Origin: Archivesica marissinica
Taxonomy: Eukaryota; Mollusca; Bivalvia; Venerida; Vesicomyidae
Direction of reading: 5' to 3'
Assembly: GCA_014843695.1 (NCBI GenBank)
Contig: CM026397.1
Location: 43,258,780 to 43,322,779, forward strand
DNA length: 64,000 nucleotides
Below, in pieces: positions 1 to 64,000 of this stretch. Positions within the stretch are counted from its first letter, which is position 1. Every line of letters begins with the position of its first letter. The translations under genes and the position numbers were made by a program. The notes below the pieces were generated by a model, which made no database searches, was not told where the DNA came from, and saw only the letters and a list, made by a program, of their open reading frames with translations.

Positions 1-652
1 NNNNNNNNNNNNNNNNNNNNNNNNNNNNNNNNNNNNNNNNNNNNNNNNNNNNNNNNNNNNNNNNNNNNNNNNNNNNNNNNNNNNNNNNNNNNNNNNNNNN
101 NNNNNNNNNNNNNNNNNNNNNNNNNNNNNNNNNNNNNNNNNNNNNNNNNNNNNNNNNNNNNNNNNNNNNNNNNNNNNNNNNNNNNNNNNNNNNNNNNNNN
201 NNNNNNNNNNNNNNNNNNNNNNNNNNNNNNNNNNNNNNNNNNNNNNNNNNNNNNNNNNNNNNNNNNNNNNNNNNNNNNNNNNNNNNNNNNNNNNNNNNNN
301 NNNNNNNNNNNNNNNNNNNNNNNNNNNNNNNNNNNNNNNNNNNNNNNNNNNNNNNNNNNNNNNNNNNNNNNNNNNNNNNNNNNNNNNNNNNNNNNNNNNN
401 NNNNNNNNNNNNNNNNNNNNNNNNNNNNNNNNNNNNNNNNNNNNNNNNNNNNNNNNNNNNNNNNNNNNNNNNNNNNNNNNNNNNNNNNNNNNNNNNNNNN
501 NNNNNNNNNNNNNNNNNNNNNNNNNNNNNNNNNNNNNNNNNNNNNNNNNNNNNNNNNNNNNNNNNNNNNNNNNNNNNNNNNNNNNNNNNNNNNNNNNNNN
601 NNNNNNNNNNNNNNNNNNNNNNNNNNNNNNNNNNNNNNNNNNNNNNNNNNNN
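1..652. other. Assembly gap (N run)
   Basis: All bases are N. The first called bases continue directly in phase with the 51-bp array, so the gap lies inside or at the left edge of that array, and the true array is probably longer than what is shown. Confidence 0.99.
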
Positions 653-3600
653 AGAACAAGTAATACCTGCATTGTAGATGGTTGTACTATACGATGTACT
701 CGGAGAACAAGTAATACCTGCATTGTATATGGTTGTACTATATGATGTACTCGGAGAACAAGTAATACCTGCATTGTAGATGGTTGTACTATACGATGTA
801 CTCCGAGAACAAGTAATACATGCATTGTAGATAGTTGTACTATACGATGTACTCGGAGAACATGTAATACCTGCATTGTATATGGTTGTACTATACGATG
901 TACTTGGCTAACAAGTAATACCTGCATTGTAGATGGTTGTACTATACGATGTACTCGGCTAACAAATAATACCTGCATTCTAGATGGTTGTACTATACGA
1001 TGTACTCGAAAACAAGTAATACCTGCATTGTATATGGTTGTACTAAACGATGTACTCAGCTAACAAGTAATACCTGCATTGTAGATGGTTGTACTATACG
1101 ATGTACTCGGAGACCAAGTAATACCTGCATTGTAGATGGTTGTACTATACGATGTACTCGGCTACAAGTAATACCTGCATTGTAGATGGTTGTACTAAAC
1201 GATGTACTCAGCTAACAAGTAATACCTGCATTGTAGATGGTTGTACTATACGATGTACTCGGAAAACAAGTAATACCTGCATTGTATATGGTTGTACTAT
1301 ACGATGTACTCGGAGAAGAAGTAATACCTGCATTGTAGATGGTTGTACTATACGATGTACTTGGCTAACAAGTAATACCTGCATTGTAGATGGTTGTACT
1401 ATACGATGTACTCGGCTAGCAAGTAATACCTGCATTGTATGTGGTTGTACTAAAGGATGTACTCAGCTAACAAGTAATACCTGCATTGTAGATGGTTGTA
1501 CTATACGATGTACTCGGAGACCAAGCAATACCTGCATTGTATATGGTTGTACTATACGATGTACTCGGAGAACAAGTAATACCTGCATTGTATATGGTTG
1601 TACTATACGATATACTCGGAGAACAAGTAATACCTGCATTGTAGATGGTTGTACTATACGATGTACTCGGAGAACAAGTAATACTTGCATTGTAGATGGT
1701 TGTACTATACGATGTACTCGGCTAACAAGCAATACCTGCATTGTAGATGGTTGTACTATACGATGTACTCGGCTAACAAGTAATACCTGCATTGTAGATG
1801 GTTGTACTATACGATGTACTCGGCTAACAAGTAATACCTGCATTGTATATGGTTGTACTATACGATATACTCGGAGAACAAGTAATACCTGCATTGTAGA
1901 TGGTTATACTATACGATGTACTCGGAGAACAAGCATTGTATATGGTTGTGCTATACGATGTACTCGGAGAACAAGTAATACCTGCATTGTAGATGGTTGT
2001 ACTATACGATGTACTCGGCTAACAAGTAATACCTGCATTGTATATGGTTGTACTATACGATATACTCGGAGAACAAGTAATACTTGCATTGTAGATGGTT
2101 GTACTATACGATGTAGTCGGCTAACAAGTAACACCTGCATTGTAGATGGTTGTACTATACGATGTACTCGGAGAACAAGTAATACCTGCATTGTATATGG
2201 TTGTAATATACGATGTACTCGGCTAACAAGTAATACCTGCATTGTAGATGGTTGTACTATACGATATACTCGGAGAACAAGTAATACCTGCATTGTATGT
2301 GGTTGTACTATACGATGTACTCGGAGAACAAGTAATACCTGCATTGTAGATGGTTGTACCATACGATGTACCCGGAGAACAAGTAATACCTGCATTGTAT
2401 ATGGTTGTACTATACGATGTACTCGGCTAACAAGTAATATCTGCATAGTAGATGGTTGTATTATACGATGTACTCCGAGAACAAGTAATACATGCATTGT
2501 ATATGGTTGTACTATACGATGTACTCGGAGAACAAGTAATACCTGCATTCTAGATGGTTGTACTATACGATGTACTCGGAGAACAAGTAATACCTGCATT
2601 GTATATGGTTGTACTATACGATGTACTTGGCTAACAAGTAATACCTGCATTGTAGATGGTTGTACTATACGATGTACTCAGCTAACAAGTAATACCTGCA
2701 TTGTAGATGGTTGTACTATACGATGTACTCGGAGAACAAGTAATACCTGCATTGTATATGGTTGTACTATACGATGTACTCGGAGAACAAGTAATACCTT
2801 CATTGTAGATGGTTGTACTATACGATGTACTTGGCTAACAAGTAACACCTGCATTGTAGATGGTTGTACTATACGATGTACTCGGAGAACAAGTAATACC
2901 TACATTGTAGATGGTTGTACCATACGATATACTCGGAGAACAAGCAATACCTGCATTGTAGATGGTTGTACTATACGATGTACTCGGAGAACAAGTAATA
3001 CCTGCATTGTAGATGGTTGTACTATACGATGTACTCGGCTAACAAGTAATACCTGCATTGTATATGGTTGTACTATACGATATACTCGGAGAACAAGTAA
3101 TACCTGCATTGTATATGGTTGTACTATACGATATACTCGGAGAACAAGTAATACCTGCATTGTAGATGGTTGTACTATACGATGTACTCGGAGAACAAGT
3201 AATACCTGCATTGTATATGGTTGTACTATACGATGTACTCGGAGAACAAGTAATACCTGCATTGTAGATGGTTGTACTATACGATGTACTCGGCTAACAA
3301 GTAATACCTGCATTGTAGATGGTTGTACTATACGATGTACTCGGAGAACAAGTAATACCTGCATTGTATATGGTTGTACTATACGATGTACTCGGAGAAC
3401 AAGTAATACCTGCATTGTAGATGGTTGTACTATACGATGTACTCGGAGAACAAGTAATACCTGCATTGTATATGGTTGTACTATACGATGTACTCGGATA
3501 ACAAGTAATACCTGCATTGTAAAAACAACCAACAAAAACCAAATGGTTGTACTATACGATGTACTCGAGAACAAGTAATACCTGCATTGTAGATGGTTGT

Positions 3601-6600
3601 ACTATACGATGTACTCGGAGAACAAGTAATACCTGCATTGTATATGGTTGTACTATACGATGTACTCGGCTAACAAGTAATACCTGCATTGTAGATGGTT
3701 GTACTATACGATGTACTCGGAGAACAAGTAATACCTGCATTGTAGATGGTTGTACTATACGATGTACTCGGAGAACAAGTAATACCTGCATTGTAGATGG
3801 TTGTACTATACGATGTACTCGGAGAACAAGTAATACCTGCATTGTATATGGTTGTACTATACGATGTACTCGGAGAACAAGTAATACCTGCATTGTAGAT
3901 GGTTGTACTATACGATGTACTCGAACAATAATACTGCATTTAGATGTTGTACTATACGATGTACTCGAACAGTAATACCTGCATTGTATATGGTTGTACT
4001 ATACGATGTACTTGGCTAACAAGTAATACCTGCATTGTAGATGGTTGTACTATACGATGTACTCGGCTAACAAGTAATACCTGCATTGTAGATGGTTGTA
4101 CTATACGATGTACTCGAAAACAAGTAATACCTGCATTGTATATGGTTGTACTAAACGATGTACTCAGCTAACAAGTAATACCTGCATTGTAGATGGTTGT
4201 ACTATACGATGTACTCGGAGAACAAGTAATACCTGCATTGTAGATGGTTGTACTATACGATGTACTCGGCTAACAAGTAATACCTGCATTGTAGATGGTT
4301 GTACTATACGATGTACTCGGCTAACAAGTAATACCTGCATTGTAGATGGTTGTACTATACGATGTACTCGGCTAGCAAGTAATACCTGCATTGTATGTGG
4401 TTGTACTAAAGGATGTACTCAGCTAACAAGTAATACCTGCATTGTAGATGGTTGTACTATACGATGTACTCGGAGAACAAGCAATACCTGCATTGTATAT
4501 GGTTGTACTATACGATGTACTCGGAGAACAAGTAATACCTGCATTGTATATGGTTGTACTATACGATATACTCGGAGAACAAGTAATACCTGCATTGTAG
4601 ATGGTTGTACTATACGATGTACTCGGAGAACAAGTAATATTTGCATTGTAGATCGTTGTACTATACGATGTACTCGGCTAACAAGCAATACCTGCATTGT
4701 AGATGGTTGTACTATACGATGTACTCGGCTAACAAGTAATACCTGCATTGTAGATGGTTGTACTATACGATGTACTCGGCTAACAAGTAATACCTGCATT
4801 GTATATGGTTGTACTATACGATATACTCGGAGAACAAGTAATACCTGCATTGTAGATGGTTATACTATACGATGTACTCGGAGAACAAGCATTGTATATG
4901 GTTGTGCTATACGATGTACTCGGCTAACAAGTAATACCTGCATTGTATATGGTTGTACTATACGATATACTCGGAGAACAAGTAATACCTGCATTGTAGA
5001 TGGTTGTACTATACGATGTACTCGGCTAACAAGTAATACCTGCATTGTATATGGTTGTACTATACGATATACTCGGAGAACAAGTAATACTTGCATTGTA
5101 GATGGTTGTAATATACGATGTACTCGGCTAACAAGTAATACCTGCATTGTAGATGGTTGTACTATACGATATACTCGGAGAACAAGTAATACCTGCATTG
5201 TATGTGGTTGTACTATACGATGTACTCGGAGAACAAGTAATACCTGCATTGTAGATGGTTGTACCATACGATGTACCCGGAGAACAAGTAATACCTGCGT
5301 TGTATATGGTTGTACTATACGGTGTACTCGGCTAACAAGTAATACCTGCATTGTATATGGTTATACTATACGATATACTCGGAGAACAAGTAATACCTGC
5401 ATTGTATATGGTTGTACTATACGATATACTCGGAGAACAAGTAATACCTGCATTGTAGATGGTTGTACTATACGATGTACTCGGAGAACAAGTAATACCT
5501 GCATTGTATATGGTTGTACTATATGATGTACTCGGAGAACAAGTAATACCTGCATTGTAGATGGTTGTACTATACGATGTACTCCGAGAACAAGTAATAC
5601 ATGCATTGTATATGGTTGTACTATACGATGTACTCGGAGAACAAGTAATACCTGCATTGTAGATAGTTGTACTATACGATGTACTCGGAGAACATGTAAT
5701 ACCTGCATTGTATATGGTTGTACTATACGATGTACTTGGCTAACAAGTAATACCTGCATTGTAGATGGTTGTACTATACGATGTACTCGGCTAACAAATA
5801 ATACCTGCATTCTAGATGGTTGTACTATACGATGTACTCGAAAACAAGTAATACCTGCATTGTATATGGTTGTACTATACGATATACTCGGAGAGAACAA
5901 GTAATACCTGCATTGTAGATGGTTGTACTAAACGATGTACTCAGCTAACAAGTAATACCTGCATTGTAGATGGTTGTACTATACGATGTACTCGGAGACC
6001 AAGTAATACCTGCATTGTAGATGGTTGTACTATACGATGTACTCGGCTAACAAGTAATACCTGCATTGTAGATGGTTGTACTAAACGATGTACTCAGCTA
6101 ACAAGTAATACCTGCATTGTAGATGGTTGTACTATACGATGTACTCGGAAAACAAGTAATACCTGCATTGTATATGGTTGTACTATACGATGTACTCGGA
6201 GAAGAAGTAATACCTGCATTGTAGATGGTTGTACTATACGATGTACTTGGCTAACAAGTAATACCTGCATTGTAGATGGTTGTACTATACGATGTACTCG
6301 GCTAGCAAGTAATACCTGCATTGTATGTGGTTGTACTAAAGGATGTACTCAGCTAACAAGTAATACCTGCATTGTAGATGGTTGTACTATACGATGTACT
6401 CGGAGAACAAGCAATACCTGCATTGTATATGGTTGTACTATACGATGTACTCGGAGAACAAGTAATACCTGCATTGTATATGGTTGTACTATACGATATA
6501 CTCGGAGAACAAGTAATACCTGCATTGTAGATGGTTGTACTATACGATGTACTCGGAGAACAAGTAATACTTGCATTGTAGATGGTTGTACTATACGATG

Positions 6601-9600
6601 TACTCGGCTAACAAGCAATACCTGCATTGTAGATGGTTGTACTATACGATGTACTCGGCTAACAAGTAATACCTGCATTGTAGATGGTTGTACTATACGA
6701 TGTACTCGGCTAACAAGTAATACCTGCATTGTATATGGTTGTACTATACGATATACTCGGAGAACAAGCAATACCTGCATTGTATATGGTTGTACTATAC
6801 GATATACTCGGAGAACAAGTAATACCTGCATTGTAGATGGTTATACTATACGATGTACTCGGAGAACAAGCATTGTATATGGTTGTGCTATACGATGTAC
6901 TCGGCTAACAAGTAATACCTGCATTGTATATGGTTGTACTATACGATATACTCGGAGAACAAGTAATACTTGCATTGTAGATGGTTGTAATATACGATGT
7001 ACTCGGCTAACAAGTAATACCTGCATTGTAGATGGTTGTACTATACGATATACTCGGAGAACAAGTAATACCTGCATTGTATGTGGTTGTACTATACGAT
7101 GTACTCGGAGAACAAGTAATACCTGCATTGTAGATGGTTGTACCATACGATGTACCCGGAGAACAAGTAATACCTGCATTGTATATGGTTGTACTATACG
7201 ATGTACTCGGCTAACAAGTAATATCTGCATAGTAGATGGTTGTATTATACGATGTACTCCGAGAACAAGTAATACATGCATTGTATATGGTTGTACTATA
7301 CGATGTACTCGGAGAACAAGTAATACCTGCATTCTAGATGGTTGTACTATACGATGTACTCGGAGAACAAGTAATACCTGCATTGTATATGGTTGTACTA
7401 TACGATGTACTTGGCTAACAAGTAATACCTGCATTGTAGATGGTTGTACTATACGATGTACTCAGCTAACAAGTAATACCTGCATTGTAGATGGTTGTAC
7501 TATACGATGTACTCGGAGAACAAGTAATACCTGCATTGTATATGGTTGTACTATACGATGTACTCGGAGAAGAAGTAATACCTTCATTGTAGATGGTTGT
7601 ACTATACGATGTACTTGGCTAACAAGTAACACCTGCATTGTAGATGGTTGTACTATACGATGTACTCGGAGAACAAGTAATACTTACATTGTAGATGGTT
7701 GTACCATACGATATACTCGGAGAACAAGCAATACCTGCATTGTAGATGGTTGTACTATACGATGTACTCGGAGAACAAGTAATACCTGCATTGTAGATGG
7801 TTGTACTATACGATGTACTCGGCTAACAAGTAATACCTGCATTGTATATGGTTGTACTATACGATATACTCGGAGAACAAATAATACCTGCATTGTATAT
7901 GGTTGTACTATACGATATACTCGGAGAACAAGTAATACCTGCATTGTAGATGGTTGTACTATACGATGTACTCGGAGAACAAGTAATACCTGCATTGTAT
8001 ATGGTTGTACTATATGATGTACTCGGAGAACAAGTAATACCTGCATTGTATATGGTTGTACTATACGATGTACTCGGCTAACAAGTAATACCTGCATTGT
8101 ATATGGTTGTACTATACGATATACTCGGAGAACAAGTAATACCTGCATTGTATGTGGTTGTACTATACGATGTACTCGGAGAACAAGTAATACCTGCATT
8201 GTAGATGGTTGTACTATACGAAGTACTCGGAGAACAAGTAATACCTGCATTGTATGTGGTTGTACTATACGATGTACTCGGAGAACAAGTAATACCTGCA
8301 TTGTAGATGGTTGTACCATACGAGGTACCCGGAGAACAAGTAATACCTGCATTGTATATGGTTGTACTATACGATGTACTCGAAAACAAGTAATACCTGC
8401 ATTGTAGATGGTTGTACCATACGAGGTACCCGGAGAACAAGTAATACCTGCATTGTATATGGTTGTACTATACGATGTACTCGGCTAACAAGTAATACCT
8501 GCATAGTAGATGGTTGTACTATACGATGTACTCGGAGAACAAGTAATACCTGCATTGTAGATGGTTGTACTATACGATGTACTCGGCTAACAAGTAATAC
8601 CTGCATTGTAGATGGTTGTACTATACGATGTACTCGGCTAACAAGTAATACCTGCATTGTAGATGGTTGTACTATACGATGTACTCGGCTAACAAGTAAT
8701 ACCTACATTGTAGATGGTTGTACCATACGATATACTCGGAGAACAAGCAATACCTGCATTGTAGATGGTTGTACTATACGATGTACTCGGCTAACAAGTA
8801 ATACCTGCATTGTAGATGGTTGTACTATACGATGTACTCCGAGAACAAGTAATACATGCATTGTATATGGTTGTACTATACGATGTACTCGGAGAACAAG
8901 TAATACCTCATTGTAATGTTGTACATACGAACGGATAACAAGTAATACCTGCATTGTAGATGGTTGTACTATACGATGTACTCGGCTAACAAGTAATACC
9001 TGCATTGTAGATGGTTGTACTATACGATGTACTCGGATAACAAGTAATACCTGCATTGTAGATGGTTGTACTATACGATGTACTCGGATAACAAGTAATA
9101 CCTGCATTGTAGATGGTTGTACTATACGATGTACTCGGAGAACAAGTAATACCTGCATTGTAGATGGTTGTACTATACGATGTACTCGGCTAACAAGTAA
9201 TACCTGCATTGTAGATGGTTGTACTATACGATGTACTCGGCTAACAAGTAATACCTGCATTGTAGATGGTTGTACTATACGATGTACTCGGAGAACAAGT
9301 AATACCTGCATTGTAGATGGTTGTACTATACGATGTACTCGGAGAACAAGTAATACCTGCATTGTAGATGGTTGTACTATACGATGTACTCGGCTAACAA
9401 GTAATACCTGCATTGTAGATGGTTGTACTATACGATGTACTCGGAGAACAAGTAATACCTGCATTGTAGATGGTTGTACTATACGATGTACTCGGAGAAC
9501 AAGTAATACCTGCATTGTAGATGGTTGTACTATACGATGTACTCGGCTAACAAGTAATACCTGCATTGTAGATGGTTGTACTATACGATGTACTCGGAGA

Positions 9601-12600
9601 ACAAGTAATACCTGCATTGTAGATGGTTGTACTATACGATGTACTCGGAGAACAAGTAATACCTGCATTGTATATGGTTGTACTATACGATGTACTCGGC
9701 TAACAAGTAATACCTGCATTGTAGATGGTTGTACTATACGATGTACTCGGCTAACAAGTAATACCTGCATTGTAGATGGTTGTACTATACGATGTACTCG
9801 GAGAACAAGTAATACCTGCATTGTATATGGTTGTACTATACGATGTACTCGGAGAACAAGTAATACCTGCATTGTATATGGTTGTACTATACGATGTACT
9901 CGGAGAACAAGTAATACCTGCATTGTAGATGGTTGTACTATACGATGTACTCGGAGAACAAGTAATACCTGCATTGTAGATGGTTGTACTATACGATGTA
10001 CTCGGATAACAAGTAATACCTGCATTGTAGATGGTTGTACTATACGATGTACTCGGCTAACAAGTAATACCTGCATTGTAGATGGTTGTACTATACGATG
10101 TACTCGGCTAACAAGTAATACCTGCATTGTAGATGGTTGTACTATACGATATACTCGGAGAACAAGTAATACCTGCATTGTATATGGTTGTACTATACGA
10201 TATACTCGGAGAACAAGTAATACCTGCATTGTAGATGGTTGTACTATACGATGTACTCGGAGAACAAGCATTGTATATGGTTGTACTATACGATGTAAGA
10301 ACCGCATTATGGTTGTACAACGATTACTCGGAGAACAAGTAATACCTGCATTGTAGATGGTTGTACTATACGATGTACTCGGCTAACAAGTAATACCTGC
10401 ATTGTATATGGTTGTACTATACGATATACTCGGAGAACAAGTAATACTTGCATTGTAGATGGTTGTACTATACGATGTACTCGGCTAACAAGTAATACCT
10501 GCATTGTAGATGGTTGTACTATACGATATACTCGGAGAACAAGTAATACCTGCATTGTATGTGGTTGTACTATACGATGTACTCGGAGAACAAGTAATAC
10601 CTGCATTGTAGATGGTTGTACCATACGATGTACCCGGAGAACAAGTAATACCTGCATTGTATATGGTTGTACTATACGATGTACTCGGCTAACAAGTAAT
10701 ATCTGCATAGTAGATGGTTGTATTATACGATGTACTCCGAGAACAAGTAATACATGCATTGTATATGGTTGTACTATACGATGTACTCGGAGAACAAGTA
10801 ATACCTGCATTCTAGATGGTTGTACTATACGATGTACTCGGAGAACAAGTAATACCTGCATTGTATATGGTTGTACTATACGATGTACTTGGCTAACAAG
10901 TAATACCTGCATTGTAGATGGTTGTACTATACCATGTACTCAGCTAACAAGTAATACCTGCATTGTAGATGGTTGTACTATACGATGTACTCGGCTAGCA
11001 AGTAATACCTGCATTGTATGTGGTTGTACTAAAGGATGTACTCAGCTAACAAGTAATACCTGCATTGTAGATGGTTGTACTATACGATGTACTCGGAGAA
11101 CAAGCAATACCTGCATTGTATATGGTTGTACTATACGATGTACTCGGAGAACAAGTAATACCTGCATTGTATATGGTTGTACTATACGATATACTCGGAG
11201 AACAAGTAATACCTGCATTGTAGATGGTTGTACTATACGATGTACTCGGAAACAAGTAATACCTGCATTGTAGATGGTTGTACTATACGATGTACTCGGA
11301 GAACAAGTAATACCTGCATTGTAGATGGTTGTACTATACGATGTACTCGGCTAACAAGTAATACCTGCATTGTAGATGGTTGTACTATACGATGTACTCG
11401 GAGAACAAGTAATACCTGCATTGTAGATGGTTGTACTATACGATGTACTCGGAGAACAAGTAATACCTGCATTGTATATGGTTGTACTATACGATGTACT
11501 CGGCTAACAAGTAATACCTGCATTGTAGATGGTTGTACTATACGATGTACTCGGATAACAAGTAATACCTGCATTGTAGATGGTTGTACTATACGATGTA
11601 CTCGGCAACAAGTAATACCTGCATTGTAGATGGTTGTACTATACGATGTACTCGGCTAACAAGTAATACCTGCATTGTAGATGGTTGTACTATACGATGT
11701 ACTCGGAGAACAAGTAATACCTGCATTGTAGATGGTTGTACTATACGATGTACTCGGCTAACAAGTAATACCTGCATTGTAGATGGTTGTATATACGATG
11801 TACTCGGAAACAAGTAATACTGCATTGTAATGGTTGTACTATACGATGTACTCGGAGAACAAGTAATACCTGCATTGTAGATGGTTGTACTATACGATGT
11901 ACTCGGAGAACAAGTAATACCTGCATTGTATATGGTTGTACTATACGATGTACTTGGCTAACAAGTAATACCTGCATTGTAGATGGTTGTACTATACGAT
12001 GTACTCGGAGAACAAGCAATACCTGCATTGTATATGGTTGTACTATACGATGTACTCGGAGAACAAGTAATACCTGCATTGTATATGGTTGTACTATACG
12101 ATATACTCGGAGAACAAGTAATACCTGCATTGTAGATGGTTGTACTATACGATGTACTCGGAGAACAAGTAATACTTGCATTGTAGATGGTTGTACTATA
12201 CGATGTACTCGGCTAACAAGCAATACCTGCATTGTAGATGGTTGTACTATACGATGTACTCGGCTAACAAGTAATACCTGCATTGTAGATGGTTGTACTA
12301 TACGATGTACTCGGCTAACAAGTAATACCTGCATTGTAGATGGTTGTACTATACGATATACTCGGAGAACAAGTAATACCTGCATTGTATATGGTTGTAC
12401 TATACGATATACTCGGAGAACAAGTAATACCTGCATTGTAGATGATTGTACTATACGATGTACTCGGAGCACAAGCATTGTATATGGTTGTACTATACGA
12501 TGTACTTGGAGAACAAGTAATACCTGCATTGTAGATGGTTGTACTATACGATGTACTCGGCTAACAAGTAATACCTGCATTGTATATGGTTGTACTATAC

Positions 12601-15600
12601 GATATACTCGGAGAACAAGTAATACTTGCATTGTAGATGGTTGTACTATACGATGTACTCGGCTAACAAGTAATACCTGAATTGTAGATGGTTGTACTAT
12701 ACGATATACTCGGAGAACAAGTAATACCTGCATTGTATGTGGTTGTACTATACGATGTACTCGGAGAACAAGTAATACTTGCATTGTAGATGGTTGTACC
12801 ATACGATGTACCCGGAGAACAAGTAATACCTGCATTGTATATGGTTATACTATACGATGTACTCGGCTAACAAGTAATACCTGCATAGTAGATGGTTGTA
12901 CTATACGATGTACTCCGAGAACAAGTAATACATGCATTGTATATGGTTGTACTATACGATGTACTCGGAGAACAAGTAATACCTGCATTCTAGATGGTTG
13001 TACTATACGATGTACTCGGAGAACAAGTAATACCTGCATTGTATATGGTTGTACTATACGATGTACTTGGCTAACAAGTAATACCTACATTGTAGATGGT
13101 TGTACTATACGATGTACTCAGCTAACAAGTAATACCTGCATTGTAGATGGTTGTACTATACGACGTACTCGGAGAACAAGTAATACCTGCATTGTATATG
13201 GTTGTACTATACGATGTACTCGGAGAAGAAGTAATACCTGCATTGTAGATGGTTGTACTATACGATGTACTTGGCTAACAAGTAACACCTGCATTGTAGA
13301 TGATTGTACTATACGATGTACTCGGCTAGCAAGTAATACCTGCATTGTATATGGTTGTACTATACGATGTACTCGGAGAACAAGTAATACCTGCATTGTA
13401 GATGGTTGTACTATACGATGTATTCGGATAACAAGTAATACCTGCATTGTAGATGGTTGTACTATACGATGTACTCGGAGAACAAGTAATACCTGCATTG
13501 TAGATGGTTGTACTATACGATGTACTCGGCTAACAAGTAATACCTACATTGTAGATGGTTGTACCATACGATATACTCGGAGAACAAGCAATACCTGCAT
13601 TGTAGATGGTTGTACTATACGATGTACTCGGAGAACAAGTAATACCTGCATTGTAGATGGTTGTACTATACGATGTACTCGGCTGACAAGTAATGCATGC
13701 ATTGTAGATGGTTGTACTATACGATGTACTCGGATAACAAGTAATACCTGCATTGTAGATGGTTGTACTATACGATGTACTCGGCCAGCAAGTAATACCT
13801 GCATTGTAGATGGTTGTACTATACGATGTATTTGGCTAACAAGTAATACCTGCATTGTAGATGGTTGTACTATACGATGTACTCGGAGAACAAGTAATAC
13901 CTGCATTGTAGATGGTTGTACTATACGATGTACTCGGCTAACAAGTAATACCTGCATTGTAGATGGTTGTACTATACGATGTACTCGGCTAACAAGTAAT
14001 ACCTGCATTGTAGATGGTTGTACTATACGATGTACTCGGAGAACAAGTAATACCTGCATTGTAGATGGTTGTACTATACGATGTACTCGGAGAACAAGTA
14101 ATACCTGCATTGTATATGGTTGTACTATACGATGTACTTGGCTAACAAGTAATACCTGCATTGTAGATGGTTGTACTATACGATGTACTCGGAGAACAAG
14201 TAATACCTGCATTGTAGATGGTTGTACTATACGATGTACTCGGAGAACAAGTAATACCTGCATTGTATATGGTTGTACTATACGATGTACTCGGAGAAGA
14301 AGTAATACCTGCATTGTAGATGGTTGTACTATACGATGTACTTGGCTAAAAAGTAATACCTGCATTGTAGATGGTTGTACTATACGATGTACTCGGCTAG
14401 CAAGTAATACCTGCATTGTAGATGGTTGTACTAAACGATGTACTTAGCTAACAATTAATACCTGCATTGTAGATGGTTGTACTATACGATGTACTCGGAG
14501 AACAAGTAATACCTGCATTGTATATGGTTGTACTATACGATGTACTCGGCTAACAAGTAATACCTGCATTGTAGATGGTTGTACTATACGATATACTCGG
14601 AGATCAAGTAATACCTGCATTGTATATGGTTGTACTATACGATATACTCGGAGAACAAGTAATACCTGCATTGTAGATTATTGTACTATACGATGTACTC
14701 GGAGAACAAGCATTGTATATGGTTGTACTATACGATGTACTCGGAGAACAAGTAATACTTGCATTGTAGATGGTTGTACTATACGATGTACTCGGCTAAC
14801 AAGTAATACCTGCATTGTAGATGGTTGTACTATATGATATACTCGGAGAACAAGTAATACCTGCATTGTATATGGTTGTACAAGACGATGTACTCAGCTA
14901 ACAAGTAATACCTGCATTGTAGATGGTTGTACTATACGATGTACTCGGAGAACAAGTAATACCTGCATTATATATGGTTGTACTATAGGATGTACTCGGA
15001 GAAGAAGTAATACCTGCATTGTAGATTGTTGTACTATACGATGTACTTGGCTAACAAGTAATACCTGCATTGTAGATGGTTGGACTATACGATGTACTCG
15101 GCTAGCAAGTAATACCTGCATTGTATATGGTTGTACTATACGATGTACTCGGAGAACAAGTAATACCTGCATTGTAGATGGTTGTACTATACGATGTACT
15201 CGGCTAACAAGTAATACCTGCATTGTAGATGGTTGTACTATACGATGTACTCGGAGAACAAGTAATACCTGCATTGTATATGGTTGTACTATACGATGTA
15301 CTCGGAGAACAAGTAATACCTGCATTGTAGATGGTTGTACTATACGATGTACTCGGCTAACAATTAATACCTGCATTGAAGATGGTTGTACTATACGATG
15401 TACTCGGCTAACAAGTAATACCTGCATTGTAGATGGTTGTACTATACGATGTACTCGGCTAACAAGTAATACCTACAGTGTAGATGGTTGTACCATACGA
15501 TATACTCGGAGAACAAGCAATACCTGCATTGTAGATGGTTGTACTATACGATGTACTCGGCTAACAAGTAATACCTGCATTGTAGATGGTTGTACTATAC

Positions 15601-18094
15601 GATGTACTCCGAGAACAAATAATACATGCATTGTATATGGTTGTACTATACGATGTACTCGGAGAACAAGTAATACCTGCATTGTAGATGGTTGTACTAT
15701 ACGATGTACTCGGAGAACTAGTAATACCTGCATTGTATATGGTTGCACTATAGGATGTACTTGGCTAACAAGTAATACCTGCATTGTAGATGGTTGTACT
15801 ATACGATGTACTCGGCTAGCAAGTAATACCTGCATTGTATATGGTTGTACTATACGATGTACTCGGAGAACAAGTAATACCTGCATTGTAGATGGTTGTA
15901 CTATACGATGTACTCGGCTAACAAGTAATACCTGCATTGTAGATGGTTGTACTATACGATGTACTCGGAGAACAAGTAATACCTGCATTGTATATGGTTG
16001 TACTATACGATGTACTCGGAGAACAAGTAATACCTGCATTGTAGATGGTTGTACTATACGATGTACTCGGCTAACAATTAATACCTGCAATGAAGATGGT
16101 TGTACTATACGATGTACTCGGCTAACAAGTAATACCTGCATTGTAGATGGTTGTACTATACGATGTACTCAGCTAACAAGTAATACCTACAGTGTAGATG
16201 GTTGTACCATACGATATACTCGGAGAACAAGCAATACCTGCATTGTAGATGGTTGTACTATACGATGTACTCGGCTAACAAGTAATACCTGCATTGTAGA
16301 TGGTTGTACTATACGATGTACTCCGAGAACAAGTAATACATGCATTGTATATGGTTGTACTATACGATGTACTCGGAGAACAAGTAATACATGCATTGTA
16401 GATGGTTGTACTATACGATGTACTCGGAGAACTAGTAATACCTGCATTGTATATGGTTGCACTATAGGATGTACTTGGCTAACAAGTAATACCTGCATTG
16501 TAGATGGTTGTACTATACGATGTACTCGGCTAGCAAGTAATACCTGCATTGTAGATGGTTGTACTAAACGATGTACTCAGCTAACAAGTAATACCTGCAT
16601 TGTAGATGGTTGTACTATACGATGTACTCGGAGAACAAGTAATACCTGCATTGTATATGGTTGTACTATACGATGTACTCGGAGAAGAAGTAATACCTGC
16701 ATTGTAGATGGTTGTACTATACGATGTACTTGGCTAAAAAGTAATACCTGCATTGTAGATGGTTGTACTATACGATGTACTCGGCTAGCAAGTAATACCT
16801 GCATTGTAGATGGTTGTACTAAACGATGTACTTAGCTAACAATTAATACCTGCATTGTAGATGGTTGTACTATACGATGTACTCGGAGAACAAGCAATAC
16901 CTGCATTGTATATGGTTGTACTATACGATGTACTCGGTGAACAAGCAATACCTGCATTGTATATGGTTGTACTATACGATGTACTCGGAGAAGAAGTAAT
17001 ACCTGCATTGTAGATGGTTGTACTATACGATGTACTCGGAGAACAAGTAATACCTGCATTGTAGATGGTTGTACTATACGATGTACTCGGAGAACAAGTA
17101 ATACCTGCATTGTAGATGGTTGTACTATACGATGTACTCGGCTAACAAGTAATACCTGCATTGTAGATGGTTGTACTATACGATGTACTCGGCTAACAAG
17201 TAATACCTGCATTGTAGATGGTTGTACTATACGATGTACTCGGAGAACAAGTAATACCTGCATTGTATATGGTTGTACTATACGATGTACTCGGAGAACA
17301 AGTAATACCTGCATTGTATATGGTTGTACTATACGATGTACTCGGAGAACAAGTAATACCTGCATTGTAGATGGTTGTACTATACGATGTACTCGGATAA
17401 CAAGCAATACCTGCATTGTAGATGGTTGTACTATACGATGTACTCGGCTAACAAGTAATACCTGCATTGTAGATGGTTGTACTATACGATGTACTCGGCT
17501 AACAAGTAATACCTGCATTGTAGATGGTTGTACTATACGCTGTACTCGGAGAACAAGTAATACCTGCATTGTATATGGTTGTACTATACGATGGACTCGG
17601 CTAACAAGTAATACCTGCATTGTATATGGTTTTACTATACGATGTACTCGGCTAACAAGTAATACCTGCATTGTAGATGGTTGTACTATACGATGTACTC
17701 GGCTAACAATTAATACCTGCATTGTAGATGGTTGTACTATACGATGTACTCGGAGAACAAGTAATACCTGCATTGTATATGGTTGTACTATACGATGTAC
17801 TCGGCTAACAAGTAATACCTGCATTGTAGATGGTTGTACTATACGATGTACTCGGCTAACAAGTAATACCTACATTGTAGATGGTTGTACCATACGATAT
17901 ACTCGGAAAACAAGTAATACCTGCATTGTAGATGGTTGTACTATACGATGTACTCGGAGAACAAGTAATACCTGCATTGCAGATGGTTGTACTATACGAT
18001 GTACTCGGAGAACAAGTAATACCTGCATTGCAGATGGTTGTACTATACGATGTACTCGGAGAACAAGTAATACCTGCATTTCAGATGGTTGTAC
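653..18094. repeat. 51-bp tandem array, about 340 copies
   Basis: The unit is 51 bp and its core reads TAATACCTGCATTG followed by a GATGG or TATGG variant, then GTTGTACTATACGATGTACT and a GGAGA or GGCTA joint. Variant sites recur: GAT/TAT, ATGT/ATAT, GGAGA/GGCTA, TTGG, TCAGC. Because 51 is divisible by three and the unit lacks stops in several frames on both strands, the array gives artificial open frames of up to 812 codons. Short 42-bp units lacking 9 bp occur at about 1931, 4887, 6868, 10266, 12473 and 14708. A rare unit with CTAAAGGATG occurs at 1451, 4407, 6337 and 11030. These marks show that blocks of many units were duplicated together. The last unit decays at 18083-18094. Confidence 0.98.
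3515..3545. other. Interrupted unit inside the 51-bp array
   Basis: In one repeat the usual GTAGATGGTTG is replaced by an A/C-rich run (GTAAAAACAACC and AACAAAAACC) before ATGGTTG resumes. The inserted bases are not related to the unit. This may be a true insertion or a consensus error at a join in the assembly. Confidence 0.6.
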
Positions 18095-18310
18095 GTCCTG
18101 ATACATAGTGTGTATAGATATGATACATCCGTTTTATTGTAGTCTTCATGCAATCACATCACAAGCCGCATAAATTGCAAATCAATATTAACAAAATATT
18201 GAAAACAGAATGAAACTTGAATTACCGGTTTCGGCAAATTTCATCTTCAAAGTCACATAGGGTACCTGATCAAAAGTTACAAAATTGCTGAGTAGACTTC
18301 AATAGTGCGT

Positions 18311-18587
18311 CTATCCACCAGTTTGCGCATTGCATTCAAGCAGATGACTCCTCGTTGAAAACACAAACAGGCGGATTTTCCGTTGTGGAATGAGAGCCCA
18401 CTCCTGTTGCAGAAAATTTGGGCAGGTCGGCAAGTCTTGTCTGTCTTGTAATTCTTTTATTTACAGCACGCCCAAGAATGTCACATACATATTCAATGTA
18501 TGTCAACGCTGGTGATATTGGTGGCCATTGCATCCGCTGAGCGGTAGTTGTTTGCATTGTTTGACATTTATCGTTTGGGGAAGACAA
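18311..18587 (-). pseudogene. Decayed Tc1-like transposase C-terminus
   Basis: Read on the minus strand, 18462-18527 encodes WPPISPALTYIEYVCDILG. This matches the conserved C-terminal block of Tc1-like transposases (WP-x-SPDLNPIEH-x-WD-x-LGR), including the Glu of the DD34E triad in the IE pair. The family's SPD aspartate is replaced by Ala. After this frame, 18311-18412 reads in a different minus frame as QQEWALIPQRKIR and ends at a stop, which matches the next conserved stretch (QEEW...IPQ...IR). One frameshift near 18412-18425 therefore breaks the gene, and the N-terminal DNA-binding region and the first two catalytic Asp residues are absent. It is a non-functional fossil. No terminal inverted repeat was identified. 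Confidence 0.8.
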
Positions 18588-19306
18588 TAAACTAATCCGT
18601 AAATCTAATTTAAGGGAATAAGCCGAATGGTTATTATTTTCTTCATAGGTCTACGAGTTTGCAACCTTTTATAAGGTATCCTAGGTGACTGAACAATAAA
18701 TATTCAAAAAGTTATCATTCGATTTTCATTCTGCATGATCACGTTGACATGTACTTTTATTTGATATATGAATTGTTGTCCTTGCTTTTAGTAATAAAAC
18801 AATGTCTTGTTGCAGAACATTTTTTGTCGAGTATATATACAGAACACAAAAATAGAATCTTCCGATGTGTACATAGAGTGATTGTTGTGCTAAGCAACTC
18901 ATTGATTTATGAAATTAGACAGGTAGTATGGTTCACGATTCATGAACTTTAAAACGGTTATTTTTGGCACTTGAAATCGTCGAAAACTTGAAAGTCGATG
19001 TGCACGTGCATGCATGGTTCGACAAGTCCCGTGTGGTATTCGGTCAATTTGTTTTACTTGTCTTATTGATAGTGTTGCCAAGGGAACGAAAACGTTTAAA
19101 AATTTGCAAAATACAAGTTTAATTTTTACATTGTAGTATTTTTAGCCTGCCAAGAATACTCAATAATTTAAGCGAACGTGTGATTAGCATGCATGCATGA
19201 TGCTGGCGTGTCGGTGACGTTGCGAGGCATGTTGAGAGTTCTAGTAACGCGATACGAAATCTTCGCATACGATTTCCGGCGAACGACCGGATGCACCAAC
19301 GACCTG

Positions 19307-19346
19307 CCACGCCGCGGACGTTGCCACGCCGACGTCCGCGGCGTGG
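19307..19346. repeat. Perfect 15-bp GC-rich hairpin
   Basis: The arm CCACGCCGCGGACGT at 19307-19321 is the exact reverse complement of 19332-19346, with a 10-bp loop. The loop repeats part of the arm (CCACGCCG). It is CpG-rich in an otherwise AT-rich region. It could be a stem in a transcript, a cruciform or a regulatory palindrome, and the sequence does not decide which. Confidence 0.85.
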
Positions 19347-20167
19347 TTCTGCGTGTAGTCACGACAGCTATATATATCGTTTCCAAACTGTCACTGTTAC
19401 TACTGCTGTGTTGCCTGGGTTTCATACTAACCATATTTAGGAATGGAACAATAGTCCACAGCCAGAAACGCACACTTTAGTAGTCATACGTTATTAAGTG
19501 CTATTTTGGTTTTTCAAAATAGTTCCCAGTTTGGGTAAACCTATGCCGATACGTTCTGCACCAAACAATGCTTCATGGAAAATATCATTAAACGCACATA
19601 TAACCACTAATCCCACGGTTTGTTTTCATCAGATATGTTCAAACAAAGTTACTTATTTTGATCAGTATATTCAGCCAAAGTATAGAACGTATCGTCGCTC
19701 TTGTAATAAATGTGTGCAGACAATAGGCGGGGAGCAGATTGGAGAGCAATGTTAGATAAGAATGTGCATATTAAAACATGGATGCGATTGATCTATTAAC
19801 CGAGTGATGTACCTATATGATACGGCGATTACACGTGTTACTATGGAATGAATATATGCATGAAAGATAACAACTGCTTGAACCTTCTAAAAATAGGCGG
19901 ACATGGAAATTGCGCTGTCTATCCACGTCTAATCTATGGACCTGTCCGGGAAACATGTGCGAGTAATCTGACAGGAAACGGTAGCAGCTAAATAAACTCA
20001 TCATTTATATCTTAGATCATGAAAGGTCGTAAACTTAGCTAGTATTCTGAGAGCTTTGAATTAGAATATGTTTACAGGAACTACGAAGTGCTTGGATACG
20101 ATCTGAAACTGAATGAAAACTGACTAAATGTTTATAAAACTGTTGACAGTGGGTTACATGTACACGT

Positions 20168-20306
20168 AAACAAGGACTACTATTTAATAATAATTAACAT
20201 GTTCCTGCCTGATGCTACGGAAATATACGGATATATACGGAAACAAGGACTACTATGTAACAATAATTAGCATGTTCCTGCCTGATGCTACGGAAATATA
20301 CGGAAA
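20168..20306. repeat. 73-bp direct duplication, two copies
   Basis: AAACAAGGACTACTAT starts at 20168 and again at 20241. Both copies continue through CATGTTCCTGCCTGATGC and ACGGAAATATACGGA with a few substitutions. This is a simple local tandem duplication upstream of the membrane-protein exon. Confidence 0.85.
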
Positions 20307-20700
20307 CTGGTTCGATATACTGTGACGGCTAAAGCCATGCATCGTGACGACAGTATCATTGTATAAGATCATGATTGTACTGGTTGAAAAACGAAATAAA
20401 TTGTCTGAGATATACTGTCATCTTGACAGAGTAGAGATATAGCGTTATGCCGGAAGTGTCGTACGTGCCCATAGCAACGTAGTCTTAGATAATGCAAAGT
20501 GTTTTTGCAATATTTCTTAATTGGATATAATGTTCACCAAGGATAACGTTCAATAATAATCAGACAATGGGATTTCTTTATGTATGGCTATGATTTGATA
20601 AAACATTCTGAATTAATTTAGTGTGTGTCATTTTAGCATAAATTAATAACCAAAAGTTGTCAACCAAAATCTATTGATCGTGAGCTTCAGGAATTAGTTA

Positions 20701-21263
20701 ATGCATTCTAAGAAAGGATTCAAAAGCATGGACATTTACTTGATTGCTATAATGCTGATGTACGTTCTAATGCCTCGTTATCAATGTAGCTGTAATAATT
20801 CCACGGAAGATGATACCAACAACCACACAGTTAGTTGTCAGACACAGCTCATCGCAGAAAAACAAATTAATTACACGAATAATTCTTCAATTCAACCAAA
20901 TGCCACTTTGAAATACAATTTAGCAAATGAGAAAATAAATGGATCACTGAAATCAAATTTAAGTACAATTGTTGGATTAATTGTTAGAAATTCTAGCAGA
21001 CACACCACAGAAAGCCTGCCTCAAAGAAAGAAAGAACTACCTGTGGCTATACTCATTGCTGGACCAGCTGCCGCAGTGAGCATCTGTATATTCATGTGTA
21101 TTGCCTACTACTTCCATAATCTCCAGCTCAACAGTAGAGCAAAACAGTGGTCAGTTACGTTATATGTTACACCGGACTGCGACAGCGCGAGCTCTAACTC
21201 AACAGGCACACATACACGTGCGAGACTATCTCGCGAAACTGACATATTCGGACACAAACGTAA
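20701..21263 (+). CDS. Small N-glycosylated single-pass membrane protein, 3' end lost in gap
   Basis: I do not recognise the family. An in-frame stop lies at 20695-20697, so translation starts at Met1 (20701) or Met10 (20728). Met10 is preferred because MDIYLIAIMLMYVLM then begins a typical signal peptide, with cleavage likely near the Cys at 29-31. Residues about 30-112 form a short ectodomain rich in Asn, Ser and Thr, with about ten N-glycosylation sequons (around residues 32, 33, 41, 57, 60, 61, 67, 80, 86 and 97) and few cysteines. Residues about 113-138 (PVAILIAGPAAAVSICIF and on) form one transmembrane helix, followed by a Ser/Thr-rich cytoplasmic tail. The inferred topology is type I at the cell surface. 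The frame is still open where the N gap begins. A GT at 21260 just before the gap could be a splice donor, so this may be one exon of a longer gene. No transcript evidence is available here. Confidence 0.6.
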
Positions 21264-22263
21264 NNNNNNNNNNNNNNNNNNNNNNNNNNNNNNNNNNNNN
21301 NNNNNNNNNNNNNNNNNNNNNNNNNNNNNNNNNNNNNNNNNNNNNNNNNNNNNNNNNNNNNNNNNNNNNNNNNNNNNNNNNNNNNNNNNNNNNNNNNNNN
21401 NNNNNNNNNNNNNNNNNNNNNNNNNNNNNNNNNNNNNNNNNNNNNNNNNNNNNNNNNNNNNNNNNNNNNNNNNNNNNNNNNNNNNNNNNNNNNNNNNNNN
21501 NNNNNNNNNNNNNNNNNNNNNNNNNNNNNNNNNNNNNNNNNNNNNNNNNNNNNNNNNNNNNNNNNNNNNNNNNNNNNNNNNNNNNNNNNNNNNNNNNNNN
21601 NNNNNNNNNNNNNNNNNNNNNNNNNNNNNNNNNNNNNNNNNNNNNNNNNNNNNNNNNNNNNNNNNNNNNNNNNNNNNNNNNNNNNNNNNNNNNNNNNNNN
21701 NNNNNNNNNNNNNNNNNNNNNNNNNNNNNNNNNNNNNNNNNNNNNNNNNNNNNNNNNNNNNNNNNNNNNNNNNNNNNNNNNNNNNNNNNNNNNNNNNNNN
21801 NNNNNNNNNNNNNNNNNNNNNNNNNNNNNNNNNNNNNNNNNNNNNNNNNNNNNNNNNNNNNNNNNNNNNNNNNNNNNNNNNNNNNNNNNNNNNNNNNNNN
21901 NNNNNNNNNNNNNNNNNNNNNNNNNNNNNNNNNNNNNNNNNNNNNNNNNNNNNNNNNNNNNNNNNNNNNNNNNNNNNNNNNNNNNNNNNNNNNNNNNNNN
22001 NNNNNNNNNNNNNNNNNNNNNNNNNNNNNNNNNNNNNNNNNNNNNNNNNNNNNNNNNNNNNNNNNNNNNNNNNNNNNNNNNNNNNNNNNNNNNNNNNNNN
22101 NNNNNNNNNNNNNNNNNNNNNNNNNNNNNNNNNNNNNNNNNNNNNNNNNNNNNNNNNNNNNNNNNNNNNNNNNNNNNNNNNNNNNNNNNNNNNNNNNNNN
22201 NNNNNNNNNNNNNNNNNNNNNNNNNNNNNNNNNNNNNNNNNNNNNNNNNNNNNNNNNNNNNNN
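21264..22263. other. Assembly gap of exactly 1000 N
   Basis: The round length indicates a placeholder gap of unknown true size. It separates the membrane-protein exon from the 38-bp array. Its right edge opens in mid-unit of that array, so the missing DNA includes more array. It probably also hides the end of the membrane-protein gene. It may contain 5' exons of the dynein gene. Confidence 0.97.
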
Positions 22264-25200
22264 ACGTCTCATGCATTAACTATCTAGTCAATCTATATGC
22301 TACGTCTCATGCATTAACTATCTAGTCAATCTATATGCTACGTCTCATGCATTAACTATCTACACAATCTATATGCTACGTCTCATGCATTAACTATCTA
22401 GTCAATCTATATGCTACGTCTCATGCATTAACTATCTAGTCAATCTATATGCTACGTCTCATGCATTAACTAGTCAATCTATATGCTACGTCTCATGCAT
22501 TAACTATTCAATCTATATGCTACGTCTCATGCATTAACTAGTCAATCTATATGCTACGTCTCATGCATTCTATATGCTACGTCTCATGCATTAACTATCT
22601 AGTCAATCTATATGCTACGTCTCATGCATTAACTATCTAGTCAATCTATATGCTACGTCTCATGCATTAACTATCTACACAATCTATATGCTACGTCTCA
22701 TGCATTAACTATCTAGTCAATCTATATGCTACGTCTCATGCATTAACTATCTAGTCAATCTATATGCTACGTCTCATGCATTAACTATCTAGTCAATCTA
22801 TATGCTACGTCTCATGCATTAACTATCTAGACAATCTATATGCTACGTCTCATGCATTAACTATCTAGTCAATCTATATGCTACGTCTCATGCATTAACT
22901 ATCTAGTCAATCTATATGCTACGTCTCATGCATTAACTATCTAGTCAATCTATATGCTACGTCTCATGCATTAACTATCTACACAATCTATATGCTACGT
23001 CTCATGCATTAACTATCTAGTCAATCTATATGCTATGTCTCATGCATTAACTATCTAGACAATCTATATGCTACGTCTCATGCATTAACTATCTACACAA
23101 TCTATATGCTACGTCTCATGCATTAACTATCTAGTCAATCTATATGCTACGTCTCATGCATTAACTATCTACACAATCTATATGCTACGTCTCATGCATT
23201 AACTATCTAGTCAATCTATATGCTACGTCTCATGCATTAACTATCTAGTCAATCTATATGCTACGTCTCATGCATTAACTATCTACACAATCTATATGCT
23301 ACGTCTCATGCATTAACTATCTAGTCAATCTATATGCTACGTCTCATGCATTAACTATCTAGTCAATCTATATGCTACGTCTCATGCATTAACTATCTAC
23401 ACAATCTATATGCTACGTCTCATGCATTAACTATCTAGTCAATCTATATGCTATGTCTCCTGCATTAACTATCTAGACAATCTATATGCTACGTCTCATG
23501 CATTAACTATCTACACAATCTATATGCTACGTCTCATGCATTAACTATCTAGTCAATCTATATGCTACGTCTCATGCATTAACTATCTAGTCAATCTATA
23601 TGCTACGTCTCATGCATTAACTATCTACACAATCTATATGCTACGTCTCATGCATTAACTATCTAGTCAATCTATATGCTATGTCTCCTGCATTAACTAT
23701 CTAGACAATCTATATGCTACGTCTCCTGCATTAACTATCTAACAATCTATATGCTACGTCTCATGCATTAACTATCTAGTCAATCTATATGCTACGTCTC
23801 ATGCATTAACTATCTAGTCAATCTATATGCTACGTCTCATGCATTAACTATCTACACAATCTATATGCTACGTCTCATGCATTAACTATCTAGTCAATCT
23901 ATATGCTACGTCTCATGCATTAACTATCTAGTCAATCTATATGCTACGTCTCCTGCATTAACTATCTACACAATATATATACTACGTCTCATGCATTAAC
24001 TATCTAGTCAATCTATATGCTATGTCTCATGCATTAACTATCTAGACAATCTATATGCTATGTCTCATGCATTAACTATCTAGTCAATCTATATGCTACG
24101 TCTCATGCATTAACTATCTAGTCAATCTATATGCTACGTCTCCTGCATTAACTATCTAGTCAATCTATATGCTACGTCTCATGCATTAACTATCTAGTCA
24201 ATCTATATGCTACGTCTCATGCATTAACTATCTAGTCAATCTATATGCTACGTCTCCTGCATTAACTAGTCAATCTATGTGCTACGTCTCATGCATTAAC
24301 TAGTCAATCTATGTGCTACGTCTCATGCATTAACTAGTCAATCTATATGCTATGTCTCATGCATTAACTATCTAGTCAATCTATATGCTACGTCTCCTGC
24401 ATTAACTAGTCAATCTATATGCTACGTCTCATGCATTCTATATGCTACGTCTCATGCATTAACTATCTAGACAATCTATATGCTATGTCTCATGCATTAA
24501 CTATCTAGTCAATCTATATGCTATGTCTCATGCATTAACTATCTAGTCAATCTATATGCTACGTCTCATGCATTAACTATCTAGTCAATCTATATGCTAC
24601 GTCTCATGCATTAACTATCTAGTCAATCTATATGCTACGTCTCATGCATTAACTATCTACACAATCTATATGCTACGTCTCATGCATTAACTATCTAGTC
24701 AATCTATATGCTACGTCTCATGCATTAACTATCTACACAATCTATATGCTACGTCTCATGCATTAACTATCTAGTCAATCTATATGCTACGTCTCATGCA
24801 TTAACTATCTAGTCAATCTATATGCTACGTCTCATGCATTAACTATCTAGTCAATCTATATGCTACGTCTCATGCATTAACTATCTAGTCAATCTATATG
24901 CTACGTCTCATGCATTAACTATCTAGTCAATCTATATGCTACGTCTCATGCATTAACTATCTAGTCAATCTATATGCTACGTCTCATGCATTAACTATCT
25001 AGACAATCTATATGCTACGTCTCATGCATTAACTATCTAGACAATCTATATGCTACGTCTCATGCATTAACTATCTAGTCAATCTATATGCTACGTCTCA
25101 TGCATTAACTATCTAGTCAATCTATATGCTATGTCTCATGCATTAACTATCTAGTCAATCTATATGCTACGTCTCATGCATTAACTATCTAGTCAATCTA

Positions 25201-28200
25201 TATGCTACGTCTCATGCATTAACTATCTAGACAATCTATATGCTACGTCTCATGCATTAACTATCTAGTCAATCTATATGCTACGTCTCATGCATTAACT
25301 ATCTAGTCAATCTATATGCTACGTCTCATGCATTAACTATCTAGTCAATCTATATGCTATGTCTCATGCATTAACTATCTAGTCAATCTATATGCTACGT
25401 CTCATGCATTAACTATCTACACAATCTATATGCTACGTCTCATGCATTAACTATCTAGTCAATCTATATGCTACGTCTCATGCATTAACTATCTAGACAA
25501 TCTATATGCTACGTCTCATGCATTAACTATCTAGTCAATCTATATGCTACGTCTCATGCATTAACTATCTAGTCAATCTATATGCTACGTCTCCTGCATT
25601 AACTATCTAGTCAATCTATATGCTACGTCTCATGCATTAACTATCTACACAATCTATATGCTACGTCTCATGCATTAACTATCTAGTCAATCTATATGCT
25701 ACGTCTCATGCATTAACTATCTAGTCAATCTATATGCTACGTCTCATGCATTAACTATCTAGACAATCTATATGCTACGTCTCATGCATTAACTATCTAG
25801 TCAATCTATATGCTACGTCTCATGCATTAACTATCTAGTCAATCTATATGCTACGTCTCATGCATTAACTATCTACACAATCTATATGCTACGTCTCATG
25901 CATTAACTATCTAGTCAATCTATATGCTACGTCTCATGCATTAACTATCTAGACAATCTATATGCTATGTCTCATGCATTAACTATCTAGTCAATCTATA
26001 TGCTACGTCTCCTGCATTAACTATCTAGTCTATCTATATGCTACGTCTCCTGCATTAACTATCTAGTCAATCTATATGCTACGTCTCCTGCATTAACTAT
26101 CTAGTCTATCTATATGCTACGTCTCCTGCATTAACTATCTAGTCAATCTATATGCTACGTCTCCTGCATTAACTAGTCAATCTATGTGCTATGTCTCATG
26201 CATTAACTAGTCAATCTATATGCTACGTCTCATGCATTAACTAGTCAATCTAAATGCTACGTCTCATGCATTAACTATCTAGACAATCTATATACTACGT
26301 CTCATGCATTAACTATCCAGTCAATCTATATGCTACGTCTCCTGCATTAACTAGTCAATCTATATGCTACGTCTCATGCATTAACTATCTAGACAATCTA
26401 TATGCTATGTCTCATGCATTAACCATCTAGTCAATCTATATGCTATGTCTCATGCATTAACTATCTAGTCAATCTATATGCTATGTCTCATGCATTAACT
26501 ATCTAGTCAATCTATATGCTACGTCTCCTGCATTAACTAGTCAATCTATATGCTACGTCTCATGCATTAACTATCTAGTCAATCTATATGCTACGTCTCA
26601 TGCATTAACTATCTACACAATCTATATGCAACGTCTCATGCATTAACTATCTAGTCAATCTATATGCTACGTCTCATGCATTAACTATCTAGTCAATCTA
26701 TATGCTACGTCTCATGCATTAACTATCTAGTCAATCTGTATGCTACGTCTCCTGCATTAACTATCTAGTCAATCTATATGCTATGTCTCATGCATTAACT
26801 ATCTAGTCAATCTATATGCTATGTCTCATGCATTAACTATCTAGTCAATCTATATGCTACGTCTCATGCATTAACTATCTACACAATCTATATGCAACGT
26901 CTCGTGCATTAACTATCCAGTCAATCTATATGCTACGTCTCCTGCATTAACTATCTACACAATCTATATGCTACGTCTCATGCATTAACTATCTACACAA
27001 TCTATATGCAACGTCTCATGCATTAACTATCTAGTCAATCTATATGCTACGTCTCCCGCATTAACTATCTAGTCAATCTATATGCTACGTCTCCTGCATT
27101 AACTATCTAGTCAATCTATATGCTATGTCTCCTGCATTAACTATCTAGTCAATCTATATGCTACGTCTCATGCATTAACTAGTCAATCTATATGCTATGT
27201 CTCATGCATTAACTATCTAGTCAATCTATGTGCTACGTCTCATGCATTAACTATCTACACAATCTATATGCTACGTCTCATGTATTAACTATCTAGTCAA
27301 TCTATATGCTATGTCTCCTGCATTAACTATCTAGATAATCTATATGCTACGTCTCCTGCATTAACTATCTGCACAATCTATATGCTACGTCTCATGCATT
27401 AACTATCTAGTCAATCTATATGCTACGTCTCATGCATTAACTAGTCAATCTATATGCTATGTCTCATGCATTAACTATCTAGTCAATCTATATGCTACGT
27501 CTCATGCATTAACTATCTACACAATCTATATGCTACGTCTCATGCATTAACTATCTAGACAATCTATATGCTACGTCTCTGCATTAACTATCTACACAAT
27601 CTATATGCTACGTCATGCATTAACTATCTAGTCAATCTATATGCTACGTCTCATGCATTAACTATCTAGTCAATCTATATGCTACGTCTCATGCATTAAC
27701 TAGTCAATCTATATGCTATGTCTCATGCATTAACTATCTAGTCAATCTATATGCTACGTCTCATGCATTAACTATCTACACAATCTATATGCAACGTCTC
27801 ATGCATTAACTATCTAGTCAATCTATATGCTACGTCTCATGTATTAACTATCTAGTCAATCAATATGCTATGTCTCATGCATTAACTATCTAGTGAATCT
27901 ATATGCTACGTCTCATGCATTAACTATCTAGTCAATCTATATGCTATGTCTCTTGCATTAAATATCTAGACAATCTATATGCTACGTCTCCTGTATTAAC
28001 TATCTACACAATCTATATGCTACGTCTCATGCATTAACTATCTAGTCAATCTATATGCTACGTCTCATGCATTAACTATCTAGTCAATCTATATGCTACG
28101 TCTCCTGCATTAACTATCTAGTCAATCTATATGCTACGTCTCATGCATTAACTATCTGGTCAATCTATATGCTACGTCTCATGCATTAACTAGTCAATCT

Positions 28201-28257
28201 ATATGCTATGTCTCCTGCATTAACTAGTCAATCTATATGCTATGTCTCATGCATTAA
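22264..28257. repeat. 38-bp tandem array, about 160 copies
   Basis: The unit is 38 bp, with core TCTCATGCATTAACTATCTA, then an AGTCAATC, ACACAATC or AGACAATC variant, then TATATGCTACG. Shorter units lacking the ATCT step (TTAACTAGTCAATC) recur in clusters. A variant series with TATGTCTCC followed by AGACAATC repeats at about 23451 and 23679, an offset of 228 bp or six units. The array stops 45 bp before a dynein exon at 28303, so it lies in the intron just upstream of that exon. Confidence 0.98.
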
Positions 28258-28302
28258 GCAGCTATTCCAGATGTTATAAACTGCAATTAATTCTTTGTTC
28301 AG

Positions 28303-28484
28303 AGATACGTCACAAGCGAGAGGACGTTAAGGAAGACCTGAATGAGGATGATCTAGATAAGATTGTAGACTTGATACTCACCGAGACTGAGACAATCTGG
28401 CTCCTCGACATGCCGGGCGTGAGTGTATCCAAGAAGACTCCTGAAGCTGCTGCAGTGAGGAAGAAAAATAAAGCTTACATAGAT
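28303..28484 (+). CDS. DNAI4: DNAI4-like exon A (LTETETIWLLDMPG block)
   Basis: The acceptor is TTGTTCAG at 28295-28302 and the donor is GAT|GTATGT at 28485. The exon starts in phase 1 (two bases complete a split codon) and ends in phase 0. It encodes an acidic/basic stretch (HKREDVKEDLNEDDLDKIVD), the hallmark LTETETIWLLDMPG and a KKKNKAY-like charged end. The 38-bp array stops only 45 bp upstream. Confidence 0.85.
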
Positions 28485-31400
28485 GTATGTACCTGTAGAA
28501 ATCTGTTTGTTGACGTTAGCGTCGACAGTTAACTCAAGTTCAGCCGAGTGCAAGACTCAAATCAAATCACTTGAGCTCGAGTTTGATGTTTTAGAAAAGA
28601 TTTATAACAGTGAGACCAGTATAATGTCAGGTTTATATTCATGACTAACTACCATCTGTTTGTTAGTGATCCGGTTTTGATCTGGTACAGCTGTTTATGA
28701 GAGAAACATATCCTTTGTTGGCCATTGTGGTATGATAAACTGATAAACCAGGTCCACCGAACCTCCATTATTAAACTGATTAGTTTTTTCTAATCTCTTT
28801 AGGGTAAAATTTCAAACCGAAGCCTCTTGTTGGTGCTATCCTTTAGACAAGTAAACAAACAAGAGAAATATCTGGAATGGAACAATATGCTAACCCGTAA
28901 TCAACCTAGTAACTTGAGGATGAAATAAAAAATCTTTAACAGATCTCAGGTCGTTATGATGAATATTCCTATGATCTAAGAGTTAAGAAATGATAGTTTC
29001 ATTGTAGTATGACTATAGTATGACTGTTAAACCTACCGAATATGTGCTGTACTGTATATATTTACTGCATTTTGTACATCACAAACAGCGCAAAAGGGTA
29101 AGGACATCTGTTAGAAATGTCTGTATAATTTCCTTAAATTATACATGCTATTGTTTGGTAAATTGTTGTTCAAGCACAGTGGATTTACACATGGAATACA
29201 ATTAATTAACAATTGAATGTTCTTGTTCTGCGTCTCATCGAGGTATGAAATGTTATTTACACCTAATTTTCATAAAATACGAACGAACATTCAATTGTTA
29301 TAATTACACCTAATATTATACAAAGTAAGTTTGTCTTTTTGATTGGTCACACCATACAAAAAGTAGTTTGTTGTGAATTTTAATGGGAATAGAATAATTC
29401 TTCAATTCATTGGGTTATGAACGGTGATCACATGGGCTGAATCAGCCAATTAGAATCACGATATTGCAAGAAGTTATAATTAATTTGTTGTTATTGAATT
29501 GCTAGAGAAAAGAATGAATGTTGCATACATTTTTCAGCTCCATATCGTAAAAAACCGGCAATCAAATATTCCAAAGAAAAGGCAAGAAATAACCTGCAGA
29601 ATTGTAACGATTGCTGCCGATATCTATAACCCTCTTTTTTGCGATTTACCTTCTTGCTATTTTTGTTTACTACGTATTGCAACCGGAAACCACGTCATGA
29701 GCGGTAAAGTATAATTGATTTACGAATTCCATCCACATATTCCGGATTAGGATTCGACCTGGTTTTTAACCCACGAAAACTGTTGCAATATAGAAATAGA
29801 TATATTTCGACGACATAAATTATAATAATTAAACGGTTAAACCCAGGCAGGGATTGTGGCACATTTAGATCCACTTTGCCTCTTGTCTCTCCTTCATCCA
29901 TTGGAGCCTCTCTGGATTATTGTGCAATAGATCTGGTGTCCACCTCGTAACACAGGCAGGGGTTGTGACACATTTAGATCCACTTTGCCTCTTGTCTCTC
30001 CCTCATCCATTGGAGCCTCTGGATTGTGGTGCAATAGATCTGGTGCCCACCTCGTAACCCAGGCAGGGGTTGTGCCACATTTAGATCCACTTTTCCTCTT
30101 GTCTCTCCTTCATCCATTGGAGCCTCTCTGGATTATTGTGCAATAGATCTGGTGCCCACCTCGTAACCCAGGCAGGGGTTGTGCCACATTTAGATCCACT
30201 TTGCCTCTTGTCTCTCCTTCATCCATTGGAGCCTCTCTGGATTATTGTGCAATAGATCTGGTGCCCACCTCGTAACCCAGGCAGGGGTTGTGGCACATAT
30301 AGATCCACTTTGCCTCTTGTCTCTCCTTCATCCATTGGAGCCCCTCTGGATTATTGTGCAATAGATCTGGTGCCCACCTCGTAACCCAGGCAGGGGTTGT
30401 GGCACATTTAGATCCACTTTGCCTCTTGTCTCTCCTTCATCCATTGGAGCCTCTCTGGATTGTGGTGCAATAGATCTGGTGCCCACCTTGTAACCTAGGC
30501 AGGGGTTGTGCCACATTTAGATCCACTTTGCCTCCTTACTCTCCCTCATGGCAATGGATTCCATTAGCAACGAGGTATCGAGAACAATTATACTCTCATA
30601 CAGTACCCGCTGACCAGATACTCTCATACAGTACCAGCTGACCAGATACTCTCATACAGTACCCGCTGACCAGATACTCTCATACAGTACCAGCTGACCA
30701 GATACTCTCATACAGTATCCACTGACCAGGTACTCTCATACAGTACCCGCTGACCAGATACTCTCATACAGTATCCGCTGACCAGATACTCTCACACAGT
30801 ACCCGCTGACCAGATACTCTCATACAGTACCCGCTGACCAGGTACTCTCATACAGTATCCGCTGACCAGATACTCTCATACAGTACCCGCTGACCAGATA
30901 CTCTCATACAGTATCCACTGACCAGGTACTCTCATACAGTACCCGCTGACCAGATACTCTCATACAGTATCCACTGACCAGGTACTCTCATACAGTACCC
31001 GCTGACCAGATACTCTCATACAGTACTAGCTGACCAGATACTCTCATACAGTACCTGCTGACCAGATACTCTCATACAGTATCCACTGACCAGGTACTCT
31101 CATACAGTACCAGCTGACCAGATACTCTCATACAGTACCAGCTGACCAGATACTCTCATACAGTACCCGCTGACCAGATACTCTCATACAGTACCCACTG
31201 ACCAGATACTCTCATACAGTACCCGCTGACCAGATACTCTCATACAGTACCTGCTGACCAGATACTCTCATACAGTACCCGCTGACCAGATACTCTCATA
31301 CAGTACCTGCTGACCAGATACTCTCATACAGTACCAGCTGACCAGATACTCTCATACAGTACCCGCTGACCAGGTACTCTCATACAGTATCCACTGACCA

Positions 31401-34400
31401 GATACTCTCATACAGTACCCGCTGACCAGATACTCTCATACAGTACCTGCTGACCAGATACTCTCATACAGTACCAGCTGACCAGATACTCTCATACAGT
31501 ATCCACTGACCAGGTACTCTCATACAGTACCCGCTGACCAGATACTCTCATACAGTATCCGCTGACCAGATACTCTCACACAGTACCCGCTGACCAGATA
31601 CTCTCATACAGTACCCGCTGACCAGGTACTCTCATACAGTATCCGCTGACCAGATACTCTCATACAGTACCCGCTGACCAGATACTCTCATACAGTATCC
31701 ACTGACCAGGTACTCTCATACAGTACCCGCTGACCAGATACTCTCATACAGTATCCACTGACCAGGTACTCTCATACAGTACCCGCTGACCAGATACTCT
31801 CATACAGTACTAGCTGACCAGATACTCTCATACAGTACCCGCTGACCAGATACTCTCATACAGTATCCACTGACCAGGTACTCTCATACAGTACCAGCTG
31901 ACCAGATACTCTCATACTGTACCAGCTGACCAGATACTCTCATACAGTACCCACTGACCAGATACTCTCATACAGTACCCGCTGACCAGATACTCTCATA
32001 CAGTACCTGCTGACCAGATACTCTCATACAGTACCCGCTGACCAGATACTCTCATACAGTACCTGCTGACCAGATACTCTCATACAGTACCAGCTGACCA
32101 GATACTCTCATACAGTACCCGCTGACCAGGTACTGTCATACAGTATCCACTGACCAGATACTCTCATACAGTACCCGCTGACCAGATACTCTCATACAGT
32201 ACCTGCTGACCAGATACTCGCATACAGTACCCACTGACCAGATACTCTCATACAGTACCTGCTGACCAGATACTCTCATACAGTATCCGCTGACCAGATA
32301 CTCTCATACAGTACCCACTGACCAGATACTCTCATACAGTACCTGCTGACCAGATACTCTCATACAGTACCCGCTGACCAGATACTCTCATACAGTACCT
32401 GCTGACCAGATACTCTCATACAGTACCTGCTGACCAGATACTCTCATACAGTACCCGCTGACCAGATACTCTCATACAGTACCAGCTGACCAGATACTCT
32501 CATACAGTACCTGCTGACCAGATACTCTCATACAGTACCTGCTGACCAGATACTCTCATACAGTACCCGCTGACCAGATACTCTCATACAGTACCAGCTG
32601 ACCAGATACTCTCACACAGTACCCGCTGACCAGATACTCTCATCCAGTACCCGCTGACCAGATACTCTCACACAGTACCCGCTGACCAGATACTCTCATA
32701 CAGTACCCGCTGACCAGGTACTCTCATACAGTACCCGCTGACCAGATACTCTCATACAGTACCCGCTGACCAGATACTCTCATACAGTACCCGCTGACCA
32801 GATACTCTCATACAGTACCCGCTGACCAGATACTCTCATACAGTACCCGCTGACCAGATACTCTCATACAGTACCCGCTGACCAGATACCCTCATACAGT
32901 ATCCGCTGACCAGGTACTCTCATACAGTACCCGCTGACCAGATACTCTCATACAGTACCTGCTGATCAGATACTCGCATACAGTACCTGCTGACCAGATA
33001 CTCTAATACAGTACCAGCTGACGAGATACTCTCATACAGTACCCGCTGACCAGATACTCTCACACAGTACCAGCTGACCAGATACTCTCGCACAGTACCA
33101 GCTGACCAGATACTCTCGTACAGTATCCACTGACCAGATACTCTCATACAGTACCTGCTGACCAGATACTCTCATACAGTACCTGCTGACCAGATACTCT
33201 CATACAGTACCCGCTGACCAGATACTCTCATACAGTACCTGCTGACCAGATACTCTCATACAGTACCTGCTGACCAGATACTCTCATACAGTACCCGCTG
33301 ACCAGATACTCTCATACAGTACCCGCTGACCAGATACTCTCATACAGTACCCGCTGACCAGATACTCTCATACAGTACCCGCTGACCAGGTACTCTCATA
33401 CAGTACCCGCTGACCAGATACTCTCATACAGTACCTGCTGATCAGATACTCTCATACAGTACCCGCTGACCAGATACTCTCATACAGTACCCGCTGACCA
33501 GATACTCTCATACAGTACCCGCTGACCAGATACTCTCATACAGTACCCGCTGACCAGATACTCTCGTACAGTACCCGCTGACCAGATACTCTCATACAGT
33601 ACCCGCTGACCAGATACTCTCATACAGTACCCGCTGACCAGATACTCTCATACAGTACCAGCTGACCAGATACTCTCATACAGTACCCGCTGACCAGGTA
33701 CTCTCATACAGTACCCGCTGACCAGATACTCTCATACAGTACCCGCTGACCAGGTACTCTCATACAGTACCCGCTGACCAGATACTCTCATACAGTACCC
33801 GCTGACCAGATACTCTCATACAGTACCCGCTGACCAGGTACTCTCATACAGTATCCACTGACACTAGAACTCCACATTGATTATACATGTTTATGAATTG
33901 TTGCCATGTCGATTATCAAAGTCAACTTCTTCAGCTCTAATGTCTTCATATTACAGCTGATATTCCACACAATATGTAATAAGTTGTTATCTAATATTAA
34001 AACAATAAAAGCATTGCAAATGTGTGAATTAATGAGTAAAATGTAACATAAACATTCAGTTAATTATTGCTGATACCGGTATATTATTTTTAGCCACAGT
34101 AACAAGATATCAAGTCATACATATAATATCCATATAATTTATGGACTACGTACCGTAATTTCCATGTTTTTATATGCTCGGTTTGGTACCTCGTATTAGG
34201 CCCAACCACTATTCACAATGGATATAATTAAATATGTAGTAAATATAGTTACTGTCAATATAGCATAGTAATTGCAGAGTTATGCAAGAATAGCATTCAT
34301 CAATTGAAACAGTAGGAGGATATTTGGTTGTTTCAGTGAATTATCGAATTATGTTTCACCGAATGAACATTAAAAGCATTATTATGACGAGTGTCACGAT

Positions 34401-37400
34401 GCACAAGTGATGATAGCTTTCTATGTTCATGAGTGAAATATTATTCGATTAAACAAACAAATCTTCGTTTTATTATACATTTTATGTTGATAGAAAACGA
34501 TGCAACTGTGAACTAATTGGTGCTAGAGTGTCGCATTTAGACCAAAACTTACGTCCTACATGACGTCACTGACCAGCTTGAATCTGAAAACGTTCGCGGT
34601 GACGACATTTCAACATGCAGCGGCTGCTAGGTAACACACATGCAACACATTTTATTTCACTGATAAATTTCTATATTTCCTTACACATATATGTGTAAAT
34701 TTTCTATAATCAGCATTTAGCGATGAATCAAGGAAACGACCATTATGCCGAGCGAGGCACGAAAACATTCAATGAAATACAGAAGTGTAAGCTCATCCAG
34801 ACCGACACGGTGGCATTCAATGTAAGTAGACAACATCTCTTATCTTGCTCATATCTGTTACAATATTTAAATATCTGTTGAGAGGTGGCCGAATTGTCAT
34901 TGAGTTCAAACACTTTGGCCCTCACCTCTGCAGGTTTGAATCCCACTGCGGGTGTAGAATTGTTTCAAGTTAGGAAGCTATCCAGCTAGCTTGCAGATAG
35001 TCGTTGATTCTACCCAGGTTATTTATATATTACATAATTTAAAAAGAAATTAACAATCACTTTCTGAGATGTATTTGTGAGGAAATCGGAGATATTTACA
35101 ACATCATGTATTTGTGAGGAAATCGGAGATATTTACAACATCATGTATTTGTGAGGAAATCGGTGATATTTACAACATCATGTATTTGTGAGGAAATCGG
35201 AGTTATTTACATCATGTATTTGTGAGGAAATCGGAGATATTTACAACATCATGTATTTGTGAGGAAATCGGAGATATTTACAACATCATGTATTTGTGAG
35301 GAAATCGGAGTTATTTACAACATCATGTATTTGTGAGGAAATCGGAGATATTTACAACATCATGTATTTGTGAGGAAATCGGAGATATTTACAACATCAT
35401 GTATTTGTGAGGAAATCGGAGATATTTACAACATCATGTATTTGTGAGGAAATCGGAGATATTTACAACATCATGTATTTGTGAGGAAATCGGAGATATT
35501 TACAACATCATGTATTTGTGAGGAAATCGGAGATATTTACAACATCATGTATTTGTGAGGAAATCGGAGATATTTACAACATCATGTATTTGTGAGGAAA
35601 TCGGAGATATTTACAACATCATGTATTTGTGAGGAAATCGGAGATATTTACAACATCATGTATTTGTGAGGAAATCGGAGATATTTACAACATCATGTAT
35701 TTGTGAGGAAATCGGAGATATTTACAACATCATGTATTTGTGAGGAAATCGGAGATATTTACAACATCATGTATTTGTGAGGAAATCGGAGTTATTTACA
35801 ACATCATGTATTTGTGAGGAAATCGGAGATATTTACAACATCATGTATTTGTGAGGAAATCGGAGATATTTACATCATGTATTTGTGAGGAAATCGGAGA
35901 TATTTACAACATCATGTATTTGTGAGGAAATCGGAGATATTTACAACATCATGTATTTGTGAGGAAATCGGAGATATTTACATCATGTATTTGTGAGGAA
36001 ATCGGAGATATTTACAACATCATGTATTTGTGAGGGAATCGGAGATATTTACAACATCATGTATTTGTGAGGAAATCGGAGATATTTACAACATCATGTA
36101 TTTGTGAGGAAATCGGAGATATTTACAACATCATGTATTTGTGAGGAAATCGGAGATATTTACAACATCATGTATTTGTGAGGAAATCGGAGATATTTAC
36201 AACATCATGTATTTGTGAGGAAATCGGAGGTATTTACAACATCATGTATTTGTGAGGAAATCGGAGATATTTACAACATCATGTATTTGTGAGGAAATCG
36301 GAGATATTTACAACATCATGTATTTGTGAGGAAATCAGAGATATTTACAACATCATGTATTTGTGAGGAAATCGGAGTTATTTACAACATCATGTATTTG
36401 TGAGGAAATCGGAGATATTTAGAACATCATGTATTTGTGAGGAAATCGGAGTTATTTACAACATCATGTATTTGTGAGGAAATCGGAGATATTTACATCA
36501 TGTATTTGTGAGGAAATCGGAGATATTTACAACATCATGTATTTGTGAGGGAATCAGAGATATTTACAACATCATGTATTTGTGAGGAAATCGGAGATAT
36601 TTACAACATCATGTATTTGTGAGGAAATCGGAGATATTTACATCATGTATTTGTGAGGAAATCGGAGATATTTACAACATCATGTATTTGTGAGGAAATC
36701 AGAGATATTTACAACATCATGTATTTGTGAGGAAATCGGAGATATTTACAACATCATGTATTTGTGAAGAAATCGGAGATATTTACAACATCGTGTATTT
36801 GTGAGGAAATCGGAGTTATTTACAACATCATGTATTTGTGAGGAAATCGGAGGTATTTACAACATCATGTATTTGTGAGGAAATCGGAGATATTTACAAC
36901 ATCATGTATTTGTGAGGAAATCGGAGTTATTTACAACATCATGTATTTGTGAGGAAATCGGAGATATTTACAACATCATGTATTTGTGAGGAAATCGGAG
37001 ATATTTACAACATCATGTATTTGTGAGGAAATCGGAGGTATTTACAACATCATGTATTTGTGAGGAAATCGGAGTTATTTACAACATCATGTATTTGTGA
37101 GGAAATCGGAGATATTTACAACATCATGTATTTGTGAGGAAATCGGAGTTATTTACAACATCATGTATTTGTGAGGAAATCGGAGATATTTACAACATCA
37201 TGTATTTGTGAGGAAATCGGAGATATTTACATCATGTATTTGTGAGGAAATCGGAGATATTTACAACATCATGTATTTGTGAGGAAATCGGAGATATTTA
37301 CATCATGTATTTGTGAGGAAATCGGAGATATTTACAACATCATGTATTTGTGAGGAAATCGGAGATATTTACAACATCATGTATTTGTGAGGAAATCGGA

Positions 37401-40400
37401 GATATTTACAACATCATGTATTTGTGAGGAAATCGGAGATATTTACAACATCATGTATTTGTGAGGAAATCGGAGGTATTTACAACATCATGTATTTGTG
37501 AGGAAATCGGAGATATTTACAACATCATGTATTTGTGAGGAAATCGGAGATATTTACAACATCATGTATTTGTGAGGAAATCGGAGATATTTACATCATG
37601 TATTTGTGAGGAAATCGGAGGTATTTACAACATCATGTATTTGTGAGGAAATCGGAGATATTTACAACATCATGTATTTGTGAGGAAATCGGAGATATTT
37701 ACAACATCATGTATTTGTGAGGAAATCGGAGATATTTACAACATCATGTATTTGTGAGGAAATCGGAGGTATTTACAACATCATGTATTTGTGAGGAAAT
37801 CGGAGATATTTACAACATCATGTATTTGTGAGGAAATCGGAGATATTTACATCATGTATTTGTGAGGAAATCAGAGATATTTACAACATCATGTATTTGT
37901 GAGGAAATCGGAGATATTTACAACATCATGTATTTGTGAGGAAATCGGAGATATTTACAACATCATGTATTTGTGAGGAAATCGGAGATATTTACAACAT
38001 CATGTATTTGTGAGGAAATCGGAGATATTTACAACATCATGTATTTGTGAGGAAATCGGAGATATTTACAACATCATGTATTTGTGAGGAAATCGGAGAT
38101 ATTTACAACATCATGTATTTGTGAGGAAATCGGAGATATTTACATCATGTATTTGTGAGGAAATCGGAGATATTTACAACATCATGTATTTGTGAGGAAA
38201 TCGGAGATATTTACAACATCATGTATTTGTGAGGAAATCGGAGATATTTACAACATCATGTATTTGTGAGGAAATCGGAGATATTTACAACATCATGTAT
38301 TTGTGAGGAAATCGGAGATATTTACAACATCATGTATTTGTGAGGAAATCGGAGATATTTACAACATCATGTATTTGTGAGGAAATCGGAGATATTTACA
38401 ACATCATGTATTTGTGAGGAAATCGGAGATATTTACAACATCATGTATTTGTGAGGAAATCGGAGATATTTACAACATCATGTATTTGTGAGGAAATCGG
38501 AGATATTTACAACATCATGTATTTGTGAGGAAATCGGAGATATTTACAACATCATGTATTTGTGAGGAAATCGGAGATATTTACAACATCATGTATTTGT
38601 GAGGAAATCGGAGATATTTACAACATCATGTATTTGTGAGGAAATCGGAGATATTTACAACATCATGTATTTGTGAGGAAATCGGAGATATTTACAACAT
38701 CATGTATTTGTGAGGAAATCGGAGATATTTACAACATCATGTATTTGTGAGGAAATCGGAGTATTTACAACATCATGTATTTGTGAGGAAATCGGAGATA
38801 TTTACAACATCATGTATTTGTGAGGAAATCGGAGATATTTACAACATCATGTATTTGTGAGGAAATCGGAGATATTTACAACATCATGTATTTGTGAGGA
38901 AATCGGAGATATTTACAACATCATGTATTTGTGAGGAAATCGGAGATATTTACATCATGTATTTGTGAGGAAATCGGAGATATTTACAACATCATGTATT
39001 TGTGAGGAAATCGGAGATATTTACATCATGTATTTGTGAGGAAATCGGAGATATTTACAACATCATGTATTTGTGAGGAAATCGGAGATATTTACAACAT
39101 CATGTATTTGTGAGGAAATCGGAGATATTTACAACATCATGTATTTGTGAGGAAATCGGAGATATTTACAACATCATGTATTTGTGAGGAAATCGGAGAT
39201 ATTTACAACATCATGTATTTGTGAGGAAATCGGAGATATTTACAACATCATGTATTTGTGAGGAAATCGGAGATATTTACAACATCATGTATTTGTGAGG
39301 AAATCGGAGATATTTACAACATCATGTATTTGTGAGGAAATCGGAGATATTTACAACATCATGTATTTGTGAGGAAATCGGAGATATTTACAACATCATG
39401 TATTTGTGAGGAAATCGGAGATATTTACAACATCATGTATTTGTGAGGAAATCGGAGATATTTACAACATCATGTATTTGTGAGGAAATCGGAGTTATTT
39501 ACAACATCATGTATTTGTGAGGAAATCGGAGATATTTACAACATCATGCCACTATCTAAGAATACATAGGACAATCATGTTTGCTAGTTAGCTGCCATCT
39601 TGGAATTGGAAGAACAGTAGTGTTTGTCTGGTTGAAGTATATACGTCACTCTGATCAAACGAGTCTGCATTGTGAGGTTGTTTAGTTAACCTATACGACT
39701 AACTTTGTTTATGTATTGATTTACTATTAGTATGGTGTGATAGTAAATGCAATAAATATATTGAATGTAGAGGACACTTGGCCGAGTGAACAACGTTCTG
39801 CCTTAAATTCCTTAATCTGCTTCCTATTCTATCTTTAGCCCAGTATTTGACTTATATTATACATGTATTATGCATGTATTTGACTTATATTATACATGTA
39901 TTTGACTTATATTATACATATATTTGACTTATATTATACATGTATTTGACTTATATTATACATGTATTTGACTTATATTATACATATATTTGACTTATAT
40001 TATACATGTATTTGACTTATATTATACATATATTTGACTTATATTATACATGTATTTGACTTATATTATACATATATTTGACTTATATTATACATGTATT
40101 TGACTTATATTATACATGTATTTGACTTATATTATACATATATTTGACTTATATTATACATGTATTTGACCTATATTATACATGTATTTGACTTATATTA
40201 TACATGTATTTGACTTATATTATACATATATTTGACTTATATTATACATGTATTTGACTTATATTATACATATATTTGACTTATATTATGCATGTATTTG
40301 ACTTATATTATGCATGTATTTGACTTATATTATACATATATTTGACTTATATTATACATGTATTTGACCTATATTATACATGTATTTGACTTATATTATA

Positions 40401-43400
40401 CATGTATTTGACCTATATTATACATGTATTTGACTTATATTATACATGTATTTGACTTATATTATACATATATTTGACTTATATTATACATGTATTTGAC
40501 CTATATTATACATGTATTTGACTTATATTATACATGTATTTGACTTATATTATACATGTATTTGACTTATATTATACATGTATTTGACCTATATTATACA
40601 TATATTTGACCTATATTATACATGTATTTGACCTATATTATACATGTATTTGACTTATATTATACATGTATTTGACTTATATTATACATATATTTGACTT
40701 ATATTATACATGTATTTGACTTATATTATACATGTATTTGACTTATATTATACATGTATTATGCATGTATTTGACTTATATTATGCATGTATTTGACTTA
40801 TATTATACATGTATTTGACTTATATTATACATGTATTTGACTTATATTATGCATGTATTTGACTTATATTATGCATGTATTTGACTTATATTATGCATGT
40901 ATTTGACTTGTATTATATTTGCATTTCCAATGATGGCGACTATTTGAATATTTGCATACGATGCCAATTAATGTATATGTGGATATCTTCGCGCATCGAA
41001 ATACTCGTGAATGTGAAATTTCTGACGTTTTGCGGGCGGAATTGTTCGAGTTCAGACTATTTCTTGCTATATTGTAATATTTGCGCACTGTGAAAGTCGC
41101 TATGCCGCCATTGTCATATATTGGGAAATTAGTGAAAGAAAATACATGTATATAGATTTAGAAAATCAGGCAATTAATTTATTGCTGGGTAAAACATAAT
41201 AATTTCATTAAGTTCTCTCTGGTAATGTACAGTCGTGAAAAATCATACATCCTCTTTCTATAACAAGTACTCCGTAGTACAGGTATAAACAGTCGTGCGA
41301 TATCTCTCCTGCCACAGCGTTTCTCCGTAGTACAGGTATAAACAGTCGTGCGATATCTCCTGCCACAGCGTTTCTCCGTAGTACAGGTATAAACAGTCGT
41401 GCGATATCTCCTGCTACAGCGTTTCTCCGTAGTACAGGTATAAACAGTCGTGTGATATCTCTCCTGCTACAGCGTTTCTCCGTAGTACAGGTATAAACAG
41501 TCGTATGATATCTCTCCTGCCACAGCGTTTCTCCGTAGTACAGGTATAAACAGTCGTGCGATATCTCTCCTGCCACAGCGTTTCTCCGTAGTACAGGTAT
41601 AAACAGTCGTATGATATCTCTCCTGCTACAGCGTTTCTCCGTAGTACAGGTATAAACAGTCGTGTAATATCTCTCCTGCCACACAGTGTTTCTCCGTAGT
41701 ACAGGTATAAACAGTCGTGCGATATCTCTCCTGCCAAAGAGTTTCTCCGTAGTACAGGTATAAACAGTTGTGCGATATCTCTCCTGCCACAGCGTTTCTC
41801 CGTAGTACAGGTATAAACAGTTGTGCGATATCTCTCCTGCCACAGTGTTTCTCCGTAGTACAGGTATAAACAGTCGTGCGATATCTCCTGCCACAGCGTT
41901 TCTCCGTAGTACAGGTATAAACAGTCGTGCGATATCTCCTGCTACAGCGTTTCTCCGTAGTACAGGTATAAACAGTCGTGTGATATCTCTCCTGCTACAG
42001 CGTTTCTCCGTAGTACAGGTATAAACAGTCGTATGATATCTCTCCTGCCACAGCGTTTCTCCGTAGTACAGGTATAAACAGTCGTGCGATATCTCTCCTG
42101 CCACAGCGTTTCTCCGTAGTACAGGTATAAACAGTCGTATGATATCTCTCCTGCTACAGCGCTTCTCCGTAGTACAGGTATAAACAGTCGTGTGATATCT
42201 CTCCTGCCACACACACAGTGTTTCTCCGTAGTACAGGTATAAACAGTCGTGCGATATCTCTCCTGCCACAGCGTTTCTCCGTAGTACAGGTATAAACAGT
42301 CGTGCGATATCTCTCCTACCACAGCGTTTCTCCGTAGTACAGGTATAAACAGTCGTGCGATATCTCTCCTGCCACAGCGTTTCTCCGTAGTACAGGTATA
42401 AACAGTCTGATATCTCTCCTGTTACAGCGTTTCTCCGTAGTACAGGTATAAACAGTCGTATGATATCTCTCCTGCCACAGCGTTTCTCCGTAGTACAGGT
42501 ATAAACAGTTGTATGATATCTCTCCTGCCAGCGTTTCTCCGTAGTACAGGTATAAACAGTAGTGCGATATCTCTCCTACCACAGCGTTTCTCCGTAGTAC
42601 AGGTATAAACAGTCGTGCGATATCTCTCCTGCCACAGCGTTTCTCCGTAGTACAGGTATAAACAGTCGTGCGATATCTCTCCTGCCACAGCGTTTCTCCA
42701 TAGTACAGGTATAAACAGTCTGATATCTCTCCTGCCACAGCGTTTCTCCATAGTACAGGTATAAACAGTCGTGCGATATCTCTCCTGCCTCAGCGTTTCT
42801 CCGTAGTACAGGTATAAACAGTCGTGTGATATCTCTCCTGCCACACACAGTGTTTCTCCGTAGTACAGGTATAAACAGTCTGATATCTCTCCTGCTACAG
42901 CGTTTCTCCGTAGTACAGGTATAAACAGTCGTGTGATATCTCTGCTGCCAGCGTTTCTCCGTAGTACAGGTATAAACAGTCGTATGATATCTCTCCTGCC
43001 ACAATGTTTCTCCGTAGTACAGGTATAAACAGTCGTGCGATATCTCTCCTGCCACAACGTTTCTCCGTAGTACAGGTATAAACAGTCGTGCGATATCTCT
43101 CCTGCCACAACGTTTCTCCATAGTACAGGTATAAACAGTCGTGTGATATCTCTCCTGCTACAGCGTTTCTCCGTAGTACAGGTATAAACAGTCGTGTGAT
43201 ATCTCTCCTGCTACAGCGTTTCTCCGTAGTACAGGTATAAACAGTCGTGTGATATCTCCTACCACAGCGTTTCTCCGTAGTACATGTATAAACAGTCCTG
43301 CGATATCTCTCCTGCCACAGCGTTTCTCCGTAGTACAGGTATAAACAGTCGTGTGATATCTCTCCTGCCACAGCGTTTCTCCGTAGTACAGGTATAAACA

Positions 43401-46400
43401 GTCTGATATCTCTCCTGCCACAGCGTTTCTCCGTAGTACAGGTATAAACAGTCGTGTGATATCTCTCCTGCCACAGCGTTTCTCCGTAGTACAGGTATAA
43501 ACAGTCGTGCGATATCTCTCCTGCCACAGCGTTTCTCCGTAGTACAGGTATAAACAGTCGTCATATCTCTCCTGCCACAGCGTTTCTCCGTAGTACAGGT
43601 ATAAACAGTCGTGTGATATCTCTCCTGCCACAGCGTTTCTCCGTAGTACAGGTATAAACAGTCGTGCGATATCTCTCCTGCCACAGCGTTTCTCCGTAGT
43701 ACAGGTATAAACAGTCGTGTGATATCTCTCCTGCTACAGCGTTTCTCCGTAGTACAGGTATAAACAGTCGTGTGATATCTCCTACCACAGCGTTTCTCCG
43801 TAGTACAGGTATAAACAGTCGTGCGATATCTCTCCTGCCACAGCGTTTCTCCGTAGTACAGGTATAAACAGTCGTGTGATATCTCTCCTGCCACAGTGTT
43901 TCTCCGTAGTACAGGTATAAACAGTCTGATATCTCTCCTACCACAGCGTTTCTCCGTAGTACAGGTATAAACAGTCGTGTGATATCTCTCCTGCCACAGC
44001 GTTTCTCCGTAGTACAGGTATAAACAGTCGTGCGATATCTCTCCTGCCACAGCGTTTCTCCGTAGTACAGGTATAAACAGTCGTGCGATATCTCTCCTGC
44101 CACAGCGTTTCTCCGTAGTACAGGTATAAACAGTCGTGTGATATCTCTCCTGCCACAGCGTTTCTCCGTAGTACAGGTATAAACAGTCGATCTCTCCTGC
44201 CACAGCGTTTCTCCGTAGTACAGGTATAAACAGTCGTATGATATCTCTCCTGCCACAGCGTTTCTCCGTAGTACAGGTATAAACAGTCGTGTGATATCTC
44301 TCCTGCCACAGCGTTTCTCCGTAGTACAGGTATAAACAGTCGTGTGATATCTCTCCTGCCAGCGTTTCTCCGTAGTACAGGTATAAACAGTCGTATGATA
44401 TCTCTCCTGCCACAGCGTTTCTCCGTAGTACAGGTATAAACAGTCGTGCGATATCTCTCCTGCCACAGCGTTTCTCCGTAGTACAGGTATAAACAGTCTG
44501 ATATCTCTCCTGCCACAGCGTTTCTCCGTAGTACAGGTATAAACAGTCGTGCGATATCTCTCCTGCCACAGCGTTTCTCCGTAGTACAGGTATAAACAGT
44601 CGTGTGATATCTCTCCTGCCACAGTGTTTCTCCGTAGTACAGGTATAAACAGTCTGATATCTCTCCTGCCACAGCGTTTCTCCATAGTACAGGTATAAAC
44701 AGTCGTGTGATATCTCTCCTGCCAGCGTTTCTCCGTAGTACAGGTATAAACAGTCGTGCGATATCTCTCCTGCCACAGCGTTTCTCCGTAGTACAGGTAT
44801 AAACAGTCGTGCGATATCTCTCCTGCCACAGCGTTTCTCCGTAGTACAGGTATAAACAGTCGTGTGATATCTCTCCTGCCACAGCGTTTCTCCGTAGTAC
44901 AGGTATAAACAGTCGTGTGATATCTCTCCTGCACAGCGTTTCTCCGTAGTACAGGTATAAACAGTCGTATGATATCTCTCCTGCCACAGCGTTTCTCCGT
45001 AGTACAGGTATAAACAGTCGTGCGATATCTCTCCTCACAGCGTTTCTCCGAGTACAGGTATAAACAGTCGTATGATATCTCTCCTGCCACAGCGTTTCTC
45101 CGTAGTACAGGTATAAACAGTCGTGTGATATCTCTCCTGCCACAGCGTTTCTCCGTAGTACAGGTATAAACAGTCTGATATCTCTCCTGCCACAGCGTTT
45201 CTCCGTAGTACAGGTATAAACAGTCGTGTGATATCTCTCCTGCCACAGCGTTTCTCCGTAGTACAGGTATAAACAGTCGTGTGATATCTCTCCTGCCACA
45301 GCGTTTCTCCGTAGTACAGGTATAAACAGTCGTGCGATATCTCTCCTGCCACAGCGTTTCTCCGTAGTACAGGTATAAACAGTCGTGTGATATCTCTCCT
45401 GCCAGCGTTTCTCCGTAGTACAGGTATAAACAGTCGTGCGATATCTCTCCTGCCACAGCGTTTCTCCGTAGTACAGGTATAAACAGTCGTGCGATATCTC
45501 TCCTGCCACAGTGTTTCTCCATAGTACAGGTATAAACAGTCTGATATCTCTCCTACCACAGCGTTTCTCCGTAGTACAGGTATAAACAGTCGTGTGATAT
45601 CTCCTGCCACAGCGTTTCTCCGTAGTACAGGTATAAACAGTCGTGCGATATCTCTCCTACCACAGCGTTTCTCCGTAGTACAGGTATAAACAGTCGTGCG
45701 ATATCTCTCCTGCCACAGCGTTTCTCCGTAGTACAGGTATAAACAGTCGTGTGATATCTCTCTTGCCAGCGTTTCTCCGTAGTACAGGTATAAACAGTCG
45801 TATGATATCTCTCCTGCCAGCGTTTCTCCGTAGTACAGGTATAAACAGTCGTGCGATATCTCTCCTGCCACACACAGCGTTTCTCCGTAGTACAGGTATA
45901 AACAGTCGTGTGATATCTCTCCTGCCACAGTGTTTCTCCATAGTACAGGTATAAACAGTCGTATGATATCTCTCCTGCCAGCGTTTCTCCGTAGTACAGG
46001 TATAAACAGTCGTATGATATCTCTCCTGCCACACACGTGTTTCTCCGTAGTACAGGTATAAACAGTCGTGCGATATCTCTCCTGCCACAGCGTTTCTCCG
46101 TAGTACAGGTATAAACAGTCGTGTGATATCTCTCCTGCCAGCGTTTCTCCGTAGTACAGGTATAAACAGTCGTATGATATCTCTCCTGCCACAGTGTTTC
46201 TCCGTAGTACAGGTATAAACAGTCGTGCGATATCTCTCCTGCCACAGCGTTTCTCCGTAGTACAGGTATAAACAGTCGTATGATATCTCTCCTGCCACAG
46301 CGTTTCTCCGTAGTACAGGTATAAACAGTCGTGCGATATCTCTCCTGCCACAGCGTTTCTCCGTAGTACAGGTATAAACAGTCTGATATCTCTCCTGCCA

Positions 46401-49400
46401 CAGCGTTTCTCCGTAGTACAGGTATAAACAGTCGTATGATATCTCTCCTGCCTCAGCGTTTCTCCGTAGTACAGGTATAAACAGTCGTATGATATCTCTC
46501 CTGCCAGCGTTTCTCCGTAGTACAGATATAAACAGTCGTATGATATCTCTCCTGCCATAGCGTTTCTCCGTAGTACAGGTATAAACAGTCGTGCGATATC
46601 TCTCCTGCCACAGCGTTTCTCCGTAGTACAGGTATAAACAGTCTGATATCTCTCCTGCCACAGCGTTTCTCCATAGTACAGGTATAAACAGTCGTGCGAT
46701 ATCTCTCCTGCCACAGCGTTTCTCCGTAGTACAGGTATAAACAGTCGTGTGATATCTCTCCTGCCCACACAGTGTTTCTCCGTAGTACAGGTATAAACAG
46801 TCTGATATCTCTCCTGCTACAGCGTTTCTCCATAGTACAGGTATAACCAGTCGTGTGATATCTCTCCTGCCAGCGTTTCTCCGTAGTACAGGTATAAACA
46901 GTCGTGCGATATCTCTCCTACCACAGCGTTTCTCCGTAGTACAGGTATAAACAGTCGTGCGATATCTCTCCTGCCACAGCGTTTCTCCGTAGTACAGGTA
47001 TAAACAGTCGTGTGATATCTCTCCTGCCAGCGTTTCTCCGTAGTACAGGTATAAACAGTCGTGCGATATCTCTCCTGCTACAGCGTTTCTCCGTAGTACA
47101 GGTATAAACAGTCGTGTGATATCTCTCCTGCTACAGCGTTTCTCCGTAGTACAGGTATAAACAGTCGTGCGATATCTCTCCTGCCACAGCGTTTCTCCGT
47201 AGTACAGGTATAAACAGTCGTGTGATATCTCTCCTGCCACAGCGTTTCTCCGTAGTACAGGTATAAACAGTCGTGTGATATCTCTCCTGCCAGCGTTTCT
47301 CCGTAGTACAGGTATAAACAGTCGTATGATATCTCTCCTGCCAGCGTTTCTCCGTAGTACAGGTATAAACAGTCGTGCGATATCTCTCCTGCCACAGCGT
47401 TTCTCCGTAGTACAGGTATAAACAGTCGTGTGATATCTCTCCTGCCACAGTGTTTCTCCGTAGTACAGGTATAAACAGTCGTGTGATATCTCCTGCCACA
47501 GTGTTTCTCCGTAGTACAGGTATAAACAGTCGTGCGATATCTCTCCTACTACAGCGTTTCTCCGTAGTACAGGTATAAACAGTCGTGCGATATCTCTCCT
47601 ACCACAGCGTTTCTCCGTAGTACAGGTATAAACAGTCGTATGATATCTCTCCTGCCACAGCGTTTCTCCGTAGTACAGGTATAAACAGTCGTGCGATATC
47701 TCTCCTGCCACAGCGTTTCTCCGTAGTACAGGTATAAACAGTCGTATGATATCTCTCCTTCCACAGTGTTTCTCCGTAGTACAGGTATAAACAGTCGTGT
47801 GATATCTCTCCTGCCACAGCGTTTCTCCGTAGTACAGGTATAAACAGTCGTATGATATCTCTCCTGCCACAGCGTTTCTCCGTAGTACAGGTATAAACAG
47901 TCGTATGATATCTCTCCTGCCACAGCGTTTCTCCGTAGTACAGGTATAAACAGTCGTGTGATATCTCTCCTGCCACGTTTCTCCGTAGTACAGGTATAAA
48001 CAGTCGTGTGATATCTCTCCTGCCACAGCGTTTCTCCGTAGTACAGGTATAAACAGTCGTGTGATATCTCTCCTGCCACAGCGTTTCTCCGTAGTACAGG
48101 TATAAACAGTCGTGTGATATCTCCTGCCACAGCGTTTCTCCGTAGTACAGGTATAAACAGTCGTGCGATATCTCTCCTGCCACAGCGTTTCTCCGTAGTA
48201 CAGGTATAAACAGTCGTGTGATATCTCTCCTGCCACAGTGTTTCTCCGTAGTACAGGTATAAACAGTCTGATATCTCTCCTACCACAGCGTTTCTCCGTA
48301 GTACAGGTATAAACAGTCGTGTGATATCTCCTGCCACAGCGTTTCTCCGTAGTACAGGTATAAACAGTCGTGCGATATCTCTCCTACCACAGCGTTTCTC
48401 CGTAGTACAGGTATAAACAGTCGTGCGATATCTCTCCTGCCACAGCGTTTCTCCGTAGTACAGGTATAAACAGTCGTGTGATATCTCTCCTGCCAGCGTT
48501 TCTCCGTAGTACAGGTATAAACAGTCGTATGATATCTCTCCTGCCAGCGTTTCTCCGTAGTACAGGTATAAACAGTCGTGCGATATCTCTCCTGCCACAC
48601 ACAGCGTTTCTCCGTAGTACAGGTATAAACAGTCGTGTGATATCTCTCCTGCCACAGTGTTTCTCCATAGTACAGGTATAAACAGTCGTATGATATCTCT
48701 CCTGCCAGCGTTTCTCCGTAGTACAGGTATAAACAGTCGTATGATATCTCTCCTGCCACAAGTGTTTCTCCGTAGTACAGGTATAAACAGTCGTGCGATA
48801 TCTCTCCTGCCACAGCGTTTCTCCGTAGTACAGGTATAAACAGTCGTATGATATCTCTCCTGCCACAGCGTTTCTCCGTAGTACAGGTATAAACAGTCGT
48901 GCGATATCTCTCCTGCCAGCGTTTCTCCGTAGTACAGGTATAAACAGTCGTATGATATCTCTCCTGCCACAGCGTTTCTCCGTAGTACAGGTATAAACAG
49001 TCGTGCGATATCTCTCCTGCCACAGCGTTTCTCCGTAGTACAGGTATAAACAGTCGTATGATATCTCTCCTGCCACAGCGTTTCTCCGTAGTACAGGTAT
49101 AAACAGTCGTGTGATATCTCTCCTGCCACAGCGTTTCTCCGTAGTACAGGTATAAACAGTCGTGTGATATCTCTCCTGCTACAGCGTTTCTCCGTAGTAC
49201 AGGTATAAACAGTCGTGTGATATCTCCTACCACAGCGTTTCTCCGTAGTACATGTATAAACAGTCCTGCGATATCTCCTGCCACAGCGTTTCTCCGTAGT
49301 ACAGGTATAAACAGTCGTGTGATATCTCTTCCTGCCACAGCGTTTCTCCGTAGTACAGGTATAAACAGTCGTGTGATATCTCTCCTGCCAGCGTTTCTCC

Positions 49401-52400
49401 GTAGTACAGGTATAAACAGTCGTGCGATATCTCTCCTGCCACAGCGTTTCTCCGTAGTACAGGTATAAACAGTCGTGCGATATCTCTCCTGCCACACACA
49501 GTGTTTCTCCGTAGTACAGGTATAAACAGTCGTGCGATATCTCTCCTACCACAGCGTTTCTCCGTAGTACAGGTATAAACAGTCGTGTGATATCTCCTGC
49601 CACAGTGTTTCTCCGTAGTACAGGTATAAACAGTCGTGTGATATCTCCTGCCACAGTGTTTCTCCGTAGTACAGGTATAAACAGTCGTGCGATATCTCTC
49701 CTACTACAGCGTTTCTCCGTAGTACAGGTATAAACAGTCGTGCGATATCTCTCCTACCACAGCGTTTCTCCGTAGTACAGGTATAAACAGTCGTATGATA
49801 TCTCTCCTGCCACAGCGTTTCTCCGTAGTACAGGTATAAACAGTCGTATGATATCTCTCCTTCCACAGTGTTTCTCCGTAGTACAGGTATAAACAGTCGT
49901 GTGATATCTCTCCTGCCACAGCGTTTCTCCGTAGTACAGGTATAAACAGTCGTATGATATCTCTCCTGCCACAGCGTTTCTCCGTAGTACAGGTATAAAC
50001 AGTCGTATGATATCTCTCCTGCCACAGCGTTTCTCCGTAGTACAGGTATAAACAGTCGTGCGATATCTCTCCTGCCACAGCGTTTCTCCGTAGTACAGGT
50101 ATAAACAGTCGTGTGATATCTCTCCTGCCACAGCGTTTCTCCGTAGTACAGGTATAAACAGTCTGATATCTCTCCTGCCACAGCGTTTCTCCGTAGTACA
50201 GGTATAAACAGTCGTATGATATCTCTCCTGCCACAGCGTTTCTCCATAGTACAGGTATAAACAGTCGTATGATATCTCTCCTGCCAGCGTTTCTCCGTAG
50301 TACAGGTATAAACAGTCGTATGATATCTCTCCTGCCACAGCGTTTCTCCGTAGTACAGGTATAAACAGTCGTATGATATCTCTCCTGCCACAGTGTTTCT
50401 CCGTAGTACAGGTATAAACAGTCGTATGATATCTCTCCTGCCACAGCGTTTCTCCGTAGTACAGGTATAAACAGTCGTATGATATCTCTCCTGCCACAGT
50501 GTTTCTCCGTAGTACAGGTATAAACAATCGTGCGATATCTCTCCTGCCACAGCGTTTCTTCGTAGTACAGGTATAAACAGTCGTATATCTCTCCTGCCAC
50601 ACACAGTGTTTCTCCGTAGTACAGGTATAAACAGTCGTGTGATATCTCTCCTGCCACACACAGTGTTTCTCCGTAGTACAGGTATAAACAGTCGTATGAT
50701 ATCTCTCCTGCCACACACAGTGTTTCTCCGTAGTACAGGTATAAACAGTCGTGTGATATCTCTCCTGCCACAGCGTTTCTCCGTAGTACAGGTATAAACA
50801 GTCGTATGATGTTTCTCCGTAGTACAGGTATAAACAGTTGTGCGATATCTCTCCTGCCACAGCGTTTCTCCGTAGTACAGGTATAAACAGTCGTATGATA
50901 TCTCTCCTGCCACAGTGTTTCTCCGTAGTACAGGTATAAACAGTCGTATGATATCTCTCCTGCCACAGCGTTTCTCCGTAGTACAGGTATAAACAGTCTG
51001 ATATCTCTCCTGCCACAGCGTTTCTCCGTAGTACAGGTATAAACAGTCGTATGATATCTCTCCTGCCACAACGTTTCTCCGTAGTACAGGTATAAACAGT
51101 CGTGCGATATCTCTCCTGCCACAGTGTTTCTCCGTAGTACAGGTATAAACAGTCGTGCGATATCTCTCCTGCCACAGTGTTTCTCTGTAGTACAGGTATA
51201 AACAGTCGTGCGATATCTCTCCTGCCACAGTGTTTCTCCGTAGTACAGGTATAAACAGTCGTGCGATATCTCTCCTGCCACAGTGTTTCTCCGTAGTACA
51301 GGTATAAACAGTCGTGCGATATCTTTCCTGCCACAGTGTTTCTCCGTAGTACCAATGCAGAACTGTTTTTCTATCCTGAATCATTTATACATGTAGGTGT
51401 GTGAAATGTCACGTACGCCATTCTACCAGTAGAATGCATGCCTATGTCACATGAATGGCCCAAATAAAGGTATTGTCTTTTGTTAGCCAGACGTTTATAA
51501 GCATTGAACATTCATGTGGGACAGTGTTCAACATTTGAAGTTTGTCGACCAGGGCTTCAATCATTTGTGTCCATCTAGCCTGGGTTCATTTTTTACTTCT
51601 GGCAACATGACAGATGTTTGTTGATATTATCAGAAACTCAACACGGCTCAATTAACGGTTTGGGTGTTTAGCTAAATATACATGTATTTGTATGACCGAC
51701 AAGGCCAAATATATCAAAGCAATGTAATTATAATAAAGCTTGTCCTCACCTGCCTTTGTTCAATAGAGACAAATCACGAGAACATGTTCGCACCTCCGAG
51801 CCTACATGGGATCATCCCTTTGTGTTTGAATATCAATTGATTGAAAATTAAACAAATGATTATAAAAATTATGCAGTATATTTAGTTAGTATGAGCTAAA
51901 ACGTGGGGCTCTAAGGGAAGAGAAAGAACAATGCTATGTATTCTAGTTTTAGATTTGTGCTATAATTTTGATTGTTGTGTACAGGAATTTGATCCAGGGA
52001 TCGCAGGTTCGATCCCCCATCTGACCATAATAAAATAACACATTCAGATGGGACTTTAAACCAAGGTCTTGTGTCGGTGCTGTACGTCGTGCACGTAAAA
52101 AAACCAGAGGAGACTCTAGAATGGGTCTCTGTCTGTATCATTACACTATCCTCAAAAATCTAAAATGACTCTCTTCAGGAGGTGTCACTCATATGGGCAA
52201 CCGATAGCGACGATAAATAAACGTAAAACACACACAGGAATTTGAGTTTGTCAAACAATTAACGAGAGTAGGAATATTTTACTTGTGAAATAAATGTGTT
52301 TTATGTACTATTTCTAACATATTTTATGTCTAAAGCAACATGCTTCAAGTGATACATCGTCTATTACCCAATTCCGTCCCCGTGATAAAAATATATACAT

Positions 52401-55400
52401 GTTGGAAATCAGATATTTACGCTGACTCATGCATTGTATTTTCGCGAAAATCGCGAACATTTCCATATTGTGAATGTAACCACTTGTACAGTAGTTCACA
52501 TTACATCTGATACAAATAGTTTCACCTTGGCTGTTCCATTGGGAAAAGAAGATTAAGTATTTAATGTTCCACATTCAATAGCATATGTCAAATCAATGCA
52601 TCTGGTTTATTCCAAGTTTGAGATGTTTTTATTGTTGTTGTAGGACATAGGAGTGAATGCTACAACCTGGGACATGTATGACACGTTCCAAGAAGTAGAA
52701 AAGGATACAAAGAGTAAGTCTTTAGTCCTTTACTGCACAGAAGTTCCATATAACACCTTCCTTTACTGCACAGAAGTTCCATACAACACCTTCCTTTATT
52801 GCACAGAAGTTCCATACAACACATTCCTTTACTGCACAGACGTTCCATACAACCCTTTCCTTTACTGCACAGATGTTCCATACACCACCTTCCTTTACTG
52901 CACAGAACTTCCATACAACCCTTTCCTTTACTGCACAGAAGTTCCATACAACACCTTCCTTTACTGCACAGAAGTTCCATACAACACCTTCCTTTACTGC
53001 ACAGAAGTTCCATACAACACATTCCTTTACTGCACAGAAGTACAACACCTTCCTTTACTGCACAGAAGTTCCATACAACACCTTCCTTTACTGCACAGAA
53101 GTTCCGTACACCACCTTCCTTTACTGCACAGAAGTTCCATACAACACCTTCCTTTACTGCACAGAAGTTCCATACAACACCTTCCTTTACTGCACAGAAG
53201 TTCCATACAACACATTCCTTTACTGCACAGAAGTACAACACCTTCCTTTACTCCACAGAAGTTCCATACAACACCTTCCTTTACTGCACAGACGTGCCAT
53301 ACACCACCTTCCTTTACTGCACAGTAGTTCCATACAACACCTTCCTTTACTGCACAGAAGTTCCATACAACACTTTCCTTTACTGCACAGACGTTCCATA
53401 CAACACCTTCCTTTACTGCACAGTAGTTCCATACAACACCTTCCTTTACTGCACAGAAGTTCCATACACCACCTTCCTTTACTGCACAGAAGTTCCATAC
53501 AACACCTTCCTTTACTGCACAGTAGTTCCATACAACACCTTCCTTTACTGCACAGACGTGCCATACACCACCTTCCTTTACTGCACAGTAGTTCCATACA
53601 ACACCTTCCTTTACTGCACAGACGTGCCGTACAACACCTTCCTTTACTGCACAGAAGTTCCATACAACAACTTCCTTTACTGCACAGAAGTGCCATACAA
53701 CACCTTCCTTTATTGCACAGAAGTGCCATACAACACCTTGATAGCTTCCCACATATAGCTGCCATTCCATGTCGATATTCCCATAGAAATTGATTATTGT
53801 GTATGTAGTACATACATTATTCCTATTTAAAATTACAGACTGTCCAGTGGTTAACACTCTGGACTGCGAATCCAGGGATAGTAGGTTCAATCCACCATAT
53901 GACCATAATAATATTAACAGTCTTTCAGATGGGACTTTAAACCAAGGTCTCATGTCAGTGTTTTACACTGTGCACATAAAAGAACCAGAGGAGACTCTAG
54001 AATGAGTCCCTGTCTGTATCATTGCACTATCCTCCAAAATCTAAAATGACTAATCTTTAAATGAGGCGTCGCTCAAATGGGCAACCGGTAGCGACGATAA
54101 ATAAACATAAAAACAATACATTTATTATTAGTAGTATTGGGATAAAATGAGTAATTGGCCCCCTCTGTTGTGGAGGTAAAGGGTTACGCTATTTCTACAT
54201 ATTTTATGCACAGACACATGTCACTGTGTACTTCCTTCAATAGACAATGTAACCATGGACTACTTACTTAATACTGTAAAATAGAAACATGCTATGTTTA
54301 ACACACATTGCATAAAAAGAACACGCAGCATTTAAGCAGATTCTCAGCTATTTAATTCAGTTTGTCAGTTATCGGGTTTTTTTCCTGTCCTGTTTATTTT
54401 TTTGAAATGGAATGTGACATTGTGTATATCCATTAGCCACAATGATTGGAATCATTCACATTTGATCCTATATGGTATAATAGTGTTTACTGTTAAATGC
54501 TTATTTGCAATGATAATAACATTAGAATTCTAACTACCATCCATACACACCTATAAGACAAGTTGTTTCCACCAAATTATGGGCTCAAAGTTGCTTCCCA
54601 TCTTTAATATAAGCAGCGAGTGCTAAAAAAATAATTAAATAATAAAATAATTTTTTTTTTTAATTTTTTAAAATAGAATCCATAATTACCTTGTAGATAC
54701 TCGATACTAAAAATGTCTTCAACTTGCACTGGTCAAACATGCAATTTATACGTTGTCTGGTATCCATTTGATCAACCTGTCTTATATGCGAGTGCATGCA
54801 AAAACTCACATATTTCAGGACCAAAAATAGGGGGGGGGGGTCATCTTATAGACGAGATTGCCTTATACGCGAGTATGGATGGTAGTGAATTGGATGTAGC
54901 AGAGTTATGACTATTCTATATTCTAATTTAGGAAGTTTCATTGCACTTTTGTATTAGTTGTCTGGACAGTGTATCTATCCACACTCAATGTGTCATATAT
55001 GCTCTACATACATCATTGTCTGGACAGTGTATCTATCCACACTTGATGTGTCATATATGCGCTACATACATCATTGTCTGGACAGTGTATCTATCCACAC
55101 TCAATATGTCATATATGCTCTACATACACCATTGTCTGGACAGTGTATCTATCCACACTTGATGTGTCATATATGCTCTACAGTCTACATACATCATTGT
55201 CTGGACAGTGTATCTATCCACACTCAATGTGTCATATATGCTCTACATACACCATTGTCTGAACAGTGTATCTATCCACACTTGATGTGTCATATATGCT
55301 CTACAGTCTACATACATCATTGTCTGGACAGTGTATCTATCCACACTCAATGTGTTATATCTGCTCTACATACACCATTGTCTGGACAGTGTATCTATCC

Positions 55401-58400
55401 ACATGTGATGTGTCATATATGCTCTACATACATCATTGTCTGGACAGTGTATCTATCCACACTTGATGTGTCATATATGCTCTACATACATCATTGTCTG
55501 GACAGTGTATCTATCCACACTTGATGTGTCATATATGCTCTACATACATCATTGTCTGGACAGTGTATCTATCCACACTCAATGTGTTATATCTGCTCTA
55601 CATACAACATTGTCTGGACAGTGTATCTATCCACACTTGATGTGTCATATATGCTCTACATACATCATTGTCTGGACAGTGTATCTATCCACACTCAATG
55701 TGTCATATATGCTCTACATACATCATTGTCTGGACAGTGTATCTATCCACACTCAATGTGTCATATATGCTCTACATACATCATTGTCTGGACAGTGTAT
55801 CTATCCACATGTGATGTGTCATATATGCTCTACATACATCATTGCCTGGACAGTGTATCTATCCACACTTGATGTGTCATATATGCTCTACATAGTGTAT
55901 CTATCCACACTTGATGTGTTATATATGCTCTACATACATCATTGTCTGGACAGTGTATCTATCCACACTCAATGTGTCATATATGCTCTACATACATCAT
56001 TGTCTGGACAGTGTATCTATCCACACTCAATGTGTCATATATGCTCTACATACATCATTGTCTGGACAGTGTATCTATCCACATGTGATGTGTCATATAT
56101 GCTCTACATACATCATTGCCTGGACAGTGTATCTATCCACACTTGATGTGTCATATATGCTCTACATAGTGTATCTATCCACACTTGATGTGTTATATAT
56201 GCTCTACATACATCATTGTCTGGACAGTGTATCTATCCACACTCAATGTGTCATATATGCTCTACATACATCATTGTCTGGACAGTGTATCTATCCACAC
56301 TCAATGTGTCATATATGCTCTACATACATCATTGTCTGGACAGTGTATCTATCCACATGTGATGTGTCATATATGCTCTACATACATCATTGCCTGGACA
56401 GTGTATCTATCCACACTTGATGTTTCATATATGCTCTACATAGTGTATCTATCCACACTCAATGTGTCATATATGCTCTACATACATATATATGTTTTGT
56501 AGCTAAAGCAGATGAAGATGAGGGAACCATATCTCAACCAGGGAGCCCCAAAGAAGGTGGAGAGGAAGTGAAAGCCGACATGGGTGATGTTTCTGATACA
56601 GTGGTTAGAGAGAAGAGTGCAACTTCTGTCGGAATAGGTCAAATATTTCCACATCGATGTATAACTGTAACCAAGAAACAAACATTATTTACTCTACTGT
56701 AGGTCTATGATGCCCCCCACCCATAAATTTTTATTTAACAAATTGTCAGATATTACCTTTATTCTAGATTGTTTGGGCCTTGCAAATATTAGGTATTTTT
56801 GCCATCTGTTTCCTGGGTTAGACACTAACTTTTTAAACAGGAATCCCGAAGGGACTTCTGCTATTGAAATCAGGAGGCCCTCCCCAAAATCAGGAATCCC
56901 TCCCAATTTTGTATAATAATAACATAACAGGCTTATGTAAGTTATAATATGAGAAAACTACGATGTCTGTAGTTTTTATCGTTTGTATTTTCCACTTTGC
57001 ACACCCAGTGACAAATGTGCCAGTTGTATCATACTTTTTGCAAACCTCACAAAAATGTTTTGTGTTACTTTCATAGGTTAACCAGGAACATTCTTTTTTT
57101 TCCAACCTCTTTGATTTCATTACAAATCATAAAATTAATGCACTGATGCACAACAATAAATGACCACATTTACGCTTTCATCTGCGCCAATGGATTAATA
57201 TAAGTTGTTAAAACTTGCTTCGCAATCATTGTAAAATAAATAAAGTTTAAACTTAAACAATAAAGTAAGGATCATGTTTATCACCTTTTCTATGGTTTCT
57301 ATGTAAATAATTTTCTAAGCAAATTGTTATATTAAATCAAACAAATAAAACTAACATACTGACATACATGTAAACACAGGCACAAGACACAACATTTTTT
57401 TGCCCTATGGTCATATAGTAAGTAATGTTTACTAAAGGCAACCAACGGAAATGAAACATGCATGCAGAAACATCGACGAGAAACTAGGTAAACACGACCA
57501 GATCACTGATATGCCCTTGTGGTCCCGACCGGAAGACCTTAATCTATCAACAAATACTTTTTATTTCATGGAGATCGGTCAAATAACACCAGAACCCGAG
57601 GTTATAACACTTTTCTCCAATTTCAAAGTCAATCTCAAGCTTCTGGTTGGTTCTGCTGAGTGTAAAACTCAGACTCAACCAATCAAATTACTTGAGTTTG
57701 AGATTTGAGAATAGTTTTATAACCTCAGGCACTGAATGGCACATTGTTTCATCTTGAACAGCAGGAAATGCAATGTTGTCGTTTTCGCTGGGTGTTTGGG
57801 TTTTGACAAGATCCGCTGTGAATGAGTGCTGTGATTGTTTTGTCAATCTGAGTGAATATTACACAGAATTAATGGTCTGCAAATTATGCTCTCGTCATTC
57901 TTCTCTGCCTACTCCAACGTAATTGAACCTTTAGCACGCTGTAGGCGTAATGAGAGACAACAAATGTGTGATCTTTTTCTTACTTTACCTAGAAAGTAGG
58001 GCTTGCTATTTAATTCAAATGGTCCCATCAGGGTATATGTACTTTTATATTACAGTTCTTTAACGATTGCATTTCAGAGAGCAGCACAACTATGATTTCA
58101 TCGGTTTCTGTATCAGAGAGAGTGTTTGCTAGTAGTGAAATGGATGATTCTTCCATACAATTCGAATCATTAGTCATTGATGCGGAAAACAGCTTACAGG
58201 TGTGCTACCTTGATAGTAAAGGAAACGTTTCTTAACTCTTTGCATGCTGGGTAAAATAAATGCCATAAATAGTTCCAAATAATTGTAGCAGATGACAAAT
58301 CATTAATGTGATTTTCTTATTTATAGCTCTGTTTGTAACACAATTCTAATGAAATTTCATGACATATTTGACTGTTATTTTCACCACTCGCATGCAAAGA

Positions 58401-61400
58401 GTCAATATAACAAGAATAGCTTTTCTCAAACTCAAGCTACTGCAGTGAAACCCCTCTAAATAGACCAGAGTTGGGGGGGGGGTCGTCTTATAGGCAAGTA
58501 AATATGGTAGTTAAATTCAGATTTGATCATAATAAGTTGCAGGGGTAAATTACAGATCAACACTCGCATATTAATAAAATCTGTTCGGAAAAGAGGGGTT
58601 CCAGTTTACATTGGTTTGTTTAAAATGAAAAATGAAGGGAAATATTCAAGGTATTCCGGTTTAGTGGTATTCCGGTTTAGAGGTATTCCGGTTTAGTGGT
58701 ATTCTGGTTTAGAGGTATTCCGGTTTAGAGGTATTCCGGTTTTGTGGGGTTTCACTGTATATTATAATCTTAATCCTTAAAATGCTGAATAAATTAGAAG
58801 GAATGTGCAAACAACATAGATCCAGATTATCCACAACGTAACTCCGTGTCTGAACAGGATCTATGTTGTTTGCTATTCAGCCAAGTGTTCCACTATCCAA
58901 ATAGCAACAGCATAGAACCTGATCAGACGGTACGTTCTTTGCCATCTGATCTGGCTCTATGTTGTTTGCAAAAATGAATATACTCGTATAGCGTTACTGT
59001 CTCAGTAGAGGAAGAGCTGGCAGAAACATCTGCTGCGTGTCTCAGTAGAGGAAGAGCTGGGAGAAACATCTGCTGTGTGTCTCAGTAGAGGAAGAGCTGG
59101 CAGAAACATCTGCTGTGTGTCTCAGTAGAGGAAGAGCTGGCAGAAACATCTGCTGTGTGTCTCAGTAGAGGAAGAGCTTGGAGAAACATCTGTTGCGTGT
59201 CTCAGTAGAGGAAGAGCTGGCAGAAACATCTGCGTGTCTCAGTAGAGGAAGAGCTTGGAGAAACATCTGCTGCGTGTCTCAGTAGAGGAAGAGCTGGCAG
59301 AAACATCTGCTGTGTGTCTCAGTAGAGGAAGAGCTGGCAGAAACATCTGCTGTGTGTCTCAGTAGAGGAAGAGCTGGCAGAAACATCTGCTGCGTGTCTC
59401 AGTATAGGAAGAGCTTGGAGAAACATCTGCTGCGTGTCTCAGTAGAGGAAGAGCTGGGAGAAACATCTGCTGTGTGTCTCAGTAGAGGAAGAGCTGGCAG
59501 AAACATCTGCTGCGTGTCTCAGTAGAGGAAGAGCTGGCAGAAACATCTGCTGTGTGTCTCAGTAGAGGAAGAGCTTGGAGAAACATCTGCTGCATGTCTC
59601 AGTAGAGGAAGAGCTGGCAGAAACATCTGCGTGTCTCAGTAGAGGAAGAGCTGGCAGAAACATATGCTGCATGTCTCAGTAGAGGAAGAGCTGGCAGAAA
59701 CATCTGCTGCATGTCTCAGTAGAGGAAGAGCTTGGAGAAACATCTGCTGCGTGTCTCAGTAGAGGAAGAGCTGGCAGAAACATCTGCTGCGTGTCTCAGT
59801 AGAGGAAGAGCTGGCAGAAACATCTGCTGCGTGTCTCAGTAGAGGAAGAGCTTGGAGAAACATCTGCTGCGTGTCTCAGTAGAGGAAGAGCTGGCAGAAA
59901 CATCTGCTGCGTGTCTCAGTAGAGGAAGAGCTGGCAGAAACATCTGCTGCATGTCTCAGTAGAGGAAGAGCTTGGAGAAACATCTGCTGTGTTTCTCAGT
60001 AGAGGAAGAGCTTGGAGAAACATCTGCTGTGTGTCTCAGTAGAGGAAGAGCTTGGAGAAACATCTGCTGCGTGTCTCAGTAGAGGAAGAGCTATGAGAAA
60101 CATCTGCTGCGTGTCTCAGTAGAGGAAGAGCTGGGAGAAACATCTGCTGCGTGTCTCAGTAGAGGAAGAGCTGGGAGAAACATCTGCTGTGTGTCTCAGT
60201 AGAGGAAGAGCTGGGAGAAACATCTGCTGCATGTCTCAGTAGAGGAAGAGCTTGGAGAAACATCTGCTGCATGTCTCAGTAGAGGAAGAGCTTGGAGAAA
60301 CATCTGCTGTGTGTCTCAGTAGAGGAAGAGCTTGGAGATACATCTGCTGCGTGTCTCAGTAGAGGAAGAGCTGTGAGAAACATCTGCTGCGTGTCTCAGT
60401 AGAGGAAGAGCTGGCAGAAACATCTGCTGCATGTCTCAGTAGAGGAAGAGCTGGGAGAAACATCTGCTGTGTGTCTCAGTAGAGGAAGAGCTTGGAGAAA
60501 CATCTGCTGCATGTCTCAGTAGAGGAAGAGCTGGGAGAAACATCTGCTGTGTGTCTCAGTAGAGGAAGAGCTGTGAGAAACATCTGCTGCATGTCTCAGT
60601 AGAGGAAGAGCTGTGAGAAACGGCTGCTGCCAATACTCCGCAAAATACTCAATTCTGTATAAGCCAGGCTTAAAACTCTGCATGGGAATTTATTTATCTC
60701 CACAAATAGTGCAATGGAATATAGGTCTTATTTACTGTCCAGCTGACTTGCAGTGGGTTTGTGGTTCTACCTGTGTCTGAAATAATGTCTGGAGGGACAC
60801 TGGGGGTCTTGGAAACTTGCTGTTGCAGACTGCGAAAACTTTTAGAAATCACATGTCATTCGGACTGACAGATTCAACAATGTTGTCAATCCGAACAAAA
60901 ATCTGTCAGTCCGAAAGGCGATTATATAGAATGATCAAATCGACTCAAAAATGATGTAATTGTATCTTTATTATAATTTTCTATATAATTAACAACTACA
61001 CAGCTAAGCACTTGGTCTACTACTAGGCCTATATTGTATATATAATTAACAACTACACAGCTAAGCACTTGGTCTACTACTAGGCCTATATTGTATATAT
61101 AATTAACAACTACACAGCTAAGCACTTGGTCTACTACTAGGCCTATATTGTCCCTTAAAGTGCTGAATAGTGCAAAGAACAAAGAGCTAGATCAGCAGGC
61201 ATGTAGCATACTGTCTGATCAGGCTCTATATTGTTTGCTATTTGGCCCAGTGTTTTGGGGGTTACATTCGTTTCGATCCTGGTTTTGAACCATCAAAATT
61301 CTTCAGCTAACTAAACTACACAGCTGGTCTAGGATTGAAACGAAAGGCAAGTGTGAGGAAGTACAGTGCTGTATACGACTAAACATAACTGCACAGCTGG

Positions 61401-63083
61401 TCTAAGATTGAAACGAAAGGCAAGTGTGAGGAAGTACAGTGCTGTATACGACTGAACTTAACTGCACAGCTGGTCTAAGATTGAAACGAAAGGCAAGTGT
61501 GAGGAAGTACAGTGCCGTATACGACTGAACATAACTGCACAGCTGGTCTAGGATTGAGACGAAAGGCTGGTCTAGGAAGGCTAATGTGAGGAAGTACAGT
61601 GCTGTATATGCTCATAATAGTATGATAAAACTACCAAATTACACAAAAAATACAGAAAATCTACTTCAAATAATGACGGAATGAAAGGTAATCACCGTTT
61701 TGCTTTTCTTCTGGCAATACATGTATGTCCAAATGACCCTTGAGGTTAAAATCTCTAGAGTCAAGCTGGGTTGTTCAAGAGTCAATCAATATTCATGTTG
61801 GTACTTTCCATACAGGTAACCGACCATATAATAACATCTGGACCAAGGTGTGTTTGGGTGCAACCAGATCAGCCTGCCACTGAATGTGCAGTGCTGTAGG
61901 TTTTTTTTTATCAGAATTAGAGAAATTGATTAGTTTGCTGAGCTTTGCATCTGGGTTTAGGACCTTACAAGTAAGTTTTGTGTTACTTTGCAACTTGTAT
62001 AGTCCTACATTGTATCCCATGAATAACTAATAGAAATGACGATTATGCAAAAAAATAGATCTTTTTCATGATATAAATAACAATTACATATGTAAACATA
62101 TAATATAAATTACAGTTATTTTACAATAATCTATCGATACTACATACTAATATAGTATATATACAAATGCATTTATTAATTTTTATAAAGAGAGAAGAAA
62201 TTAGGTTTGAAAGTAAGATAGCTGGAGAAGAGATGAAAAATTCCGATCCAGAATACAAACATCTTAAAAAAAGATCTGCATTTAATTTGATGAAGCAGGA
62301 AATCAGTACGAAATGGAGCGAGTACGATTCCAAAGCCCTGCATGCATTTCTCAATCTCATATATAGCCAAATATTCATTTCAATATCTATGGAACTTTGA
62401 ATTGTTATCCATAAATAATATGTATAATTAACATCATTTGCGAAATCAACTAAAATTCTGAGTAAAAGGGGATTCTGATCAGCTGTTTGTAGGAATCTGA
62501 ACAGTTCAATAATACTGCAAGATAGCAATGTAACCAGTCGTAATTACTATGAAACAAAGTGATTTTCATAAAATATATTTAGTTATCAATGGAAAAAAAA
62601 AAATTGTTTTCTTGAAGTTTACAGGTTACAAAGCAGCTTTTGAAATGACCTTTAACCTGCGCGATACTAGTTGTTTTCTGCTCCGTGATTGGTTCAAATT
62701 GCTACGACAATAAAAATTGCGCTTTCATTTAATTATTTTGTGATGGTATAAAACGTTACCGAATATAAAAATACACGTCAGATATGGACACTTTTCATCG
62801 ACGAAAGACGAAATCGATCATTAAAAACGTGAGTCATGCGAACCAGCGTAACACAATGTTTGGTCGTCAGGACTGCAATTTCGCAGTCTGTGTTGGTGCT
62901 ACTCAAAGTCCAAAACAATAATACGCCAATCAGATTTCTTATTACTTATGTAGCATTCATTGTAGAAATAACATTTTCAGAGCGAGAAATTCAGTACAAG
63001 TCGGATGGTGATTGAGAGACTGATTAATGTGAATAATTACCATGCCAAGCAGGCATTGTATCGAGGTTATGACATCGTTACAG
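28303..63083 (+). CDS. DNAI4: Axonemal dynein intermediate chain 4 (WDR78)-like gene, six internal exons
   Basis: Six exons on the + strand, at 28303-28484, 34714-34821, 52644-52713, 56503 to about 56698, 58078-58199 and 62981-63083, can be chained in consistent phase with GT/AG borders. In order they carry LTETETIWLLDMPGVSVS, GNDHYAERGTKTFN with a QTD, DIGVNATTWDMYD, a Ser/Glu-rich linker, FESLVIDAENSLQ and VNNYHAKQALYRGY. From memory of the family, this is the order in the N-terminal half of DNAI4/WDR78. The ERG-TFN-QTD and ATxWDMYD blocks are also shared with DNAI1. DNAI4 proteins take part in axonemal dynein assembly and function in motile cilia. The WD40 propeller is not in the window and should follow 64000. 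The first exon seen starts in phase 1, so at least one upstream exon is missing. The introns are filled with minisatellites. DNAI1 or DNAI3 is a less likely alternative. Confidence 0.75.
28530..28607 (+). repeat. Dispersed repeat, half-copy of palindromic MITE
   Basis: The segment runs from AACTCAAGTTCAGCCGAGTG through CACTTGAGCTCGAGTTTGA to GATTTATAAC. It aligns with the right half of the palindromic element at 57596-57728 (CTGCTGAGTG, TTACTTGAGTTTGAG, TTTTATAAC). The left half is absent here. Confidence 0.6.
29207..29300. mobile_element. 94-bp element with perfect 16-bp inverted ends
   Basis: TAACAATTGAATGTTC at 29207-29222 is the exact reverse complement of 29285-29300. The interior is AT-rich. 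It resembles a very small MITE or a hairpin. No clear target-site duplication is visible. Confidence 0.5.
29841..30550. repeat. 109-bp tandem array, about 6.5 copies
   Basis: Units begin ACCCAGGCAGGGGTTGTGGC and run through ATTTAGATCCACTTTGCC, CTCTCCTTCATCCATTGG and AATAGATCTGGTGCCCACC. Successive starts at 29841, 29950, 30057 and 30166 give steps of 109, 107 and 109 bp. The last unit breaks off near 30550 and is followed after 40 bp by the 28-bp array. Confidence 0.95.
30591..33862. repeat. 28-bp tandem array, about 117 copies
   Basis: The unit core is ACTCTCATACAGTACC followed by a CGCTGACCAGAT variant. A whole block of variants is duplicated at an offset of 784 bp, exactly 28 units: CACTGACCAGG at 30721 recurs at 31505, and TACTAGCTG at 31024 recurs at 31808. 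Units in the right part (after about 32700) are more uniform. The array is intronic. Confidence 0.98.
33863..34713. other. Intron, non-array part before exon B
   Basis: This is AT-rich unique DNA leading to the acceptor TATAATCAG of exon B. I see no gene, SINE or strong repeat in it. Confidence 0.6.
34714..34821 (+). CDS. DNAI4: DNAI4-like exon B (GNDHYAERGTKTFN block)
   Basis: The exon is 36 codons, phase 0 at both ends. The acceptor is AATCAG at 34708-34713 and the donor is AAT|GTAAGT at 34822. A second AG at 34719-34720 would put a stop at once, so the earlier one was chosen. It also keeps the family spacing Y-x9-GND between exons A and B. It encodes GNDHYAERGTKTFNEIQK and LIQTDTVAFN, the conserved ERG..TFN...QTD block. 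Confidence 0.85.
34877..35020 (+). mobile_element. tRNA-derived SINE, 3'-truncated
   Basis: The head GAGAGGTGGCCGAATTGTC resembles a tRNA-Leu/Ser box A, and GGTTTGAATCCC is a box B. The body CTATCCAGCTAGCTTGCAG then TTGATTCTACCCAGG resembles a SINE body common in molluscs, from memory. The usual downstream part after CCCAGG is missing. Confidence 0.7.
35069..39548. repeat. 37-bp tandem array, about 122 copies
   Basis: The unit core is ATCATGTATTTGTGAGGAAA then TCGGAGATATTTACAAC. A 34-bp variant lacking one 3-bp step (TACATCATG instead of TACAACATCATG) recurs at about 35206, 35872, 35982 and elsewhere. Variants GTTAT and GGTAT in place of GATAT are scattered, and 38000-39470 is nearly homogeneous. 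The array lies in the 17.8-kb intron between exons B and C. Confidence 0.98.
39549..39843. other. Short unique spacer between two arrays
   Basis: About 295 bp of non-repetitive intronic DNA separates the 37-bp and 22-bp arrays. I see no gene in it. Confidence 0.6.
39844..40917. repeat. 22-bp AT-rich tandem array, about 48 copies
   Basis: The unit is CATGTATTTGACTTATATTATA with CATATATTTGACC-type and GCATG variants. It is intronic and very AT-rich. Confidence 0.97.
40918..41270. other. Unique spacer between two arrays
   Basis: About 350 bp of intronic DNA. Short opposing open frames of about 70 codons occur but show no domain. 41229-41270 looks like a degenerate edge of the 53-bp array (ACAGTCGTGAAAAATC). 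Confidence 0.5.
41271..51351. repeat. 53-bp tandem array, about 190 copies
   Basis: The unit core is TTTCTCCGTAGTACAGGTAT then AAACAGTCGTGCGATATCTC and TCCTGCCACAGCG. Length variants come from CTCTC/CTC loss, missing CGTG, missing ACA and an ACACAC expansion. The minus strand has no stops in any frame of the unit and the period is not divisible by three, so the same three peptides rotate through all minus frames, giving artificial frames up to 859 codons. A stretch around 45751-45954 recurs at 48478-48681 (offset 2727 bp) with the same variants. A rare ACATGTATAAACAGTCCTGC unit occurs at about 43283 and 49251. The array is intronic. Confidence 0.98.
51352..52643. other. Intron, non-array part before exon C
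   Basis: Unique AT-rich DNA containing a SINE at about 51980-52238, listed separately. It ends in the pyrimidine-rich TTTTTATTGTTGTTGTAG acceptor of exon C. No other gene is visible. Confidence 0.6.
51980..52238 (+). mobile_element. tRNA-derived SINE, copy 1
   Basis: It has box B GGTTCGATCCC, then CAGATGGGACTTTAAACCAA, CCAGAGGAGACTCTAGAATG, TGGGCAACCGATAGCGACG and an AATAAACGTAAAA tail. The 5' tRNA-like head is degraded. It is in the same orientation as, and homologous over its length to, the copy at 53839-54116. Confidence 0.8.
52644..52713 (+). CDS. DNAI4: DNAI4-like exon C (DIGVNATTWDMYD block)
   Basis: The acceptor is TTGTTGTAG at 52635-52643 and the donor is AAGA|GTAAGT at 52714. It starts in phase 0 and ends in phase 1. 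It encodes DIGVNATTWDMYDTFQEVEK, the conserved ATxWDMYD block of axonemal intermediate chains. The 33-bp array begins only 13 bp after the donor. Confidence 0.85.
52727..53740. repeat. 33-bp tandem array, about 31 copies
   Basis: The unit core is TTTACTGCACAGAAGTTCCA then TACAACACCTTCC. Some units are short (GAAGTACAACACC at about 53037 and 53230). Because the period is 11 codons, all three + frames stay open for long stretches. It lies right after exon C's donor, so it is intronic. Confidence 0.97.
53839..54116 (+). mobile_element. tRNA-derived SINE, copy 2 (full length)
   Basis: The 5' head has box A-like GTCCAGTGGTTAACACTCTG, an anticodon-arm-like CTGGACTGCGAATCCAG and box B GGTTCAATCC. 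The body has CAGATGGGACTTTAAACCAA and CCAGAGGAGACTCTAGAATG, and the tail is GATAAATAAACATAAAA. This shows descent from a tRNA gene by the SINE route. It is not a functional tRNA because the 3' acceptor strand is replaced by SINE body. Confidence 0.85.
54533..54886. mobile_element. MITE-like element with 14-bp perfect inverted ends
   Basis: ACTACCATCCATAC at 54533-54546 is the reverse complement of 54873-54886. Similarity extends inward (CCTATAAGAC against CGTATAAGGC). The interior holds an AT run and a GGGGGGGGGG tract followed by TCATCTTATAG. A piece of a related end lies at 58474-58511. Confidence 0.65.
54958..56487. repeat. 58-bp tandem array, about 27 copies
   Basis: The unit core is TTGTCTGGACAGTGTATCTA then TCCACACTCAATGTGTCATA and TATGCTCTACATACATCA. 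Sites alternate CTCAATG, CTTGATG and ATGTGATG. A 274-bp block carrying a shortened unit (CTACATAGTGTATC) repeats at about 55891, 56165 and 56439. The array ends 15 bp before exon D. Confidence 0.97.
56503..56698 (+). CDS. DNAI4: DNAI4-like exon D (Ser/Glu-rich linker), 3' border uncertain
   Basis: The acceptor is TATGTTTTGTAG ending at 56502. The first two bases complete the codon split after exon C, giving KADEDEGTISQPGSPKEGG and DVSDTVVREKSATS. This acidic, Ser-rich, low-conservation linker fits the region between the WDMYD block and the next helix. Two donors keep exon E open with plausible borders: 56699 (GTAGGT, phase 2, paired with 58078) and 56628 (GTCGGA, phase 0, paired with an acceptor at 58079). 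56667 (GTAACC, phase 0) is a third option. The AG|GT at 56638 would put a stop in exon E. Confidence 0.6.
57161..57251 (+). mobile_element. SINE 3' end, 5'-truncated
   Basis: CCACATTTACGCTTTCATCT through AACTTGCTTCGCAATCATTG to AAATAAATAAAGTTTAAAC matches the 3' end of the SINE at 63239-63465. The tRNA-like head is missing, as expected from incomplete reverse transcription. Confidence 0.75.
57596..57728. mobile_element. Palindromic MITE, about 133 bp
   Basis: The ends GAGGTTATAA (57598-57607) and TTATAACCTC (57717-57726) are exact inverted repeats. The inner arms AATCTCAAGCTTCTGG and its imperfect complement around ACTTGAGTTTGAGATT make almost the whole element a hairpin. Half of a related copy lies at 28530-28607. 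Confidence 0.65.
58078..58199 (+). CDS. DNAI4: DNAI4-like exon E (FESLVIDAENSLQ)
   Basis: The acceptor is GCATTTCAG ending at 58077 (or 58079) and the donor is CAG|GTGTGC at 58200. It ends in phase 0. It encodes SSTTMISSVSVSERVFASS and then FESLVIDAENSLQ, a Ser-rich linker followed by a likely helix, in the position expected before the ERL...RGY block of exon F. The other two frames carry stops. Confidence 0.7.
58235..58402. mobile_element. MITE-like element, 13-bp inverted ends
   Basis: ACTCTTTGCATGC at 58235-58247 is the exact reverse complement of 58390-58402. The 168-bp interior is AT-rich and non-coding. It starts 36 bp after exon E. Confidence 0.65.
58443..58757. mobile_element. MITE-like element with CAGTGAAACCCC ends and internal repeats
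   Basis: CAGTGAAACCCC at 58443-58454 is the exact reverse complement of 58746-58757. The right part holds about six copies of a 17-18 bp repeat (GGTATTCCGGTTTAGAG) between 58650 and 58745. The left part holds a fragment (58474-58511, GTCGTCTTATAG to ATATGGTAGT) related to the end of the element at 54533-54886, suggesting nesting. Confidence 0.6.
58775..58975. mobile_element. Inverted-repeat element, GCAAACAACATAGATC family, copy 1
   Basis: GCAAACAACATAGATCCAG begins at 58807 and its complement ends at 58969, with 20 of 21 bp matching. The flank CCTTAAAATGCTGAATA is shared with the copy at 61152, and an internal CTATGTTGTTTGCTATT also recurs there. Confidence 0.6.
58999..60630. repeat. 40-bp tandem array, about 41 copies
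   Basis: The unit core is TGTCTCAGTAGAGGAAGAGC then TGGCAGAAACATCTGCTGCG, with GGCAG, TGGAG, GGGAG and GTGAG variants and TGC/TGT steps. Two units are 36 bp, lacking CTGC (about 59230 and 59629). The array is intronic, between exons E and F. Each unit carries a TGTCTCAG acceptor-like string. Confidence 0.97.
60984..61150. repeat. 57-bp tandem repeat, about 3 copies
   Basis: AACAACTACACAGCTAAGCA starts at 60991, 61048 and 61105. Each unit continues through GGTCTACTACTAGGCC and TATATTGTATATATAATT. The period of 19 codons keeps a short minus-strand frame open, which I do not regard as coding. Confidence 0.95.
61152..61250. mobile_element. GCAAACAACATAGATC family, copy 2 (partial)
   Basis: It begins CCCTTAAAGTGCTGAATA and contains GCTAGATCAG and CTGATCAGGCTCTATATTG with TTTGCTATTTGGCCCAGTG. 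It aligns with the left half of the element at 58775-58975. Confidence 0.55.
61308..61610. repeat. 73-bp tandem repeat, four copies
   Basis: CACAGCTGGTCTA occurs at 61319, 61392, 61465 and 61538, spaced 73 bp. Units run through GATTGAAACGAAAGGCAAG and GAGGAAGTACAGTGCTGTAT. The last copy has a short insertion (GGTCTAGGAAGGC). Confidence 0.95.
62981..63083 (+). CDS. DNAI4: DNAI4-like exon F (VNNYHAKQALYRGY)
   Basis: The acceptor is ACATTTTCAG ending at 62980 and the donor is ACAG|GTACGT at 63084. It starts in phase 0 after exon E and ends in phase 1. It encodes SEKFSTSRMVIERLINVNNY then HAKQALYRGYDIVT, matching the ER-x-L...N-x-Y...Y-R-G region that precedes the WD40 propeller in this family. 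The next exon is outside the window. Confidence 0.8.
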
Positions 63084-64000
63084 GTACGTTTATTCTTGCA
63101 CACGCCACAACTTAGCATTGTATTGTACCAGTAACAGGGGCGTAGCTAGACTGAAATTATGTGTACTTAAATCTGGGGAGCACTGTAAGTGTGACCAGAT
63201 GGACTAGGAGGCAGAATTTATCAATTTTCTTTACATATTAGTGATTAGCACAGTGGTTAGCAAGCTCGCTTCTCATCAATGCAACCTGGGTACGATCCTC
63301 AGACCAGGAAGTATGTGAGATGGTACGGTGGTCGCCATATCGGATATGTGGGTTTTCTCCGGTTTCCTCCCACACGAATGCCCACATTTACACTTTCATC
63401 TTCGTCCATGAGAGTGATTGTTAAAACTTGTTTCGCAATTGTTGTAAAATAAATAAAGTTTAAATGAAACTATATATCCTCGTGCTCCCCCCGCCCCCTC
63501 CTTTATTATTAACCTACCATTTATGATCATGATACTTTGCTAGGTGAGTGATTACATAATTGTTAAAATCAGGTCATTACATAATCCAAGATGTCGCTGT
63601 ATAATAATAGCACAAATTCTTAAAAAAACAACTCATAAACTGCCAGCTGGATTTTGACGCACCTGGGTAGGAATACTCTTTCAAAGCTGTTCATATCGTG
63701 ATATTAGGATCAAAAAGGGGCATGGCCCGGGAGTTCAAGTAGGGATCAAATATTATTTTAGAAGGACTATTGTCAAAAAAGACTCATCAAAGATATCGAC
63801 ATGGTGATCAATTTAATGCAATTTTCATCAAAATCAGATTACGTCATCCAAGATGGCCGTCGAAATGTCAACCTTTTCTGAGAGATTTCAAACTTCTATT
63901 CACAAAACTAATCAGCTAATGTTCAAGAAACTCTACTTGTATGATCCTTAGGTGAAGCCCTTCTAAAGTAGTTAAAATAAAGGTCCCCTGACATTGAAAA
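63084..64000. other. Intron after exon F, to the window edge
   Basis: It contains one full-length SINE (63239-63465). 63466-64000 is AT-rich and has no exon I can recognise. The gene continues beyond the window. Confidence 0.55.
63239..63465 (+). mobile_element. tRNA-derived SINE, full length
   Basis: The head GATTAGCACAGTGGTTAGCA gives box A, and GGGTACGATCCTC is a degenerate box B. The body has GGTTTTCTCCGGTTTCCTCC, and the 3' end is AACTTGTTTCGCAATTGTTG with AAATAAATAAAGTTTAAA. The 3' end is shared with 57161-57251. Confidence 0.8.

Follow-up and report, generated by a model that had tools for sequence, protein, structure and literature searches.

Minisatellite arrays in the introns of a predicted intact DNAI4 gene and in sampled DNA across the genome of the clam Archivesica marissinica

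Introduction

Minisatellite-like tandem duplications of exon-intron boundaries, named mirages, have been described in the amphioxus genes Adh3, BflGb6 and BflGb9 (PMC3087553). According to that account, their units are 10–160 bp long, up to six duplicates occur in BflGb6, and splicing was undisturbed in the RT-PCR experiments of its authors (PMC3087553). In the literature that we found, junction-spanning arrays were reported from amphioxus only, which is not proof that bivalve mirages are unpublished. A second system is that of the gigantic Y-linked genes of Drosophila, such as kl-3 and kl-5, whose introns are described as filled with tandem repeats (PMC6508621, PMC11207136). Among clams, tandem repeats were reported to make up 23.6% of the 1.47-Gb genome of Panopea generosa, and very high TRF content is, on the evidence of that report, already a known kind of genome in this group (PMC10729735). 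The genome of Archivesica marissinica was itself published at 1.52 Gb, with 94.3% placed in 19 linkage groups and 42.2% repeats (PMC7826175), and the longer introns of two symbiotic clams have been ascribed to transposons (PMC9993606).

Here we describe a 64-kb stretch of A. marissinica scaffold C12 (C12:43258780-43322779, hereafter the window), to which 200 kb of downstream sequence was added. Features outside the window are given in the continuous numbering of the resulting 264 kb (window-plus-downstream numbering). The original prediction had seen in the window an axonemal dynein gene with array-packed introns and had likened it to kl-3 and kl-5. We consider it very likely that the locus holds a DNAI4 gene, ordinary and intact, and that minisatellites with private units make up about half of this bivalve genome, in which duplication goes on nearly everywhere and introns swell around fixed exons.

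The DNAI4 gene

DNAI4 (WDR78, or IC138 in Chlamydomonas) is an intermediate chain of the axonemal inner arm I1/f dynein. The six exons (about 0.7 kb) that had been proposed in the window were placed with base precision; each is bordered by AG and GT, and together they measure 720 bp. All are on the plus strand: exon A (28303..28484, with a phase 1 acceptor and a phase 0 donor, 83% to Mactra DNAI4 by tblastn), exon B (34714..34821), exon C (52644..52713, with the next array beginning 12 bp past its donor), exon D (56503..56637, with a weak donor, GTCAAA), exon F (58078..58199) and exon G (62981..63083), the last one within the window. Exon F is the least conserved (46% to Mactra, E value 0.19) and was placed by phase and splice sites. 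The six exons stood as placed, but the gene proved larger than predicted, with at least 10 more exons over 50 kb downstream. They run from C12:43330564 and include exons H (71785-71930), I (73696-73782), J (76195-76272), K (81532-81605), L (83777-83934, with the donor set by phase), L2 (93553-93673), M (96583-96670), N (98668-98796), O (104481-104578) and P (112871-112946), all in window-plus-downstream numbering.

The prediction of a ciliary dynein intermediate chain gene was correct, and the gene can be named. In the proposed search against dynein intermediate chains, an earlier 15-exon model (547 residues, frame intact) matched human DNAI4 (chain 8j07_k2) with an E value of 4.9e-124, ahead of DNAI1 (1.7e-60) and DNAI2 (2.2e-22). 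Exon A alone matched the same human chain (E value 1.6e-6), and the best named relatives of the 15-exon model, among the matches listed, were DNAI4/WDR78 proteins of bivalves. The 16-exon model (1,775 bp, 591 residues) has no stops, all its phases fit, and GT-AG borders are present in 15 of 15 introns. Its open frame aligns to human and bivalve proteins, with identities of 71% to Mactra, Ruditapes and Mercenaria, 69% to Mya and 68% to Dreissena. These relatives mark the source as an imparidentian bivalve, whose own protein does not occur among the at least 120 matches listed. The alignment with Mactra DNAI4 extends over 591 residues and covers Mactra residues about 176 to 768, and exons H-P align with residues about 460-805 of human DNAI4, the C-terminal half with the WD40 propeller. 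The N-terminal ~175 residues seen in relatives and the C-terminal ~70 residues were not found in the window and the 200 kb downstream of it, in which one N gap (121000-121999, window-plus-downstream) lies beyond exon P. Judged by its frame, phases and splice sites, all of which are whole, this is predicted to be an ordinary, intact gene, and it would be expected to be spliced correctly. Compared with DNAI4 of its relatives, the size and content of the introns are those of this genome.

Upstream of exon A, positions 20698-21263 of the window contain an open frame, cut by a run of 1000 N (21264..22263), whose small predicted product is N-glycosylation-rich and has one likely membrane helix. No Pfam match was obtained for this frame, which would fall inside DNAI4 if the first exons of that gene are upstream.

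Minisatellite arrays in the introns

Eleven arrays of unrelated units had been predicted, at least one in each of the four largest introns and one upstream of exon A. We found by TRF the same number between 22264 and 61567, with periods of 22 to 109 bp, described here in their order along the window. The first is a 38-bp minisatellite of about 160 copies (22264..28257), which stops 45 bp short of exon A; it starts directly after the 1000-N run, so that its true length may differ from these coordinates. Intron A-B holds a 109-bp array (29840..30549, 6.5 copies) and a 28-bp array (30590..33862, about 117 copies), and intron B-C holds a 37-bp array (35069..39548, about 122 copies), a 22-bp array (39866..40917) and a 53-bp array of about 10 kb with a 157-bp higher order (41270..51352). 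These are followed in intron C-D by a 33-bp array (52726..53739, 31 copies) and a 58-bp array with higher orders of 116, 174 and 274 bp (54958..56487), which ends 15 bp before exon D, and in intron F-G by arrays of 40 bp (58998..60630, 41 copies), 57 bp (60982..61151, 3 copies) and 73 bp (61314..61567, 3.5 copies). Beyond the eleven, TRF also gave a short 16-bp array (58649-58742) and 1.9 copies of a 20-bp unit (56867-56904).

As predicted, the four largest of the five introns between exons A and G are rich in arrays, which make up 45-88% of each. The same range applies to 14 of the 15 introns in the 16-exon model, which are 1.4-17.8 kb long, and only the smallest (56638-58077) is low, at 3%. 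Altogether, arrays account for 60,149 of the 81,869 intron bases of DNAI4 (73.5%, N excluded) and span 47.9 kb of the 64-kb window. At 653-18094 of the window there is another array, of 17.4 kb and with a 51-bp unit, which the original prediction did not list; it lies at the edge of an N run and may be longer.

The arrays have a median unit of 45.5 bp and a median length of 792 bp, and the longest measures 17.4 kb. Units were compared among 120 arrays with a period of at least 10 bp and a length of at least 150 bp, 82 of them in the 264 kb and 38 in 28 other loci. The predicted lack of relation between units was borne out, as the 120 arrays sorted into 107 unit families. Ten groups were merged, nine of them from arrays of a single locus (separated by a TRF split, a gap or an insert) and one from two loci (L005 and L046).

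Arrays in introns might be the cores of mobile elements (Helentron- or MITE-like, with internal tandem repeats) that were inserted there, and such elements in oysters and Donax are cited in the reference list of PMC10294476. We regard this origin as highly improbable, because the units differ between arrays, several arrays include exon sequence and so must have arisen in place, and a search for shared element ends revealed no common flank among 172 array flanks. These flanks gave 39 matching pairs, of which 16 were 100% identical over 27 bp or more. Fourteen of the identical pairs were the same inter-array DNA reached from both sides and two were a contig overlap; with the other 23 pairs scattered, these flanks point to no common carrier. 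They look locally born. Arrays may start as head-to-tail duplications of short local stretches, which are afterwards extended and homogenised on site, with slippage or unequal exchange as the likely mutational step. No match was detected when positions 18095-64000 of the window were compared with Rfam, or an intron stretch with a plasmid collection.

One true mobile element was observed in the downstream sequence, where a LINE with endonuclease and reverse transcriptase domains splits a 37-bp array into two blocks (202219-205132 and 210758-213401, window-plus-downstream). This array must be older than the LINE insertion.

Array content of the genome

The assembly comprises 1.54 Gb, 94.8% of which is carried by 19 large scaffolds (47-110 Mb). 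C12 is an ordinary 93-Mb scaffold among these, which neither shows nor excludes sex linkage. As a random control we used 20 stretches, each 3 kb long and placed at a round-number position, that were picked beforehand on C1-C19, with C12 contributing two. In this sample, which represents 60 kb out of 1.54 Gb, arrays occupied a mean of 49.9% of the sequence (median 40.7%, range 0-100%, 95% bootstrap CI 35-65%). An array of at least 150 bp was present in 18 of the 20 stretches; in 17 of them its unit was 10 bp or longer (in one case with only 2.3 copies of 382 bp), and six (L031, L034, L039, L043, L047 and L048) were more than 80% array. After mononucleotide shuffling the random loci contained 0.15% array, which rules out chance.

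Among the gene-based samples, loci centred on WD40 exons (the best 8 of 149 matches) had a mean of 26% array, lower because of this centring, and 7 of the 8 contained an array of at least 150 bp. A small set of dynein heavy chain stretches (4 of 34 matches) had 18, 56, 13 and 26%. The DNA downstream of DNAI4 had a mean of 74% in 46 of 50 3-kb windows (four were dropped for N), and DNAI4 itself had 72% in 27 of 28. The downstream sequence includes a Kirrel/SYG-2-like immunoglobulin gene (144506-150654 in window-plus-downstream numbering, on the L023 side; C12 about 43403285-43409433; best chain SYG-2, E value 2.1e-10), which has arrays in its introns and 56% array over the span of its four recognised exons. 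It also includes a single-exon LRR gene of 547 residues (217058-218698, window-plus-downstream; LRR_8, E value 3.1e-41). Equal array density runs on through the kirrel-like adhesion gene, the LRR gene and the DNA between.

These values bear on the comparison with Drosophila, in which giant satellite introns would be tolerated by late-expressed cilia or sperm genes, on the model of kl-3 and kl-5 on the Y chromosome. The clam gene does resemble kl-3 and kl-5 in that it encodes an axonemal dynein subunit and has introns filled with tandem repeats, 73.5% of their sequence being array. However, DNAI4 is an intermediate rather than a heavy chain, the 15 introns of its gene model measure 1.4-17.8 kb and none of these approaches a megabase, and its repeats are private minisatellites instead of one satellite family. 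Furthermore, arrays of the same kind fill random DNA (about 50%) and the non-ciliary downstream region (74%), so that large array-filled introns are not peculiar to such genes, and the dynein heavy chain stretches (13-56%) are not richer, which speaks, if weakly, against an axonemal explanation. The parallel thus failed, and it appears very improbable that sperm or cilia genes are specially tolerant of such introns. A dynein gene with satellite introns can fit the Drosophila Y story from genome background alone, and this may serve as a warning.

The original prediction had also offered a local hotspot of tandem duplication. This part survived in a limited form, in that array content is higher in the 264 kb (72% and 74%) than in the random sample (50%; Mann-Whitney p = 0.04 for DNAI4 and 0.009 for the downstream sequence, neighbouring windows not being independent); the phenomenon as such is genome-wide. 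The richness above the random mean belongs to the region, not to the gene. It may have some local cause, and a region of C12 with a duplication rate raised above an already high genome background is a possibility that we hold to be somewhat doubtful, because the excess is modest and rich regions are common (6 of 20 random stretches above 80%).

In the reading that we favor, an ordinary gene in a genome of private minisatellites, minisatellite growth looks like a genome-wide habit, not one of cilia genes. Duplication would occur nearly everywhere and be tolerated where DNA is spliced out or intergenic, so that introns would swell around fixed exons. What was reported as the oddity of one gene would then concern the whole genome: approximately half of a 1.5-Gb clam genome may consist of private minisatellites, in which case intron size would be set by tandem duplication. 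The nearest genome in this respect is that of Panopea generosa, also a heterodont clam with 19 chromosomes and very high TRF content. The value of about 50% in our sample is roughly twice that reported there, and the layout of arrays per gene, as given here, is not part of the account of that genome as far as it is drawn on here (PMC10729735).

Arrays spanning splice junctions

Three splice junctions of DNAI4 lie inside arrays by a strict test (20-mers, up to 3 mismatches, within 8 kb) and five when counted more loosely, and the kirrel-like neighbor also has one donor within an array. Exon L2 sits between two arrays: the unit of the upstream array holds the acceptor together with roughly the first 15 bp of the exon, and that of the downstream array holds the last 14 bp of the exon together with the donor GTGAGT, in 13 copies including the true one. 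The end of exon O with its donor GTAAGT is present in 79 copies, again including the true one, over 5.2 kb, and the donor of the kirrel-like Ig3 exon in nine. By the strict test there were 28 further copies of the L2 acceptor, 12 of the L2 donor, 37 of the O donor and 8 of the Ig3 donor, Ig exon boundaries being approximate in this test (with an error of one or two bases at the Ig2 and Ig4 donors). Looser patterns gave 8 copies for the exon I acceptor, and 7 before and 12 after a gap for the exon J donor. At least two further copies were found at 0.6% of random points and 1.2% of exon-interior points.

With repeat units that cross an exon-intron boundary at L2, O and the kirrel-like Ig3, these arrays match, at the level of sequence, the definition of mirages, which would thus recur in a mollusc. 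As described for amphioxus (PMC3087553), the units span a junction on acceptor as well as donor sides, their copies carry AG or GT, and clam units of 38-70 bp fall inside the 10–160 bp range. The differences are the phylum, the scale (up to 79 donors and about 49-67 acceptors in the clam) and the presence of arrays everywhere in the genome.

We also considered whether junction-spanning arrays are in excess over chance, and rejected this. When each array was collapsed to one unit, such units made up 9.3% of the DNAI4 span, so that 3.0 of the 32 junctions were expected inside a unit and 3 were seen (binomial p = 0.58); this expectation covers the strict count only, with the exon L donor taken as 83924 (83934 in the gene model). 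By the strict test, duplications neither seek nor avoid splice junctions. Being blind to what they copy, some would happen to cover the border of an exon and an intron, and a real splice site would then be present in tens of copies. Reading past the first donor of exon O leads to an immediate stop, so the use of a decoy donor there would truncate the protein, and presumably the true, exon-joined copy stays in use. Arrays of this kind, with as many as 79 copies of one donor, offer natural constructs for testing how splice sites are chosen, and also models of how introns grow and are gained.

Direction of array growth

In the O donor array, mismatch to the exon grows with distance (rho = 0.69, n = 33, with 0 of 32 circular shifts as high), and successive copies outward have 0, 1, 1, 1 and then mostly 2 mismatches in the exon-derived part. 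A weaker tendency of this kind is seen in the L2 acceptor array (rho = 0.38, n = 48, 5 of 47 circular shifts as high). No gradient was detected in the L2 donor array, whose 12 copies are alike and all differ from the exon at the same base, and the Ig3 donor array had no trend with distance. A gradient that fits outward growth from the exon is clear in one of the four arrays and suggestive in one more, the other two being without a gradient. We tentatively suggest, although the odds are against it, that exons act as anchors: a junction-spanning duplication would seed an array, new copies would be added beside the exon, and older ones would be pushed out and decay, leaving dozens of decoy splice sites of equal strength, which the spliceosome would pass over for the one joined to the exon. 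If so, exon-anchored arrays could be a major route of intron growth in a half-minisatellite genome and offer a natural test of which donor the spliceosome picks from a row of some 80 that are almost identical.

Assembly gaps and an additional locus

The 264 kb contain six 1000-N gaps or parts of gaps. One of them, at C12:43335435-43336434, is flanked by two stretches (75095-76655 and 77656-79196, window-plus-downstream) whose sequences, with exon J among them, agree at 96% over 1.56 kb; they probably stem from two haplotype contigs that were joined one after the other. Because of the gaps and this doubled contig end, array lengths and one copy of exon J are not reliable to the base. The six gaps and the duplicated end (75,1xx-76,655 and 77,656-79,19x) are also what would lead one to think that the arrays, or their lengths, were made by misassembly. 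There is little to recommend this explanation, as units are unlike, copies match at 80-100% with graded divergence, an in-phase intact gene threads through the arrays, one array has a LINE inside it, and matching flanks occur at only one of the six gaps.

A separate observation was made at L053 (C18:57969556-57970428 region), where a chromosome scaffold includes a match to COX1 that has four TGA codons, which were taken as mitochondrial code; the COX1-matching stretch reads N in the chromosome scaffold here.
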